Positions 1 to 64,000 of a stretch of 64,000 nucleotides of DNA are shown piece by piece. The position numbers and the translations under genes were made by a program. The notes beneath the pieces were generated by a model. The model made no database searches. It was not told the DNA's origin and worked only from the letters and a program-made list of their open reading frames with translations. The first letter of the stretch is position 1; each line of letters opens with the position of its first letter. Source of the stretch: Betaproteobacteria bacterium HGW-Betaproteobacteria-9. Lineage in GTDB: Bacteria; Pseudomonadota; Gammaproteobacteria; Burkholderiales; Burkholderiaceae_C. Location of the stretch: positions 1 through 64,000 of the forward strand of contig PHCC01000010.1 of the NCBI GenBank assembly GCA_002842215.1, written 5' to 3'.

Positions 1-72
1 CGCTTCACGCAGCTCGGGCGCCCGACAACGGTGCCCGTGGCATAGCTGCGTCTGGGGTGGGGGTCATCTCGT

Positions 73-213
73 CTACCTTTCGACTTGTGCAACAAAGCCG
101 GCCTGTTCGACCAGCCAAGCCTTGAAGGCTGAGCAATAGACGTGCTTGCCGTTGCGAAGGGTGCGCTCAACCTTCGGGCCGCTCCACTCAGGGGTATGTC
201 CATTGTCTTGCAT
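73..213 (-). CDS. small hypothetical protein, possible transposase N-terminal remnant
   Basis: A 46-residue frame whose C-terminal half (motif FKAWLVEQA) resembles the N-terminal helix of IS66/IS3-type transposase OrfA proteins, but it stops a few residues later and lacks the rest of such a protein. Just left of its stop lies GGCTTTGTTGCACAAG (read on the minus strand), which resembles the end of an insertion sequence. An AGGAG lies about 20 bases upstream of the ATG, too far to be a good ribosome site. It is probably debris, not a working gene. I recognise nothing else between 1 and 450. Confidence 0.25.
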   Translation of the reverse strand: MQDNGHTPEWSGPKVERTLRNGKHVYCSAFKAWLVEQAGFVAQVER

Positions 214-452
214 ATAGACGCATGCTGACTTGCTCCTGCCAACCTCACAACAAGGGCCTTGAGGCCACGCATACTGATCAGGCGCACTCCGGGTGCGCGA
301 TCTCTGTGCATTTCCGATGCGGATGCACCGGCTTGGACCCGCCATGCACCAGCAGCGCTGTGTTGGTGACTTTTCTCGACGCTTTGAACCCGGATATCAC
401 GCCAATAGGCCGAAATCAGGCCTGTAGAGGGTTGGCACGACGCTTGCTCATC

Positions 453-474
453 ATGACACGTCATAACGAGTTAT
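453..474 (+). promoter_or_regulatory. two abutting palindromes upstream of the GntR gene
   Basis: ATGACACGTCAT (arms ATGAC/GTCAT) is followed directly by ATAACGAGTTAT (arms ATAAC/GTTAT), sharing two bases. Both lie within about 20-40 bases of the GntR start. GntR/HutC proteins bind short inverted repeats, so these are candidate autoregulatory operators. That assignment is inference. Confidence 0.45.
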
Positions 475-492
475 CAGGAAGTGAGCAAAAAC

Positions 493-1287
493 ATGGCCTC
501 CAACGGTTTACGCGCTGTCGTCACGAACCTGCCATTGCCCCGCCCAGCGGACGAAATTCAGCCGTCGTCACCCACGCCGCTGTACGAGCAGATTAAGGAA
601 ATCTTGCGCGCTCGTGTGCTGGATGGCACCTACAAGCCCCACGAGCAGATGCCTTCCGAGAGCGAAATGATGACGGCCTTCAGCGTCAGCCGAATCACGG
701 TGCGCCAGGCCTTGAACGATCTGCAGAACGAAGGCCTGGTGTTCCGCATCCACGGCAAGGGCACCTTCGTGGCCAAGCCCAAGGCGTTTCAGGACCTGGG
801 CAAGCTCCAGGGGTTTGGAGAGGCCATGCGGCAGATGGGCTACGAGACGTTTGCGCGCGTGGTGTCCATGCGCACGGTGGTGCCCTCGGCCCAGGTGCAG
901 GAACGCCTGCAACTGACCAAACGGTCCAAGGTCACCGAGCTGCAGCGCCTGCGCTTCCTCAACCGCGAGCCGATTTCGCTGGACATCACCTACCTGCCGG
1001 TGGCCATCGGCGCGCGACTGGCCAAGGAAGACCTCGCGAGCCGTGACATCTTTGTCATTCTGGAAAACGACTACGGCATGTCGCTGGGCCATGCCGATCT
1101 CCAGATCGGCTCCACGCTGGCCGACGAGCGCCTGGCGGGGCAGTTGCAGGTGGAAGAGGGCTCGCCGGTGCTGGTGATCGAGCGCACCACCCACACCAGC
1201 GACGGCACTCCCATCGACTACGAGCACCTCTATTACCGCGGTGACGCCTTTCAGTACAAGGTGCGCATCGATCGTGTCCCGCTCTGA
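493..1287 (+). CDS. GntR/HutC-family transcriptional regulator
   Basis: A 264-residue two-domain repressor. The N-terminal winged helix (roughly residues 25-95) has the family pattern PLYEQIKEIL, SESEMMTAFSVSRITVRQAL and FRIHGKGTFV. The C-terminal half is a UTRA ligand-binding domain with the usual DITYLP and Y-HLYYRGD signatures. ATG 493 is preferred over GTG 481 because the AGGA at 476-479 abuts the GTG. It precedes the flavoprotein gene by 39 bases on the same strand, and two palindromes sit just upstream, so it probably controls itself and the cluster that follows. UTRA proteins usually sense a small metabolite of the pathway they regulate. The ligand is unknown. Confidence 0.85.
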   Translation: MASNGLRAVVTNLPLPRPADEIQPSSPTPLYEQIKEILRARVLDGTYKPHEQMPSESEMMTAFSVSRITVRQALNDLQNEGLVFRIHGKGTFVAKPKAFQDLGKLQGFGEAMRQMGYETFARVVSMRTVVPSAQVQERLQLTKRSKVTELQRLRFLNREPISLDITYLPVAIGARLAKEDLASRDIFVILENDYGMSLGHADLQIGSTLADERLAGQLQVEEGSPVLVIERTTHTSDGTPIDYEHLYYRGDAFQYKVRIDRVPL

Positions 1288-1326
1288 CACCTCAACCCCT
1301 CCCCGTGAAGAACCCGAAAGGTCTGT

Positions 1327-3063
1327 ATGAAAACCATTGAACTTGAGTACGACATTGTGGTGATCGGTGGCGGCACCGGCGGCCCCATGGCCGCGGTGAA
1401 AGCCAAAGAAAAGAACCCCAAACTGCGTGTCCTGCTGCTGGACAAGGCCAACATCAAACGCAGCGGCGCCATCTCCATGGGCATGGATGGCCTGAACAAC
1501 GCAGTGATCCCCGGCCACGCCACGCCCGAGCAGTACACCAAGGAAATCACGGTGGCCAACGACGGCATCGTGGACCAGAAGGGTGTGTACGCCTACGCAT
1601 CCAATAGCTTTGCCATGATCGAAGAGCTGGACAAATGGGGCATCAAGTTCGAGAAGGACGAGACCGGCGACTACGCCGTGCGCAAGGTGCACCACATCGG
1701 CAGCTACGTGTTGCCCATGCCCGAAGGTCACCACATGAAGCGCGTGCTCTACCGCCAGCTGAAGAAGGCGCGTGTGGAAATCACCAACCGCGTGGTGGCC
1801 ACCCGGCTGCTCACTGGCGCAGCTGGCGAGATCACGGGGGTGATGGGGTTCGACTGCCGCACCGCCGACTTCTACGTCATCAAAGCCAAGGCCGTGGTGA
1901 TCTGCACCGGCGCCGCCGGCCGTCTGGGGCTGCCGGCTTCCGGCTACATGTTCGGCACCTACGAGAACCCGACCAACACCGGCGAAGGCCATGTGATGGC
2001 CTACCACGCGGGCGCCGAACTGACCAACCTCGAGTGCTTCCAGATCAACCCGCTGATCAAGGACTACAACGGCCCGGCCTGCGCCTACGTGACCGGCCCG
2101 TTCGGCGGCTACACCTCCAACAACGCGGGCGAGCGCTTCATCGAGTGCGACTACTGGAGCGGCCAGATGATGATGGAGTTCTTCAACGAACTCGAAGGCG
2201 GCAAGGGCCCGGTGTTCCTGAAGCTCGACCACCTGGCCGAAGAAACCATCTCGGAGATCGAGCACATCCTGCACACCAATGAGCGCCCCAGCCGTGGCCG
2301 CTTCCACGAAGGGCGCGGCACGGACTACCGCAAGGCCATGATCGAGATGCACATCTCCGAGATCGGCTTCTGCAGCGGGCACAGCGCCTCCGGCATCTGG
2401 ACCAATGAGCGTGGCGAGTGCTCCATCCCCGGTCTCTACGCGGCGGGCGACTGCGCCAGCATTCCGCACAACTACATGCTGGGTGCTTTTGTCTACGGCA
2501 AGTTCTGCGGTGAGAACGCCGCCGACTATGTGGCCGGTGCCAGCGATCCGCGCATCGATCAGGACCGCGTGCAGATCGAGCGCGAGCGCGTCTTGGCACC
2601 GCTTTCGCGCAGCGAAGGGCCCACGCCCTTCCAGGTCGAATACAAGACCCGCCGTGTGGTCAACGACTACCTGCAGCCACCCAAGGTCACCCGCAAGATG
2701 GAGATTGGTCTGCATCGCTTCGACGAGATCCGCGAAGACCTGGACCACATGGTGGCCGAGGACCCGCACGAGCTCATGCGCGCCATGGAAGCCCACACCA
2801 TCCGCGACTGCGCCGAACTGGCCGCGCGCTCATCGCTGTTCCGCACCGAAAGCCGCTGGGGCCTGTACCACTTGTGCGTGGACCACCCGGAAAGAGACGA
2901 CGAGAACTGGTTCTGCCACACCAACGTCACCAGCGACGGCAACGGCAAAGCCAAGTTCCGCAAGCGCGAGGTGGAGCCCTACGTGGTCGAGCTCAACGAC
3001 CAGGAGAAGGTGGCCTACCAGCGCCTTCGCGTGGCCAGCCCGGCCACCGCCAAAGCTGCCTGA
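1327..3063 (+). CDS. FAD-dependent oxidoreductase, AprA / fumarate reductase flavoprotein-like
   Basis: A 578-residue flavoprotein of the FAD_binding_2 superfamily. It begins with a dinucleotide-binding fold (VIGGGTGGPMAA, residues 12-23) and has a second FAD contact, GLYAAGDCASIPHNYMLGAFVYG, near residues 373-396. The overall plan matches the adenylylsulfate (APS) reductase alpha subunit and fumarate reductase families, with an AprA-like C-terminal region. The next gene encodes a small AprB-like iron-sulfur protein, so the two probably form a flavoprotein/ferredoxin pair in the cytoplasm. No sulfate adenylyltransferase (sat) or QmoABC is nearby, so true APS reductase is unlikely. It probably accepts electrons from the neighbouring ferredoxins to reduce an imported substrate, or works in reverse. 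The substrate is unknown. Confidence 0.8.
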   Translation: MKTIELEYDIVVIGGGTGGPMAAVKAKEKNPKLRVLLLDKANIKRSGAISMGMDGLNNAVIPGHATPEQYTKEITVANDGIVDQKGVYAYASNSFAMIEELDKWGIKFEKDETGDYAVRKVHHIGSYVLPMPEGHHMKRVLYRQLKKARVEITNRVVATRLLTGAAGEITGVMGFDCRTADFYVIKAKAVVICTGAAGRLGLPASGYMFGTYENPTNTGEGHVMAYHAGAELTNLECFQINPLIKDYNGPACAYVTGPFGGYTSNNAGERFIECDYWSGQMMMEFFNELEGGKGPVFLKLDHLAEETISEIEHILHTNERPSRGRFHEGRGTDYRKAMIEMHISEIGFCSGHSASGIWTNERGECSIPGLYAAGDCASIPHNYMLGAFVYGKFCGENAADYVAGASDPRIDQDRVQIERERVLAPLSRSEGPTPFQVEYKTRRVVNDYLQPPKVTRKMEIGLHRFDEIREDLDHMVAEDPHELMRAMEAHTIRDCAELAARSSLFRTESRWGLYHLCVDHPERDDENWFCHTNVTSDGNGKAKFRKREVEPYVVELNDQEKVAYQRLRVASPATAKAA

Positions 3064-3092
3064 ACCGCATCACCCAACGAAAGGCCATCCCC

Positions 3093-3326
3093 ATGACCAT
3101 CACCACCACCCGAACCCAGGCACCGGTCGTCGTCGACGACGACAAGTGCATTGCCGACAAGGGCTGCACCGTCTGTGTCGACGTCTGCCCGCTCGACGTG
3201 CTCGCCATCGACCTGGTGAAGAACAAGGCGTTCATGAAGTTCGACGAATGCTGGTACTGCATGCCCTGCGAGAAGGACTGCCCCACCGGCGCCGTGCACG
3301 TCAACATTCCCTACCTGGTGAGGTGA
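3093..3326 (+). CDS. AprB-like two-cluster ferredoxin
   Basis: A 77-residue protein with eight cysteines in two groups: C-x5-C-x2-C-x3-CP in the first half and C-x2-C-x2-C-x3-CP in the second. This fits two [4Fe-4S] clusters. The segment DECWYCMPCEKDCP closely follows the second cluster motif of APS reductase beta subunits. It lacks the long C-terminal tail of classical AprB. It lies 30 bases after the flavoprotein gene and is almost certainly its electron-transfer partner. Confidence 0.8.
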   Translation: MTITTTRTQAPVVVDDDKCIADKGCTVCVDVCPLDVLAIDLVKNKAFMKFDECWYCMPCEKDCPTGAVHVNIPYLVR

Positions 3327-3330
3327 GAGC

Positions 3331-4308
3331 ATGAGCCAGATCCTTCACCAAAGCATTCACCAGCGTCTGCAAGACAGCGACCCGGGCGTTCGGCGTGTCG
3401 CTGTCATCGATCTGCCCTACACCGACGAGGAAGACGACGTGGCGCCCCTGCTCACGGCGGCGCTCGGCGACAGCAGCGCGCTGGTGCGGCTGGAAGCCGC
3501 CAAAGCGCTCGAAGGCCATGAGGACATGGACGTGCTGATGGCCCTGGTGCCGCTGCTCAAAGACAGCGACCCAGATGTGCGCGCGGCGGTGGCCTACACC
3601 CTGGCCGAGCTGAAGGAGCCCGCTTCGGCCGGCCCCATCCTGCCGTACCTGGTGGATGCCGACCCCGGCGTCAAGGCGGCTGCCCTGCATGCTGTGAAGA
3701 CCCTGCGGGTGGACGAGGCCTTCGAGCCCGCCCTGCAAGCATTGAGCGATGCCGACCCTGCGGTGCGGCGCGAAGCGGTGGGCGTGCTGGGTTACCTCAA
3801 GCGACCCCAGGCCATTGCGGACCTCACCCAGATCGCTGCCCACGACCCGGAGCCCGAGGTGCGGCGGGTGGCGGTGGGGGCGCTGGGCTATGCCGGCGAA
3901 TCCACCGCCGTGAGCGTACACCCCGCGCTCAGCCGCGCCCTGGTCGACAGCGCCTGGCAGGTGCGCGAGGAAGCCGCCACCACCTTTGCCAAGACCCGGT
4001 CTGCGCTGGGTGTGCCCGACCTCATCCGCGCCATGGACGATGCCTACTGGCAGGTGCGCGTGAAGGCCGCGCGCAGCCTGGGCAAGCTCAAGGCCACCGC
4101 CGCGGTTCAGGTGCTGAGTGAAGCCACCACCCACGACGTGAGCAACCTGCGCAAGGAAGCGGTGATCGCACTGGGCGAGATCGGTGACACCCGCGCCATT
4201 GCGCCGCTGGAACGCGCCTTGAAAGACAGCGACCCCGATGTGCGCAAGCTGGCCAAGCTCGCGCTCACATCGATCCAGATGCACGGCAACCCGGGAGCTG
4301 CGTCATGA
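3331..4308 (+). CDS. HEAT-repeat protein
   Basis: A 325-residue protein built almost wholly of HEAT/PBS-lyase-type helical repeats of about 30 residues. The recurring pattern [14 protein letters not shown] is visible at least eight times (for example [14 protein letters not shown] near the start and [14 protein letters not shown] at the end). There is no signal peptide or membrane segment. It sits between two ferredoxin genes, and its stop overlaps the next start (ATGA). HEAT proteins are scaffolds, and similar repeats occur in cofactor-protein lyases and in partners of iron-sulfur oxidoreductases. Here it probably holds or matures the flavoprotein/ferredoxin complex. That role is inferred from position only. 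Confidence 0.8.
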
Positions 4309-4634
4309 CCCACGTCGTCACCGAAGCCTGCATAGGCTGCAAATACACGGACTGCGTCGCGGTGTGTCCGGTGGACTGCTTTCACGAGGGGCCGAACTTC
4401 CTCGTGATCGACCCCGACGTGTGCATCGATTGCGGGGTCTGCATTCCCGAGTGCCCAGTGGAGGCGATTCTGGAAGAGAAAGATTTGAGCCCCGACCAGT
4501 TGGAGTACGTCGCGCTGAACGCCGCGCTCGCACCCAAGTGGCCTGTGATCACCTCCACACAAGAGCCCCTGCCCGACGCGGCGCAATGGGCCGAGCGCAA
4601 AGACAAGCGCAGTTTGCTGAGCGAAACCGCCTGA
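4305..4634 (+). CDS. fdxA: FdxA-type seven-iron ferredoxin
   Basis: A 109-residue ferredoxin with the FdxA signature: [21 protein letters not shown], then [16 protein letters not shown]. The first group gives ligands for a [3Fe-4S] cluster and the second for a [4Fe-4S] cluster, as in the Azotobacter FdI family, and the acidic C-terminal extension is also typical. Its start overlaps the HEAT stop. With the ferredoxin-NADP reductase further along the cluster, it could carry electrons between NADPH and the AprAB-like pair. Direction is not shown by sequence. Confidence 0.88.
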
Positions 4635-4699
4635 GCTCCCGCTCAAGGCCACCCCCCAATCTCCCTTGTTTGAATCAATCAACCCACCTGGAGGTTCTC

Positions 4700-6181
4700 A
4701 TGACTGCTATCACCCGTTCCCCACGTCCCCCTTGGTTCAGCCGCCTCTTGCGTCCCGCGATGGGGATGCTGCTGGCTCTGGCCTTGTTGCCCTCGGTGGC
4801 CCAGGCACAGGCCAAGAAGGAAGTGACGATTGGCATCGGCACGCAGAACACGACCACCAACACCGTCACCGGTGGCATCGTGCTCAAGGAACTCAAGCTG
4901 CTGGAAAAGCACCTGCCCAAAACTGGCAAGTACGCCAACATCACCTGGAAGCTTGACTGGCAGAACTTCACCTCCGGCCCGCCGGTCACCAACGGCATGG
5001 TGGCCAACAAGCTGCAGATCGGGATGATGGGCGACTACCCGCTGCTGGTGAACGGCGCCACCGGGCAACAGAACCGTGGCAATGAAACCCAACTGGTCGC
5101 CATCATTGCGTACAACGCCTTCGGTTCGGGCAATGGCGTGGTGGTGCACAAAGACAGCCCCTACTACGAACTGGCCGACCTCAAGGGCAAGACGGTGTCT
5201 GTGCCGTTTGGCTCAGCGGCGCACGGGATGATGCTGCAGGCCATGCAGGAGCGCGGCTGGCCCAACGACTACTGGAACCTGGTGAGCCAGAGCCCCGAGG
5301 TGGGCACCACCAACCTGCAGGAGAAGAAGATCGACGCGCACGGCGACTTCGTGCCCTTCGCTGACCTGCTGCCCCACCGCGGTTTCGCCCGCAAGATCTT
5401 TGACGGCGCGCAGACGAAGGTGCCCACCTTCCACGGTGTGGTGGTTCGCAAGGATTTCGCCGACGCCTACCCCGAAGCGGTGGTGGCCTACATCAAGGCC
5501 TTGATGGAGGCCAACGACTGGGTGCGAAAGAACCCGAGCATGGCAATGCAGAAGGTGGAAGAGTGGACCAAGATCGAGAAGGAAGTGGGCTACATGTTCC
5601 TCGGCCCGAACGGCATCCACACCCTGGACCCGTCCATCAAGCCGCGCTGGCTTGAGACCATCAAGCTCGCGCACGGCGTGCTGTCCAAGCTGGGCCGCGT
5701 GAAGGAGTTCGACATCAACGCCTGGGTCAACGAGACCTATGTGCGCCAGGCCTTCAAAGAGCGCGGTCAAGACTACGACGCGCAAAAGCAGACGCTGGCC
5801 AACTACGACATCACGGGCCGCGACCCCATCTGCAACCGCATGGTGAGCAACCCCAAGGACGCGGGTGAGATCTGGCTGGAAGGCTCGGTCCCGGTGCCTG
5901 TGAGCTCACCCGCCTGCCTGCTGGCGGGGGTGCGGCAGTACCAGGCCGAAGGCAAGAAGGTGTCGGTGGCCTACCTGTTCGACAAGACGCTGGGCATCAA
6001 GCTGTTTGCCGACAAGGCCTTCTACTCGGTCAACCTGAGCAAGCCCAAGGCCCCGGCGGTGGTGCCCTTTCTGCTGAAGAAAGACGCCGAAGCCTTCGCT
6101 GCCCAAAGCGGCGGCAAGCTGGCCACGTATGCCGAAGCGCTGGCGCTGCCCGCCAGCGACCTGGCCATGAGCGGGAAGTAA
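4700..6181 (+). CDS. ABC transporter substrate-binding protein with C-terminal NosL-like domain
   Basis: A 493-residue secreted protein. A signal peptide ends near VAQAQA, about residue 36. Residues 40-335 form a periplasmic binding domain of the nitrate/sulfonate/bicarbonate (NMT1/SsuA-like) class (VTIGIGTQNT, then GMMGDYPLLVNG, LADLKGKTVSVPFGS). From Cys378 to the end the sequence follows NosL, the copper-binding lipoprotein of nitrous-oxide reductase maturation: a CNRM motif aligned with the NosL Cys-Met site, GEIWLEG, then AYLFDK, ADKAFYSV, VPFLLKKDAEAFAAQSGGKL. A second methionine-rich NosL motif (GGMG-like) is missing. The start is fixed by GGAGG five bases upstream. Permease and ATPase genes follow. 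I do not know of this domain pairing as a described protein. Confidence 0.82.
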   Translation: MTAITRSPRPPWFSRLLRPAMGMLLALALLPSVAQAQAKKEVTIGIGTQNTTTNTVTGGIVLKELKLLEKHLPKTGKYANITWKLDWQNFTSGPPVTNGMVANKLQIGMMGDYPLLVNGATGQQNRGNETQLVAIIAYNAFGSGNGVVVHKDSPYYELADLKGKTVSVPFGSAAHGMMLQAMQERGWPNDYWNLVSQSPEVGTTNLQEKKIDAHGDFVPFADLLPHRGFARKIFDGAQTKVPTFHGVVVRKDFADAYPEAVVAYIKALMEANDWVRKNPSMAMQKVEEWTKIEKEVGYMFLGPNGIHTLDPSIKPRWLETIKLAHGVLSKLGRVKEFDINAWVNETYVRQAFKERGQDYDAQKQTLANYDITGRDPICNRMVSNPKDAGEIWLEGSVPVPVSSPACLLAGVRQYQAEGKKVSVAYLFDKTLGIKLFADKAFYSVNLSKPKAPAVVPFLLKKDAEAFAAQSGGKLATYAEALALPASDLAMSGK

Positions 6182-6184
6182 GCC

Positions 6185-7180
6185 ATGCGCGCCGCCTCCT
6201 TGCTTGACGTGAGCCGTGACCGCATGGCTTACCAACCCGACAACCCCAGCCCGCTCGTGCGCGCCGAAGAGACGCTGGATGCGCCGGCCGCCAACACCCC
6301 GGTGGCTGCGGTGACCAGTGTGAAAAACCAGGCCGCGCCTGAAGGCGGCGCGGGCGCCGAGACCCCAGGCATGGCCTTGCTGGTGGCCTTCATGCGGGAC
6401 CGCATGCGGGGCTGGATCATGGCCGCGATCTCCATCGGCAGCGTGTTGCTGGCCTGGCACCTGGCCACGCACTACCGACTCGACTTCTATGTGCGCTTCG
6501 GCAACATCCCCAGCCCGGCGGAGGTGTTCGAGAAGGTGGTCGAGGTCAACCAGTCGACCACTTTCGTCACCAACATCGGCATCAGCGTGCGCCGCATCCT
6601 CTACGGCTTTGCCATTGCCGGGGTGCTTGGCATTGGCCTGGGCCTGTTGATCGGCCGCTACCGCTGGTTCCGCCAGATCAGCATGCCTGCGCTGGAGGTG
6701 TTCCGTCCGATCCCCGCCATTGCCTGGGTGCCCATGTCCATCATGCTGTGGCCAAGCAACGAGGTCAGTATCGTGTTCATCACCTTCCTCGGCGCCTTCT
6801 TCCCCATCCTGCTCAATAGCATCCATGGGGTGGAAGCGATCGACCCGGTGCTGCTGCGAGCCGCCCGTTCGCTCGGAGCGCGTGAACCCACGCTGCTGTT
6901 CGAGGTGGTGTTGCCCGCAGCCTTGCCCCACATCTTCACCGGCCTGGCCGTAGGTATGGGGGTAGCCTGGGTGTCCTTGATTGCGGCGGAAATGATCTCG
7001 GGCCAGTTCGGCATCGGCTACTTCACCTGGGAGGCGTATTCGCTCATCTCCTACCCCGAAATCGCGCTGGGCATGATCACCATCGGTATCCTGGGGCTGC
7101 TGTGCAGCAGCGCGATCCGCCTGACCTCGCGCCTCGCCATGCCCTGGCAGGCATCGGCCTCACCGGGAGAGCGTTCATGA
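6185..7180 (+). CDS. ABC transporter permease, nitrate/sulfonate type
   Basis: A 331-residue inner-membrane protein with about six membrane segments and a BPD_transp_1 domain. The EAA loop reads ARSLGAREPTLLFEVVLPAALPHIF, the usual contact to the ATPase. An unusually long, Ala/Pro-rich cytoplasmic N-terminus of about 75 residues precedes the first membrane segment, so the start may be ATG 6224 instead of ATG 6185. The gene starts three bases after the binding-protein stop and overlaps the ATPase start. It is the channel of the importer served by the NosL-tailed binding protein. Confidence 0.88.
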   Translation: MRAASLLDVSRDRMAYQPDNPSPLVRAEETLDAPAANTPVAAVTSVKNQAAPEGGAGAETPGMALLVAFMRDRMRGWIMAAISIGSVLLAWHLATHYRLDFYVRFGNIPSPAEVFEKVVEVNQSTTFVTNIGISVRRILYGFAIAGVLGIGLGLLIGRYRWFRQISMPALEVFRPIPAIAWVPMSIMLWPSNEVSIVFITFLGAFFPILLNSIHGVEAIDPVLLRAARSLGAREPTLLFEVVLPAALPHIFTGLAVGMGVAWVSLIAAEMISGQFGIGYFTWEAYSLISYPEIALGMITIGILGLLCSSAIRLTSRLAMPWQASASPGERS

Positions 7181-8127
7181 GCGCCGCGCTGGGCCGTTCC
7201 CAAGCAAGCTCGCACCGCAGTTCGCAGAGCGAAGGTACCCCAATGAGCGCCGTGATGTCCCCTCCCGAAGTGGCGGTGCGTGGCCTGGTGGAAATGCAGG
7301 ACGTGTCTATCCAGTTCAAGGTCAAGGGTTCGGCGGTCCAGGCGGTCGACTCGGTCTCCATCCACGTGCAACCCGGTGAATTCGTCTCGCTCATCGGCCC
7401 TTCGGGGTGCGGCAAGTCGAGCCTGCTCAACGTGGCGGCGGGTTTCGTGCGGCCCAGTGCGGGCGAGGCCCGGCTGGATGGCGCGCGCATCGAGGCGCCC
7501 GGCGCCGACCGCGGCGTGGTGTTTCAGCAGTACTCGCTGTTTCCCTGGATGACGGTGCGCAAAAACGTCGAGTTCGGCATGAAGATCCAAGGCGTGTCGC
7601 GCACAGCGCGCGAAACCCGTGCGCGCACCTTGCTCGGGTTGGCAGGCCTGCTGCATTTCGAGAACCACTACCCCGACCAGCTCTCGGGCGGCATGAAGCA
7701 GCGTGTGGGCATCGTGCGGGCTCTCTCAACGAGCCCGCAGGTGCTGCTGATGGACGAGCCCTTCGGTGCGCTGGATTCGCAGACCCGGGTGGTGATGCAG
7801 GAAATCCTTACCAACATGTGGCAGCGCCTGCGCATCTCGGTGCTGTTCATCACCCACGACATCGACGAAGCGATCTTCCTGTCGGACCGCATCTACGTGA
7901 TGACGGCACGCCCCGGCCGCGTGAAGGCCGAGATCGTCGTGCCCTTACCCAGACCCCGAACGCCCGAGATGACGGCGACGCCCGAGTTCGCCGCTATGGT
8001 CCAGACCATCAAAGGGCTGATTCGCGAAGAGAGCCTGGCCGCCATGGGGGGCGACCTCATGGAAGGCGGCCTGGCCGGTCTCAGCGTGGAGATGGGGCCC
8101 CAGGGTGTGGAAGGGTCAATCCAGTGA
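7177..8127 (+). CDS. ABC transporter ATP-binding protein, nitrate/sulfonate type
   Basis: A 316-residue ATPase. It has Walker A GPSGCGKS, the Q-loop VFQQYSLFPW, ABC signature LSGGMKQR, Walker B VLLMDEPFGALD and the H-switch FITHDIDEA, the set seen in SsuB/TauB/NrtD proteins. The start at 7177 overlaps the permease stop (ATGA). ATG 7243 is an alternative that removes a low-complexity leader. It powers the importer encoded just upstream. Confidence 0.9.
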   Translation: MSAALGRSQASSHRSSQSEGTPMSAVMSPPEVAVRGLVEMQDVSIQFKVKGSAVQAVDSVSIHVQPGEFVSLIGPSGCGKSSLLNVAAGFVRPSAGEARLDGARIEAPGADRGVVFQQYSLFPWMTVRKNVEFGMKIQGVSRTARETRARTLLGLAGLLHFENHYPDQLSGGMKQRVGIVRALSTSPQVLLMDEPFGALDSQTRVVMQEILTNMWQRLRISVLFITHDIDEAIFLSDRIYVMTARPGRVKAEIVVPLPRPRTPEMTATPEFAAMVQTIKGLIREESLAAMGGDLMEGGLAGLSVEMGPQGVEGSIQ

Positions 8128-8188
8128 GCGCCGCCCGGCCGTTCCGAAGGCGCTCAGCTCCGCAGTGCGCAGCACGGAGGGCAGTTCC

Positions 8189-8509
8189 ATGAGCGCCGAC
8201 AGCGTGCACCCGGTGGACATCGTTCACCACCAGGCGTCGGGCCGGCTCGACATTGGCTGGAGCGACGGTTTGCAGGCCTCCTTGAGCGCGCACGACCTGC
8301 GCTGTGCCTGCCGCTGTGCCGCCTGCCTGAAGCTGCGGCGCGATGGCCTTGGCCCCACGTCACCACACACCACGCGCATGACCGAGCTGAACCCGGTCGG
8401 TGAGTTCGGCCTGCAGCTCTGCTTTGACGATGGCCACGACCGCGGCATCTACCCGTGGCCCTACCTGCGCGAACTCTCATCCACCCTTGCATTGGAAGCC
8501 CGACCATGA
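8189..8509 (+). CDS. DUF971 protein
   Basis: A 106-residue protein consisting of one DUF971 domain, the gamma-butyrobetaine-hydroxylase-like N-terminal domain. Diagnostic pieces are LDIGWSDG, LRCACRCAACL and VGEFGLQLCFDDGHDRGIYPWPYLREL. In other proteins this domain is fused to BBOX-type dioxygenases, where it binds zinc, or to the iron-sulfur carrier HCF101. A stand-alone copy here, overlapping the reductase start (ATGA), suggests a role in iron-sulfur assembly or electron transfer for this cluster. That is inference. Confidence 0.82.
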   Translation: MSADSVHPVDIVHHQASGRLDIGWSDGLQASLSAHDLRCACRCAACLKLRRDGLGPTSPHTTRMTELNPVGEFGLQLCFDDGHDRGIYPWPYLRELSSTLALEARP

Positions 8510-9279
8510 GCAATCTGTTCGAAGCCCAGGTGCTGACGGTTCACCACTGGACCGACCGCCTGTTCTCTTTCACCACCACCCGCGATCCGGGCTTTCGCTA
8601 CCAGAGCGGCCAGTTCGCCATGATCGGCCTCATGGTCGACGGCAGGCCCTTGCTGCGCGCCTACAGCATGGTGAGCCCGCACTACGAGGAGACGCTGGAG
8701 TTCCTGAGCATCAAGGTGCCGGATGGTCCGTTGACCTCGCTGCTGCAGCACATCCAGGTGGGCGACACGGTGCTGGTCGGCCGCAAGGCCTCGGGCACGT
8801 TGCTCACGCAGAACCTCACGCCCGGACGCCACCTGTACCTGCTGTCCACCGGCACCGGGTTGGCGCCGTTCATGAGCGTGGTCCGCGACCCCGACGTGTA
8901 CGAGCTGTTTGACAAGATCGTGCTGGTGCACGGCTGCCGGCAGGTGAACGAGCTTGCCTACGAGCACCTGATCACCCACGAACTGCCCCGCAACGAGTGG
9001 TTTGGCGAGCAGGCGCGTGCCCAGCTGCTGTACTACCCCACGGTCACGCGCGAGGCGTTTCGCCACCAGGGTCGCATCCCCACGCTGCTCGAAACCGGGC
9101 GCCTTCCGCACGACCTCGGCCTCCCTCCGCTGAGCACCTCGGACGACCGCTTCATGCTGTGCGGCAGCCCCGAGATGCTGCGCGACACGCGCGACCTGCT
9201 CGACAAGCTGGGCCTGCGCGAAGGCAACATGAGCCAGCCCGGGCAGTACGTGATCGAACGCGCCTTCGTGGACAAATGA
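8506..9279 (+). CDS. fpr: ferredoxin--NADP(+) reductase
   Basis: A 257-residue flavoprotein of the bacterial Fpr type. The FAD-binding part shows RAYSMVSPHYEETLEF, in place of the usual RxYS plus loop. The NADP part shows LLSTGTGLAPFMSVVRD and LCGSPEMLRDT, and the C-terminus ends YVIERAFVDK as in subclass I Fprs. ATG 8506 overlaps the DUF971 stop. Such enzymes exchange electrons between NADP(H) and ferredoxin, so it is the natural link between cellular NADPH and the two ferredoxins upstream. Confidence 0.9.
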   Translation: MSNLFEAQVLTVHHWTDRLFSFTTTRDPGFRYQSGQFAMIGLMVDGRPLLRAYSMVSPHYEETLEFLSIKVPDGPLTSLLQHIQVGDTVLVGRKASGTLLTQNLTPGRHLYLLSTGTGLAPFMSVVRDPDVYELFDKIVLVHGCRQVNELAYEHLITHELPRNEWFGEQARAQLLYYPTVTREAFRHQGRIPTLLETGRLPHDLGLPPLSTSDDRFMLCGSPEMLRDTRDLLDKLGLREGNMSQPGQYVIERAFVDK

Positions 9280-9283
9280 AACA

Positions 9284-9330
9284 CCCTCGCGGCGCTGCGC
9301 GCCACCCCCTCAAGGGGGCGGCACTGGCCG
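9284..9330 (+). repeat. GC-rich REP-like palindromic element
   Basis: Two inverted repeats in tandem: GGCGCTGCGCGCC, then CCCCCTCAAGGGGG. The same design (GGCGC-rich palindrome next to a C5/G5 palindrome) recurs near 58.6 kb in the other orientation. Such elements are common between genes in Comamonadaceae. It lies between the reductase and exporter genes and may act as a transcript-stabilising or attenuating hairpin. Confidence 0.6.
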
Positions 9331-9401
9331 TCCGACAGAGCCGGCCCGGCGGTGCCCCTGGATGGCGCCGCTTCATGCGGCACGGGTGGCGCTCCGGCAC
9401 C

Positions 9402-10427
9402 ATGGAAATCTGGCACGCGCGGTCCGACCACCTCGTCAGCCTGTGGCCCGGTGTGGCGCTGTGCGCCGTGATCGCGCTGGCCGCCGTGTTCGTCTCGGGC
9501 ATGCACGGCGGCCCGCCCATGCTGTACGGCCTGCTCATGGGCGCGGCGTTTCACTACCAAAGCCACGACCCGCGCACGGCACCCGGCGTGGACGCGTGCA
9601 TGCGCGTGGTGCTGCGGCTGGGCATTGGTTTGTTGGGCGCCCGCATCACGGTCGGACAGATTCAAAGCCTCGGCTGGGCCACCGGCCTCATCGTGGCCCT
9701 GGCGGTGGTCAGCACCGTGTTGTGTGGTGTGCTTGTGGCGCGCTGGCTGCGACTGTCGTGGAGCATGGGCTTGCTCGCCGGTGGCGCCACCGCCATTTGC
9801 GGCGCCGCCGCTGCGCTGGCCATTGCGGCCGTGCTGCCGAAAGACGAACACCGCGAGCGCAACACCTTGAGCGCGGTGGTACTCGCCACTGTGCTGTCCA
9901 CCGTGGCCATGCTGCTCTACCCGCTGATGGCCAGCGCGCTGGCGCTGCCGCCCCTGTGGGCAGGTGTTTTTCTAGGGGGCACCATTCACGATGTTGCGCA
10001 GGTTGTCGTGGCAGGCTATTCGCTTGGCCAAGAAGCAGGTGATACCGCATCCATCGTCAAGCTGCTTCGGGTAAGCCTATTGGTGCTGGTCGTTTTGGTG
10101 ATCTCGATCATTGTTGGACGTCTCCCGTCACAAGCGGTGGCGAAGAAAGCGACTGGAAAGTTCAGCCTTCCTGTCCCCAGTTTTCTGGTGCTGTTTGTGA
10201 TTCTGGTTGGCGTTCACTCGGCAGGCTGGATGTCTCCCTCCTTGCAGGAGAGCATGGCAGCGACCTCACGAGCGTGTCTGATGGTCGGTGTGACCGCACT
10301 GGGTATGAAGACGTCGTTTGTTGGACTGGCCCGAACGGGTTGGCGGCCAGCGGCGCTGATGTTCATCTCGACTGTTTGGATCGCCCTGTTTGTGCTGGGT
10401 GCAATTGAAGCGGTGATGCACTTCTGA
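9402..10427 (+). CDS. YeiH-family putative sulfate/sulfite exporter
   Basis: A 341-residue membrane protein with about ten hydrophobic segments and the YeiH/UPF0324 (Cons_hypoth698) features [27 protein letters not shown] and [17 protein letters not shown]. Relatives include CuyZ and TauZ, proposed sulfite/sulfate exporters in sulfonate degradation. The frame stays open upstream to an ATG at 9276 that overlaps the reductase stop, but that leader is just translated REP-like repeat, so ATG 9402 (or 9375) is preferred. Its place at the end of the cluster suggests it exports a product, perhaps an oxidised sulfur ion. Family roles are largely predicted. Confidence 0.8.
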
Positions 10428-10498
10428 GCTCGGTTTTCTGGATCTGTCGAAAACAAGCCTACTCTGTAAAGTCAAAAGACATCAAAAGTGGAAATCCC

Positions 10499-11248
10499 AT
10501 GAAAGTCATCGTCCCCGTCAAACGCGTGGTGGACTACAACGTCAAAGTGCGCGTCAAGGCAGACCAGTCCGGCATGGACCTGGCCAACGTCAAGATGAGC
10601 ATGAACCCGTTTGACGAGATCGCGGTCGAAGAAGCCGTGCGCCTGAAAGAGAAGGGTGTCGTCACCGAAGTGATCGCCGTCTCCTGCGGCGTCACACAGT
10701 GCCAGGAAACCCTGCGCACCGCCATGGCCATCGGCGCCGACCGCGCCATCCTGGTGGAAACGGCTGAAGAACTGCAGCCGCTGGCCGTGGCCAAGTTGCT
10801 CAAGGCTCTGATGGACAAGGAACAGCCCGGACTCGTGATCCTGGGCAAACAGGCCATCGACGACGACTGCAACCAGACCGGCCAGATGCTTGCCGCGCTG
10901 GCTGATTTGCCCCAGGGCACGTTTGCCAGCAAGGTCGAGGTGGTGGACGGCAAGGTCAACGTGACCCGCGAAGTCGACGGCGGCCTGGAAGTCCTGAGCC
11001 TCAGCCTGCCGGCCATCGTCACCACCGACCTGCGCCTGAACGAGCCGCGCTACGTGACGCTGCCCAACATCATGAAGGCCAAGAAGAAGCAGATGGACAT
11101 CGTCAAACCCGAAGACCTCGGTGTGGACGTGAGCCCGCGCCTCAAGACCCTGAAGGTCAGCGAGCCGCCCAAGCGCGGTGCGGGCATCAAGGTGCCGGAC
11201 GTCGCAACGCTCGTCGAAAAACTCAAGAACGAAGCCAAGGTCATCTGA
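10499..11248 (+). CDS. etfB: electron transfer flavoprotein, beta subunit
   Basis: A 249-residue protein matching EtfB throughout: [20 protein letters not shown] at the start, [16 protein letters not shown], and the family signature [27 protein letters not shown]. It binds AMP and pairs with EtfA to carry electrons from acyl-CoA or other flavin dehydrogenases to ETF-quinone oxidoreductase. It lies 72 bases after the exporter and 38 bases before etfA. Confidence 0.95.
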
Positions 11249-11285
11249 AGACCGCTGACATCAACGATCCAGAGGAACACAGAAC

Positions 11286-12218
11286 ATGACCGCACTCGTC
11301 ATTGCCGAACACGACAACGCCAGCATCAAGGGCGCCACGCTCAACACCGTCGCCGCCGCCGCCCAGTGCGGGGGTGAGGTGCATGTGCTGATCGCCGGCT
11401 ACAACGCCGGCCCGGCCGCCGCAGCCGCGGCCCAGATCGCCGGCGTCGCCAAAGTCATCCACGCCGACGCCGAATACCTGGCACACGGCCTGTCCGAGAA
11501 CATGGCCGCCCAGGTGCTGGCCATCGCATGGAACTACAGCCACATCCTGTTCCCCGCCACCGCCAGCGGCAAGAACATCGCCCCGCGCGTGGCCGCCAAG
11601 CTCGACGTGGGCCAGATCAGCGACATCACCAAGGTGATCGCCGCCGATACCTTCGAGCGCCCGATCTACGCCGGCAACGCCATTGCCACCGTGCAGAGCG
11701 TCGACGCCACCAAGGTCATCACCGTGCGCACCACGGGTTTTGATCCGGCAGCCGCCACCGGTGGCAGCGCTGCGGTGGAAACCCAGGCAGCGCTTGCCGA
11801 CAGCGGCAAGAGCACCTTCCTGGGCAGCGAAATCGCCAAGAGCGACCGCCCCGAACTGACCGCCGCCAAGATCATCGTCTCGGGTGGCCGCGCGCTGGGC
11901 AGTGCCGAGAAGTTCAACGAGGTCATGACCCCGCTGGCCGACAAGCTCGGTGCCGCACTCGGCGCGAGCCGCGCCGCGGTGGACGCGGGCTACGCGCCGA
12001 ACGACTGGCAGGTCGGCCAGACCGGCAAGATCGTCGCGCCTCAGCTGTACGTGGCCTGCGGCATCTCGGGCGCGATCCAGCACCTGGCCGGCATGAAGGA
12101 CAGCAAGGTGATCGTGGCGATCAACAAGGACCCCGAGGCCCCGATCTTCTCGGTGGCCGACTATGGTCTGGAGGCCGATCTTTTCACCGCTGTGCCACAG
12201 TTGATGGAAAGTCTGTAA
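11286..12218 (+). CDS. etfA: electron transfer flavoprotein, alpha subunit
   Basis: A 310-residue EtfA. The N-terminal half covers the domain shared with EtfB. The C-terminal FAD-binding half shows [35 protein letters not shown] and [30 protein letters not shown] gives a ribosome site. It forms a dimer with EtfB. No acyl-CoA dehydrogenase follows within the window, so its electron donor must be encoded elsewhere or be one of the redox proteins upstream. The 208 bases after it hold nothing I recognise. Confidence 0.95.
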
Positions 12219-12426
12219 GGAAGCAGCCCCTTCAAAGATCTGGCAAATCACGTTCGCTATCGAGGCTTTGGCTTGATGACCGCTCAGGGTCGCTATGGAA
12301 AGCTTGGCGGGACTCGATGAGTACGCAATCTACGATACCTGAGACGAGTCGCCCCTGCATTCACGAGCGACCATGATGCCTAGCGGTGCGATGGGGTGGG
12401 CATCTGTCATGCAACACCTGCAATGC

Positions 12427-13239
12427 TCAGGCCGTGGTCGATGATTCTTGGAGGAATTCACAGATTGCGTTTCCGAATTCCCTAGGTGCTTCTGCGTTGG
12501 GCTGGTGGCCGGCGCCTGGCATGACGTGCAGGCGCGCGCCAGCAATACCGGCCATGATGTGTTCGGAGTGCGCGGGTGGATTGGCGCCATCGTGTTCGCC
12601 GACGATGGCCAAGGCCGGACACTTCACATGAGACAGCATGTGCTCGATGCCAACGCGACGCAGAATCGGGGCGGCGGCACGCTGGATGGCAGGGCCGTCG
12701 TTGTTGATGAAGGCCTTGTACTGAGCATGCACGTCGGACGCGCGTGCGGGATCGCTCAGGAAGCCGGATCCATACAGTACCGGGGCCAGCAACGGCCACG
12801 CACCCGAGGGGTCGCTGGCGTAACTGGCCAGCAGTGATTCATAGCGGGTCAGCTTCTCGACCGGTTCTGCATGGGCGGAGGCGCCGCAGGTTGTGAGCGA
12901 ACGCACGCGATCGGGCCATTGCGCCGCCACACGGATGCCGACCACGCCGCCCACCGATGACCCCACCCAGTGCGCGGGGCCGATCTGCAGCGCATCCTGC
13001 ACTGCCATCACATCGGCGCAAAGATTGTCCACGTCGTGACCCCCAAGTGCGCGCGCGCTGCGTCCCATGCTGCGACCGTCGATGGTGATGCAGTGGAAAT
13101 GGGGTGTCAGCATTGGCAGCTGCGCGGCATACATCTCGCCGCTGAAGAACAGGCCGTGCAGCAACAGCACAGGGGGCAGCGCAGGGTCGCCGAAGCGTTC
13201 GACCCACAGTTGGGTGTGATTGGCCTGAATCAGCGGCAT
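12427..13239 (-). CDS. alpha/beta hydrolase
   Basis: A 270-residue single-domain hydrolase. The nucleophile elbow is GSSVGG (about Ser90), the acid lies in GEHDGANPP and the histidine in GAGHQPN, and the HGLFFSG oxyanion-hole segment is near residue 28. Size and layout resemble 3-oxoadipate enol-lactonase and related C-C or ester hydrolases. GAGGAG precedes the start by six bases. It is the last gene of the minus-strand Liv-type operon, 50 bases after livF, and probably hydrolyses an ester, lactone or amide from the imported compound. Confidence 0.85.
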   Translation of the reverse strand: MPLIQANHTQLWVERFGDPALPPVLLLHGLFFSGEMYAAQLPMLTPHFHCITIDGRSMGRSARALGGHDVDNLCADVMAVQDALQIGPAHWVGSSVGGVVGIRVAAQWPDRVRSLTTCGASAHAEPVEKLTRYESLLASYASDPSGAWPLLAPVLYGSGFLSDPARASDVHAQYKAFINNDGPAIQRAAAPILRRVGIEHMLSHVKCPALAIVGEHDGANPPAHSEHIMAGIAGARLHVMPGAGHQPNAEAPREFGNAICEFLQESSTTA

Positions 13240-13289
13240 GTGGATCTCCTCATTTGGCAGATGGTGGATGGGGTCTGGCGTCTCCGGGG

Positions 13290-13994
13290 TCAGGCCATGC
13301 CGACCCAGGTGTCGATGACATCGGGCTGCGCGCGCAGTTGCGGCACGCTGCCGTGGAATCGGACCTCTCCATGGCCGATCACGAGCACGTCGTCTGCCAG
13401 ATCGAGGGCGATGTCGAGCTTCTGTTCGATCAGGAGCATGGCCAAGCCCTCGCGTTTCAGGCGCGACAGCGTCTCGGCGACCCGCTCCACCATCTGGGGC
13501 GACAACCCTTCGGTGGGTTCGTCCACGATCAGCAGGCGCGGATTGCCCATCAGGGCCCGGCACAGCACCAGCATTTGCTGCTCGCCGCCGGACAGCGCAC
13601 CCGCGGGCGCTTGGCGACGCTCGCGCAGGCGTGGAAAAAGGTCGTAGCAACGATCCAGATCCCAGGCCGTGGTGGCACCCTGCAGGGGCGCGCGTTGTCC
13701 CAGTCGAAGGTTTTCCTCGACGTCGAGCTGCCCGAAAACTTCGCGGTTTTCAGGGACATAGCCGATGCCGGCACGGGCAATCCGAAAGGCGCGTTCGTGC
13801 ACCAGTTCACGGTCCATGAAGCGCACCGAACCGTGGCGAGTCACGCGGCCCACCAGCGCGCGGGCGACGGTCGAGCGGCCTGCGCCATTGCGGCCGACCA
13901 GCGTGAGAACGCGGCCTTCACCCAGGCTGAGATCGAGTCCGAAGAGCACCTGACTGGCTCCATAGAAGGCATTGAGCCCACGTACTTCAAGCAT
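13290..13994 (-). CDS. livF: branched-chain-type ABC transporter ATP-binding protein LivF
   Basis: A 234-residue LivF-class ATPase with IGYVPENREVF, ABC signature LSGGEQQML and Walker B LLIVDEPTEGLSP. The Walker A reads GRNGAGRST: the lysine that normally contacts the ATP phosphates is arginine (codon CGC). The rest of the protein is intact, so it may be a less active or regulatory subunit paired with a normal LivG. The start overlaps the livG stop by eight bases. Confidence 0.88.
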   Translation of the reverse strand: MLEVRGLNAFYGASQVLFGLDLSLGEGRVLTLVGRNGAGRSTVARALVGRVTRHGSVRFMDRELVHERAFRIARAGIGYVPENREVFGQLDVEENLRLGQRAPLQGATTAWDLDRCYDLFPRLRERRQAPAGALSGGEQQMLVLCRALMGNPRLLIVDEPTEGLSPQMVERVAETLSRLKREGLAMLLIEQKLDIALDLADDVLVIGHGEVRFHGSVPQLRAQPDVIDTWVGMA

Positions 13995-14754
13995 CTTCCA
14001 TGGCCTCCTGCGCCTGGTGCTGACCAAAATAGGCGGCGCGCACCGCGGGATGACTGCGCACCACTTCAGGGGTGTCCACCGCGATGACCTGCCCATACAC
14101 CAGCACGGCGATGCGGTCCGCCAGATCGAAGACCACGTTCATGTCGTGTTCGATCATCATCAGGGTGCGCCCTTCACTGATGCGGCGCACGAGCGAAATC
14201 ACGCGTTGGGTCTCGGCACGACTCATCCCTGCGGTCGGTTCGTCCAGCAACACGCAGCGCGGGTTGCCCACCACCGTCATGCCGATTTCCAGCAAACGCT
14301 GATCGGCGTAGCTCAGGTCGCGGGCCGGTGTGTCTTCGCGCGGACCCAGCTCAAGCATTTCCAGCAATTCGTCCACCTGGTTCGCCAGCGGGCGATGATG
14401 TGAGAGTGATGACAGCAACCCCAGGCGCTGACCCTGGGACCACATGGCGCCAATGCACAGGTTCTCGCGCACGCTCAGTGCGCCAAACAGGTTGCTCACC
14501 TGGAAGCTGCGGCCCAGGCCAGCGCGTGCCAGGCGGTAGGGTGGTTGGCCCGTCACGTCGACACCATGCAGGTGGATACTGCCGGCATTGGGCGAAAGCT
14601 GCCCCGAGATGAGGGCGAACAGTGTGGACTTGCCGGCGCCATTGGGACCGATCAATGCCAGCCGTTCACCTTCGCGCACCTCAAGGTTGGTGCCACGGAT
14701 GATTTCGGTGAGGCCGAACGACTTGCGCAGGTTCCTAAGTTCAAGGGCATTCAT
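13987..14754 (-). CDS. livG: branched-chain-type ABC transporter ATP-binding protein LivG
   Basis: A 255-residue LivG-class ATPase with intact Walker A GPNGAGKST, FQVSNLFGALSVRENL, signature LSYADQRLLEIG and Walker B VLLDEPTAGMS. The SYADQ form of the signature is typical of LivG, which usually carries a degenerate LSGGQ. It is translationally coupled to livM (ATGA overlap). It energises the importer with LivF. Confidence 0.92.
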   Translation of the reverse strand: MNALELRNLRKSFGLTEIIRGTNLEVREGERLALIGPNGAGKSTLFALISGQLSPNAGSIHLHGVDVTGQPPYRLARAGLGRSFQVSNLFGALSVRENLCIGAMWSQGQRLGLLSSLSHHRPLANQVDELLEMLELGPREDTPARDLSYADQRLLEIGMTVVGNPRCVLLDEPTAGMSRAETQRVISLVRRISEGRTLMMIEHDMNVVFDLADRIAVLVYGQVIAVDTPEVVRSHPAVRAAYFGQHQAQEAMEDA

Positions 14755-15920
14755 CGCATGCCTCCTGCGCGGTGAAGCGCGCGTGCCAGCCACAGCGTGA
14801 CGGCGAGTCCCGAGCCCAGCAGCATGGTCTGCAGGGCGGTCGGCCCGAGATGCTGCCAGCCGGGCAGCTTCGTGGGCTCGCCCAAGGCCAACTGATAGGC
14901 GGTCTCGGTGAAGATCACCAGCAGTGACGAAAAACCGAGGACAAGCGCGGCGGTCCTGGCTGTCGCGCCGTCGCTTGCGCGGCGCATCCAGGCGACTTTG
15001 GCCAGACCCACGATCCCCTCTGGTGCCAGCCACACCACGGTGACGAAAACAAATCCGTAGTAGAAGAGCCAGGCGCGGGTCCATTCGGACACGACGCTTT
15101 GCATCACCGTCAGAAAGGTCGCACCGACCAGCGGCCCCAGCGTGCTGCCCACGCCGCCGATCACCGTTAGCAACAGCACGTTGGCCGAGGTATGCAGCGA
15201 CACAGCGTCCACCGTCACGATTTCATATGCCAGCGCAGACAGCGTACCGGCAACACCCGCGAGCGTGCTGGCCACCAGGTAGGACGCCCAGCGCACGTTG
15301 GCGGTGCAAAAGCCCGAAAACTCGGCGCGCTGGGGGTTCTCCCTCACCGCCAGCGTGGCCATGCCAAAGGGGGTGCGTGCGATCCAGTGCACGGCGGCGA
15401 GCACGGCCAACGACCACGCGGCGGTGAGCAGCAACTGCGCGTCGGCGCGACCGTAGTCGATGCCCAACAGCGACGCGACCTCCGTGCGTCGCAACGTGAC
15501 GCCGGCTTCGCCTCCGAAAAATCCGGGGAACATCAGAAAGCACGCTGCGACAAGCTCACCCAGGCCCAGCGTCACCATGGCGAAGGCGACGCCGCTACGC
15601 CGTGTGACCGGGTAGCCGAGCACCAGGCCGCAGACCAGGCCGACGGAGGCACCCACCAGAGGCAACAGTTCATACACTGGCCATCCGCCGGCCAGCCAGC
15701 GCACGGCATGCGCCGTGATGAAGGCCGCGAGCCCGAAATTCACGGCGTGCCCGAAGGACAGCATGCCGGTGCGCCCGAACAGCAACTGATAGCTCAGCCC
15801 GAAGCTCCACAGAACCATGACCTGGGTGGTCAGCTGGACGACAAAACTGCCACCCAGCATGGCGACAGACAGCGTCACCGCGAGAAACGCGGCGACGCCC
15901 AACCTGGAAGCATGGGTCAT
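14751..15920 (-). CDS. livM: branched-chain-type ABC transporter permease LivM
   Basis: A 389-residue membrane protein with about ten hydrophobic segments and the LivM core (LSFGHAVNFGLAAF, GVAFAMVTLGLGEL, VRENPQRAEFSGF, IGGVGSTLGPLVGA). After the usual end near WLAPEGIVGLAK it has about 90 extra residues with two more hydrophobic stretches, making it longer than the usual 300-330. The start overlaps the livH stop by one base. Confidence 0.9.
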   Translation of the reverse strand: MTHASRLGVAAFLAVTLSVAMLGGSFVVQLTTQVMVLWSFGLSYQLLFGRTGMLSFGHAVNFGLAAFITAHAVRWLAGGWPVYELLPLVGASVGLVCGLVLGYPVTRRSGVAFAMVTLGLGELVAACFLMFPGFFGGEAGVTLRRTEVASLLGIDYGRADAQLLLTAAWSLAVLAAVHWIARTPFGMATLAVRENPQRAEFSGFCTANVRWASYLVASTLAGVAGTLSALAYEIVTVDAVSLHTSANVLLLTVIGGVGSTLGPLVGATFLTVMQSVVSEWTRAWLFYYGFVFVTVVWLAPEGIVGLAKVAWMRRASDGATARTAALVLGFSSLLVIFTETAYQLALGEPTKLPGWQHLGPTALQTMLLGSGLAVTLWLARALHRAGGMR

Positions 15921-16852
15921 CAGGCGTCCCTCCGTCCGAACAGGCCACGGGGGCGCAGCAACAGCATGGCCACCATCAGTGCATAGGGTGCGATGGGCGC
16001 GAACTGCGAGATCTTGATCTCGGCCAGGGCGGCCGGTGCGTGCAGGGCCAGGGGGGCGATGGCCTGGCCCAGGCGCAGGTCTACGGCAATCAGCAGCGTC
16101 TGCAGCATACCGATGAGCAGGGCAGCCAGGAATGCGCCCTGGATCGAACCCAAACCACCGATGACGACCACCACGAACACGATGGTGCCGAGTTGGGCCG
16201 CCATCGAGGGTTCGGTGGTGAGCGCCGCGCCCCCGATCACACCCGCCAGGGCCGCCAGCGCACTGCCCAGACCGAACACCCACATGAAGACCCGGTCCGT
16301 GTCGTGCCCCAGGTTTTCGACCATCATCGGGTGCGTCAGCGCGGCCCGGACGATGAGCCCGACGCGGGTGTGGGCCACGAGCAGGTACAGGCTGCCCAGG
16401 GCGGTTGCGGCGACGAGCACCATGAAGCCCTTGTAGGCCGGATAAGGTGTGCCGAACCAATGGAACAGGCTGCCTTCCAGCGCAGGTGGAAAGTGGTGAT
16501 CGACGACGCCGGCGCCCCACACCAGCTTGACCGCCTCCTCGATGAGGAACGCGAGCCCGAATGTGAACAGGAGCTCGGCGACGTGGCCGCGGGCGTGCAG
16601 CGGACGCAGCAGCCAGCGCTCCAGCGCGCAACCCAGCAGCCCTACGAGCAGCGGGGCGACCACCACTGCGATACCGAAGCCCAAGGGTTGCGCCAGTGCA
16701 TAGCCCACGTAGGCGCCGAGCATATAGAGGCTGGCATGGGCGAAGTTCATGATGCCCATCAGGCTGAACACAAGGGTCAGCCCGGCGGCCAGCATGAACA
16801 GCAGGAAGCCGTAGGTCAGGCCGTTCAACAAAGAGGAAGCGATGACGTCCAT
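15920..16852 (-). CDS. livH: branched-chain-type ABC transporter permease LivH
   Basis: A 310-residue membrane protein of the LivH family with GLTYGFLLFMLAAGLTLVFSL and MGIMNFAHASLYMLGAY at the start and VVVIGGLGSIQGAF later. It has about eight membrane segments. It pairs with LivM to make the channel. The binding-protein gene lies 40 bases upstream on the same strand. Confidence 0.92.
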   Translation of the reverse strand: MDVIASSLLNGLTYGFLLFMLAAGLTLVFSLMGIMNFAHASLYMLGAYVGYALAQPLGFGIAVVVAPLLVGLLGCALERWLLRPLHARGHVAELLFTFGLAFLIEEAVKLVWGAGVVDHHFPPALEGSLFHWFGTPYPAYKGFMVLVAATALGSLYLLVAHTRVGLIVRAALTHPMMVENLGHDTDRVFMWVFGLGSALAALAGVIGGAALTTEPSMAAQLGTIVFVVVVIGGLGSIQGAFLAALLIGMLQTLLIAVDLRLGQAIAPLALHAPAALAEIKISQFAPIAPYALMVAMLLLRPRGLFGRRDA

Positions 16853-16892
16853 CAGTGATCCATTGCGTTGGTCCGGGTGTCGCTCACGCGGC

Positions 16893-18191
16893 TTATCTGG
16901 ATGGGCGTTTCATCTGGCAGGCCATCACCGGTGCGGTCTCGGTGGCGGCAATCTTCGCGTCGGTCCGGAAGCCCAGTGGCAGGCCTTCGATGCCGTGTTT
17001 GACCTTCTTGCCATCCACCGGCTCGAAGGTCTGGATGAACAGCGGAGCGAGCAACTGGTGGTCCCCCGCGCGCATCTCCACTTCGCCGAAGGCACCCTGC
17101 GTTTTCAGGCCTTCAAGCGCAAAGGCCACGCGCTTGGGCTCGACCGAGCCGGCCTTGCGCACCGCGTCTCCCATCAGGCCCACCACCTCGATCACGCCGC
17201 TGTGGAAGATGTCGGTTTTGGGGTATTTGGCCTTGAAACCGTCATGAATGGCTTTCATGCGCGGCGACATGGCATTCGTTTCCCATGTGCCGACCAGTCG
17301 CAGGCGGTCAACGCCCGCCGCGCCCACGGCGGTGGGCGCACCCAGCGCGTTGCCGTAGTAGGTGTAGAACTTGACGTTCAGGCCGGCGTCCTTGGCGGCC
17401 TTGATGAGCAGCACCAGGTCCTGACCGAAGTTGCCGGTGATCACGGTGTCCGCGCCTGTGGCCCTGATCTTGGCGACGTAAGGCGCGAAGTCCTTGGTGC
17501 GTCCGATCGGGTGACGCTCTTCGCCCACGATGGCGATGTCGGGCCGCATTGAGCCAAGGTAGCGCTTGGCCGAGGCCTCGACCTGCTGCCCGAAGCTGTA
17601 GTCTTGGTTGATCAGGTACACCTTTTTCACCGCCGCATCGCGCGTGATGTAGGACGTCAGCGCAAACATGCGCATGTGCACATGCGGATCGAACCTGAAA
17701 TGCCAGAACGAGCAGCGCGACTCGGTGAAGTCGGGATCGATCGCCTGATGGTTCAGGTACAGCACCTCGCGTCCGGGATTGCGTTCGTTGTAGGTGTTCA
17801 CCGCCTCGATCAGGCCGGAAACGATGGCCGAACTTCCCCCGCCGGTGAAGTACTGGATGCCGCGCTCGGTGGCCTGACGAAAGATGTTCAGCGCTTCCTG
17901 GGCCTTGCCCTGGGCATCAAACACCGAGATCTCGAATTGGATGTCCTTGTTGTGCGCATTGAATTCATCCACGGCTGCCTGTAGCGTGTGCACGTTGGTT
18001 TCGCCCTGGCTCTGAAACGGGCCAGACAGCGGTTCGAGCTGGGCGATTCGGACGATCTGCTGTGCCCAGGCATTGGCGCCCGAGAGCGCTGAAGCGGCGG
18101 CCAGGGACCAGGCCGCGGCGTTTCGGATGAACCGGCTCGTGGCCCCTGTCCGGGTCAGAGCGGATGGGTTGGGTATTGATGGTTTTTTCAT
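16893..18191 (-). CDS. Liv-type substrate-binding protein
   Basis: A 432-residue secreted protein with an N-terminal signal ending near SGANAWAQ and a Peripla_BP_6 domain (VRIAQLEPLSGPFQSQGETNVHTLQAAVDEFN, VYLINQDYSFGQQVEASAKRYL). Many proteins of this class in Burkholderiales bind aromatic or other carboxylates instead of amino acids. A clean GGAG lies ten bases before the ATG. The upstream 41-bp element supplies a plausible promoter. It feeds the livHMGF importer behind it. Confidence 0.9.
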   Translation of the reverse strand: MKKPSIPNPSALTRTGATSRFIRNAAAWSLAAASALSGANAWAQQIVRIAQLEPLSGPFQSQGETNVHTLQAAVDEFNAHNKDIQFEISVFDAQGKAQEALNIFRQATERGIQYFTGGGSSAIVSGLIEAVNTYNERNPGREVLYLNHQAIDPDFTESRCSFWHFRFDPHVHMRMFALTSYITRDAAVKKVYLINQDYSFGQQVEASAKRYLGSMRPDIAIVGEERHPIGRTKDFAPYVAKIRATGADTVITGNFGQDLVLLIKAAKDAGLNVKFYTYYGNALGAPTAVGAAGVDRLRLVGTWETNAMSPRMKAIHDGFKAKYPKTDIFHSGVIEVVGLMGDAVRKAGSVEPKRVAFALEGLKTQGAFGEVEMRAGDHQLLAPLFIQTFEPVDGKKVKHGIEGLPLGFRTDAKIAATETAPVMACQMKRPSR

Positions 18192-18272
18192 GATGCTTGT
18201 CTCCTCACGACGGGTTGGGGAAGGCGGGTGGCATCTTGTCGATGCCACCCGTTGCATGGGAAGTCTATGGTG

Positions 18273-18313
18273 TGATAATCTATCAGTCAATCAAAAATTA
18301 AATTATCGATAAC
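18273..18313 (-). promoter_or_regulatory. shared 41-bp element, copy A
   Basis: Read on the minus strand it starts GTTATCGATAA, then 11 bases, then ATTGACTGATAGAT. The same two blocks with the same 11-base gap occur at 24612 and 44385. TTGACT (plus-strand 18285-18290) and TAGACT (18262-18267) form a sigma70-like promoter with a 17-base spacer, aimed at the binding-protein gene. The CoA-ligase ATG lies four bases beyond the other end, so one site could control both directions. Confidence 0.7.
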
Positions 18314-18317
18314 TTTT

Positions 18318-19940
18318 ATGACGTTCACAGACCTGATGACTGAAGTGGCAAGCTGGAGCCGCATCGACGAAGCCCTGTCCATTCATGCGCGGCGTACGCC
18401 TGACGCCGTGGCTGCCAGCTTTGAAGGGCGCCACTGGAGCTGGGCTGAGTTCAACGCGCTGGTCGAGAAAGCTGCGCAGGCACTGATGGCGGCCGGTGTC
18501 GCCCCCGGGGACCGGGTTGCATTGCTCAGCACGCCGAGACCTGAATACCTTCTGGTTCTCATGGCGGTCAGTCGCGTCGGAGCGGTCTATGTCGGCCTGA
18601 ACCCGCGCTACACGGCCAATGAGGTGGCCGAGATCGTCGAACGCGTCAGACCCCGTTTACTCATCACGCTGCGTGCCTTCGAAGGCCAGGACTTCCTGGC
18701 GCTGATCGACGCCATGGCCGGTAACACTGCGCTCCCTGAAGTGGTTTCCTTTGACAGCATGGAAGGCTGCGCCGATGGCTTGCAGGTCATCGGCTGCTTG
18801 CCGCCGCCTGCGCCTGACTCACTGGACCCACAGACGCGGTCGGCCTTGTCGGATACGGCAGCAATCGTCTTCACCTCCGGCACGACTGGGCGGCCCAAGG
18901 CCGCCATGCTGACGCACCGCGGTCTGCTGCATGCGGCCGTAGTACAGCATCTGCGTCTGAATCCGGCGGTGCCGCGCATCCTGTGCAACCTGCCGATCAA
19001 CCACGTTGGGTGCCTGATGAACCTCACGCTCGCAGGCCTGGTGGGTGGGGGCAGCGTGGTATTCCTGCAGCGCTTCTCTGCTGCGCACACCCTGAAGCTG
19101 ATCCATGACGAGCACGTGAACTGCTGGCTGCAAGTGCCGGCCATGTACCACGAATGCGTGCGTGATGCCACTTTCGATCCGAAGGCGCTTGGCCATCTGC
19201 ACAGCATCTGCATCGGTGGCGGTGCGGCGTCCGCTCAGACCATCGCGAAGCTGCGCGAAATCGGTGTACCGCTGTTTGTCGAATATGGACAGACGGAGAC
19301 CTCGAGTTCGGCTGCCTATTCCGACGCAGACGCTGATGACGACGTGTTGAGTCAGTGCATCGGCCGGTTTGATCCCCATTTCGAGTTCCGGATCGCCGAT
19401 AAGGACGGCCAGCCGTGTGCCATGGGTGAAATGGGGGAAATCCAGGGGCGCGGAAAGCTGATCTTCGCCGGTTACTACGGTGACCCGCAGGCCACGCGTG
19501 ATGCTTTTACAAGCGATGGCTGGCTGCACACAGGTGACCTCGCCCTGCAGCGCCCGGATGGCAACGTGATGATCCAGGGCCGGCTGAAGGAGATGATCAA
19601 GAGCGGTGGATACAACGTGTATCCCCGCGAGGTCGAGCTGGTGCTCGAGAGCCATCCTGGCATCGGCCAAGTGGTTGTGGTTGGTCTTCCGGACGAGCGC
19701 TATGGCGAGGCCGTGCATGCCGTGATCACCTGGCGAGGAGAGGCGGTCGGGCGCGAGGAGCTGATCGCTTTGTGCCGGAACAGGCTTGCCAACTACAAGG
19801 TACCCAAGAGCTTGCGCGTCGTGGACGCTTTTCCGTTGCTGCCCAACGGAAAGATCAACCGCGTGGAGACACGCGAGATGGCCGCCGGACTGCCGGAACT
19901 GGGCCCAGCACCGCGGACCTGCCGCACACAAACCCACTAA
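18318..19940 (+). CDS. acyl-CoA synthetase (AMP-forming)
   Basis: A 540-residue ANL-superfamily ligase that activates a carboxylate as acyl-AMP and then acyl-CoA. Motifs are IVFTSGTTGRPKAAMLTH (about residue 184), the VEYGQTETSS A5-like block, GWLHTGDLALQRPDG, and the C-terminal lysine block LLPNGKINR. ATG 18318 sits only four bases from the shared element and has no ribosome site, so the message may be leaderless or start at ATG 18336. It opens a six-gene run. The acid it activates is unknown and could be released by the amide hydrolases nearby. Confidence 0.9.
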   Translation: MTFTDLMTEVASWSRIDEALSIHARRTPDAVAASFEGRHWSWAEFNALVEKAAQALMAAGVAPGDRVALLSTPRPEYLLVLMAVSRVGAVYVGLNPRYTANEVAEIVERVRPRLLITLRAFEGQDFLALIDAMAGNTALPEVVSFDSMEGCADGLQVIGCLPPPAPDSLDPQTRSALSDTAAIVFTSGTTGRPKAAMLTHRGLLHAAVVQHLRLNPAVPRILCNLPINHVGCLMNLTLAGLVGGGSVVFLQRFSAAHTLKLIHDEHVNCWLQVPAMYHECVRDATFDPKALGHLHSICIGGGAASAQTIAKLREIGVPLFVEYGQTETSSSAAYSDADADDDVLSQCIGRFDPHFEFRIADKDGQPCAMGEMGEIQGRGKLIFAGYYGDPQATRDAFTSDGWLHTGDLALQRPDGNVMIQGRLKEMIKSGGYNVYPREVELVLESHPGIGQVVVVGLPDERYGEAVHAVITWRGEAVGREELIALCRNRLANYKVPKSLRVVDAFPLLPNGKINRVETREMAAGLPELGPAPRTCRTQTH

Positions 19941-19955
19941 CCACAGGGAAACCTC

Positions 19956-20471
19956 ATGATCAAACTTTTCGAAGATGACAACGCCTTGGCCCTCCTTGGG
20001 CGGGAAATCGGGATCTCACGCTGGATCGAGGTGCCACAACAGCGCATCACCGAATTCGGCCATGTCACGGAGGATCCCGACCGGATGCACATTGATCCCG
20101 AATGGGCAGCCGTTCACAGCCCGTTTGGCAAGACATTTGCCTTTGGATTCCTCACCGTGTCCTTGCTCACGCGCATGGTCAACGACATCGTGGCGCGACC
20201 GTCTGATGAGCTGTCGACACTCAACTATGGCTTTGACCGGTTGCGCATGCTCTCGCCGGTGCTGGTGGACGACCGCATCCGTGGCCACTTCGTCCTCAAG
20301 GCAATGAGCCTGCGTTCGCCTACGCAGTTCCGCGCGGTGTACGACGTGACGGTGGAGATCGAAGGCCGCGCGAAGCCTGCGCTGGTGGCCGACTGGATAT
20401 CGGTCACCAACGTGGCGCAGCCCCGCAAACTGCTGCCAGTCGGCGGCCCATCGGCGGAGGTACCCGTATGA
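19956..20471 (+). CDS. MaoC-like dehydratase
   Basis: A 171-residue single hot-dog-fold protein with the hydratase-2 motif FGHVTEDPDRMHIDPEWA, including the catalytic Asp/His pair, and FGKTFAFGFLT. Such enzymes hydrate (R)-enoyl-CoA thioesters or dehydrate beta-hydroxyacyl-CoAs. It follows the CoA ligase by 15 bases and overlaps the next gene (ATGA), so it probably acts on the CoA ester made by the ligase. Confidence 0.85.
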   Translation: MIKLFEDDNALALLGREIGISRWIEVPQQRITEFGHVTEDPDRMHIDPEWAAVHSPFGKTFAFGFLTVSLLTRMVNDIVARPSDELSTLNYGFDRLRMLSPVLVDDRIRGHFVLKAMSLRSPTQFRAVYDVTVEIEGRAKPALVADWISVTNVAQPRKLLPVGGPSAEVPV

Positions 20472-22741
20472 CAGCGCCGCAATCTTGCCTTGAAGTGCCG
20501 GCCGGATACGCGACGCCATGGGTGGTGGGGCCGGGCGATTCGGTGGTCCTGCACGCGAGCCTGCCGCATGCCACCCAGGTGGATATCGTGCGTCTGGGCT
20601 GCATCAATGCCGAGCGGAGCCCGGACGGGCGCCCGTTCGGTCCTGTCGAACGCATCACGCCGGTGCAGGCTGCGCCAGCGGGCATCCATGGACCGGCCTT
20701 GCAGCCGCTGGTGGCCGGTGCGCAGGTCAATGCTGAATGTGCGAGTCTGCCCGAATGGATCGACTGCTGTCTGGTGCTGGCGGTGCAGCGCATGGCCCGC
20801 GGGGCGCCAGGACATGTGCTTTCGTTACTCAATGCCGCTGGTGCAGGCATTGTCATCGAGCTCAAGGTGCACTCGCGGCAGGCAGCAGTCCTGTCCATCA
20901 CCCTGCAGCCTGGTGGCAAAGTGCTGCAGGTTCCGCTGCCGAGCGGTGAATGGCAGGTGCTGGTGCTGGACTTCGTGCCCGATCCTGAAAAACAGGGGAA
21001 TTCGTTGCTGCGCGCACGCACGGCTTTGTGCCGCGCCACGGTGCCCGACGGTGTGGCAGCGGCCTGGACCGAGCGCCATCTGCACGCGTGTGTGCTGCCT
21101 GAGGGCGGCCCGACGCATCTGCACCTGGGCACCCGGCCCGGTCATCAGGCCAGCGCCGACGCGCGCCTGGACCTGCTGTCGGTGTTGCCGAGGTCACAGG
21201 TCGACGCCTTGTCTCCCGTCGACCTGCTGACTTGTGAAGACCACGGCGGTGTTCTGCAACGGTCGACCTGGGAGCGGACGGCTTTGGTCGATCTCGACGG
21301 CGTCTGCCTGCTGAGAGCGCGCATGGGAAAGGGCTCCAGTGTGCAAGACCTCGCCCAGCGCGCCGCGCTGTCCGAGCCACAGCGCCCCTATGCCGCCGTG
21401 CGTGGCGTGCGCTGGGATGGCAGGTTCCAGGATCCGCAGCGGGCACCGGCACATTATTCGGCGCTGCACTTCAATGCCGACACCCTGCTCGATGCCCACT
21501 GGTCACCGACGACAACATGGCGAGTTCCTGACGACCTGGACAGCGGAAGTTATGCGTTTCGTCTGCGCACCGCCAGCGAGCCCGAGCTCGAACCGGTTTA
21601 TGTCAGCTTTTTCGTCAGCGGGGTCTCAAGACCACGCCACCGCGTCGCGGTGATGCTGCCCACCTTCACGTACCTGGCCTATTCCAACGCGCCAGAGGAC
21701 ATGCGTGGCCCCGTCATCACCGAGGCTGAACATGTGGCCGAGCGCCGGCTCGATGCGTTGCACCCGGCCCACGGCCGCTCCATCTACGAGCGGCATGCCG
21801 ATGGACAGGGCGTGCTATGGGCCAGCAGCCGACGACCGCTGTGGAGCGTGTCTCCTGGCCACCGTCCCTGGGGCCTGGTGGCCGACAGCTGGTTGATGGA
21901 CTGGCTGGAGGCACAAGGACAGGGTTTCGACGTCATCACCGATCACGACCTTCACCGTCTGGGTGAGGTGGCCCTTCAACCCTACAGTGTGGTGCTGACG
22001 GGTCACCACCCCGAATACACCAGCACGGCCATGTGGGACGGTCTGTGGCGCTATTTGCAGGGGGGCGGCCGGCTGCTTTATCTGGGCGGCAATGGCTTTT
22101 ACTGGCGCACGGCCTGCGACGAGGATGCAGAGGCGATCGAGGTGCGCCGCGCCGAAGACGGAACCCGTCCCAGCATCTCTGCGCCCGGTGAATACCATTG
22201 CGCTTTCACCGGCGAGTATGGGGGGCTGTGGCGCCGGCTCGGACGTGCGCCGCAAGAGATCGTGGGTCTGGGCATGGCGGCACAGGGCTTCGAGCGTGCA
22301 GCGCACTACCGCAAGAACGCCGACGCCCATGCGCCGGAAACGGATTTTGTCTTCGAGGGGGTTGACGCTGACACGTTCGGCCATTCCGGCTGGTGGGGAG
22401 GGGGCGCGTCAGGCTGGGAAATCGATCGCAGCGACGCCGACCTGGGAACACCCGTGCAAACCTGGTGGCTGGCGCGCTCCGAGGGTCATGCGGCAAGCAT
22501 GCTTCGCACCAAGGAGGAGCTGCTGTCCTACATACCACCGTTCGACGACGCCAAGGCGCGTTCCGATGTGGTCCTGGTTCCCATGGGGCAGGGCGACGTG
22601 TTTTCCGTGGGCAGCATGACCTGGATTGGCTCATTGCACGGGGCCGGGCGCGAGTCCACGGATGTGGCGAGAATAACGACCAACGTCATCCGACGCTTTC
22701 TGGACCCTTTGCCGTTGCCTCGCAAGGCGACCTCTGAATGA
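20468..22741 (+). CDS. N,N-dimethylformamidase large-subunit-like protein
   Basis: A 757-residue protein matching the DmfA2 large subunit of dimethylformamidase: a beta-rich N-terminal half, then a catalytic half with FTYLAYSN (Tyr402, Tyr405), Tyr440 in SIYERHADG, and GHHPEYTS (His514, Glu516). The Paracoccus enzyme has a mononuclear iron held by two tyrosines and a glutamate, with a nearby histidine. These residues are the obvious equivalents, but the exact match needs alignment. It would hydrolyse a formamide or other amide. No small-subunit (DmfA1) gene is nearby. It is translationally coupled to the MaoC gene, an odd setting for a formamidase. Confidence 0.8.
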   Translation: MTAPQSCLEVPAGYATPWVVGPGDSVVLHASLPHATQVDIVRLGCINAERSPDGRPFGPVERITPVQAAPAGIHGPALQPLVAGAQVNAECASLPEWIDCCLVLAVQRMARGAPGHVLSLLNAAGAGIVIELKVHSRQAAVLSITLQPGGKVLQVPLPSGEWQVLVLDFVPDPEKQGNSLLRARTALCRATVPDGVAAAWTERHLHACVLPEGGPTHLHLGTRPGHQASADARLDLLSVLPRSQVDALSPVDLLTCEDHGGVLQRSTWERTALVDLDGVCLLRARMGKGSSVQDLAQRAALSEPQRPYAAVRGVRWDGRFQDPQRAPAHYSALHFNADTLLDAHWSPTTTWRVPDDLDSGSYAFRLRTASEPELEPVYVSFFVSGVSRPRHRVAVMLPTFTYLAYSNAPEDMRGPVITEAEHVAERRLDALHPAHGRSIYERHADGQGVLWASSRRPLWSVSPGHRPWGLVADSWLMDWLEAQGQGFDVITDHDLHRLGEVALQPYSVVLTGHHPEYTSTAMWDGLWRYLQGGGRLLYLGGNGFYWRTACDEDAEAIEVRRAEDGTRPSISAPGEYHCAFTGEYGGLWRRLGRAPQEIVGLGMAAQGFERAAHYRKNADAHAPETDFVFEGVDADTFGHSGWWGGGASGWEIDRSDADLGTPVQTWWLARSEGHAASMLRTKEELLSYIPPFDDAKARSDVVLVPMGQGDVFSVGSMTWIGSLHGAGRESTDVARITTNVIRRFLDPLPLPRKATSE

Positions 22742-22802
22742 TGAATCCACACATTTCCGTCCCCCACGCCATGGTGGCCACCACTGTTTCACGGGCAGCG
22801 TC

Positions 22803-23468
22803 ATGGTGAGTGAACGCATCAGCGCCAAACGCGCCGTGCTGCGCCAGCGCATCATCGACGTGGCGTTGGAGGCGTTTTCCTCACGCGGCTTCGAGGCCAC
22901 GACCACCGCCGACATCGCCGATACGTTGCAGATGACCGGCCCGTCGCTGTACCACTACTTCCGCACCAAGGAAGAGCTGCTTTTCGCCTGCATGGATCAC
23001 ATCCTTGAGCAGCTCCATACCAGCGTCACCACGGCGGCCGCAGGCGAAGGCACAGTACGCGAGCGCATGGTCCGGGTGCTGCAGGCGCAACTCAAGGTGG
23101 AGATGGGCAGCGGAGGAGCTGCATCGCTAGTCAATGCCCATCTGTACGGTCCGCAGTACCTGACCGCGGTGCTGTCGACCGAACGCCGTGAGGCCTTGCG
23201 CCTGCGTCAGCGTGCCTTGGTGCAGGTGTTTCGTGAACTGATTGACCAGGGGGTCGCCAGTGGCGAGTTCGTGGTGGCCAACACACGGGTCACGGCCTTC
23301 AACGTGCTGGCCGTGGTTCAGTACTCCAGCGTCTGGTATCGGCCCAAAAAAGGGCTGCGCCTGACCGATCTGATCGAGGCCCAGGTGGCCGCAGCCATGC
23401 AACTGCTGGGCATCCCGGCGACCGACCCGATGTTGGAGCCTAAGCCTGCACGCAAGGGGCGACCATGA
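22803..23468 (+). CDS. TetR-family transcriptional regulator
   Basis: A 221-residue repressor with the TetR helix-turn-helix at residues 30-60 (TTADIADTLQMTGPSLYHYFRTKEEL) and a C-terminal effector domain like those sensing acyl-CoAs or hydrophobic acids. It lies inside the catabolic run, and its stop overlaps the next start. It is the best local candidate for binding the 41-bp element found upstream of three operons. That is inference. Confidence 0.9.
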   Translation: MVSERISAKRAVLRQRIIDVALEAFSSRGFEATTTADIADTLQMTGPSLYHYFRTKEELLFACMDHILEQLHTSVTTAAAGEGTVRERMVRVLQAQLKVEMGSGGAASLVNAHLYGPQYLTAVLSTERREALRLRQRALVQVFRELIDQGVASGEFVVANTRVTAFNVLAVVQYSSVWYRPKKGLRLTDLIEAQVAAAMQLLGIPATDPMLEPKPARKGRP

Positions 23469-24085
23469 GTTTCGGCATCCTGATCTATCCCGGGGTGGAG
23501 GAGCTCGATTTCCAGGGGCCCTGGGAAGTGGTGGGCATGTGGCACAGGTATGCCGGTGGGCCCGCTCCATGTCTCGTGGCGCGCAGCCTTGATCCGGTGC
23601 GTTGTGCGCATGGCATGCGCGTGTTGCCCGATACCGATTTCGCCGGTGTGGGGCCGCTCACACATCTGCTGATTCCCGGCGGATTCGCAGCCTTCGAAGA
23701 AATGGAACAGGCCGACCTCATGACGTTTGTACGCCAGAACGCAGACGCCGGCGCAACCATGATGTCTGTGTGCTCGGGCAGCTTCATCTTGCTGGCCGCT
23801 GGTGTATTGGAGGGGCGACGCGCCAGCACCAACTGGAAGGTTGTGGACAAGCTGCGGGAAGCTGGCGTCGAGGTGGTCGAAGAACGCTACACGCAAGATG
23901 GCATGGTCTGGACGTCTGCCGGTGTCTCGGCAGGCATCGACATGCTGCTGGCCTATATCTCGAAGACGCAGGGCGAAGAGGTGGCGGGCACTGTCCAGAT
24001 GCACGCGGAGTATTTCCCCGAAGGTCGTATCTATGGGCCAACACGTGAGGCGTACCCCTTGCCCGCGTACGTGAGGCGCAACTGA
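23465..24085 (+). CDS. DJ-1/PfpI protein, isonitrile hydratase-like
   Basis: A 206-residue single-domain member of the DJ-1/PfpI superfamily in the isocyanide hydratase (InhA) branch: GVEELDFQGPWEV with Asp15 where InhA has Asp17, and VCSGSFILLAAGVLEGRRASTNW with the nucleophile Cys103. InhA follows this cysteine with Thr; here it is Ser. It has no AraC domain, so it is an enzyme and not a GATase-type regulator. Isonitrile hydratase turns R-NC into an N-formamide, and a formamidase-like gene lies two genes upstream. Other small hydratase or glyoxalase roles are possible. Confidence 0.7.
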   Translation: MSFGILIYPGVEELDFQGPWEVVGMWHRYAGGPAPCLVARSLDPVRCAHGMRVLPDTDFAGVGPLTHLLIPGGFAAFEEMEQADLMTFVRQNADAGATMMSVCSGSFILLAAGVLEGRRASTNWKVVDKLREAGVEVVEERYTQDGMVWTSAGVSAGIDMLLAYISKTQGEEVAGTVQMHAEYFPEGRIYGPTREAYPLPAYVRRN

Positions 24086-24087
24086 CC

Positions 24088-24510
24088 ATGTCCGAACGCC
24101 TGGAGGTTCCCGCCCGCACGGTGTGGGCCAGGACGCTGGCCTACTCGCGCGCTGTCAGGGTCGGGCGCCATGTGCTTGTCTCGGGCACGCTGCCGGTGGA
24201 CGAAGAGGGGCGGCTTGTGGGGGGCGACGACGCGTTCCTCCAAGCACAGCAGGTATTGAAGCTGATGCTGGACGCGCTGTCCAAGGCTGGGGCCGCCACC
24301 GGCGACGTGGTGCGTCTGCGTATCTATCTTCGCGACATGGAAGACCTGTCCGCCGTCGCGGCAGCCCAGTTCGCCATCTTCGAGCATGTGCGACCCGTTT
24401 GCACCGTGGTGCACTCCAGACTCGCCCAGGACCATTTCCGTGTCCAGATGGAGGCAGACGCCATATTGCCGGTGCATCGAGCGACTCGATCCGGGACCTC
24501 TGCGGCATGA
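24088..24510 (+). CDS. Rid-family (YjgF/UK114) protein
   Basis: A 140-residue protein of the Rid family, recognised by the trimer-forming fold signature (VGRHVLVSGTLP, QAQQVLKLMLDALSKAGA, VVRLRIYLRDMEDL, VQMEADAI). The arginine that RidA uses to bind the imine substrate (in the P-A-R-T/S segment) is replaced: the segment here reads RPVCTVV. It therefore probably lacks classical enamine/imine deaminase activity and belongs to another Rid subgroup. It is the last gene of the run. GC-rich hairpins at 24544-24605 follow. Confidence 0.8.
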   Translation: MSERLEVPARTVWARTLAYSRAVRVGRHVLVSGTLPVDEEGRLVGGDDAFLQAQQVLKLMLDALSKAGAATGDVVRLRIYLRDMEDLSAVAAAQFAIFEHVRPVCTVVHSRLAQDHFRVQMEADAILPVHRATRSGTSAA

Positions 24511-24611
24511 CCGCAGGGCGATCCATGGCCCCGAGGTGGCCGGATACCCACTGAAGACCGACCCGCCATCCCGGTGTCGGTTGATGATGGCCCCCTTTCG
24601 GGGGTAAAAAA

Positions 24612-24652
24612 GTTATTGATAACTAAAAAAATAATTGACTGATAGATAAAAA
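24612..24652 (+). promoter_or_regulatory. shared 41-bp element, copy B
   Basis: GTTATTGATAA, 11 AT-rich bases, then ATTGACTGATAGAT. Block sequence and spacing match copies A and C. GTTATTGATAAC is itself a near-perfect inverted repeat. It ends 18 bases before the M20 start. A TTGACT -35 is present but no good -10 at 17 bases, so the transcription start is uncertain. Confidence 0.7.
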
Positions 24653-24670
24653 TTCGTCATCATCCCGAAC

Positions 24671-25915
24671 ATGAATCCGAATGATGGCGACATTGACCGG
24701 TCCGGCGCCGTACCGGGTGCTCTGGGCGAAAAAGCACCGACCAGGGTCAACCCGCTGATACAGGCACTTCGTGCGCGAAGCGCCGAGTTCACAAGCCTGC
24801 GGCGAGACCTGCATCGACACCCTGAGCTGGGCCTGGCAGAAGCGCGTACATCGCAGAAGATCGCCGACTGCTTGACCCAATGGGGCTACGAGGTTCACCG
24901 GGGCCTGGCGACGACGGGCGTGGTGGGAACCATGCGACGTGGCAACGGCCGCAGGCGCCTGGGGTTGCGTGCCGACATGGATGCGCTGCCGATACGTGAG
25001 GCAACAGGCCTTGACTGGGCGAGCCAGCATGACGGCGTGATGCACGCCTGTGGTCATGATGGCCACACGGCGATGCTGTTGGCCGCGGCACGCCATCTGG
25101 CCATCGACGCCTCTTTTTCGGGCACGCTGCATCTGATCTTTCAGCCAGCGGAGGAGCACCCGGGCGGCGCACGGCTGATGGTCGAGCAGGGTTTGTTCGA
25201 ACGCTTTCCGTGTGACGCCATCTTTGCGATGCACAACATGCCGGGTGTCGAACAGGGGCGGCTGGTTTTCCGGGACGGCGCGATGATGGCCTCGTCCGAT
25301 GACGTGACGATCACACTGCATGGGCGGGGCGGCCATGGTGCGACACCGCATCGCGCCGCCGATCCCGTCGTCGCTGCCGCGGCCACCGTGATGGCGCTGC
25401 AGACCATTGTGTCTCGCAACGTCGATCCGCAGCAGGCCGCGATCATCACCGTGGGCGCCCTGAATGCCGGGCGCGCCAACAATGTGATTCCGGACCGCGC
25501 CACGCTTGAACTCAGCGTGCGCGCGCTGGACCCCGCTGTACGCGATGTACTGGAGGAGCGCATCCGTGTGCTCGTCCAGATGCAGGCGGAAAGCTTCGGC
25601 CTGCGAGCCACGGTGGACTACCGGCGAGACTATCCCGTGCTCGTCAACTCGCCGCGCGAGACGGAGTTCGCACGCGAAGCGGGTGCCGATCTGCTGGGGG
25701 AGGAGGGCATCGAACGCCAGGGCCCCTCGCTGACCGGCAGCGAAGACTTTGCAGTGATGCTGCAGCAGTGTCCTGGCAGTTACGTCCTCATCGGCAACGG
25801 TGCTGGCGAAGGGGGGTGTGACCTGCACAACCCCGGCTACGACTTCAATGACCACAACCTTGCGATCGGCGCGGCTTTCTGGGTGAGGTTGGCCGAGCGC
25901 TTTCTTTGCGACTGA
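24671..25915 (+). CDS. M20-family amidohydrolase, hippurate hydrolase-like
   Basis: A 414-residue metal-dependent amidohydrolase of the M20D group (hippurate hydrolase, IAA-amino-acid hydrolase). Metal and catalytic motifs are ADMDALPI, HACGHDGHTAML (Cys127, His129), FQPAEEHPGGA, AMHNMPG and the dimer-domain GRGGHGATPHRAADPV. These enzymes cleave N-acyl amino acids. It heads a seven-gene run ending at 33032 that also encodes a peptide-type importer and an amidase, so it probably hydrolyses an imported N-acyl compound in the cytoplasm. Confidence 0.9.
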   Translation: MNPNDGDIDRSGAVPGALGEKAPTRVNPLIQALRARSAEFTSLRRDLHRHPELGLAEARTSQKIADCLTQWGYEVHRGLATTGVVGTMRRGNGRRRLGLRADMDALPIREATGLDWASQHDGVMHACGHDGHTAMLLAAARHLAIDASFSGTLHLIFQPAEEHPGGARLMVEQGLFERFPCDAIFAMHNMPGVEQGRLVFRDGAMMASSDDVTITLHGRGGHGATPHRAADPVVAAAATVMALQTIVSRNVDPQQAAIITVGALNAGRANNVIPDRATLELSVRALDPAVRDVLEERIRVLVQMQAESFGLRATVDYRRDYPVLVNSPRETEFAREAGADLLGEEGIERQGPSLTGSEDFAVMLQQCPGSYVLIGNGAGEGGCDLHNPGYDFNDHNLAIGAAFWVRLAERFLCD

Positions 25916-25926
25916 ACGGAGACATC

Positions 25927-27474
25927 ATGAAACTCAATCGACGCCAAATCCTTGCGGCCGGCGCCCTGGCCTGCGGACTGCCATTGCCCGCTTGGGCGCA
26001 GGGTGCACGGGCACTCAACATCGCCATCTTCCCTGAGCCACCCTCGATCCTCGCGGCCTACGGTTCCATTGGACCGGCGCAGATGGTCAACGGCAACATC
26101 TATGAAAGCCTGCTGCGCTTCGACGACAAGCTGAGCCCTCAGGCGAACCTTGCCATCGAGTGGGCCCTCTCCAAGGACTTTCTCACCTACACGTTCAAGC
26201 TCAAGCACGGGGTCACCTGGCACGACGGCAGGCCCTTCACGGCCGACGATGTCGTGTTCACCGCTGACAAGTTCATGCGGCAGCTCAACCCGCGCTTTCG
26301 GCTCGCATTGCAACAGGTGCAGAGCATCAAGGCGCTGGATGCGCACACGGTGGAGTTTCGCCTGAGCGAGCCTTATCCGCCCTTTCTGCAGCTATTTGAC
26401 GTCAGCACTTTTCCGATCGTGCCCAGGCACCAGTTCGAAAACGTCGATCTCTCGCGCCCACCGCAGTTCACCCCCATCGGTACCGGCCCCTACAAGTTCA
26501 AGGAATGGCAGCGGGGCTCATTCATTCAGCTGGTCCGCAACGACGCCTACCACGTCAAAGGCCTGCCGGCCGTCGAGGCTGTGTACTTTCATGTGATTCC
26601 CGATGCGGCCTCCCGCGCCGCGGCCTTCGAGTCTGGCCGCATCGACGTGCTCCCGGGCGGCACGGTCGAGTACTTCGACGTCGGGCGCTTGGCCAAGCTG
26701 CCCGGCGTGAGCGTGACGACCAAGGGTTGGGAGAAGCTCTCGCCGTTGGCTTGGCTGTGGATCAACCACCGTGTTCCCCTGCTGCAGGACGTCCGGGTGC
26801 GGCGGGCACTCATGCACGCGATCGATCGTGAAGCGCTCGCCAAGATCGCCTGGCAGGGCTTCGCAACGCCGGCCACCGGTCCGCTCAATCACCTCACCCC
26901 GTTTCATACCCCGCAGGTGCGCAGCTACCCGCACGACGCAGTGAAGGCCAGGCAGTTGCTGACCGACGCCGGGTACAAGGGTGAACCGGTGCGCCTGCTG
27001 GGTCTTCCCTACGGTGAAGTCTGGACACGCACCGCCGAGATGGTCAAGCAGAACCTGCTGTCGGCCGGATTCAACGTGCAACTGGTCAGCGCCGATTTGC
27101 CGGGTGTCATCTCCCGTCAGTCCAACTGGGACTTTGACCTCGCGTTTTCCTACTTCTATCAGTATGGGGATCCATCCGGTATCTCACGCAACTATGTGGG
27201 CAGCGAGATACGCAAGGGATCGCCGTACAACAATGTCGGTGGCTACCAGAACCCGAAGGTGGACGCGCTGTTCGAGCGCGGCGCGCGCGAGAGCGACCCC
27301 AGGAAGCGAGCCGAGATCTATGCCGAGGTGCAGCGCATCATGGTTGATGATGTTGCGGCAGCCTGGCTGCTGGAGCTGAACTTCCCGACGGTCTACCGCT
27401 CACGCATCGACAACCTTGTCAACAGTGCCCTGGGCCTGAATGACAGTTTGGCGCGAGCGAGCGTTCGCGGCTGA
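25927..27474 (+). CDS. peptide/nickel-type ABC substrate-binding protein
   Basis: A 515-residue SBP_bac_5 protein with an N-terminal export signal (NRRQILAAGALACGLPLPAWAQG, a Tat-like double arginine). The family core is visible: YESLLRFDD, YTFKLKHGVTWHDGRPFTADDVVF, PIGTGPYKFKEW and VRRALMHAIDREAL. GGAGA precedes the start. It is the binding protein of the Dpp-type importer that follows. Such proteins bind peptides, opines, glutathione or nickel. The ligand here is unknown. Confidence 0.92.
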   Translation: MKLNRRQILAAGALACGLPLPAWAQGARALNIAIFPEPPSILAAYGSIGPAQMVNGNIYESLLRFDDKLSPQANLAIEWALSKDFLTYTFKLKHGVTWHDGRPFTADDVVFTADKFMRQLNPRFRLALQQVQSIKALDAHTVEFRLSEPYPPFLQLFDVSTFPIVPRHQFENVDLSRPPQFTPIGTGPYKFKEWQRGSFIQLVRNDAYHVKGLPAVEAVYFHVIPDAASRAAAFESGRIDVLPGGTVEYFDVGRLAKLPGVSVTTKGWEKLSPLAWLWINHRVPLLQDVRVRRALMHAIDREALAKIAWQGFATPATGPLNHLTPFHTPQVRSYPHDAVKARQLLTDAGYKGEPVRLLGLPYGEVWTRTAEMVKQNLLSAGFNVQLVSADLPGVISRQSNWDFDLAFSYFYQYGDPSGISRNYVGSEIRKGSPYNNVGGYQNPKVDALFERGARESDPRKRAEIYAEVQRIMVDDVAAAWLLELNFPTVYRSRIDNLVNSALGLNDSLARASVRG

Positions 27475-27493
27475 ACCAGGGAACCCCGCCGCA

Positions 27494-28468
27494 ATGAACA
27501 AACTTGGGTTCCTCGCGCGTCGCCTGCTGCAAGGCGCGGCCATGCTGCTGGCGATCGCGGTGATCAACTTCATCCTGATACGGATGGCGCCCGGCGACCC
27601 GGCCATGGTGATGGCCGGTGAAGCCGGCGCTGGCGACGAGCAGTTTCTGCAGCAACTGCGTGAACGCTTCGATCTCGATCGTCCACTGCCCGCGCAGCTC
27701 GGCAGCTATGTCGGCCATCTGCTGCACGGCGATCTGGGCATCTCGTACCGCCAGCAAGCGCCGGTGTTGGATCTGATCCTGGAGCGGCTACCGGCCACCT
27801 TGCTGCTCACCGGATCGGCGTTCGCGCTGTCACTGGCGTTGGGCGTGGCCATTGGCGTCTGGGCGAGCAGCAAGGTCGGAACCTGGAAAGACAGTGCGAT
27901 CAGCCTGCTGGCCACGCTGTTTTACGCCACCCCGTTGTACTGGCTGGCATTGCTGGCCGTACTGGTGTTCGCGCTGTGGTTGCCCTGGTTCCCGCCGCTG
28001 GGCCATCAGAGCGTTGGTGCGGGCTACAGCGGAATGGCGCATGTGCTCGACGTCGCTCACCATCTGGTGTTACCCACCCTCGTGCTGGCGATGTTCTACA
28101 TGGCCATCTATGCCCGCATGACGCGTGCGGCCATGCTGGAGGTGGCCGGGCAGGATTTCGTCAAGGCCGCCCGGGCGAAGGGCCTGACACCCGGGCGCAT
28201 TCTGCGAGCGCATGTGTTGCGCAACGCGCTGCTGCCCGTGGTAACGATGGCTGGTCTGCAGGCCGGGGCGATGGTGGGTGGTGCCGTCCTGATCGAGACC
28301 GTGTTCGCCTGGCCCGGGATTGGACGCCTGCTGTTCGAGGCGCTTGCGCAGCGCGACTACAGCCTGCTACTGGGCACCTTTCTGTTTACCGCGGCGCTCG
28401 CCGTCATCTTCAACATCGTGACCGACTTCGTCTATACGCTGGTCGATCCACGGATCGAAATGTCATGA
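27494..28468 (+). CDS. Dpp-type ABC transporter permease (DppB-like)
   Basis: A 324-residue permease with the DppB N-terminal region FILIRMAPGDPAMVMAG, the segment FDLDRPLPAQLGSYVGHLLHGDLGISYRQ, and the EAA loop FVKAARAKGLTPGRILRAHVLRNALLPVVT. It has six predicted membrane segments. It overlaps dppC by four bases (ATGA). Confidence 0.93.
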   Translation: MNKLGFLARRLLQGAAMLLAIAVINFILIRMAPGDPAMVMAGEAGAGDEQFLQQLRERFDLDRPLPAQLGSYVGHLLHGDLGISYRQQAPVLDLILERLPATLLLTGSAFALSLALGVAIGVWASSKVGTWKDSAISLLATLFYATPLYWLALLAVLVFALWLPWFPPLGHQSVGAGYSGMAHVLDVAHHLVLPTLVLAMFYMAIYARMTRAAMLEVAGQDFVKAARAKGLTPGRILRAHVLRNALLPVVTMAGLQAGAMVGGAVLIETVFAWPGIGRLLFEALAQRDYSLLLGTFLFTAALAVIFNIVTDFVYTLVDPRIEMS

Positions 28469-29307
28469 ACAACGGATTCCTGCGCCGGTTCCGGCGCAAC
28501 CACGGCGCGGTCGTCGGCGTGGTCGTTCTGCTGCTGGTCGCATTCGGTGCGTTGGCGGCGCCCTGGCTGTGCAGTCATGATCCGTGGGCGCTGGTGCAAC
28601 TGCCGTTCGTTCCGCCCGGTACCCATTCCGACCTCCCACTGGGGTCGGACGCGCTCGGTCGCGATGTCGCCTCCGGGTTGCTGTATGGCGCGCGTGTGTC
28701 AGTGCTGATCGGCCTGGTTGCGACCACGATGGCATTGCTGCTCGGTGTCGGTCTGGGGGCGGTCGCTGGCTACCACGGCGGCTGGGTGGATGCGATGCTG
28801 ATGCGCCTCACCGAAATCTTCCAGGCGATCCCGGGCTTTGCCTTCGCGATTGTTCTGGTGGCGATCTTCCAGCCCTCGGTGCAGTCCATCGTCTGCGCGA
28901 TCGCGATCGTCTCCTGGCCGCCGGTGGCCCGGCTCGTGCGGGGCGAGTTCCTGTCGTTGCGCGAGCGCGAGTTCGTGGCGGCCGCACAGCTCTCAGGCCA
29001 GGGCAGCGCGAAGATCATCTTCACGCAAATCCTGCCCAATGCCATTCCGCCCATCGTGGTCATGGGGTCGTTGATGGTGGCCAGCTCCATCCTTCTCGAG
29101 TCGGCCCTGAGCTTTCTTGGCCTGGGCGACCCTGAGCTGATGAGCTGGGGCTACATGGTCGGTGCCGCGCGCACCGCGTTGCGCCAGGCCTGGTGGGTGG
29201 CGGTGTTTCCCGGCATGGCGATCATGCTGACGGTGCTTTCCCTGAACCTCGTTGGCGAAGGCCTGGCCGATGGTCTGAACACGCGGCTCGACGGGAGGCT
29301 GCGTTGA
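28465..29307 (+). CDS. Dpp-type ABC transporter permease (DppC-like)
   Basis: A 280-residue permease with the DppC markers LGSDALGRDVASGLLYGARVSVLIG, the EAA-loop region FVAAAQLSGQGSAKIIFTQILPNAIPPIVV and ESALSFLGLGDPELMSWGYMV. It pairs with the DppB-like subunit. Its stop overlaps the TTG start of the ATPase gene. Confidence 0.93.
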   Translation: MNNGFLRRFRRNHGAVVGVVVLLLVAFGALAAPWLCSHDPWALVQLPFVPPGTHSDLPLGSDALGRDVASGLLYGARVSVLIGLVATTMALLLGVGLGAVAGYHGGWVDAMLMRLTEIFQAIPGFAFAIVLVAIFQPSVQSIVCAIAIVSWPPVARLVRGEFLSLREREFVAAAQLSGQGSAKIIFTQILPNAIPPIVVMGSLMVASSILLESALSFLGLGDPELMSWGYMVGAARTALRQAWWVAVFPGMAIMLTVLSLNLVGEGLADGLNTRLDGRLR

Positions 29308-30932
29308 GCGCGCCGGTGCTGCAGGTGCAGGGCCTGTCTATCTGTTTGCCACGGGGGGGCGACCGTGCGCTGGCGGTCGAGGGTGTGGACCTTTCCCTGA
29401 ATGCAGGCGAGACCCTGTGCGTGGTGGGCGAGAGCGGATCGGGCAAGTCCATGATCGCCAATGCCGTGATGGGGTTGTTGCCGAAACCGGGAGTCGCTCC
29501 GGTGGCTGGTCGCATCCTCTTCGAGGGGAATGATCTGCTGGCACTCGACGAGGTCGAAATGCGCGCATTGCGTGGCCAGCGCATCGGCATGGTCTTCCAG
29601 GAGCCGATGACTTCCCTGAACCCGCTGATGCGCGTGGGCGACCAGATTGGGGAAGTGCTGGACGCGCACCAGTCACTGCCCGCGGCAGAACGGGACGCGC
29701 GCATCATGGCCGCATTGCGCGACGTGGGGCTGCCTGAACCCGAACTGATCGCGCGTGCCTACCCGTTCCGGTTGTCTGGCGGTCAACGCCAGCGTGTGAT
29801 GATTGCCGCCGCGCTGGTGCTTGAGCCCACGCTGCTGATTGCCGACGAGCCCACGACGGCGCTGGACGTCACGACGCAGGCGCAGATCCTCGCACTGATG
29901 GGCGAGCTGCAGCAGCGCAAGGGCATGGCCTTGCTGTTCATCACCCATGATTTCGGCGTCGTCGCCGAAATCGCCGACCATGTGGCGGTGATGCAACTGG
30001 GCCGTGTGGTCGAGACGGGAACCGCGCAGGAGGTGCTGCGTGCGCCAAAACATCCCTACACCCGGGCCCTGATCGCGGCCATTCCTCATGGTCGACCCCG
30101 CAGCAGCGACGAGCCTGCGGGAGCCCCGCTGCTCGTCGTGCGCGGTTTGAACAAGACCTACCGCAGCGGCGGTGGCTTCTTTCGCCCCGGCCGCGAGGTG
30201 CATGCCGCGCGCGACCTGAGCTTCACGCTCGCGCGTGGCGAGGCGCTGGGCATCGTCGGGGAGTCGGGCTCGGGAAAATCCACGCTCGGTCGCCTGCTGA
30301 CAGGCCTGATCGCCCGCGACAGTGGTCAGGTGCAGTTCGCCGGGCGTGATCTGGCGCCTGAACTGCGCCGCCGGCCGGCGGCCGAACGCTCCCTTGTTCA
30401 GATGGTCTTCCAGGACCCCTACGCGTCGCTGAATCCGCGACACTCCGTGGGAGCGGCGATCGCGGCCGGACCCATTGCCCAGGGTGTTCCGCGGGAAGAG
30501 GTTCGTGAACTGGTCGTCAGCCTGCTTCTTCGCGTGGGCCTCAAGCCAGACGCGGCAGACCGTTTTCCACACGAATTCTCCGGTGGCCAGCGCCAGCGGA
30601 TTGCGATCGCGCGCGCGCTGGCAATGCGACCGCAACTGCTGGTGGCCGACGAACCGGTTTCGGCACTCGACGTGTCGGTGCAGGCCCAGGTGCTTGAACT
30701 CTTCGAACAGGTCCGGCGCGAGTTCGCGCTGAGCATGCTCTTCATCACGCACGACCTGCGTGTGGCCGCTCAGATGTGTGATCGCATTGCGGTAATGCAT
30801 CGGGGCGAGATCATCGAGTCTGGCGTGACCGCTGAGGTGGTTCAGCAACCGCGTCAGGACTACACCAGGGCTCTGATTGCATCCGCTCCCCACTTTCACC
30901 TCAGTCAACCGCAGGGCCTGGGCAATGAGTGA
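29304..30932 (+). CDS. fused Dpp-type ATPase with two ABC domains
   Basis: A 542-residue protein joining DppD-like and DppF-like ATPases, as in GsiA. The first domain has Walker [19 protein letters not shown] and [12 protein letters not shown]. The second starts near residue 275 with [18 protein letters not shown] and [12 protein letters not shown]. The likely start is TTG 29304, overlapping the dppC stop, with GGGAGG eight bases upstream; no ATG fits. Its end overlaps the amidase gene by eight bases. Confidence 0.9.
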
Positions 30933-32343
30933 TGAACTCGAAATGCTTGACGCCGTGGCCACGGCGCAACGGGTTCGCCGTGGCGAACTGTCCGCTCGGG
31001 AGGTGATCAAGGCCGCCTTCGATCGCCTGCACGCGCGCAACCCTGCCATCAACGCCGTCATCGACAGCTGGGAGCGCGAAGCACTCGCGCGCGCCAGTGC
31101 CGGCGTTCCGATGGGTCTGCTGGCGGGCGTGCCCCTTCTGTTGAAGGACACCATGGACTACCCCGGGCGCCGGTTTTCCATGGGGTCCCGACTTCGGCTC
31201 GATGCGACCGGTCAGGACACCGATCCCTGGCTGGCCGCCATGCTGGCCGAAGGCGCGATCGTCATCGGCAAGACGAACACGCCTGAGTTTGGCTTGCTCG
31301 ACGTGACCGAGCCCATCGCCTTCGGACCGACGTTCAACCCTTGGCAACACGACGTGAGCAGCGGTGGTTCCAGTGGCGGCAGCGCGGCGGCGGTGGCGGC
31401 GCGTATCACTCCCATTGCGCACGGCAGCGATGGCGGCGGGTCGATCCGGTACCCGGCGGCCTGCTGTGGTGTGTTCGGTCTGAAGCCCACACGCGGGCGC
31501 ACCGCCTCTGCCCGGCCCGCTTTCGACGATCGACTTCAGGGCATGGTCAGCACTCACGCGCTGACGCGCAGCGTGCGCGACAGCGCATTGGCCTTCGCGA
31601 TTGCCGAATCGGCCCACCGTGGCCCGGTGGGCAAGGCGGTCGAGCGCTGGGTGAAAAAACCGCTTGACCGCGCGGTGAAGGTGGCTCTGGTCAAACGCCC
31701 GCTGCACGGAGGCGCGTTGGCTGCCGCCCACGAAACCGCGGTGGAACGCACGGCCGACCTGTTGCGCGGCCTGGGCCATGAAGTGGTGCCATGCGACTGG
31801 CCCTTCGACGCACCCATGCTGCATGCGGCATTTTTCGACCGCTGGGCCTACGGCGTGCATGTTGAAGCCACCGGGTTGCCCGAGGACGAACGCAGGCGCT
31901 TCATCAATGGCACCGAACCGTGGACGCAGGGGCTGCAACGCGAGGGTGCCGCGTTGACGTCCGACCGTGTGGAGGCCATGGTCCAGCGTTGCCTGCAGGC
32001 CAGCGTCCAGATGGAACGGTTTCATCGCGAATGGGATGTCCTGATGACGCCTGTCTCGGCTGAGCATTCCATACCGCTGGGTGACCACGCGCCCAGCGTC
32101 GACTATGCGACCCTGCGCGAGCGGGTCAGCCGCAATGTGGCATTCACGCCGGTGCAGAACATCACCGGGCAGCCGGGCATGTCGGTGCCTCTGTATTGGT
32201 CCGACGCGGGACTGCCGGTCGGGGTTCATTTCGCGGCAGGCACCTTTCGCGACGAATTGCTGCTGCAGTTGGCCTACCAGCTGGAGGCCGCACAACCCTG
32301 GGGCAACCACGCCCCCACCATCCTGGAGAAAACCGGAGCATGA
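30925..32343 (+). CDS. amidase (amidase signature family)
   Basis: A 472-residue Ser-cisSer-Lys hydrolase. The triad is visible with canonical spacing: Lys74 in LLLKDTMD, Ser149 in [11 protein letters not shown], and nucleophile Ser173 in [16 protein letters not shown]. The family cleaves carboxamides, including aryl and peptide amides. GatA is unlikely because gatB and gatC are absent and the gene sits in a transporter operon. It probably processes the compound imported by the Dpp-type system. Confidence 0.92.
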
Positions 32344-33032
32344 CCACACGACATATCGCGCTGCTTGCCTACCCTTCGATGACCGCACTCGATCTCATCG
32401 GACCGCACCACGTGCTGTCGATGGTGCCGAACGTGAAGGTTCATATCGTCGCAAGGACGCCCGCACCCATTACGACCGACCTCGGCCTGGTCATCACGCC
32501 CGACACCACGTTCGACGACTGTCCGCAACAGCTCGAAGTCCTGTTTGCCCCAGGAGGCACAGCCGGAACCGTGGCCGCGATGGAGGACGATGCGACGCTG
32601 GACTTTTTCCGGACCCGCGGGCAGCGGTCCGCTTGGGTCACCAGCGTGTGTACCGGCGCGCTGATACTAGGTTCCGCCGGACTCCTGCGTGGCCGTTCCG
32701 CCACAACTCACTGGTCGGCATTGCCCTTGCTGACGCGCTTTGGCGCCACGCCCCTCAGGCAACGTGTTGTGCAGGACGGACATGTGGTCACGGGCGCTGG
32801 CGTTACCGCAGGCCTGGATTTTGGTTTGCTGCTTGCAGCCCGACTAAGCAGCTCGGAGCATGCACGAAAGATTCAGCTACTGATCGAATACGACCCCGAG
32901 CCTCCATTCGATTCGGGTTCTCCGGCGCGTGCAAGCGCGTCGACAGTAGCTTCTTTGCAGGATTCATTGACTCATTTTCTGGAAGCTGCCGCTGCAGTTG
33001 CCGGACGCCAAGCAAGCGCTGTTCACCTTTAA
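32340..33032 (+). CDS. DJ-1/PfpI protein, isonitrile hydratase-like
   Basis: A 230-residue single-domain protein close in length to Pseudomonas isonitrile hydratase InhA (about 228). It has ALDLIGPHHVLS with Asp18 and SVCTGALILGSAGLLRGRSATTHW with Cys104 followed by Thr, matching the InhA Asp17 and Cys101-Thr102 set better than the first copy at 23465. InhA hydrates isocyanides to N-formamides. It is coupled to the amidase gene (ATGA). The 260 bases after it hold only a short hairpin (33058-33073) and no recognisable gene. Confidence 0.75.
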   Translation: MTTRHIALLAYPSMTALDLIGPHHVLSMVPNVKVHIVARTPAPITTDLGLVITPDTTFDDCPQQLEVLFAPGGTAGTVAAMEDDATLDFFRTRGQRSAWVTSVCTGALILGSAGLLRGRSATTHWSALPLLTRFGATPLRQRVVQDGHVVTGAGVTAGLDFGLLLAARLSSSEHARKIQLLIEYDPEPPFDSGSPARASASTVASLQDSLTHFLEAAAAVAGRQASAVHL

Positions 33033-33292
33033 CCGGCGCCTGAAATGACCCCATTGACGCAAGCTTGCTTGCGCAATTTGGTCAGGAGCGGCATCCGAAT
33101 GGGCTACTTGCGGGATTGTTTTACGTCCTCGAAGGGGTCTTTTTCTGCATCAGACGGACTTGTCCCTGGGTGAGCATGCACTCGGGGTTGTTGGTAGCCA
33201 TGATCGTCCTGGGGAATTTGTCGATCCTCATCGATGTCGTGCACCATCACCTGGATTAGAGACGGTTCAGTTGGGGTAACTTCTGGCGGCAC

Positions 33293-34966
33293 TCAGGTGT
33301 GCCAAACGCCTTGTACCCGGTCAAACGACCGGGACAGCGGACTACCCGAGGTGTTGATCAACTGGTGTTTGATGATCTTGTTGGACGAGGTGCGCGGAAA
33401 ATCGGTGACAAATTGCACGTAGCGCGGCACCTTGAACGGCGCCAGCGCGCCCTGGCAGTGGGTCAGCAGTTGGTCCACCGGCAGCACCTCGCGAGGTGTT
33501 TTGCCGTCAGTCAGCAGTTCCGGGCGCACTTGCACCATGATCTTGACCTCTTCCTTGCGCACCGGGTCGGGCACGGGCACGGCGGCGCAGTCCAGCACGG
33601 CGCCCAACTCGCGCACCACGGCTTCGACCTCGCGCGCGGCAATGTTTTCGTTGGATCGACGGATCATGTCCTTGAATCGCCCGACGATCCGGTAAAAGCC
33701 GTCTTCGTCCTGCACAAACGCATCACCGGTGCGGAACCAGTCGCCGTCAAACACTTCGGCATTGGCTTGTGGCTTGTTGAAGTAACCTTTGAACAGGTGG
33801 TCGCCACGGATCTGCAGCTCACCGGTGACGCCGGGACCAACCGGCTGGCCGGCGTCGTCCACGATTCGTGCCTGGCGGCGCAAACCGGCCAGGCCCACGG
33901 AGGTGGGTTTGGCAGCTGAGGGGTAGTTATTGGGCATGACCAGGCCCAAGCCGATTTCCGTCATGCCAAACGATTCGACCGCAGGCACCTGAAAGCGCTG
34001 GACGAAGATTTGGCGCGATTCGGCACTCCAACCAAAAGTGAACACCTCGCGCAGGGCCAGTGTGCGGCCCTGCACGCTGTCGATGGATTTCAGCGCCAGC
34101 TCGGGCAGTTGCGCCCAGTCGATCTGGTGGTCGGCCAGCCAGCCCAGGAATCGGGTGGCGCTGATCTTGCGGGCCGCCACCAGCGTGCCGCAGCACATGG
34201 CGGTCATCAGCAGTTGCCAGAACGGATCCATGTAGAAGAACGGTTGGGCCGTGAAAAAGCGCTGCATTTGCACCTGGCCGGGGGCTGGCTCTGGGTGCAT
34301 CAGGCAGGCGGCCTGGGCCAGATTCAGCCAGTAACCATGAGTCAGCAGGCAGCCCTTGGGAAAGCCGGTAGTACCTGATGTGTACTGGATATTGGCCAGC
34401 GTGTCCAGGCCCGGCTGCGGCACCGCAGGCGTGGGGTGGCTGCCTGCGGGTGAGGCGTTCAGCAGGCGCTGCCAGGACGAGTCTTCACCCAGCCGGTTGG
34501 CCGTTACCCAGATGCGCTGGCGCGCCAGCGACGCTGGCCAGTCGGTGATCTGCTTGAGCAGTTCCACACGCTCGGTGCCCAGCACCCAGGCGCTGACCTG
34601 GGCGTCGGTCAGCACGTACTCGACTTCGCGCACGGTGTAACTGGGGTTGACCGGCACCACGGCGGCTCCCAGTTTCAGCACCGCCAGCCAGGTCAGGTGC
34701 CATTGCAGGCCGTTGGGCAGCATCACCGCCACATGCATGCCGGCTTGTACCCCGGCGGCCTGCAGGCTGGTGGCCAGCTGGTTGCTCAGTGCATCAAATT
34801 CGGCGTAGGTCAGGCGCTGGCCGTCTTCAAACAGGTCCATCAGCACCCGGTCGGGCTGGCTGGCTGTGGCCTGGGAAAACAACTGGGGAATGTTGGCAGG
34901 CAATGGCTGCCCGGCAGCGTGCTGCAGGCGTTGTTGCCACTGTTGCAGCAAGGCGTCATCACGCAT
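33293..34966 (-). CDS. AMP-dependent acyl/aryl-CoA ligase
   Basis: A 557-residue ANL-superfamily ligase with NIQYTSGTTGFPKGCLLTHG, the SFGMTEIGLG A5 block, GDWFRTGDAFVQDEDGFYRIVGR and the C-terminal lysine in TSSNKIIKHQL. It carries FFYMDPFWQL in the substrate-pocket region; the preferred acid cannot be read from sequence. The start overlaps the enoyl-CoA hydratase stop by eight bases. It is the last gene of the minus-strand Pot-type operon and probably activates the imported acid. Confidence 0.9.
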   Translation of the reverse strand: MRDDALLQQWQQRLQHAAGQPLPANIPQLFSQATASQPDRVLMDLFEDGQRLTYAEFDALSNQLATSLQAAGVQAGMHVAVMLPNGLQWHLTWLAVLKLGAAVVPVNPSYTVREVEYVLTDAQVSAWVLGTERVELLKQITDWPASLARQRIWVTANRLGEDSSWQRLLNASPAGSHPTPAVPQPGLDTLANIQYTSGTTGFPKGCLLTHGYWLNLAQAACLMHPEPAPGQVQMQRFFTAQPFFYMDPFWQLLMTAMCCGTLVAARKISATRFLGWLADHQIDWAQLPELALKSIDSVQGRTLALREVFTFGWSAESRQIFVQRFQVPAVESFGMTEIGLGLVMPNNYPSAAKPTSVGLAGLRRQARIVDDAGQPVGPGVTGELQIRGDHLFKGYFNKPQANAEVFDGDWFRTGDAFVQDEDGFYRIVGRFKDMIRRSNENIAAREVEAVVRELGAVLDCAAVPVPDPVRKEEVKIMVQVRPELLTDGKTPREVLPVDQLLTHCQGALAPFKVPRYVQFVTDFPRTSSNKIIKHQLINTSGSPLSRSFDRVQGVWHT

Positions 34967-35795
34967 CGGAAACCCCTTGACCCTGGTTGGCGTGACCGTT
35001 CTGAGCGCCTTTGAGAAAACCGCTGCCAGCGCCAAAGCCCTCATAACCCAGCCGCTGCAGCCGGTACAGGTTCAGCACATAACGCAGGTTGTCGTCCCGG
35101 CTCAGGTCCAGCGACTGGTAATAACTCTCCATTTCCACCCGCACCGCAATCGGGGGCTGAGCGGCTACCTGGGCGGCCAGGGCCAGGGCGCGATCCATCA
35201 GCTGCTCGGGGGCGACGAGTTCGTTGACCAGGTCGTATTTCAGCGCGTCCTGCGCCGACATGAATTCGCCGGTGAGCAGAAACTTCATCGCCACCACATG
35301 CGGAATCTGGCGCCCCAGGCGCGTCATGCCGCCACCGCCGCCCATGCCATATGCGACTTCGGGCAGGCCAAACTGGGCCCGGGTGGTGGCAAGACGCATG
35401 TCGGTCAGATGCAGCAGGTAAATCATGCCCTGCCCCAGGCAGTGGTGGTCTACCGCACCAATGATGGGCTTGTAGCGCTCCAGCTTCATGATGTCCACGT
35501 CCCAGCCGGGACGGTGCGGCGGTGAACCATCACGCTCGTTGTGGTGCAGGAACAAATAACCTTCGAGCTCCTGCTGGCGGCTGCGGGCGGGCAGCGGGTT
35601 CTTGATGTCGTCACCGGCACAGAAAGAGCCACCGTCGCGCCCCTTGAGGATGCCCACGTGGATATCGGGGTCGGCGATGAACTCTTTCAGGTGCTCATAC
35701 AGCGCCTTGTGCATGGGCGGTGTCAGCACGTTGAGCTTGCCGTTGTCGATGGTGAAGATACCGATGTGGTCTTGTTTTTCGAAATGGATAGGCAT
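34959..35795 (-). CDS. enoyl-CoA hydratase/isomerase family protein
   Basis: A 278-residue crotonase-fold protein with the oxyanion-hole segments SFCAGDDIKN and VDHHCLGQGMIYLLHLTDMRLAT, then FGLPEVAYGMGGGGG. ATG 35795 is chosen over the in-frame TTG at 35810. The canonical catalytic glutamates of crotonase are not both obvious, so hydratase, isomerase or hydrolase chemistry is open. It lies between the permease and the CoA ligase and would act on that ligase's product. Confidence 0.85.
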   Translation of the reverse strand: MPIHFEKQDHIGIFTIDNGKLNVLTPPMHKALYEHLKEFIADPDIHVGILKGRDGGSFCAGDDIKNPLPARSRQQELEGYLFLHHNERDGSPPHRPGWDVDIMKLERYKPIIGAVDHHCLGQGMIYLLHLTDMRLATTRAQFGLPEVAYGMGGGGGMTRLGRQIPHVVAMKFLLTGEFMSAQDALKYDLVNELVAPEQLMDRALALAAQVAAQPPIAVRVEMESYYQSLDLSRDDNLRYVLNLYRLQRLGYEGFGAGSGFLKGAQNGHANQGQGVSDA

Positions 35796-35825
35796 AAGTC
35801 TGGGTGTCAATAGGTGAACGGACCG

Positions 35826-37586
35826 TCAGGCGTTGGAGGCCGGTTTGGCGGCGTTGCTGCGCTGGCGGAAGGTCTGCGCCAGCAGCACCACCACACTCAT
35901 GAACAGGAACACCATGGTGGAGGCCGCCGCCAGGGTGGGCGACACTCGCAGCAGCGCTTCGTCCCACATCTGCTTGGGCAGCGTGGAACTCAGACCACCG
36001 GTGACAAACATGGCAATCGTCAGTTCGTCTAGCGAGGTGACAAAAGCGAACAGGAAGGCCGAGAGCGCACCGGGGGCCAGCAGCGGCAAGGTCACCCGGC
36101 GCAGGCGCATCAGGGTACCGGCGCCACAGACGGCGGCAGCGTGATCCAGCCGTTCGTCATAGGCCTGCACCACGGCAATCATGGTGATCAGCACAAAGGG
36201 CAGGGCGATCACGGTATGCCCCAGCACTAGCCCAACCCAGGAGCCCACCAGCCCGATGCGGGCAAACAGGTAGAACAGGCCAATGGCGATGATGATGCGC
36301 GGCACGATCATGGGCGCAATCATCAGCACGAGCACCGGTACCCGGCTGCGCTGGGCCTGGCGCACAAACCAGACCGCAGCCGGGTAGGCCAGCGCCAGTG
36401 ACAGCACCCCGGTGGCGGCCGCCACGGTGGCCGAGCGCCAGGCGGCGCTGCGCCACGCCGGGGTGTCCAGCGCTGCATACCATTGCCATGAGAAAAACTG
36501 GGGTGGCCAGTCGATGATGCCGGAGGTCGAGAACGAGACCGGGATCAGAAACAGCGCTGGCAGCACCAGAAACAGCAGCAAGGCCACCACACCCAGCCAG
36601 GCGACGACGCGCACCAATGATTCGAGCCCGGGCAGGCGCGTCAGCGGGGCTGTCATCAGATCCCAGGCGACCCAGCACTGGCGCTGCCAGGCCAGGCGTT
36701 GGAGGCTCAGGTTTCCCTGCGCGGGTGCCGGGCTGCCGGTGCGTGCGCGTCCGATCAGGGTCTCAATGCCGAAGCTGCGGATGTAGAGGCCAAACAGCAG
36801 CGCCACCACGACAAACATCAGCACCGCCGCAGCGGAGGCCAGCGGCCAGTTCAGCAGCTCCTGCACCATCTCGATGACCACATTGGCCACCATGGTCTGA
36901 CGCGGCCCGCCCAGCAAGGCCGGCACGATGAAGAAGCCCACCGAGGTGACAAACACAATCAGCCCGGCTGCGGCAATGCCCGGCAGCGCCAGCGGTAGCA
37001 AGACCCGGACAAAAGCTTCCACCGGGCGCGCGCCCAGGCAGGCCGCTGCGGGCAGCAGGCGCGGATCAATCGACTCCAGCACCGGCAGGATGGTCAGCAC
37101 CGCAAAGGGCATCAGGCCGTGCACCATGCCAATCAGCACCGCATTGAGGTTGAACAACAATGAGGCGTTGGCCGGCTCACCGGTCAGCAGCACGATCATC
37201 GCATTGACGGTGCCGTTTTTGCCCAGCAACACCAGCCAGGCAAAGGACTTGACCAGGAAACTGGTCCAGAACGGCAACAGCACCAGCAGGTAGACCACTG
37301 ACCTGGCCGAGCCACGCAGGCGGTGAATCAGCAGCGCAATTGGCAGCCCCCCCAGCAGGCACAGGGCAGTCGTCCACACCGAGATTTCCAGGGTGCGCAG
37401 CAAGATCGAGGCATACACCGGCGTGCTGGCAATGCGCTGGAGTGACGCCAGGGTCAGGCCGTCGGCAGGTGTCCACACCGCCATGCCCAGAATGGTGGCC
37501 ACCGGGATGAAGAAGGCCAGCGCCAGAAAGATCAGCAGGGGTGCTGCACCGGCGTTGCGGTACAGCGGTCGAAGCGCGGCGTTCAT
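35826..37586 (-). CDS. fused two-domain ABC permease, spermidine/putrescine type
   Basis: A 586-residue membrane protein carrying PotB-like and PotC-like permease halves in one chain. The first half has LVLLPFWTSFLVKSFAWLVLLG and the EAA loop AAACLGARPVEAFVRVLLPLALPGI. The second, from about residue 320, has the EAA loop AAAVCGAGTLMRLRRVTLPLLAPGAL and FVTSLDELTIAMF. Each half has about six membrane segments. Pot-type systems more often use two genes, though fused forms are known for iron importers. Confidence 0.88.
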   Translation of the reverse strand: MNAALRPLYRNAGAAPLLIFLALAFFIPVATILGMAVWTPADGLTLASLQRIASTPVYASILLRTLEISVWTTALCLLGGLPIALLIHRLRGSARSVVYLLVLLPFWTSFLVKSFAWLVLLGKNGTVNAMIVLLTGEPANASLLFNLNAVLIGMVHGLMPFAVLTILPVLESIDPRLLPAAACLGARPVEAFVRVLLPLALPGIAAAGLIVFVTSVGFFIVPALLGGPRQTMVANVVIEMVQELLNWPLASAAAVLMFVVVALLFGLYIRSFGIETLIGRARTGSPAPAQGNLSLQRLAWQRQCWVAWDLMTAPLTRLPGLESLVRVVAWLGVVALLLFLVLPALFLIPVSFSTSGIIDWPPQFFSWQWYAALDTPAWRSAAWRSATVAAATGVLSLALAYPAAVWFVRQAQRSRVPVLVLMIAPMIVPRIIIAIGLFYLFARIGLVGSWVGLVLGHTVIALPFVLITMIAVVQAYDERLDHAAAVCGAGTLMRLRRVTLPLLAPGALSAFLFAFVTSLDELTIAMFVTGGLSSTLPKQMWDEALLRVSPTLAAASTMVFLFMSVVVLLAQTFRQRSNAAKPASNA

Positions 37587-37589
37587 TCT

Positions 37590-38672
37590 TTACGCTTTCA
37601 GGATGTGGCAGCGCTCGGGGTCCAGCCAGATGTCCACTGGTGTGCCAAGTTCCAGGCCACGCAGTTCGTGCATGGACGTGGTGCGTTTGAGGATCTTGAG
37701 CTCGCTGGACCCGATGCGCACCAGCAGCCGGGTCATGGGGCCGAGGAAAATGCGCTCCATCAGCACTCCCTGCAAGCGCAGGGCGTCGGCGGGGGCCGGG
37801 TGCAGCGGGGTCTCGATCTCGATCGACTCCGGGCGCAGCATCAGCAAGGCTGGCCCATTGGCGGCCGGGGCGTCGTGCTGCAGATTCAAGCCGAGCGATG
37901 TCACCGTGATCTGCGCGAGCGGTTGGTTGGGCGTGCGGGATACGGTGCAGTCCAGCAGGTTGGATTCACCCAGGAATTCGGCCGCAAACCGGGTCTGCGG
38001 CCTGAAGTACAGGGTTTCAGGCGGGTCAATCTGTTCCACCCTGGCCCGGTTCATCAGGCAGATGCGGTCGGACAGGACCAGCGCTTCCTCTTGGTCGTGG
38101 GTGACATACACCACGCTGGTTCCGAGTTCACGGTGCAGCCGGGCGATTTCGAACTTCATTTCCTCGCGCAGGTTGCGGTCCAGCGCCCCCAGGGGTTCGT
38201 CCATCAACACGATGGCCGGCTGGTAGGCCAAGGCGCGGGCCAGCGCCACCCGTTGCTGTTGTCCGCCTGACAGTTCCTTGGGAACGCGATGGGCCAGCGC
38301 TTCGAGCCGGACCATGGTCAGCGCACGCTGAACCTTGTCCTGCACCTCAGCGGCGGCCAGCCGCCGTGTTTGCAGGCCAAAAGCCACGTTTTCTGCCACG
38401 GTCATGTGGGGAAACAGGGCGTAGTTCTGGAACACCATGCCCAGTCCGCGCCGGTGTGCCGGCAGGCCCGACACGTCGACGCCATCGAGCAGGATGCGCC
38501 CGGAATCGGGTTCAGCCAGCCCGGCGATGAGCGACAGCAGAGTGGTTTTGCCCGACCCCGAAGGGCCGAGTAGGGTGACAAATTCGCCGGCGGCGACGGT
38601 CAGGTCGGTCGGCTCCAGCGCGGTGAAGTGGCCGTAGCGCTTGCTGACACCGTGAATGCGTAGCTCCTGCAT
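37590..38672 (-). CDS. ABC ATPase, spermidine/putrescine type (PotA-like)
   Basis: A 360-residue ATPase with Walker A GPSGSGKTT, Q-loop VFQNYALFPHMTV, signature LSGGQQQRV and Walker B VLMDEPLGALD, followed by a TOBE domain from about residue 275 (LLMLRPESIEIETP). That plan is typical of PotA/FbpC. ATG 38672 overlaps the binding-protein stop by one base, and the permease gene follows after three bases. Confidence 0.92.
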   Translation of the reverse strand: MQELRIHGVSKRYGHFTALEPTDLTVAAGEFVTLLGPSGSGKTTLLSLIAGLAEPDSGRILLDGVDVSGLPAHRRGLGMVFQNYALFPHMTVAENVAFGLQTRRLAAAEVQDKVQRALTMVRLEALAHRVPKELSGGQQQRVALARALAYQPAIVLMDEPLGALDRNLREEMKFEIARLHRELGTSVVYVTHDQEEALVLSDRICLMNRARVEQIDPPETLYFRPQTRFAAEFLGESNLLDCTVSRTPNQPLAQITVTSLGLNLQHDAPAANGPALLMLRPESIEIETPLHPAPADALRLQGVLMERIFLGPMTRLLVRIGSSELKILKRTTSMHELRGLELGTPVDIWLDPERCHILKA

Positions 38673-39733
38673 CAGGCGGTAACCCAAGCGTTGAATTTCT
38701 CGGCGACGGCATCGCGGTTTTTGGCCCAGTAGGCCACATTCCAGTCAATACCCCCCTTGATGTTGTCGGGGTGGGCCGGGAAGGTGCGGGCGCGCTTTTC
38801 GTCGATGAACTTGTAGGCTCCGGGCAAGGTGGGGCCGTAGCTGAGGTATTTGGCAAACGTGGCCTGGCGCTCGGGCGCAGTGGCAAATTTGATGAACTCT
38901 CGGCACAGGTCGGCCTTGGGTGAGCCTTTGGGGATGATCCAGCCTTCGGTAGTGAACAGGAACTGGCTCCACATGATGGCCACCGGTGCGCCTTCATCGG
39001 CTACCACCTGGGCGCGGGCGTTCCAGGTTGGGCACATGTCCACTTCGCCGGATTTGAGCAACTGGGAGGTCTGGGCGCCGCTGGTCCACCACACGCCAAC
39101 GTCTTTCTTGATGCGCTCCAGGGCGCGGAAGGCGCGGTCAAGGTCCAGCGGGTAGAGCGATGTCGGGGGCACGCCGTCTGCCAGCAGCGCGTATTCCAGC
39201 GTTTCCATGGGGTTGCGGCGCAGTGCGCGGCGGCCCGGGAAGGCCTTGGTGTCCCAGAAATCCATGAAGGTGCGTGGTGCCTTGCCCGCCGGGAACTTGT
39301 CGGTGCGGTAGGCCAGAATGCTGCCCACCACGTCCACACCGGCGTAATAAGGTGTCTTGAATTGGGCGGGCAGGTCTTTGAGCGCGACGTCCAGGTTCAG
39401 CGGCTCCAGGTAACCCATGCCCAGTAGCGACTCGTGCACGTCTTTGCTCACGTGGGCCATGTCCCAAGTGTAGGACTTGGATTCGACCATGGACTTGAGG
39501 AAGGAGGTGGGCTGGTGCTGGCCGGTGGCCGGCACGATCTCGATACCGGTGGCGGCCTTGAAGGGTTTGTAAAAGGCCTCACCAAAACCTTCGGCGTAGG
39601 GGCCGCCCGGGTCGCGGATCACCAGGCGTTTGTCCTGGGCCAGCACCTCTGTGTTTTTGACCCAGATCATCATTCCCAGGCTGGCGCCTGCGAAGGAGCG
39701 AATGACTTGGCGGCGTGAGTTGTCGATAGGCAT
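38672..39733 (-). CDS. ABC substrate-binding protein, spermidine/putrescine type
   Basis: A 353-residue secreted protein of the PotD/SBP_bac_8 group with a twin-arginine-like leader (NSRRQVIRSFAGASLGMMIW). Core segments are YKPFKAATGIEIVP, GYLEPLNLD and VGSILAYRTDKFP. GGAG lies ten bases before the ATG. Despite the family name, proteins of this group next to CoA ligases often bind aromatic or other carboxylates. It is the first gene of the five-gene minus-strand operon and faces the TetR gene across a palindromic operator. Confidence 0.9.
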   Translation of the reverse strand: MPIDNSRRQVIRSFAGASLGMMIWVKNTEVLAQDKRLVIRDPGGPYAEGFGEAFYKPFKAATGIEIVPATGQHQPTSFLKSMVESKSYTWDMAHVSKDVHESLLGMGYLEPLNLDVALKDLPAQFKTPYYAGVDVVGSILAYRTDKFPAGKAPRTFMDFWDTKAFPGRRALRRNPMETLEYALLADGVPPTSLYPLDLDRAFRALERIKKDVGVWWTSGAQTSQLLKSGEVDMCPTWNARAQVVADEGAPVAIMWSQFLFTTEGWIIPKGSPKADLCREFIKFATAPERQATFAKYLSYGPTLPGAYKFIDEKRARTFPAHPDNIKGGIDWNVAYWAKNRDAVAEKFNAWVTA

Positions 39734-39776
39734 GCTTGTCTCCTGTAAAAGGGTTTTGGGGTGTATTTTGAAAAAA

Positions 39777-39796
39777 TTATGACACCACTGTCATAA
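39777..39796. promoter_or_regulatory. perfect 20-bp palindromic operator
   Basis: TTATGACACCACTGTCATAA: perfect 8-base arms around a 4-base centre, placed between the divergent binding-protein gene (start 39733) and the TetR gene (start 39844). Size, symmetry and position fit a TetR-family operator controlling both directions. Confidence 0.75.
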
Positions 39797-39843
39797 ATGT
39801 CAACAGCACTTTGTTTTGTGGGTTTCGCGCGATACTTGCGCCC

Positions 39844-40611
39844 GTGAATACCCTGACTGACCCCGCCACACCTCTGCCAAGCCGCTTTGTGGACTGGCTG
39901 GGCGAACGCTCGGCCCAGGTGGACCTGCTGCGCAAGGGAGAGCGCACGCGTTTTGCCCTTAAATCGGCGGCGTCGCGCCTGCTGGAGGAAAAAGGTTATG
40001 ACCGTTTTTCCACTGGCGACGTGTCCGACTACGCCGATGTGACGCGCACGGCGTTCTACAACTACTTTCCCAGCAAGCAGGCCCTGGTGCTGGAGCTGCT
40101 GGAAGATTTCCTGACCTTTTTGCGCTTGTCGCTCAAGCCGGTGCGCCGTTCGCGTGACCCGGCGACGGCCGTGCTGGAGACCAATCTGGCCTATGTGCGG
40201 TTTTTTTCCGTCAATGCACAAGTCATTCTGTCGATCCAGCATCTGCGCCGGGCGCTGTCCGGCGCCGAGAGGCAGCACTTTGAACTGAACGACTGGTGGG
40301 CACGCAAGGTGGCACAAGTCATCTTGCAAAGCAGTGGCAAGGAGGACGGAACAGGTTCACGCTTTGCCCTGGCGACAGCTTATGCCCTGGAGGCGATGGT
40401 CGACGGCTTCCTAACCGAACTGTATGTGCGCAAGAACCCTAATCTAGTGGCGCTCAAGCTCAGCGAAGAAGAGGTGGCGAAGATCCTGTCCGATGTATGG
40501 AATGGCGCCTCCGGATTGCAGAGCGGAGGCGCTCTTTTATTGGATCTCAAGCAAACGGGTGAGGTTCTACCCGATGACCGTGGAACTGATCAACGCGCTG
40601 GAGTTGGATAA
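39844..40611 (+). CDS. TetR-family transcriptional regulator
   Basis: A 255-residue regulator with the TetR helix-turn-helix near residues 45-80 (LLEEKGYDRFSTGDVSDYADVTRTAFYNYFPSKQALV). GTG 39844 is preferred because nothing upstream in frame is a normal start. It probably represses the Pot-type operon and itself through the palindrome at 39777. The last 35 or so residues run through a strong terminator-like hairpin (40505-40538) and have no family character, so the original stop may have been lost by a small mutation. Confidence 0.88.
   Translation: MNTLTDPATPLPSRFVDWLGERSAQVDLLRKGERTRFALKSAASRLLEEKGYDRFSTGDVSDYADVTRTAFYNYFPSKQALVLELLEDFLTFLRLSLKPVRRSRDPATAVLETNLAYVRFFSVNAQVILSIQHLRRALSGAERQHFELNDWWARKVAQVILQSSGKEDGTGSRFALATAYALEAMVDGFLTELYVRKNPNLVALKLSEEEVAKILSDVWNGASGLQSGGALLLDLKQTGEVLPDDRGTDQRAGVG
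40505..40538 (+). terminator. rho-independent terminator inside the 3' end of the TetR frame
   Basis: GCGCCTCC and GGAGGCGC form a perfect 8-bp stem with a 12-base loop, followed by CTCTTTTAT. It lies about 75 bases before the annotated stop of the TetR frame, which suggests the natural gene ended before or at this hairpin. Confidence 0.7.
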
Positions 40612-41448
40612 GAGCTAGGGATGGTGTTCAAAACCGGCGCAGCGAAGCCCGCTGAGCAAGTGAATCTCGTGACATGAAACTGCCGAGCCCGTTTCGCCCG
40701 ATTTCCACCGTTCGACGGTCGATTTACCGGCCTTTCGAGGCCTCATTGATGCCCGTGGGCGCGTTGCAGGCGCACTCATCCCTGCGCCCTCTGCAAAAGC
40801 CGATGCCGCGCCATCCACAAGTTGGAGAGCGCGAACAGCGTGTGCAGTTGCGCTGTGTTCTTGGCCAATCCGCGGTAGCGCACCTTCACAAAACCGAACT
40901 GGCGCTTGATCACCCGGAACGGATGCTCCACCTTGGCCCGGATGCTGGCCTTCACATGTTCGAGCTTGTCCATGATCGCGCCCATGGGCGTGCTCTTGTC
41001 CAACGCCTTGCGTTTGCCCGGGCGCATCGCCACATGCCAGTTCGTCTCGATGCCCTGCGTCTCTTCGCGCTTGGCCACCCCTTGGTACCCCGAATCGGCA
41101 AACACATCGGTCTCTTCACCGTGCACCAACGCGCTGGCCTGCGTTACGTCGTTGACGTTGGCGGCCGTGCCCACCACCGTGTGCACCAGACCCGAGTCGG
41201 CATCAACACCAATATGCGCTTTCATCCCGAAGTGCCACTGGTTGCCCTTCTTGGTCTGGTGCATCTCGGGGTCACGTTCGCCGCTGCTGTTCTTGGTCGA
41301 GCTGGGTGCTGCAATCAGTGTGGCGTCGATGGCCGTGCCGCTCTTGAGCAGCAGCCCTTTGGAGGCCAGCGTGCTGTTGACGGTAGCCAGGATCTGGAGT
41401 TGACCCGGTTCCGTGGACACATCATTCTTTGTGTTCAAGGAGTCGCAA

Positions 41449-41772
41449 ATGTCCAAAGTACGACCGCCGTACCCGGCGGAATTCCGCCAGCAGATGGTCG
41501 AGCTCGTTCGAGCGGGTCGCTCGCCAGCGCAGCTCTCGCGTGAGTTCGGCGTCACCGCCCAGTCCATCACCAACTGGGTCGGCCAGGCCGCCATCGACGA
41601 CGGCAAGCCTTTACCTGGCAAAGAAGGCCTGACCACTGCTGAGCGAGAAGAGCTCGTGCGCCTGCGTCGCCAGCTGCGCCAGGTCCAGATGGAGCGTGAC
41701 ATCCTGGCAAAGGCTACGGCCTGGTTTGCCGGTCGCAGCGATGCGACTTCAACGAAGTCTTCGGACTCGTGA
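41449..41772 (+). CDS. IS3-family transposase OrfA
   Basis: A 107-residue helix-turn-helix protein (PPYPAEFRQQMVELVRAGRS, LSREFGVTAQSITNWVGQA) with a C-terminal leucine-zipper-like heptad segment (LVRLRRQLRQVQMERDILAKA), the usual OrfA plan. Its stop overlaps orfB. IS3 elements normally make an OrfAB fusion by -1 frameshifting, and orfB here lies in the -1 frame. Confidence 0.9.
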   Translation: MSKVRPPYPAEFRQQMVELVRAGRSPAQLSREFGVTAQSITNWVGQAAIDDGKPLPGKEGLTTAEREELVRLRRQLRQVQMERDILAKATAWFAGRSDATSTKSSDS

Positions 41773-42671
41773 TGGCGAACCAGGCCGACCTCCCCGTGCG
41801 CACCATGTGCCGCGTGCTCGGTGTGTCTGCCAGCGGTTTCTATGCCTGGCGAGAACGTGCCCCGTCCCAGCGCAGCATCGCCAACGCGGTGATGACCGAG
41901 CGCATCCGCCAGATTCACCAGGACTCCTACGAGTCCTACGGCATGCCCCGGGTGCGGGCCGAACTCATCGAGCAGGGTGTGTGCATCAGCCGCCAGCGCG
42001 TGGCCCATCTCATGCGGCAAGCCGGCATCCACGGCATCAGCAAGCGCCGAGGCTTCACCGTGACCACCCGCCGGGACAAGCATCAGGCCCCAGCCAGTGA
42101 CCTGGTCAACCGGCGTTTCCACGCCACTGGCCCGAACCAGCTGTGGGTGGCCGACATGACCTATGTGCCGACCTGGATGGGGTTCCTCTATCTGGCCGTG
42201 GTCATCGATGTCTGGAGCCGTCGCGTGGTGGGCTGGGCCATGGGAGAACGCATGACCGCCGACCTGGTGCTGGCAGCGTTGAACATGGCGCTGGAGCAGC
42301 GCAAACCCAAGGGCGTCATCCACCACTCGGACCAGGGCAGCCAGTACACCAGCCTGGCCTTTGGTGAGCGGTGTCGGCAGATGAAGGTGCGACCTTCGAT
42401 GGGGTCGGTGGGCGATGCCTACGACAACGCCATGGCCGAGAGTTTCTTCGCCAGTCTGGAGGGCGAACTCATCGAGCGCAACAGCTTCCAGAGCAAGGCC
42501 CAGGCCCGCATGGCGGTCTTCACCTGGATTGAAGGCTGGTACAACCCCAGGCGCCGCCACAGCGGCCTGGGCTACCGCTCACCCCTGAACTTTGAAAGGA
42601 ACCACGAAGCCCTGTTTGATGTTGTCGAAGATGCCAGCGTGCATGTCCAGACAACACCCGAAACGGTTTGA
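41769..42671 (+). CDS. IS3-family transposase OrfB (DDE integrase domain)
   Basis: A 300-residue catalytic protein with an HTH_21 segment (IRQIHQDSYESYGMPRVRAEL) and an rve integrase core. The DDE triad is seen in WVADMTYVPTW, IHHSDQGSQYTS and MGSVGDAYDNAMAESFF. The start codon of the separate product is GTG 41769 or ATG 41772, but it is probably made mainly as a frameshifted OrfAB protein. The frame is complete. Confidence 0.92.
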   Translation: MMANQADLPVRTMCRVLGVSASGFYAWRERAPSQRSIANAVMTERIRQIHQDSYESYGMPRVRAELIEQGVCISRQRVAHLMRQAGIHGISKRRGFTVTTRRDKHQAPASDLVNRRFHATGPNQLWVADMTYVPTWMGFLYLAVVIDVWSRRVVGWAMGERMTADLVLAALNMALEQRKPKGVIHHSDQGSQYTSLAFGERCRQMKVRPSMGSVGDAYDNAMAESFFASLEGELIERNSFQSKAQARMAVFTWIEGWYNPRRRHSGLGYRSPLNFERNHEALFDVVEDASVHVQTTPETV

Positions 42672-43246
42672 GAATCAAACCAGTACCCGTCCACCGAAGC
42701 GGGTCAACTCCAATCTGCAGACTGAGCTGGTGCTCTTCGAGCAGGTGGCGAAAGCGCAGGATGCTGACCCGATCAGGGATGCGCTCGGTGCCCGAAAGAC
42801 CAGCGAAGTCGCGGTACAGCGGTGTCTCGAACAAGGCCTCTTCCATGGCCAGGTCCGACAGACCGAACCACTGCTGCAAAAAGTGGATACGCAGCATCGT
42901 CTCGTGCGCAAACGGCGGGCGCCCTGTGCTGGCCACTGGCGAAGCTGCCGCAATCAACGCGATGAGTTCGCGCCACGGCACCACCAGCTCCATCTCGTCC
43001 AGGAACACCGCCTTGCGTGTGCGCCTGGTGCTCAGGTTCAGTCCCAGTTCGGCTTGTTTCTTCATTACGCCATTGTTCCTCGCCTCGAACCTTCAGACCA
43101 TTGGGGACTGCATGGGGTTTTGAACACCATCCCTAGAGTGAGGTCTGTCAGCTGGCCCACAGACTTGTTCATACGGATCAGGTGATCTTCGATGTGCCGG
43201 GCTATCTTCCCTTCAGTCAAGCTGGCGGGTCCACCTGATCCATGCC

Positions 43247-43585
43247 CTACGAGCGCACCTGCGTGGGACTGGTGACGGCCTCACAGATCGCTGCGGCATC
43301 GGCCGCATCGTTCTAACCTCGTTTGCCCGAGAGGCGGTAGGGGGTGACGAACTTGGGTGCCATCAGGAGCACGGTGTGACCAAACCTCTGAAACTCGCGA
43401 ACCCAGTGGTGGGCACCGGAGCAGGCCTCCATGCCAATGAGGCAAGGTGGCAGCGAGGCGATGAGTTCAATCAGTTTGGCGCGTCGCACACTGGGCCGAA
43501 CCAGTGCGGGCTTGCCCGACTCATCCACGCCGTGAACGGCGAAAACGTTCTTTGCCAGATCGATGCCAACGGATACGATTGCCAT
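43247..43585 (-). pseudogene. IS110-family transposase remnant
   Basis: The N-terminal DEDD part is clear: MAIVSVGIDLAKNVFAVHGVD, IGMEACSGAHHW, APKFVTPYRLSGKRG. A TAG then replaces the usual Lys before NDAADAAAICEAV, and the frame ends soon after, with the C-terminal two thirds missing. It is a dead fragment. Confidence 0.85.
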
Positions 43586-43707
43586 AGACTTCCCCTTCCA
43601 CAAAAACGAGTGAGTTGATGAAGAGTTCAAGCTTCCCATCGTGGCACTCAGTTGCAGTGAACCGCAAGCCTCACGGCGCGCGCCTCGCTCGGGACGGGGA
43701 AGTTCCT

Positions 43708-43850
43708 TTCATTCGCTGAATAAGCCGTCGAATTGTGCGATGCACCTTCGAACGCTGAGCCTCGTCGATCTCGCCGCCTCTGCGTACGCGCTAGTTGGTG
43801 AAGTCTTTGGCCTTGGGTGCCTTGGATGCGATCAGTGTTTGGCGACGCGA
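43708..43850 (-). pseudogene. degenerate IS5-type transposase fragment
   Basis: The minus-strand translation KDFTN-stop-RVRRGGEIDEAQRSK resembles the segment before the KVEHPF motif of IS5-family transposases. It carries a stop codon and no flanking domain. It differs from the IS5 copy at 40.6-43.1 kb. Confidence 0.4.
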
Positions 43851-43864
43851 AGATGCCCACGACA

Positions 43865-43999
43865 TTGCTGGACCGGCTGAACCACCACTGACACATCGTT
43901 GAGACCGGCAACGAAAGCTGGCGGCTCAAACACTCCGGCGCGGCAGCGAAGACAGGCCCGAGAAAGAGGCGACGGGCGGCTCAGATCTGCACGACTGAA
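43865..43999 (+). pseudogene. IS21 helper protein (IstB) C-terminal fragment
   Basis: The plus-strand translation LLDRLNHH-stop-HIVETGNESWRLKHS matches the C-terminal end of IstB (LLDRLLHHCHIVETGN...). One stop codon sits where cysteine is expected. Only the last 40 or so residues remain. Confidence 0.65.
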
Positions 44000-44384
44000 T
44001 AAGGAGGGGTCAATGCGCCAACGGCAGACGTATACACAGACGCATACCCCGGCTGCACCCAAACAGGTGGACCAGAAAACAGCAGGTTGCGAATTGAACC
44101 AAGGCGGCGACTACCCAGTGCGTCACCCAGCACCCGCACCACCAGTGTCAACAGCCCCCGAATATGGCCGACCAGGTGGCACTTTCAGAAACAGACGTGC
44201 GGGGGCACGCCGCAGTGCCAGCTGATCCGATCTTGTGCCGATGCGGACCCTGGACCAAACCAGGGGCAATCCCGCTGCGCTGAGGGATACACCAATCAGC
44301 CTGAAAAAATCCGTCGGTGTCATCGAGATCCTTGCTCACGTGTGATGTTCCACAAAATTTTGGCTAGAAGATGGTCAATAAAAT
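44000..44384. other. gene-free interval after the IS debris
   Basis: Only short frames without family resemblance or ribosome sites are present. The composition changes from GC-rich to AT-rich near 44340 as the shared regulatory element begins. I recognise no gene here. Confidence 0.5.
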
Positions 44385-44425
44385 GTTATTGATAAATAAA
44401 AAATCGATTGATTGGTAAATCATAA
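44385..44425 (+). promoter_or_regulatory. shared 41-bp element, copy C
   Basis: GTTATTGATAA, 11 bases, then ATTGATTGGTAAAT, the same architecture as copies A and B. TTGATT (44408-44413) and TAAACT (44431-44436) make a sigma70-like promoter with a 17-base spacer. The block TGATTGGTAAATCA is an inverted repeat. The element ends 75 bases before the Bug-protein start. Confidence 0.72.
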
Positions 44426-44499
44426 ATGTATAAACTCTCGGACCAGGGTCACGACCCTTCAAGATTCCCTTCAGCGAACACCACAAGGAGTTGAGCGCC

Positions 44500-45513
44500 A
44501 TGAGTCACACGGACGAATCAATAGGTACTGTCACAGTCGGGAGGCAGCGCCGGGGCGGCCGATGGCTGCTTTCCCTTGGACTGGCGTTGACGCTGGGGGC
44601 CACGGCTTGGGCTGCGTATCCGGAGCACCCGGTCAAACTCATCGTTCCGTTCCCGCCGGGTGGCCCCAACGACGTGGTGGCCCGACTGGTGGCCGAACCC
44701 CTGGGGCAAAAGCTGGGGCAACCCGTGGTGATCGAAAACCGCGCAGGCGCGGCCGGGCTGGTGGGGTCCGAGGCCGGTGCCAGAGCGGCGCCAGATGGCT
44801 ACACACTGACCCTCGGTAGCACCAGCAGCCATTCCCTCCCCACCTTGATGGGGCGAAAAATCAGCTATTCACCTACCACGTCGTTCACCCCCATCGGCTT
44901 GATCGGTCAGACGCCCACGGTGTTATTGGTGTCCAGTCGACTGCCCGTGCGCAGTTATGCCGAGCTGGTGAGCTACGCCAGGTCGCACCCGGGCAAGTTG
45001 AGCTATGCGTCCAGCGGCAACGGAACCTTGAACCATCTGGTGACGGAGTATTTCAAGGCGCAGACGGGAACATTTATGGTGCACGTGCCCTACCGTGGCA
45101 CGGGACAGGCGATGTCGGACCTGCTGGCCGGACAGATTGATCTGATGTTCGATGCCGTGATCACGGCCACGCCGCATGTGAAATCCGGCAAGGTCCGGGC
45201 GCTGGCCGTGTCGAGTGTGAAGCGCGCAGCCGATTTGCCCGATGTACCTTCGATGGAAGAACTGGGGCTGAAGAACTTCGAGGGCAATCTCTGGGTGGGC
45301 ATCCTGGCGCCTGCTGGTACACCGTCGGAGATCACGGACCACTTGAACGCGGCTTTGCAGGCGACGCTGCGCGAGCCACAAGTGCAGGCACGCATGAGCC
45401 GCATGGGGTTTGAAGCCATGCCCGGTTCGGCACAGACCCTGTCCAGCTATATGCAGTCGGTGCAGCGCACCTGGGCCGGTGTGGTGCGTGAACGCAATCT
45501 CAAGCTGGACTGA
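44500..45513 (+). CDS. Bug-family tripartite tricarboxylate-type binding protein
   Basis: A 337-residue secreted protein of the TctC/Bug family. The signal ends near ATAWAA, then PVKLIVPFPPGGPNDVVARLVAEPLGQKLGQPVVIENRAGAAG, the family hallmark, and VPYRGTGQAMSDLLAGQIDLMFD. AAGGAG lies nine bases before ATG 44500. No TctA/TctB membrane genes are adjacent, which is common for Bug proteins. It may capture a carboxylate or act as a sensor-side binding protein. Confidence 0.92.
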   Translation: MSHTDESIGTVTVGRQRRGGRWLLSLGLALTLGATAWAAYPEHPVKLIVPFPPGGPNDVVARLVAEPLGQKLGQPVVIENRAGAAGLVGSEAGARAAPDGYTLTLGSTSSHSLPTLMGRKISYSPTTSFTPIGLIGQTPTVLLVSSRLPVRSYAELVSYARSHPGKLSYASSGNGTLNHLVTEYFKAQTGTFMVHVPYRGTGQAMSDLLAGQIDLMFDAVITATPHVKSGKVRALAVSSVKRAADLPDVPSMEELGLKNFEGNLWVGILAPAGTPSEITDHLNAALQATLREPQVQARMSRMGFEAMPGSAQTLSSYMQSVQRTWAGVVRERNLKLD

Positions 45514-45519
45514 AGAACC

Positions 45520-47178
45520 ATGACTCTGAATGCAATGCCTTCCTCGTATTGGGATCTGCCCCATGCAGGCCAGCGCCAGCCCGTGGTGGGCAGGGCAATG
45601 GTCAGCACCTCGCAGCCGCTGGCTGCACAGGCGGGGCTGGCCGCGATGCAGGCCGGGGGGAACGCGGTCGATGCGGCGCTGGCCGCCGCCATTACCCTGA
45701 CGGTGGTTGAGCCGGTGAGCAACGGTGTGGGCGGCGATATGTTTGCCCTGATCTGGGATCCAAAATCGCCGCAACGGGTGCTGGGTCTGAACGCCAGCGG
45801 TCGCTCGCCCGCAGCATGGTCGTCCGAAGTCTATCAGGCCCGTTTTGAAGCCTTGCCAACCATGCCGATGACAGGCTGGGACAGTGCCACGGTGCCGGGC
45901 GGGGTGGCGGGCTGGAGGCAGTTGTCCGACCGTCTGGGGCGGTTGCCATTTGCTGTCCTGTTCCGTGATGCCATCAGGTATGCGGATGACGGCTTTGTCG
46001 TGAGTCCGATTGTGGCGTCCAAGTGGGCCAAGGAGGCGCAGCGTCTGCAAGATGAGGCGGATTTTTCGACCCATTTCCTGACCCAAGGACAGGCGCCGCG
46101 TGCCGGTGCGCTGTACCGCACGCCCCACTTGGGCGATACCCTGCGCGAGATTGCCAGCAGCAAGGGCAAGAGCTTCTACCAGGGCGAACTGGCGAAAGCC
46201 ATGTGCGCGCATGCACAAGCACGTGGTGGCGCCATGTCACTGGAAGACCTAGCCCGACACTGGGATGAACCTGTCTGGATGGCGCCCATACGTCAAAGCT
46301 ACCGCGGGCACGATGTATACCAGTTGCCACCCAATGGACAAGGCATAACGACCTTGCAGGCCTTGGGCATTCTTTCAAACTTCGACAGCGACTTGCTGGG
46401 GTCGGCATCCCCGAAGGCCCAGCACCTGATGATCGAGGCATTGAAGCTTGCGTTTGTGAATACCTACGGCGCGCTCGGCGATCCCGCTTCGATGGAGGAG
46501 GGCGTCGATGCCATGCTCTCGCCCGAATGGCTGGCTGTGCAGGCTGCCCGGATCGACCCCCTCCAGTCCAGCAATTTTGGCCCGGCCATACCCCCATGGG
46601 GAGGCACGGTGTACGTGGCGGCGACCGATGCTTCGGGCATGATGGTTTCACTGATTCAGTCGAACTTCCTGGGCTTCGGCTCGGGCATCGTGGTCCCCGG
46701 TACGGGCATCAGCATCCACAACCGGGCGGCCTGCTTCAGCCTCGACCGCGCCCACCCCAATCGGGTGGATGGTGGCAAGCGCCCCTTTCACACCATCATT
46801 CCCGCTCTGGTGGTGAAGGACTCCGCGCCATGGGGCGTGCTGGGCGTCACGGGCGGACCCATACAGCCACAAGGTCAGGTGCAGTTGCTCACGGGGCTGA
46901 TTGATGGTCAGCGCAATCCGCAGGCGGTCGTGGATGCTCCCCGCTGGAAACTTGAGCACAAGGCCGCTGGGCTCCAGCTCGACATCGAGACAAGCTTCTC
47001 TGGGCAAATGGCCTCCGCGTTGCGTGCCATGGGACATCCGAGCGGCCCGCCCGGCATCACCGGGGCCGACTTCGGGGGCGGTTTTGTCATCACCCGTTCA
47101 CCCGAATCGGAGTCGGGTACGCCGTTGTGGGTGGGTGGCTCCGATCCGCGCCGGGATGGTCTGGTTGCCGCCGTGTGA
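45520..47178 (+). CDS. gamma-glutamyltransferase-family Ntn hydrolase
   Basis: A 552-residue protein of the GGT family, whose members self-cleave before a threonine that becomes the nucleophile. Family blocks are AAMQAGGNAVDAALAAAITLTVVEPVSNGVGGDMF, PGGVAGW, LPPNGQG and DASGMMVSLIQSNFLGFGSG. The cleavage-site region reads WGGTVYVAATDASG, against T-T-H-x-S in classical GGTs: the first threonine is kept but the second Thr and the His are changed. No signal peptide is evident. It may be an amide or acyl hydrolase, not a glutathione transferase. It follows the Bug gene by six bases. Confidence 0.82.
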   Translation: MTLNAMPSSYWDLPHAGQRQPVVGRAMVSTSQPLAAQAGLAAMQAGGNAVDAALAAAITLTVVEPVSNGVGGDMFALIWDPKSPQRVLGLNASGRSPAAWSSEVYQARFEALPTMPMTGWDSATVPGGVAGWRQLSDRLGRLPFAVLFRDAIRYADDGFVVSPIVASKWAKEAQRLQDEADFSTHFLTQGQAPRAGALYRTPHLGDTLREIASSKGKSFYQGELAKAMCAHAQARGGAMSLEDLARHWDEPVWMAPIRQSYRGHDVYQLPPNGQGITTLQALGILSNFDSDLLGSASPKAQHLMIEALKLAFVNTYGALGDPASMEEGVDAMLSPEWLAVQAARIDPLQSSNFGPAIPPWGGTVYVAATDASGMMVSLIQSNFLGFGSGIVVPGTGISIHNRAACFSLDRAHPNRVDGGKRPFHTIIPALVVKDSAPWGVLGVTGGPIQPQGQVQLLTGLIDGQRNPQAVVDAPRWKLEHKAAGLQLDIETSFSGQMASALRAMGHPSGPPGITGADFGGGFVITRSPESESGTPLWVGGSDPRRDGLVAAV

Positions 47179-47224
47179 AGCACGATCCGTCGCTGGACAG
47201 CACACACCGGCAAGGGAGTGTCCC

Positions 47225-48049
47225 ATGCTGAGCGCCGAACTGCTGACCTGGCTGCCCGCGTACCTGGCCCTCGGCGTCGCGGGTGGCTTCGCCGCCGGCC
47301 TGCTGGGCATCGGCGGTGGCATGTTGTACGTGCCCCTGCTGACCTGGCTGTTCGAGGCCCAGGGCTTCGCCTCCAGCACCCTGCTGCACCTCGCGCTGGG
47401 CACCTCGCTCACCACCATCGTGTTCACCTCCATCTCCAGCGCCCGAACGCACCACGCCAAGGGCAATGTGGACTGGTCAATCGTGCGCGGCATCACGCCG
47501 GGCATCCTGGTCGGCGGGGTGGTTGGCGGCCTGCTGGCCAAGCACCTGAGCACCACCACCCTGGCGCTGATCTTCGCGGCCTTCGTCACCTACTCCGCGG
47601 TGCAGATGTTCCTCAACGCCAAGCCCAAACCCAGCCGCAGCCTGCCGGGCACCGCCGGCCTGATCGGGGTGGGCGCGACCATCAGCACGCTGTCGCAGCT
47701 GGTGGGTGCGGGCGGTGGTTTCCTCTCGGTGCCGTTCATGACCTGGTGCAACGTCAACATGCACCGCGCGGTCGGCACCTCGGCCGCCATCGGCCTGCCG
47801 ATCGCCATCGTGGGCACGGTCGCGTTTTTCTTCAGCGGACGCACGGTGACCGGCCTGCCGCCTGGCAGCCTCGGCTTCATCTACCTGCCGGCCCTGCTCG
47901 GCGTGCTGGTGCCCAGTGTGCTGATGGCGCCGGTCGGCGCGCGCCTGGCCTCACGCCTGCCGGTGGCCACGCTCAAGCGCGTGTTCGCGGGTTTCCTGTT
48001 CGTGCTGGCCCTGAAGATGCTGCATTCGGCCGTCGGGGTCCAGGTGTGA
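47225..48049 (+). CDS. TSUP (TauE/SafE) family membrane exporter
   Basis: A 274-residue membrane protein with about eight segments and the two TauE/SafE repeats (GGFAAGLLGIGGGMLYVPLL and LVGAGGGFLSVPFMTW). The family exports or imports small sulfur or carboxylate anions such as sulfite or sulfoacetate. AAGGGAG precedes the start. It lies 46 bases after the GGT-like gene and is likely co-transcribed. Confidence 0.9.
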   Translation: MLSAELLTWLPAYLALGVAGGFAAGLLGIGGGMLYVPLLTWLFEAQGFASSTLLHLALGTSLTTIVFTSISSARTHHAKGNVDWSIVRGITPGILVGGVVGGLLAKHLSTTTLALIFAAFVTYSAVQMFLNAKPKPSRSLPGTAGLIGVGATISTLSQLVGAGGGFLSVPFMTWCNVNMHRAVGTSAAIGLPIAIVGTVAFFFSGRTVTGLPPGSLGFIYLPALLGVLVPSVLMAPVGARLASRLPVATLKRVFAGFLFVLALKMLHSAVGVQV

Positions 48050-48622
48050 AGCGCCAATAGCTTGTTTCGTGACCAACTGAACCCCCCTGATGTCGCGCGC
48101 ACCCTGCGCACCTCAGCGGCACGGAGGGCCCGCAGCGTCTGGCCGCAAGCCCATCCTAAGGGGAAAACAGATGGCTGCCTGACAGGGCCATGTGGCGTCA
48201 TGCGGCGTGCAGACTCCAGCTCATAGCATTTGATGGACAGAATGGCCATTATTTTCCCTGTGGAGAGCGAGAGGCATATCTTCTGCGTAGACTGCGCGGC
48301 GCAGTGCCAAGAGGACTTTTACCGTCGTTCCCGAAAACTGCCGTGTATGTCAATGCGACGAAGGAGAGTTTCTCGAAAGAGTCCACCCAGAAAGTCGTGC
48401 AATACACACCCGATCAGCGCCAGGTGCCAGCGGTCACAGGTGACTTGGCGGCGAGCTGTGCATGAAAAATGCAGAGGAAGAGGCTACACGTGCGCTGGGC
48501 TCAGCGGGCGATTGACCGTCCTTGAGCGAGCCAGATCCGGTGCCAAGAAACGGCGCCTTTTGTTGGAATTGCCATCTGGACGGCCGCAATTCTCGGTGTC
48601 TCGAAAGAAGGTCCTTGGAATT
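48050..48622. other. gene-free interval left of the tRNA-Asp fragment
   Basis: Some frames stay open (for example 48190-48465 on the plus strand), but none has a ribosome site, a recognisable domain or normal codon use. It lies where the inner end of an integrated element would be expected. I recognise nothing else. Confidence 0.45.
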
Positions 48623-48667
48623 GAAAAAACCGCCAAAACCCGCGTGGATACTGGGTTCTGGTTCCGC

Positions 48668-48713
48668 CCTGTCACGCCGGAGGTCGCGGGTTCGAGCCCC
48701 GTCCACTCCGCCA
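48668..48713 (+). pseudogene. 3' half of a tRNA-Asp gene (probable att-site scar)
   Basis: The sequence runs from the anticodon loop CTGTCAC (GUC anticodon, Asp), through the stem half GCCGG and the variable region, to a complete T-arm (GCGGGTTCGAGCCCCGT), acceptor strand CCACTCC, discriminator G and encoded CCA. The 5' half (acceptor GGAGTGG, D-arm) is absent. A tRNA-type terminator follows. Integrases often use the 3' end of a tRNA gene, leaving this fragment at the far end of the inserted element. Confidence 0.8.
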
Positions 48714-48722
48714 GTTAAAGAC

Positions 48723-48756
48723 AAACCGCCCAGTCGCAAGACTACGGCGGTTTTTT
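48723..48756 (+). terminator. rho-independent terminator of the former tRNA-Asp unit
   Basis: AAACCGCC pairs with GGCGGTTT around an inner AGTC-GCAA-GACT stem-loop, followed by six T residues. It begins ten bases after the CCA of the tRNA fragment, as expected for the original tRNA-Asp transcription unit. Confidence 0.85.
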
Positions 48757-48816
48757 CTTGTGCGCTTCTGAATGGGTTTGGTCTGGCGTGCGGCCGCTAA
48801 CAGCAGCGTGCCACCC

Positions 48817-49728
48817 TCAAGTTGCCCGCTCCAGCCTTCCCAGGCGCACCAGACCGGTGGAGAGCGCGGTGCCGCAGACGATGATGACACCACAGGTCAC
48901 CATCCAGGGGGTGATGCTCTCGCCCAGAAAGAACACACCGTACATCAGTGCAAACACCGGGACCAGGAACGTGACGGTCAGCGCCTTCGACGGTCCGGCT
49001 TTCTCGATGATGCGGAAAAACAGGATGTACGCGATGGATGTGCAGAACAAGGCCACCGCCGCGAGCGCAGCCCAGGCGCCCAGACTCACAGGTGTCTCGG
49101 GCCAGAACCAGAAGGTGGGCAGCGCCAGGCCGACTGCTGCGCCGATCTGGCTGCCGGTGGCCGTGGCCAGAGGGTGTGCACCGGTCAGGTAGCGCTTGGT
49201 GAAACTGGCGGCCAGGCCATAACACGTGGTGGCCAGCAGGCAGGCGCCCATGGCCAGCAAGGTCGTGCCGATGGATGCAGCGCCGGCCACGCCGGTGGCG
49301 CTGAATCCGGATTTCCCGATCACCAGCAGCGTCACACCGACAAAGCCGATCAGCAAACCCAGCATACGGGAGCCGCTGGGTCGGTCCTTGAGCCAGAGCC
49401 AGGCCACCACCGCACCGGTCAGGGGAACGGTGGCGTTGAGGATGGAGGTCAGGCCGGTGGTGATGTGCAACACGGCGAAGGCAAACAGCGCAAACGGAAT
49501 GCCCGAGTTCAGCAGGCCGACGAACAGGATGGGTCTGGCGCGCTGTCGGAAGTCGGCCCAGACGCCTTTGACGAGAAATACCGGCAGCAGGAACAGTGCG
49601 GCGAGTGCGACCCGCAGACCCGCCGTGGGCAGTGCGCCGAATTCCGCAGCGCCCAGGCGCATGAACAGGAACGATGATCCCCAGAGGGCGGCGAGCAAGA
49701 AAAACTCAAGAAGGAGGGCTGGCGACAT
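48817..49728 (-). CDS. EamA-family (DMT) transporter
   Basis: A 303-residue membrane protein with ten predicted helices in two EamA halves (LLAALWGSSFLFMRLGAAEFG and LLATTCYGLAASFTKRYL; GVTLLVIGKSG and GVIIVCGTALSTGLV close the halves). Proteins of this type export or import amino acids and metabolites. It starts five bases after the ogt stop on the same strand. Confidence 0.9.
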   Translation of the reverse strand: MSPALLLEFFLLAALWGSSFLFMRLGAAEFGALPTAGLRVALAALFLLPVFLVKGVWADFRQRARPILFVGLLNSGIPFALFAFAVLHITTGLTSILNATVPLTGAVVAWLWLKDRPSGSRMLGLLIGFVGVTLLVIGKSGFSATGVAGAASIGTTLLAMGACLLATTCYGLAASFTKRYLTGAHPLATATGSQIGAAVGLALPTFWFWPETPVSLGAWAALAAVALFCTSIAYILFFRIIEKAGPSKALTVTFLVPVFALMYGVFFLGESITPWMVTCGVIIVCGTALSTGLVRLGRLERAT

Positions 49729-49732
49729 GGGT

Positions 49733-50311
49733 TCAGTGTGCCGGCAAAGGCTGTGCGGCGGGATTGCCCGTTGATGTTGTTTGCCCCTGCGATTGATGCG
49801 CTTTGTCGATCAATGCGCCTTCGAGCCGGAGCAGGGCCGCTTTGCGGTCAAGCCCACCCGCATAGCCGGTGAGCGCGCCCTGTGCGCCGAGCACCCGATG
49901 GCAGGGCACCACAATGCCCAGGGGGTTTCGACCGATGGCCGCGCCCACGGCGCGCACCGCTGCGGGTTTGCCGATGGCGCGGGCCAGTTCGCTGTAGCTC
50001 CGTGTCTGGCCAAAAGGAATGTTGAGCAGCGCGCGCCAGACAGATGACTGAAATGCGGTGCCCGCGGACAGATCCAGCGGCAGGTCAAAGCGGCCGAGGC
50101 GCTGTTCAAAATAAGCGGTCAGCTGGTCGGCCGCCGTGTTCAGGATGGCGTTGTCCCGAACGGGTGTCCAGTTCTGCACCTCCCGTTCTGCGGGCATGTG
50201 CCGTTGGTCCATGAACCAGACGCCGCTCAAACCCGAAGGGGTGGCGGCCAGCAGCAAAGGGCCCAGTGGCGAGAGGACGGTGGCTTTCACCCGGTGCGTG
50301 GTGGGGTTCAT
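49733..50311 (-). CDS. ogt: methylated-DNA--[protein]-cysteine S-methyltransferase
   Basis: A 192-residue suicide repair protein that removes O6-alkyl groups from guanine. The acceptor is Cys137 in NPLGIVVPCHRVLGAQGALTGYAGG, and the helix-turn-helix VWRALLNIPFGQTRSYSELARAIGKPAAVRAVG is intact. A C-terminal tail of about 25 residues is extra. It overlaps the Ada-AlkA-type gene by four bases, so the two repair proteins are made together. Confidence 0.93.
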   Translation of the reverse strand: MNPTTHRVKATVLSPLGPLLLAATPSGLSGVWFMDQRHMPAEREVQNWTPVRDNAILNTAADQLTAYFEQRLGRFDLPLDLSAGTAFQSSVWRALLNIPFGQTRSYSELARAIGKPAAVRAVGAAIGRNPLGIVVPCHRVLGAQGALTGYAGGLDRKAALLRLEGALIDKAHQSQGQTTSTGNPAAQPLPAH

Positions 50312-51843
50312 GGTGATGGTGCTCCAGAAGGAAGGATGGGGTTTGCATGGGTGCCGGCCCAGGCGCGGATCACGGCGTAGCTGCGCCAGGGTCGCCAGGC
50401 GGCCGATAGCCGGCCGGCTTCGAGCGCGGCAGCGCGTCCCCGCCCTTCGATGCCGAGGGTTTTGATCAGGGCCACGTCGCCCACCGGCCAGGCATCGGGC
50501 CAGCGCAAGGCCCGCATCGCGATGTACTGTGCGGTCCAGGGGCCAATGCCCGGCAGCGCCTGCAGGGCTTGTGTGGTGGAGTGGGCATCGGCAAAGGCAT
50601 TCAGCACCAGTCCACCTTCGACAATCTCGCGGGCCAGGGACTGCAGGGCTGCCTGGCGTTGGCGCACGATGCCCAGTTCGCCAAGGATGTCAGGACCGAT
50701 GCTGGCCAGTGCCTGGGCCGTCGGGAACAGGCGGTGCAGCTGAGGATGTGGTGTGGTGATGGCTTCGCCCAGTCGCTCGGTCAGCCGGATGGCCAGGGTG
50801 CGCGCCGCGGCCACCGTGATCTGCTGCCCCAGGATGGCACGCACGGCCAGTTCGAAGCCATCGAAACAGCCCGGTACGCGAAGGCCATCACCCGCAGGAA
50901 AGTCGGCGTGCAAGGCAGAGTTGATGGCCAGTGGGTTGGCATCGAGGTCGAACAGGGCGCGCACCCGCCAGATCACCGTCGGCAGCACGGGGAGCAGGCT
51001 GTCGCTCACCTGCAGCCCCAGCCGGTTGGCATCGGGATCGAATCGCACGGAAAACCAGCCGGTGTGTGTCAACCCGCCGGATTCGATCCGTGCGGTTCGC
51101 TGCAGGCCAAGGGGAGCGTCTGGCTGGACGTGTTCGATGCCGGGCAGTTGTCGTTCGGCGAGAAAGCGCAGGAGCGCGGCGACGTCAAACGGAGGGCGCC
51201 AGAACAGCTGCACCGGAGTGCCGTCGCGTTGGCTGTTGGCGCTGAGTGGCTGGCGGCGCATCTGGCCGGGGCTCAAGCCGTAGTGATCCCCGAAGGCTGC
51301 GTTGAACCGGCGCAGGCTGGCGAAGCCGCTGGCCAGGGCGATCTGGGTGATGGGCAACGCCGTGTCAGCCAGCATCTGCTTGGCGGCCAGCAGTTTGCGC
51401 GTGAGCAGGTATTGCAGGGGTGAGACGCCCAGACGGTCTTCGAAAATGCGACGCAAATGGCGGTCGCTCACGCCCAGGCGAGAGGCGAGCCGCGCCACCG
51501 TGGCGCCGCTTTCGCTGGCCCCGGGCCAGTTTTGTGGGTTGTCCAGCCATTGAGTGGCCTGTTGCACCAGGATGCTGCGCGCGTCCTCGACGGACCAGTG
51601 CCGTTGCAGCGGTGCAAGCTCCGGGCGGCAGCGCAGGCAGGGCCGAAAGCCCGCCTGTTCGGCCTGGGCCGCGTGCTCGAAAAAGCGGCAGTTCTCGCGC
51701 CGCGGCGTGCGCACGCGGCAAACCGGCCTGCAATAGATGCCGGTGGAGGTGACCGCAGTGAAAAACCGGCCATCGAACCGGGCGTCGTGCGAACACAGCG
51801 CCCGGTAGCGGGCCTCGTCGTCGATCGATTCGGGGGTGTTCAT
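50308..51843 (-). CDS. Ada-like regulator fused to AlkA-type 3-methyladenine DNA glycosylase
   Basis: A 511-residue fusion. Residues 10-75 are the Ada zinc-binding domain with its methyl-accepting cysteine set (GIYCRPVCRVRTPRRENCRFF ... GFRPCLRCRPE). An AraC helix-turn-helix follows (LASRLGVSDRHLRRIFEDRLGVSPLQYL), then from about residue 200 AlkA_N and an HhH-GPD glycosylase domain with LPGIGPWTAQYIAMRAL and the catalytic Asp in WPVGDVAL. It excises alkylated purines and probably senses methylation damage to induce itself and ogt. Such fusions are known in proteobacteria and actinobacteria. Confidence 0.92.
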   Translation of the reverse strand: MNTPESIDDEARYRALCSHDARFDGRFFTAVTSTGIYCRPVCRVRTPRRENCRFFEHAAQAEQAGFRPCLRCRPELAPLQRHWSVEDARSILVQQATQWLDNPQNWPGASESGATVARLASRLGVSDRHLRRIFEDRLGVSPLQYLLTRKLLAAKQMLADTALPITQIALASGFASLRRFNAAFGDHYGLSPGQMRRQPLSANSQRDGTPVQLFWRPPFDVAALLRFLAERQLPGIEHVQPDAPLGLQRTARIESGGLTHTGWFSVRFDPDANRLGLQVSDSLLPVLPTVIWRVRALFDLDANPLAINSALHADFPAGDGLRVPGCFDGFELAVRAILGQQITVAAARTLAIRLTERLGEAITTPHPQLHRLFPTAQALASIGPDILGELGIVRQRQAALQSLAREIVEGGLVLNAFADAHSTTQALQALPGIGPWTAQYIAMRALRWPDAWPVGDVALIKTLGIEGRGRAAALEAGRLSAAWRPWRSYAVIRAWAGTHANPILPSGAPSP

Positions 51844-51959
51844 GGCGCTGATGTTAGGGCCAGCCAGCGTCTCTGGCTGGCCGTTTTCGGACCTGTGCTG
51901 CCAGCCGCTGTCAGTCTCGCGACCTACAATGCGGGGATTGGCATTCAGAGCTCCCATTC

Positions 51960-53342
51960 ATGCAACTCGCGGCATCCATCTTCAAGGCTTACGACATTCG
52001 GGGTGTCGTTCCCGATACCCTCAACGAAGCCGTGGCCGAAGCCCTAGGGCTGGCTTTTGGAACGCAGGCTCTTCAGCAAGGAGAACACACGGTGGCCGTG
52101 GGCCGCGACGGCCGGCTGAGTGGGCCGGCCCTGTCGGCCGCACTGATCCGTGGGCTCGCCGCCGCGGGTGTCGACGTGATCGACATCGGCATGGTCACCA
52201 CGCCCATGTTGTACTTCGCTGCCCATACCTTGTGCACCAGCGGCATCCAGGTCACCGGGAGTCACAATCCCAAGGACTACAACGGGTTCAAGATGGTGCT
52301 CGGTGGACGCGCGATCTATGGTGACGACATCCAGGCGCTGCGCCGGATGATGGAGGTCGAAAATTGGCAGCGTGCGGAAGGCGGACAGATTCGCCAGGTG
52401 GACGTGGGCCCCGCCTACCACGACCGCATTGTGAGCGACGTGAAGCTCCAGCGCCCGATGCGGGTGGTGATCGACTGTGGCAATGGCGTGGCGGGTGCAT
52501 CCGCTCCGGCGCTGTTCCGCGCGCTCGGTTGCGAGGTGATCGAGCTGTTCAGCGAAGTGGACGGTAACTTTCCGAACCACCACCCGGACCCAAGCAAGCC
52601 GGAAAACCTGGAGGACGTGATCCGCACCCTGCGCGAGACCGGTGCGGAACTCGGCCTTGCCTTCGATGGTGATGGTGACCGCCTCGGCATCGTGACCCAG
52701 GGCGGCAACAACATCTACCCCGATCGCCAGATGATTCTGTTTGCGCGGGATGTGCTGTCGCGCGTGCCGGGTGGCAACATCCTGTTCGACGTCAAATGCT
52801 CCCAGCGGCTCGCGCCGGCCATCGAAGCCGCGGGCGGCGTGGCGCACATCTACAAGACCGGGCATTCGCTGATCAAGGCCCGCATGAAGGAGCTGGACAG
52901 CCCGCTCGGGGGCGAGATGAGCGGACACATCTTCTTCAAGGAACGCTGGTACGGATTCGATGATGGCACCTACGCAGGTGCGCGCTTGCTCGAGATCCTC
53001 AGCCGCAGCCTGGACGCCAACGCCGTGCTCGACGCCTTGCCGACCAGTTTCAGCACCCCAGAACTGAATGTGGCCTGTGCCGAAGGCGAGCCCCACACGG
53101 TGGTTGCTCAACTGGTCGAACTGGCCCGCTTCGATGCGCCGGCCAAGATTTCAACCATCGACGGCGTGCGGGTGGACTGGCCCGATGGCTTTGGCCTGAT
53201 CCGTGCCTCGAACACCACACCCGTGCTGGTGATGCGTTTTGAGGGGCATACCCCCGAAGCCCTGCACCGCATAGAAGCGTCCATGCTGACCCTGCTCCGG
53301 CAGGCCAAGCCGGACGCGGTGGTGGGCGCCAGCGCGCACTGA
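51960..53342 (+). CDS. phosphomannomutase/phosphoglucomutase
   Basis: A 460-residue alpha-D-phosphohexomutase of the AlgC/ManB type: FKAYDIRG at the start, phosphoserine loop VTGSHNPKDYNGFK (Ser101), metal loop AFDGDGDRLG, sugar-binding GGEMSGHIFF and the phosphate loop RASNTTPVLVMRFEG. It interconverts hexose 1- and 6-phosphates for nucleotide-sugar synthesis, fitting the LPS genes that follow. It diverges from the glycosylase gene. Confidence 0.93.
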   Translation: MQLAASIFKAYDIRGVVPDTLNEAVAEALGLAFGTQALQQGEHTVAVGRDGRLSGPALSAALIRGLAAAGVDVIDIGMVTTPMLYFAAHTLCTSGIQVTGSHNPKDYNGFKMVLGGRAIYGDDIQALRRMMEVENWQRAEGGQIRQVDVGPAYHDRIVSDVKLQRPMRVVIDCGNGVAGASAPALFRALGCEVIELFSEVDGNFPNHHPDPSKPENLEDVIRTLRETGAELGLAFDGDGDRLGIVTQGGNNIYPDRQMILFARDVLSRVPGGNILFDVKCSQRLAPAIEAAGGVAHIYKTGHSLIKARMKELDSPLGGEMSGHIFFKERWYGFDDGTYAGARLLEILSRSLDANAVLDALPTSFSTPELNVACAEGEPHTVVAQLVELARFDAPAKISTIDGVRVDWPDGFGLIRASNTTPVLVMRFEGHTPEALHRIEASMLTLLRQAKPDAVVGASAH

Positions 53343-53441
53343 GATAGAGCCAGGCCTGAAAATGATTGCTCTGTTCGCCTGTATTCGGAGTGTGTGGTTT
53401 GTTTGATTTTCTGAAGATCAATCAAGGGACTGCTTGGCTCA

Positions 53442-54737
53442 ATGACGGCTCTGATGAGTCACACTGAATTGTCCTCCAGGCCGTCCGGAAATATCCCTGG
53501 TTGGATATGGATGCTGTTTCTGGCATTGCTGACCTTCGCGCCCATTTCCACAAAAATGGCTGGGGCGGCCTGGTTTCTGATGATTTGCCTGGGTGCATGG
53601 GCTTTCTGGCGCTTGCCAGTGGTACTGCCTGAATCTTCCAAAGAGAAGGTTTTGTATGATGCGGTCAGATGGTGGCTCTATTTTTGTATTGCCGCTTTTT
53701 GTTTTAAAGCGATCGGCATGTTCTACTGGGATGATCCCTGGAGAACACGCCATTTCGACTTCAGAATCCTGTTGATGGCTTTTGCCCTTCGGGCCCTTGT
53801 ACCCCGCATCCGGTTGTCGGAGGGTCAGGTTCCGATGTTGGTGATTGCATTGACGTTGGCCAGTTTTTCCGCCATTGCGGTCAGTTACATGCATGCCCAG
53901 TATGGGTGGGCAACGCCATCGAACCGGATCAACTGGGCCGGTGGGTTGGCCATGCTGTCTTGCGTCCTGCTGCCCGTCACAGCATCCAGAAAGATGGCAT
54001 TGCGCTGGAGATGGTGTGCAATCGTAGGCATTGTCGTTTTTCTTTCCGCAATTTTGATGTCTGGGGCGCGCGGTGCATACCTGGCATTTCCCTGGATTTT
54101 GCTCAGTGGTTTGGTTGTGCTTCGTGGGTACCTGAATGGCGGGTGTTCGGGTGCGGCGGTGTACCGTGCCGCTGCCTTGCTTGCAGTCTGCGCAGTTCTG
54201 GTTTTTTACTTTGCGCCGAAAATTATCGAGGTGCCCAAAGAGCGCATATCGATTGCTGTTGCCGAAATTCACGCGGTATTGTCTGATGAGAAAACAACCG
54301 GGAATGTTGTTGACACCTCCATCGGCGCAAGAATCTACATGTGGCAGCGCAGCCTTGACGTGATTCAGGAAAGCCCCTGGATCGGCTACGGGAGGGCGCA
54401 GCGCATACGCTTTATCAAAGAATGGGGTGGCCAGGCGAACGCGCACATTGTGCAGGACCAGACCCACCTTCATAGTGAGTACATCAACGGAATGGTTGAC
54501 CATGGTGTGTTTGGTTTGTTGAGCACATTGACCTACATGGCTGGTTTGATATTTCTGACCTTCATCTTGCGCCGAAACTGTCATTTCCTTGCGATGTCTG
54601 CTGGCGGACTGGCTTACATTCATGTCATGATGAGCTTTACTGATGCCAATTCTCAAACCAACAACTACAGTGTCATGATCGGATTGGCGTTGTCATCGAT
54701 CTTTTTGCTGCGACTTGGAAAGCGTCAGGGTGAATAG
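53442..54737 (+). CDS. O-antigen ligase family protein
   Basis: A 431-residue membrane protein with about eleven hydrophobic segments and a long periplasmic loop (about residues 260-360) holding the Wzy_C/WaaL signature: RIYMWQRSLDVIQESPWIGYG, then DQTHLHSEYINGMVDHGVFGL, with the conserved His in the H-x-H/N-E-Y region. It joins O-chain or other glycan from a lipid carrier to the LPS core, in the inner membrane facing the periplasm. It and the next gene are visibly more AT-rich than their surroundings, a common sign of transfer for surface-glycan genes. Confidence 0.85.
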   Translation: MTALMSHTELSSRPSGNIPGWIWMLFLALLTFAPISTKMAGAAWFLMICLGAWAFWRLPVVLPESSKEKVLYDAVRWWLYFCIAAFCFKAIGMFYWDDPWRTRHFDFRILLMAFALRALVPRIRLSEGQVPMLVIALTLASFSAIAVSYMHAQYGWATPSNRINWAGGLAMLSCVLLPVTASRKMALRWRWCAIVGIVVFLSAILMSGARGAYLAFPWILLSGLVVLRGYLNGGCSGAAVYRAAALLAVCAVLVFYFAPKIIEVPKERISIAVAEIHAVLSDEKTTGNVVDTSIGARIYMWQRSLDVIQESPWIGYGRAQRIRFIKEWGGQANAHIVQDQTHLHSEYINGMVDHGVFGLLSTLTYMAGLIFLTFILRRNCHFLAMSAGGLAYIHVMMSFTDANSQTNNYSVMIGLALSSIFLLRLGKRQGE

Positions 54738-54791
54738 GTGGCGTGGTGCCGAGGTTGCGCGTCTGGGGCTGTATTGAGAGTGCGATTTCAT

Positions 54792-55643
54792 ATGAAGGTA
54801 TCGGTCATCTTCACGACATACAATTCTCCCGAGTGGCTGGAGAAGGTGCTCGTGGGCTTTTTTTGCCAATCTGTTCGCGATTTTGAAATCGTCATTGCGG
54901 ATGACGGTTCTCGCGATGACACAAGGGCCTTGATCGAAAGAATGCGCCAGGAGTCCCCGGTTCCTATTCGGCACATATGGCATCCGGATGATGGTTTCCA
55001 AAAATGCCGGATCTTGAACAAGGCCGTCCTGGCCGCATCCGGTGACTATCTGATATTCACCGATGGCGATTGCATCCCGCGCTCGGATTTCGTGGAGCAA
55101 CACCTGCGAGTCTCATCGCACGGGACTTTTCTCTCAGGCGGATATTTCAAATTGCCCCTTGACATCAGTCAGATGATCTCCCTCGAAGACATCACTTCCC
55201 AACGGGTGTTCAACATCGATTGGTTGCGCTCCAAGGGGTTGAAGCGATCGGTCAAGGATCTGAAGGTGATGGCGCGCGGTTTCTTGACGCGTTTTCTGAA
55301 CTTTATCAGTCCGGCGAAGCTGACATGGAACGGTCACAATTCATCATGTCACAAGGAGTTTGTGCTCGCGGTCAATGGATTCGATGAGCGCATGCAGTAC
55401 GGAGGTGAGGATTGCGAGTTTGGGGACCGGCTGAAAAATCTGGGCCTCAGGGCGAAGCGCATTCGCTATTCAGCGATATGCGTTCATCTTGAGCATGGCC
55501 GAGGGTATGTCAATCCGGCCATGATTGAGGCCAATAAAAAGATCCGTCTGGAAACCCGCCTGCACCGAACGGTGAAAGCCTTGGTCGGGATTGATCAGTA
55601 TGGCGTTGATCAAAGCTGGGAACTGGCAAAAACCCCCCACTGA
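54792..55643 (+). CDS. family 2 glycosyltransferase
   Basis: A 283-residue GT-A enzyme. VSVIFTTYNSPEWLEKVLVGF and EIVIADDGSRDDT start the nucleotide-sugar fold, YLIFTDGDCIPRSDFVEQH holds the DxD metal site, and NGFDERMQYGGEDCEFGDRL is the acceptor-side ED motif (galactosyltransferase-like C-terminal domain). It probably adds a sugar to LPS core. It lies 54 bases after the ligase gene and shares its lower GC. Confidence 0.9.
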   Translation: MKVSVIFTTYNSPEWLEKVLVGFFCQSVRDFEIVIADDGSRDDTRALIERMRQESPVPIRHIWHPDDGFQKCRILNKAVLAASGDYLIFTDGDCIPRSDFVEQHLRVSSHGTFLSGGYFKLPLDISQMISLEDITSQRVFNIDWLRSKGLKRSVKDLKVMARGFLTRFLNFISPAKLTWNGHNSSCHKEFVLAVNGFDERMQYGGEDCEFGDRLKNLGLRAKRIRYSAICVHLEHGRGYVNPAMIEANKKIRLETRLHRTVKALVGIDQYGVDQSWELAKTPH

Positions 55644-55724
55644 CCATTGAGTGATGGTTTGCCGTCTCCGGGGTGTCCCAAATGCATGCGACAGGTGGGC
55701 GAGAACGCCCCGACCACCAGGGTT

Positions 55725-57752
55725 TTAGGCAAGGTTGTTCGAAGCGTCACCGTAGCCGCTGGCCAATGGTTCCCAGCTGGTTTCTTCCCAGTAGAACGAC
55801 TCGCGTTTTCGCTTTTCCTTGCGCAAGGAGCGCAGCAGCCGATCAAGGTTCTGCTGTTTCCAGTGGTGTTCCCCCCGGATCCCGCATTTGTCGAAATCCA
55901 CGATCCAGGCGCGCCCGCTGTCGTCGAGCAGCAGGTTGTGGCAATTCAGGTCGGAATGGAACACCTGTCGGTCGTGCATCTGACGGATGGCACGACCCAA
56001 CGTCTGCCATTCCTCCCCGCTCAGTGGCGCCTGTGACAGGCGCTGAGCCACGTTCTGCGTGCCCGGAATCATGGCCACCACGATGTCGGCGGTGTACCAC
56101 CAGCCGTGGCGCAGTTGCCTGGCCGCCACGGGTGCGGGCACCGGCAGCGCCCAGGCTTGCATGTGGCGCAGCAGCGCGTATTCACCCAGGGCCCGGCTGT
56201 CCTGGGGGCGGCAGCGCCAGTAACGGTCAGGGCTCAGCCGCGCCATCAGTCCGCCGCGCCGGTAGTGGCGCAACACCACGTCGAGACCTTCGAGCACCAT
56301 CCGTTGGGCCTGGCCGCGACCGCTGCCGGTGGCCAGCGCGGTACTGCCGTTTTCGGGTTCAAACAGGGTGGGAGTGCAGGCCTTGAGAAGCGCCGGGTCG
56401 TGCCACAGGGTCTGGTTCGTCAACGACTGTTGCACCACGGGGGGCAACAAGCCGGGCCGCGTGGGATGCCACAAGGGTCTGAGTGCCTGCAGGCTGCGCT
56501 GGCTGCTGCCTTGTTGCCGCTCCACAAAGTGACGCGCCTGTTCACCCTTGCGGGCGAGCTGGGCCGGCTGATCCAGCCACTGTCCGGCTAGGTCCAGCAG
56601 CGTTGATGCCGATGTGATGCATGCACCGATGCCGTGGCTCTGGATCTCCTGATAGAGGCTCTGGAAATGCTGGGTGTGCGGACCGAACAGCACGGGTTTG
56701 CCGCAAGCCAGTGCTTCGAGGGCGTTGTGTCCACCGATGGCGGCCAGGCTGCCACCGATGAAGCACACGCTGGCGTGTGCGTACCAGAGGCCGAGTTCGC
56801 CCATGGTGTCGGCCAGGTACACGCCTGTTTCCGATGCCAGCGTTTCCTGCCGGCTGCGTCGGGCATAGGGCAACCCCGCCTGATCAATCAGCCGGGCGAC
56901 GGCATCGAAGCGTTCGGGGTGTCGGGGCACCAGGATCAGGACGCTGCCGGGATGGCGCGCCGCAAAGGCCGGCCAGGCCGCCAACAAAGCCTCTTCTTCC
57001 CCGTCGTGGGTGCTGCCGGCCACGACCACCGGGCGCCCCTGCAGCCAGGGCAGTTCCTGCGAGCCGGTCGCCGCAACGGGTTGGTCAAATTTCAGGTTGC
57101 CGGTTTCCAGCAAGCGCTCCGCGGGTACGCCCAAGGCCCGCAGACGCTCGGTGGTCGGTGTGTCGGCGGTCGCCACCAGAGCGAGCTGCGCCCAGACCGG
57201 TTGCATCAGGGCTTGCCAGCGCCGGTAAGACTTGGCGGACGCCTCCGACAGCCGGGCGTTGACCAGCGCCACGGGGATCGAACGCTGGCGGCATTGCAGC
57301 AGCATTTCGGGCCACAACTCGCGCTCCACCAGCACCACCAGTTGGGGTTGCAGGCGATCCAGAAACCGGGCCGTTGCACCGGGCGTGTCGAGGGGGAAAA
57401 AGACATGCTGGATGGCCTTGCCCCAATGGCTGCGCAACTGGCGCGCGCCGGTGGGCGACTGGGTGCTGACGGTGATCGTGTGGTCGGGCCATGCCTGGCG
57501 AAGCGCCTCGATGAGGGGTCGCGCAGCCTGCACTTCGCCGACCGATGCCGCGTGGATCAGGATGCCATTCAGCGAGGCGGGTGCGGGCTCGATGAAACCC
57601 AGCCGCTGTGCGAGCCCCTGGCGGTAGCCAGCGTCCTTGCGGCCCCGCCACCAGAGCCAGGCCAGCATCGGCAGCGCCAGCCCTCTCAGCAGCAGCCGGT
57701 AGCCCCGGTGCGCCAGCGGGACGGTCTTCAACGCCAATGGTCGGCGACCCAT
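55725..57752 (-). CDS. WaaA-KdkA fusion: Kdo transferase joined to Kdo kinase
   Basis: A 675-residue two-enzyme protein. Residues 1-435 are WaaA/KdtA, which adds Kdo to lipid A precursor: HAASVGEVQAARPLI, ERELWPEMLLQCRQRSIPVALVNARLSEASAKSY, VAGSTHDGEEEALLAAW, FIGGSLAAIGGHNALEALACGKPVLFGPHTQHF. Residues 436-675 are a complete KdkA-type Kdo 4-kinase: HYRRGGLMARLSPDRYW, MHDRQVFHSDLNCHNLLLDD and WIVDFDKCGIR give its catalytic Asp and metal-binding sites. The frame is continuous with no stop between them. KdkA is usually a separate protein. The start overlaps the upstream glycosyltransferase gene by 25 bases. Confidence 0.88.
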   Translation of the reverse strand: MGRRPLALKTVPLAHRGYRLLLRGLALPMLAWLWWRGRKDAGYRQGLAQRLGFIEPAPASLNGILIHAASVGEVQAARPLIEALRQAWPDHTITVSTQSPTGARQLRSHWGKAIQHVFFPLDTPGATARFLDRLQPQLVVLVERELWPEMLLQCRQRSIPVALVNARLSEASAKSYRRWQALMQPVWAQLALVATADTPTTERLRALGVPAERLLETGNLKFDQPVAATGSQELPWLQGRPVVVAGSTHDGEEEALLAAWPAFAARHPGSVLILVPRHPERFDAVARLIDQAGLPYARRSRQETLASETGVYLADTMGELGLWYAHASVCFIGGSLAAIGGHNALEALACGKPVLFGPHTQHFQSLYQEIQSHGIGACITSASTLLDLAGQWLDQPAQLARKGEQARHFVERQQGSSQRSLQALRPLWHPTRPGLLPPVVQQSLTNQTLWHDPALLKACTPTLFEPENGSTALATGSGRGQAQRMVLEGLDVVLRHYRRGGLMARLSPDRYWRCRPQDSRALGEYALLRHMQAWALPVPAPVAARQLRHGWWYTADIVVAMIPGTQNVAQRLSQAPLSGEEWQTLGRAIRQMHDRQVFHSDLNCHNLLLDDSGRAWIVDFDKCGIRGEHHWKQQNLDRLLRSLRKEKRKRESFYWEETSWEPLASGYGDASNNLA

Positions 57753-58468
57753 TGGGTCGGCAGCACGCGCCGGTACCACTTGCCGCTGACACCGGCGATC
57801 GCATCGGGTGGATTGGGTTTGCCGTGGAAGGCAATGATGCGTGCGCCTTCGGGGATGGTGGGCGGCAGGAACCAGCCCATGATGCCGCCGCGCAGGCAAT
57901 GGCGCTTGAAACTGCGGCACCAGGTGTCGGGCCAGTAGCTGAGCTTGCCCTGGCGCGCGAGATAAAGCGTGATGAACTCCTGCTCGTTGCGCACGGTGCT
58001 GATCGAGGCCGGGTAGTCGTTCTTCAGGTGTTCCAGCGCGTCGGCGTGGGCACCGATGGTGTAGACGTAGCAGGAGGTGTTGCCCGTGCCGTCGCTCTTG
58101 TCCCATTCCTTGATCACGGTGAACTCGCCGGGCTGTTCAAAGAACGGGTCCAGGCTGTCCAGGATGACGATGTCCAGGTCGAGAAACAGCGTGCGGCCCT
58201 GCAGGTCGTAGAGCGGGCTGGCGAAGCTGGTGAGCTTGAGCCAGCCATGGCCGAAGGTCCAGGGTTTGCGCTGGTCGAACTCGTCGAAGCCCACCATGGG
58301 GATGGGCTTGACTTCGATCGCCGGGTCGATGCCAGCGCCGTCGTCGGTCAGGCAGACGAAGCGGAACGGCCGGTGCAGGTGGCGGCTGACCATGCTGTGC
58401 AGCTTGTTGACGTACTCGGGGCCGTACTTCTTGCCCCATTTGATGCACAGCACATTGACCGCTTGCAT
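57728..58468 (-). CDS. putative LPS-related glycosyltransferase
   Basis: A 246-residue soluble protein beginning VNVLCIKWGKKYGPEYVNKLHSMVSRHL. It holds a DxD site in GRTLFLDLDIVILDSLDPFF and a C-terminal IIAFHGKPNPPDAI, in which the His would contact the nucleotide, as in GT8/GT32-like enzymes. It is coupled to the WaaA-KdkA gene downstream and probably modifies LPS core. The sugar is unknown. Confidence 0.75.
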   Translation of the reverse strand: MQAVNVLCIKWGKKYGPEYVNKLHSMVSRHLHRPFRFVCLTDDGAGIDPAIEVKPIPMVGFDEFDQRKPWTFGHGWLKLTSFASPLYDLQGRTLFLDLDIVILDSLDPFFEQPGEFTVIKEWDKSDGTGNTSCYVYTIGAHADALEHLKNDYPASISTVRNEQEFITLYLARQGKLSYWPDTWCRSFKRHCLRGGIMGWFLPPTIPEGARIIAFHGKPNPPDAIAGVSGKWYRRVLPTQWVADHWR

Positions 58469-58594
58469 GAATCACCTTTGTCTGTTGCCCTCCGCGGTAG
58501 GACGACATGTCAACCGCAGTGCACCCGGCAGTTTATCCCAGCACAAGCGCCCAACCCTGTCGGAGCGCGTGCCTTCGCCAGCGCACGCCGAGGA

Positions 58595-58657
58595 TCCGGC
58601 TTTGCCGGTCCAAGGGCGTGGTCCCCTGGGGGGAAGCCGCGCAGCGGCGCAGGGGGG
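58595..58657. repeat. GC-rich REP-like palindromic element
   Basis: CCGGCTTTGCCGG hairpin, then CCCCTGGGGGG and the palindromic GCCGCGCAGCGGC. Read on the minus strand it has the same order of palindromes as the element at 9284. It lies just downstream of tolC and may serve as its terminator or transcript-end hairpin. Confidence 0.55.
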
Positions 58658-58658
58658 A

Positions 58659-60017
58659 CTACTTGAGCAATGCGTTGATGGGCTGCAGGTCTTCGGCCTT
58701 GAGAAGGCCGCCGGCCTGCTTCAGACGCAGCTGGCCCACCAGCACGTTGTAGCGTGCCTGGGCCAGGTCGCGCTTGGTCTGGAAGAGCTGGCTCTGGGCG
58801 TTGAGCACGTCGATGTTGATGCGCACGCCCACCTGGTAGCCCAGCTGGTTGGCGTCGAGCGCGCTCTGGCTGGAGGCCTCGGCGGCTTCCAGCGCCTTGA
58901 CCTGGCTCAGGCCCGAGAGCACACCGAAGTAGGCGCTGCGCGTAGCCTGGCCGATGTTGCGCAGGGCCGTCTCGCGGTCGGCGCGGGCCTTTTCCACCAG
59001 CGCCACGGTTTCCTTGACGCGGTTTTCGATGGCATGGCCGGCGTACAGCGGCAGGTTGAACTGCAGCCCGACGCTGGCGGTGTTGGTGCGCACGTTGCCG
59101 GCCGTGGGCATCGTGGTGCTGGGGCCGCGCGCGACCTGGTACTGGCCCACCAGATCCAGCGTGGGCTTGTGACCGGCCTGTGCTTTCTTGACTTCCAGCT
59201 CGGCGATGTCAAAGCCCCGCATGGCCTGGCGCACCAGAGGATGCTCGCGCTGCGCCTGCAGCACCCAGGCTTCGGGATCGGCGGGCTGCACCGGCTCCAG
59301 CGCGACGGCGCTCACCAGGGGTTTGGGGCTGGTGTCGGCTTTGCCCACGAGCTGGTCCAGCGCCAGCTTCTTCACCCGCAGGTCGTTGCTGGCGGCGATC
59401 TCCTGCGCCAGCACGAGGTCGTAGCGGGCCTGGGCTTCGCGCGAATCGGTGACGGTGGTGGTGCCCACCTCGAAGTTGCGCTTGGCAGAAGCCAGCTGTT
59501 CCGCCACGGCGGCTTTCTGGGCCAGCACAAAGGTCAGCGTGTCTTGCGCGGCGACCACGTCGAAGTACGCCTGCGCGGTGCGCACGATCAGGTCCTGCTC
59601 GGCCGCGTCCAGCTGGGCCTTGGCCACATCGATCGACAACCGGCCCTGCTCGTTGGTCAGGCGGTTGGCGGGGCGGTACAGCGGCTGGCTGGCCGAGAGC
59701 GCCAGGTTCTGGCTGTCAGCGCTGCGGCTGCCAGCTGCTGCGCTGCTGTCCACGTTCGCCCAATTGACGCCAGCGCCCAGGCCGGCCTGGGGCAGCAAGC
59801 CCGCCTTGGCCTGATCGGCCTTGGCGAGATTGGCCTCGTACTGCGCGCGCGCCGCCTGTACGGTGGTGTCAAACCCCCGCGCCATGTCGTAGAGCTCGAC
59901 CAGGCTTTGCGCCTGCGCGCCGCCGGAGACACCCAGCGCCAGCAAGGCCGCCAGCGCGAGCGGCTTCAGGGAAAGCGGGCGCAGCTTCAACGGGGTGTTA
60001 GCGGACAGGGCGGTCAT
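58659..60017 (-). CDS. tolC: TolC-family outer-membrane efflux protein
   Basis: A 452-residue outer-membrane channel protein: signal peptide ending GVSGGAQAQ, then two OEP repeats (SLVELYDMARGFDTTVQAARAQYEANLAKADQAKAGLLPQ; LEAAEASSQSALDANQLGYQVGVRINIDVLNAQSQLFQTKRDLAQARYNVLVGQLRLKQAAG-like end). It forms the trimeric duct used by RND pumps and type I secretion. An RND permease gene lies about 1.2 kb upstream on the same strand. Confidence 0.93.
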   Translation of the reverse strand: MTALSANTPLKLRPLSLKPLALAALLALGVSGGAQAQSLVELYDMARGFDTTVQAARAQYEANLAKADQAKAGLLPQAGLGAGVNWANVDSSAAAGSRSADSQNLALSASQPLYRPANRLTNEQGRLSIDVAKAQLDAAEQDLIVRTAQAYFDVVAAQDTLTFVLAQKAAVAEQLASAKRNFEVGTTTVTDSREAQARYDLVLAQEIAASNDLRVKKLALDQLVGKADTSPKPLVSAVALEPVQPADPEAWVLQAQREHPLVRQAMRGFDIAELEVKKAQAGHKPTLDLVGQYQVARGPSTTMPTAGNVRTNTASVGLQFNLPLYAGHAIENRVKETVALVEKARADRETALRNIGQATRSAYFGVLSGLSQVKALEAAEASSQSALDANQLGYQVGVRINIDVLNAQSQLFQTKRDLAQARYNVLVGQLRLKQAGGLLKAEDLQPINALLK

Positions 60018-60061
60018 GAGGGTTCCTTTGGATAACAGGCGCGGAATGCAGGGTGGCGGTT

Positions 60062-60409
60062 TCAGTACACCGGCACGGACGGGTCCCGCTCGCGGGCCCA
60101 GGCGTTGATGCCGCCGTGGATGTTCACCACCTCGGAGAAACCGTTCTGCATCAGGAAGTGCACCACCTGCGCACTGCGCGCGCCATGGTGACACAAGCAG
60201 GCCACGGGTTGCTTGCGGTCGAGTTCCAGGTAGCGTGCCGGCACACTGCGCATGGGCATGTGGACCAGATCAAAACCATCGGGCTTGACGGCCGCGGTCT
60301 GGAGCTCCCAGGGCTCACGCACGTCGAGCACGACAGGGCGCAGGTCCGGCGACTTCGAGCGGGCCTGTTCAAGCCACTCGGTGAGTTGGGCGGGGTGGAT
60401 GGAGATCAT
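60062..60409 (-). CDS. rhodanese-like single-domain protein
   Basis: A 115-residue rhodanese domain with VVLDVREPWELQTAAV and the active-site loop CLCHHGARS, whose second cysteine is the persulfide carrier, then QVVHFLMQNGFSEVVNIHGGINAWA. It would shuttle sulfane sulfur. This rhodanese between pcm and tolC is a frequent arrangement in Burkholderiales. Confidence 0.92.
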   Translation of the reverse strand: MISIHPAQLTEWLEQARSKSPDLRPVVLDVREPWELQTAAVKPDGFDLVHMPMRSVPARYLELDRKQPVACLCHHGARSAQVVHFLMQNGFSEVVNIHGGINAWARERDPSVPVY

Positions 60410-60447
60410 GGGGTCGGGCCTGTGAGCGTTTCAGCGAGCGTGCTGGC

Positions 60448-61143
60448 TCAGAACTGGAAGCGCGAAGGCTCTGGGAAGTTCCGCAGGCGCGGCGCCAGGG
60501 TGTCCCAAGGTTGGGCGGTGACGTACGACGCTTCGCCGGTGCGTGTGATGAAGGTGGCGCGCATGACGGGCTCGTTGCCCACGATGGCGGCCAGGCGGCC
60601 ACCGGGAGCCAGCAGCGAGAGCAGGGCGGGCGGCACTTCGGCCACCGAACCGCTGAGCAGGATCACGTTCCACGGTGCTTCGGTGGCGCAGGCGGAAAAG
60701 TTGTTGGCGGCGGCATCGGCCACGCGCACTTCGGCGTTGGTGAAGCCGGCCTTCTGCAGGTTTTCACGCGCTGTGCGCGCCAGGGCTTCGTTGATCTCCA
60801 GCGACACCACGCGCTGCGCCAGGCTGGCGAGCAAGGCCGCCATGAAGCCGCTGCCGGCGCCGATCTCCAGCACCTTGTCGGTCGGCTGGATGGCCAGATC
60901 CTGCAGCAGGCGGGCTTCCACGCGCGGCGCCAGCATGGTCTCGCCGTCCACGGCCGGCTGCCCCAGCGGCAGTTCCATGTCGACGAAGGCCAGCGCCTTG
61001 TGGGCAGCGGGCACGAAGTCTTCGCGGCGCATGTTGACCAGCAAAGCCAGCACCTGGGGGTCGAGCACCTCCCAGGGGCGGATCTGCTGCTCGATCATGT
61101 TGAAGCGGGCCTGGTCGAAGCTGGTGGGGGTCTGAGAAGTCAT
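60448..61143 (-). CDS. pcm: protein-L-isoaspartate O-methyltransferase family protein
   Basis: A 231-residue SAM-dependent methyltransferase with N-terminal FNMIEQQIRPWEV, MLAPRVEARLLQDL, and SAM motif I KVLEIGAGSGFMAALLASLA. The C-terminal region differs from E. coli Pcm, and the sequence MIEQQIRPWEV fits the variant common next to tolC in beta-proteobacteria. It repairs isoaspartyl damage or a related carboxyl group. Confidence 0.88.
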   Translation of the reverse strand: MTSQTPTSFDQARFNMIEQQIRPWEVLDPQVLALLVNMRREDFVPAAHKALAFVDMELPLGQPAVDGETMLAPRVEARLLQDLAIQPTDKVLEIGAGSGFMAALLASLAQRVVSLEINEALARTARENLQKAGFTNAEVRVADAAANNFSACATEAPWNVILLSGSVAEVPPALLSLLAPGGRLAAIVGNEPVMRATFITRTGEASYVTAQPWDTLAPRLRNFPEPSRFQF

Positions 61144-61185
61144 GTTTGATACTCCGGTGGGTATATTAGCCGATCCTGATGCATT

Positions 61186-64000
61186 TTACTGAGCGCCACC
61201 CGCTGTGGCCCTGACGGCGGTGCTGTCATCGGTGTGACCCGCACCGAACAGCCGGCGCAGCCAGCGGGCGAAATCGTCCATGTAGCAGTACACCACGGGC
61301 ACCACCACCAGCGTCAGCAGCGACGAAGTGATCACGCCGCCGATCACCGCCTGGCCCATGGGCGCGCGCTGCTCCGAGCCCTCGGTGAGGGCAAACGCCA
61401 GCGGCACCATGCCGAACACCATGGCCAGCGTGGTCATGAGGATGGGGCGCAGCCGCACCCGGGCGGCCAGCAGCAGGGCGTTTTCGCGCTCCAGCGGCGC
61501 GGCGCCGTCCAGCCCGCGGCGTGCGCGGATGGCGAAGTCCACCAGCAGGATGGCGTTTTTCGTCACCAGGCCCATCAGCAGCACGATGCCGATGACCGAG
61601 AACATGCTCATGGTGGAGCCGAACATCAGCAGTGTGAGCACCACGCCGATCAGCGTGAGCGGCAGCGCCGTCATGAGCGCCAGCGGCTGCAGGAAGCTCT
61701 GGAACTGGCTGGCCAGGATCATGTAGATGAAGATGATGGCCAGGGCCAGCGCCGAGACCGCGTAGCCGAACGATTCCTGCATGTTCTTGGTTGAACCGCC
61801 GAACTCGTAGCGGTAGCCCGGTGGCATGGCGATGGTGTCGAGCACCTGGCGGATGTCGGCCGACACATCGCCGGCCGAGCGGCCGAAGACGTTGGCGTTG
61901 ATCGCCACCTCGCGGTTCAGGTTGCGGCGGTTGATCTGGTTCGGGCCGGTCGATTCCACCACCTGAGCCACCTGGCCCAGGCGCACCACGCGCGCGCTGC
62001 CGTCGGCCGCGGTGCCGACCACAAAGGGCAGTTGCTCCAGGTCGCTGGTGCGCGCGCGCTGCTCGGGCGCCAGGCGCACGTTCACGTCGTAGCTCTCGCC
62101 GTCGGCGGCGCGCCAGTTGCCCACCGTCTGACCCGCCACCAGGGTGCGCAGGCTGCTCGCCACGGCGGCGCCGTTCAGTCCGGCGTCGGACGCGATCTCG
62201 CGCCGCATCACCACGTCCACCGTCGGCTTGTCGGGCTTGACGCTGGCGTCCAGATCCACCAGGCCGACGATGGGGCGGATGCGCTCCATCACCTGAGCGG
62301 TCAGCCGCTCCAGTTCGACGAGGTCGTCGCCCTGCAGCGAAAACTCGACCTGCTTGTTGCCGCCCACCGGATCGAGCAGGCCGGCGTGGGTCACGTTGAT
62401 GCCGGGCACGGTGCGCAGGCGCTCGCGCAGCTTCGCGGCCATGGTGTCGGCGTTGATGCTGCGGTCCTTGCGGTCCACCAGGCGCACGTAGACGCTGGCG
62501 TACATGGTGCCCTGGGCGTTGCCGGTGTTGATGGTGGAGAGCGTGTACTTCACCTCGGGGAATTCGCGCAGGATCGCTTCGACCTGTCGTGTCTTGGCCT
62601 CGGTGGCCTGCAGGGACGAGCCCACGGGCGTGTGGAACGAGAGCGAGGTTTCGGAGAAGTCGGCCTTGGGCACGAACTCGGTGCCCAGCAGTGGCACCAT
62701 GAACAGGCTGCTCACGAAGATGGCCAAGGCCAGGCCCAGCGTGGCCAGCTTGTGCTGCAGGGACCAGCGCAAGGTGCCCTGGTAAAGCTCGGTCAGATCG
62801 TCCTGCACGCGGTCGAACCAGGCGGTGACACGGCCAATGGTCTTGTCGTACAGCGTGACCGGCGCGGCGTGCCGGCCGTGCTTTTCGATTTCCGGGTCGT
62901 GCCAGACCGACGACAGCATCGGGTCGAGCGTGAAGCTCACGAACATCGAAATGAGCACGGCCGCCACCATGGTGATGCCGAACTCGTGGAAGAACTTGCC
63001 GATGATGCCGCCCATGAAACCGATGGGCAGGAACACCGCCACGATGGACAGCGTGGTCGCCAGCACGGCCAGGCCGATTTCCTGCGTGCCGTCCATGGCG
63101 GCGTCGAACGGACGCTTGCCCATCTGCACGTGGCGCACGATGTTTTCGCGCACCACGATGGCGTCGTCGATCAGCAGGCCCACCGACAGCGTGAGCGCCA
63201 TCAGCGTGATCATGTTGATGGTGAAGCCGAACAGGTTCATGAAGAAGAAGGTGCCGATGACCGAGATCGGCAGCGTGAGGCCGGTGATCACCGTCGAGCG
63301 CCACGAGTTTAGGAACAGGAACACGATCAGCACCGTGAGCAGCGCGCCTTCGATCAGCGTGCGGCGCACGTTGTCCACCGACACGCGGATCGGCCGCGAA
63401 CCGTCGGCGATGGGCTCCAGGCGCACGCCCGGTGGCAACTCGGCCTTGAGCGATGTGATGGTGGCCTTGAGGCCGTCGGTGACGGCGATGGTGTTTTCGT
63501 CCTGTGCCTTCTGCACCTGCAGCAGCAGGGTGCGCTGGCCGTTGTAGAGCGCGAGGCTCTCCACTTCTTCGGTGCCATCGCTCACGCGCGCCACCTGGGT
63601 CAGGCGCACGGCGCTGCCGCCGCGGCGCGCCACGATGATGTCTTCAAAATCCTGGGGGTTCTGCAGCCGCGAGAGCACCTGCACCACGCGGTCGCGTTCG
63701 CTGGTCTTGAGCGTGCCGACTGGCAGGTCCTGGTTTTCGTTGCGCACCGCGGTGGTGATCTGCTCGGCGGTGATGCCCAGCGCCTCCATCGCCGCCGGGT
63801 CGAGGTCGATGTTGACTGCGCGCCGCGTGCCGCCGACCAGCGTGACCGAGCCCACGCCGCGCACGTTTTCCATGCGCTTCTTCAGTGTCTGTTCGGCCCA
63901 GGTGGTGAGTTCAACCGCCGAAGGCGCTTTCCCATTGACCGCTTCGGGCAGGACAGCGACCGACCAGATCGAGCGCGCCGCCGGGTCGAAGCGCAGCACG
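61186..64000 (-). CDS. RND efflux permease (HAE1/AcrB-like), 5' end outside the window
   Basis: At least 938 residues of an inner-membrane RND pump; the N-terminal 80-120 residues lie beyond the right edge. Visible parts include GVGSVTLVGG, PISVIGTFFFMNLFGFTINMITLMALTLSVGLLIDDAIVVRENI with the paired Asp of the proton relay, LPIGFMGGIIGKF, the second porter domain and VLLMGLVTKNAILLVDFA. It works with a periplasmic adaptor (probably further right) and the TolC-type channel nearby to expel drugs, metals or metabolites. About 40 bases separate it from pcm. Confidence 0.93.
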   Translation of the reverse strand, partial: VLRFDPAARSIWSVAVLPEAVNGKAPSAVELTTWAEQTLKKRMENVRGVGSVTLVGGTRRAVNIDLDPAAMEALGITAEQITTAVRNENQDLPVGTLKTSERDRVVQVLSRLQNPQDFEDIIVARRGGSAVRLTQVARVSDGTEEVESLALYNGQRTLLLQVQKAQDENTIAVTDGLKATITSLKAELPPGVRLEPIADGSRPIRVSVDNVRRTLIEGALLTVLIVFLFLNSWRSTVITGLTLPISVIGTFFFMNLFGFTINMITLMALTLSVGLLIDDAIVVRENIVRHVQMGKRPFDAAMDGTQEIGLAVLATTLSIVAVFLPIGFMGGIIGKFFHEFGITMVAAVLISMFVSFTLDPMLSSVWHDPEIEKHGRHAAPVTLYDKTIGRVTAWFDRVQDDLTELYQGTLRWSLQHKLATLGLALAIFVSSLFMVPLLGTEFVPKADFSETSLSFHTPVGSSLQATEAKTRQVEAILREFPEVKYTLSTINTGNAQGTMYASVYVRLVDRKDRSINADTMAAKLRERLRTVPGINVTHAGLLDPVGGNKQVEFSLQGDDLVELERLTAQVMERIRPIVGLVDLDASVKPDKPTVDVVMRREIASDAGLNGAAVASSLRTLVAGQTVGNWRAADGESYDVNVRLAPEQRARTSDLEQLPFVVGTAADGSARVVRLGQVAQVVESTGPNQINRRNLNREVAINANVFGRSAGDVSADIRQVLDTIAMPPGYRYEFGGSTKNMQESFGYAVSALALAIIFIYMILASQFQSFLQPLALMTALPLTLIGVVLTLLMFGSTMSMFSVIGIVLLMGLVTKNAILLVDFAIRARRGLDGAAPLERENALLLAARVRLRPILMTTLAMVFGMVPLAFALTEGSEQRAPMGQAVIGGVITSSLLTLVVVPVVYCYMDDFARWLRRLFGAGHTDDSTAVRATAGGAQ

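Follow-up and report, generated by a model that had tools for sequence, protein, structure and literature searches.

The TetR-family repressors KstR2, AibR and BkaR have catabolic roles and CoA-ester ligands. The operators of other members of the family have been described, and in the sections of PMC7022988 drawn on here PfmR (TTHB023) and SbtR (TTHA0167) of Thermus thermophilus are both TetR-family repressors, the sites of PfmR being found at promoters of fatty-acid genes, two of which have two sites each, whilst the SbtR site is TGACYrnnyRGTCA. DarR, the TetR-family protein of mycobacteria and Rhodococcus, has the site ATACT(N)4AGTAT, and the portion of PMC10636190 used here places two DarR dimers on one 20-bp site, with base contacts made by Lys44-Gly45 of the recognition helix.

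The window analysed here, i.e. the whole stretch of 64,000 nucleotides, contains an island of genes for uptake and hydrolysis in which one short element, GTTATYGATAA-N11-ATTGAYTGRTARAT (36 bp), is found three times (copies A, B and C; Table 1). We propose, with a probability of about 0.78, that this element is the paired operator of TetR1, a protein encoded within the island, and that TetR1 is an autoregulated repressor with a local range, which controls the genes for the uptake, amide hydrolysis and CoA activation of a compound. Such a regulon would be of a known kind, that of a TetR-family repressor with a local regulon. TetR1 has an N-terminal TetR_N domain and a TetR-type ligand domain, and in a structure comparison its closest folds are DarR, PfmR, KstR2 and AibR. 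PfmR, whilst among the nearest folds, is only 23% identical in the structural alignment, and KstR2, AibR and BkaR are matches in the fold list at 19-22% identity, the AibR entry in that list being the isovaleryl-CoA complex.

Table 1. Coordinates of the element copies, predicted promoters, genes and operons in the window
Feature	Position	Strand	Remarks
Element copy A	18278-18313 (36 bp); 18276-18313 with end of box 2	-	exact consensus match; between livK (-) and CoA ligase 1 (+)
Box 1 of copy A	18299-18312	-	TTATC-GATA-ATTTA, palindromic 14-mer (palindrome analysis, 12 instances)
Box 2 of copy A	18276-18289	-	TGACT-GATA-GATTA, degenerate, register as box 1; weak palindrome
-35 TTGACT, leftward livK promoter	18285-18290	-	predicted, within element
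-10 TAGACT, leftward livK promoter	18262-18267	-	predicted, 17 bp spacer
-35 TTGCAT, rightward CoA ligase 1 promoter	18252-18257	+	predicted
-10 GATAAT, rightward CoA ligase 1 promoter	18274-18279	+	predicted
Element copy B	24612-24647 (36 bp); feature 24612-24649	+	upstream of M20-Dpp-amidase
Copy B promoter	-35 24635-24640; -10 candidate CATCAT 24658-24663	+	predicted
Element copy C	44385-44420 (36 bp); feature 44385-44422	+	upstream of Bug-GGT-TauE
Copy C promoter	-35 44408-44413; -10 TAAACT 44431-44436	+	predicted
Leftward from copy A: livK-livH-livM-livG-livF importer, alpha/beta hydrolase	12427-18191	-	livK start by eye
Rightward operon from copy A: CoA ligase 1, MaoC, amide hydrolase, TetR1, DJ-1/PfpI, RidA-like	18318-24510	+	
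Amide hydrolase, 757 aa	20468-22741	+	in copy A operon; acylase relative
TetR1 (TetR_N, TetR_C_24)	22803-23468	+	proposed binder; within copy A operon
From copy B: M20 peptidase, SBP5/DppA, DppB, DppC, DppDF, amidase, second DJ-1/PfpI	24671-33032	+	
From copy C: Bug-type binding protein, gamma-glutamyltranspeptidase, TauE	44491-48060	+	
Palindrome TGACA-N4-TGTCA	39776-39797	.	between SBP8 and TetR2 (39811); sole exact copy in genome

An earlier, sequence-only reading had reported three copies of the element with an 11-base spacer, upstream of a Liv-type importer and CoA ligase (A), an M20/Dpp/amidase operon (B) and a Bug/GGT-like operon (C), and this is borne out: the copies match the consensus with 0 mismatches, the next-best places in the window have 8, and the neighbours are those named, in full M20-SBP5-DppBCDF-amidase at B and Bug-GGT-TauE at C. 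That reading would have been refuted by many hits at unrelated loci, and a pattern search of all 57 contigs of the genome (5.26 Mb) returns exactly three matches, which are copies A, B and C and all lie in the island, the reversed pattern giving none (0/0). By chance about 4e-10 matches per genome would be expected under a first-order Markov model, rising to 9e-6 if the entire genome is taken as 75% AT. With a relaxed pattern and one mismatch allowed, a search of 399 family genomes including its own recovers solely the three window copies, with none in the 398 others. Over 41 bp the copies are identical to each other at 29-32/41 positions, and since identity drops to 23-39/100 in the 100-bp flanks on each side they do not form part of a long duplicated block. 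An integrase-like gene lies near the copies at 41769-42671, whilst a GntR-UTRA gene, at 481, is distant from them.

The anatomy of the element was derived from 12 instances, a set that leaves out L039b, L045 and the weaker sites of L040 (L numbers denote loci in other genomes), and their consensus is TTAYYRATnRnTAAAWnWWYnRTTGAYnnRTARAT. In a palindrome scan of these instances over all positions, with gaps of 0-8, the three top scores share the centre 7.5, corresponding to TTAYY-N4-RNTAA, and this first 14 bp (box 1) is, judged by its sequence, a palindrome of the TetR type, such as would be anticipated of an operator in a local TetR regulon. Box 2, with TNAYY-like half-sites 21-23 bp beyond box 1, is a poor palindrome by itself, scoring 0.42 at centre 30.5 and 0.57 at centre 28.5, and the analysis leaves its centre at either of the two. 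Combined, the boxes score 1.13; column shuffles give 0.66 +- 0.16 and attain this value in 11 cases out of 5000, the position of box 2 having been picked after the alignment had been inspected. An early model, in which a TNAYYRRTNA box recurs after 23 bp, was revised once box 1 had been fixed at centre 7.5; the matrix of that stage left out L045 and L039b.

The architecture of box 1 has counterparts in the systems introduced above, as far as the parts of the sources used here describe them. Like the DarR site, it has two 5-bp half-sites with 4 bp between them. The SbtR site has this 5-4-5 format as well, and its half-site TGACY is a further resemblance to the element. The putative TetR1 sites are unlike those of PfmR and SbtR in being AT-rich and paired at a distance of 21-23 bp. 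DarR differs in that its two dimers occupy a single 20-bp site (PMC10636190), whereas the element has two boxes, and a DarR-like dimer of dimers may be considered for TetR1 by analogy only. Where DarR has Lys44-Gly45, TetR1 appears to have Gly46-Pro47 (in T45-G46-P47), matched by eye rather than by residue alignment, and the sites themselves differ. Nothing seen here points to a cyclic nucleotide as effector.

The TTGAY of the element is also a predicted -35. With the -35 defined as element positions 23-28, 13 elements were scored for their likeness to TATAAT at different spacers; likeness is maximal when the spacer is exactly 17 bp (mean 3.77/6, n=13; the runner-up, 15 bp, reaches 2.85), and nine of the 13 have at least 4/6 matches to the -10 at this distance, it being noted that these elements are partly orthologous and hence are not 13 independent cases. 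The L045 element, which was excluded from this count, matches the -10 at 1/6 positions only. The predicted promoters are TTGACT-N17-TAGACT at copy A and TTGATT-N17-TAAACT at copy C, in agreement with the earlier claim that these copies lie over a -35 with a -10 at 17 bases; copy B reads TTGACT-N17-CATCAT, with a 4/6 match that is without the first T. With the -35 inside the element and a -10 peak at 17 bp, putative operator and predicted promoter overlap in the manner of a local TetR regulon.

Elements at CoA ligase genes have a further feature on their reverse strand, where TTGC(A/G)(T/C)-N16-(T/G)A(T/G)AAT points toward CoA ligase 1. This is the best or joint best promoter in 6/6 betaproteobacterial elements, with a perfect TATAAT in two of them; in L045 it is neither best nor joint best. 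Copy A probably serves two overlapping divergent promoters. From the positions of TTGCAT and GATAAT it follows that the element covers the predicted start of the CoA ligase 1 transcript, the boxes of copy A lying downstream of the predicted rightward -10 or barely overlapping its end. The leftward and rightward predicted promoters overlap almost fully, and RNA polymerase can probably not use both of them simultaneously.

The gene for TetR1 lies within the operon that would be driven from copy A, and hence TetR1 would regulate itself; the same arrangement of regulator and operon is seen in L039, L042, L043 and L045. One further block of the island, SBP8-ABC-ECH-CoA ligase 2, has no copy of the element and is probably under TetR2. 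The palindrome TGACA-N4-TGTCA, which by eye is also present in the matching gap of L045, is likely to be the TetR2 operator and to fall outside the regulon proposed for TetR1. The sequence-only reading had named the TetR at 22803 as the likely regulator, and on the sequence evidence, given its place in the copy A operon and the separate palindrome of TetR2, it is the best-supported choice. No LysR was found among 50 window ORFs scanned with Pfam, a scan that omitted most of 57.9-64 kb.

TetR1 is as rare as its proposed element. There are 109 homologues at E <= 6e-30, after which a gap follows with the next at 2.7e-14, and the recognition helix MTGP[AS]LYHYF is near-invariant across 36 aligned rows. 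Of 23 listed NCBIfam equivalogs for named TetR subfamilies (e.g. BetI, KstR, RutR) none reaches its cut-off, the best being BetI with 55.6 as against 201.3 bits. A close match in the 399 family genomes is confined to its own genome (376 bits), eight others scoring <100 bits, and among 60 relatives TetR1 is present in two, its own genome and G002 of the same genus, the source of L039. A search of 84,980 species (one genome each) with two conserved TetR1 peptide words gave 8 loci and 7 usable relatives with 37-88% identity, all from metagenome-assembled genomes (MAGs) and one of them alphaproteobacterial; L046 (45% over 44 residues) was not used as an orthologue. A plasmid search gave no match to TetR1.

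The conservation of the element was assessed with a matrix built from the three window copies only and run on nine loci, seven of which had been fetched via TetR1 and so carry it by construction. The comparison covers eight genomes, one of which has weak boxes only. In five of the seven TetR1-fetched loci the best match lies at the CoA-ligase start, with 0/100 shuffles as good in L039, L040, L042 and L045 and 1/100 in L043. In a control set of 36 shorter loci, taken from the surroundings of other TetR genes, no score exceeds 15.2 bits, and for this reason L042 (16.6 bits) and L043 (21.0 bits) are modest cases. In L045 the two strands score alike (31.4 vs 30.4). L041, the contig of which is without the CoA-ligase promoter, has no element by the matrix (27/100 shuffles as good). 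L044 is weak (12.2 bits, a score reached by 2/100 shuffles) and a partial exception. Although its TetR1 shows 56% identity and has an almost unchanged helix, the boxes of this locus (5881-5935) fit the matrix poorly; they are located upstream of the TetR1 gene, with a TonB receptor gene on one side and a penicillin amidase gene on the other.

Two loci, L070 and L071, were fetched by the element pattern itself, so that it is their gene neighbourhoods and not their scores that constitute a test. In L071, from the genome of L041, CoA ligase 1, MaoC and the hydrolase are downstream of the element, whilst in L070, from the genome of L043, livK and M20-DppAB are divergent in a novel arrangement, and each of the two has an element of its own. 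Bug in L039 has a degenerate copy in front of it, as the Bug gene of the window has copy C. The element is therefore kept at CoA ligase, livK, M20-Dpp and Bug in altered gene orders and follows its targets through rearrangement. The candidate regulon of the sequence-only reading is supported by this recurrence at orthologous targets in genomes with a TetR1 orthologue. An element is also found before a TonB receptor gene in L040, and in L095, from the genome of L042, one starts 78 bp before such a gene, in front of M20. In the relatives the elements have genes for TonB receptors, ExbB-type channels and penicillin-type amidases around them.

Looser patterns were composed from elements already seen, the recovery of which is thus no test, and new sites were assessed from the genes beside them. 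One such search gave 11 rows, eight at pathway genes and three unexplained, with a control of 0. The loosest gave 19, of which 14 are at pathway genes (two being one site on opposite strands), one is beside another TetR and four are unexplained, with two rows from the reversed-pattern control. The similar site beside another TetR is in L094, where that protein is 28% identical to TetR1 and has a different helix.

The mechanism that we would anticipate is as follows. Box 2 would cover the -35 of the promoters before livK, M20 and Bug, whilst the site in copy A would lie at the transcription start of the divergent promoter for CoA ligase 1, MaoC, the amide hydrolase, TetR1, DJ-1 and RidA. Without substrate, TetR1 dimers would occupy the -35 and start sites and all operons would be repressed together; on entry of the substrate TetR1 would be released by a metabolite, for which the CoA thioester that CoA ligase 1 would produce is the most plausible candidate, and the importers, amide hydrolases and CoA pathway would be jointly induced. 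The grounds for supposing relief by a CoA ester are the presence of a CoA ligase in the operon and the ligands of the fold neighbours.

Some proteins of the TetR family activate, and TetR1 might be an activator that sits upstream of and over the -35. The position of box 1, on the upstream side of the promoters of livK, M20 and Bug, would suit this, as would the copy B -10 candidate in lacking its first T. Box 2, however, is on the -35 itself, and in copy A the boxes occupy the start of the other promoter and the stretch beyond it, a place from which an activator would obstruct transcription; activation would therefore seem quite unlikely, and repression by TetR1 is the simplest reading. It is also unlikely that the element belongs to some other regulator, encoded at another place in the genome, which co-ordinates the island, with TetR1 acting on something else. 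The genome does encode many further regulators, and the palindrome of box 2 is weak, but a wider regulator should have more sites and none are present in the rest of the genome or in 398 relatives. Furthermore, the 9-kb contig L039 carries two elements and is tiled with counterparts of window genes, the sole DNA-binding protein among these matches being TetR1, although a regulator could be encoded off the contig.

TetR2, encoded in the same island and with a relative in L045 (32% over 199 residues), is a very improbable binder of the element, as its own palindrome is in its own divergent gap in the window and, by eye, in L045, and no match to TetR2 was found on the L039 contig, which holds two elements but is only 9 kb long. 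Least credible of all is a small mobile or duplicated sequence that has spread within the island and has no regulatory role: there are indeed three near-copies in 26 kb and the integrase-like gene is nearby, but the flanks are unlike, each copy in the window coincides with a predicted promoter, and other genomes, one of them alphaproteobacterial, retain diverged copies beside the corresponding genes.

If TetR1 is the repressor, then three to five operons that are annotated as separate transporters and hydrolases would be tied to one candidate catabolic pathway. The element also serves as a specific DNA tag, which has led to candidate pathway genes elsewhere (TonB receptor, ExbB and penicillin-type acylase), and the question of the substrate becomes testable, as a compound that frees TetR1 from a 38-bp probe would be the signal of the pathway. 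No literature on this gene set was found among open-licence papers, which is no proof of its absence.

As to the nature of that compound, the 757-aa enzyme aligns over its full length with N-acetyl-(R)-beta-phenylalanine acylase (E 1.7e-109), whereas its match to N,N-dimethylformamidase (DMFase), the iron ligands of which are treated in the part of PMC7686228 used here, covers the C-terminal 60% (from residue 303) only (E 1e-91). It differs from both in being in an operon with a CoA ligase and MaoC. Taken with the TonB, ExbB and penicillin-type amidase neighbours, this acylase-like enzyme suggests that the compound is larger, N-acylated and amide-containing. A more detailed picture, which we hold to be doubtful, is that the TetR1 module is a rare one scattered in Beta- and Alphaproteobacteria, mostly in MAGs, whose paired operators may run a full import and degradation route for an N-acylated natural product containing a beta-amino acid, e.g. 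a cyanobacterial peptide, with its CoA ester as inducer and the overlapping divergent promoters of copy A letting one operator switch both directions. Parts that such a route might use are present as a TonB receptor, ExbB, the Liv and Dpp importers, amide hydrolases of the penicillin-acylase and beta-phenylalanine-acylase types, and CoA ligases.

The palindrome in the gap before the second TetR gene (TetR2) is likely to be a second, separate TetR operator, which judging from the sequence would serve the block of SBP8, ABC, permease, ECH and CoA ligase 2 genes. An exact-motif search of the whole genome found it as a single copy at 0 mismatches, and it is also present, as read by eye, in the corresponding gap of L045, a locus reached in another genome through the first TetR gene (TetR1). 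Insertion elements may have had a part in shaping the island.

Features of the window
Feature	Position	Location
Palindrome TGACA-N4-TGTCA-TAAA	39776-39797	gap between SBP8 (-) and TetR2 (+)
Integrase-core gene	41769-42671	between TetR2 block and copy C of the element
Stretch without recognised genes	42670-44200	same interval
Ada Zn domain, AraC, AlkA and HhH-GPD fusion	49733-51957	

The amide hydrolase of the copy A operon (20468-22741) is assigned by Pfam as dimethylformamidase-like, and its closest full-length relative is N-acetyl-(R)-beta-phenylalanine acylase. In L040, from a Rhodoferax MAG, the reading frames of this gene and CoA ligase 1 are disrupted (8069-9931, several tblastn pieces), unlike MaoC and TetR1 which give long unbroken tblastn matches; the disruption reflects either gene decay or assembly error.

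In the same-genus genome G002 an inverted repeat resembling the element, CTACTAAT...ATGAGTAG (L094, 2849-2883), is flanked by a Liv-type ATPase gene and a TetR gene, whose product has 28% identity and a different recognition helix. Finally, a 6-O-methylguanine methyltransferase gene adjoins the fusion gene.
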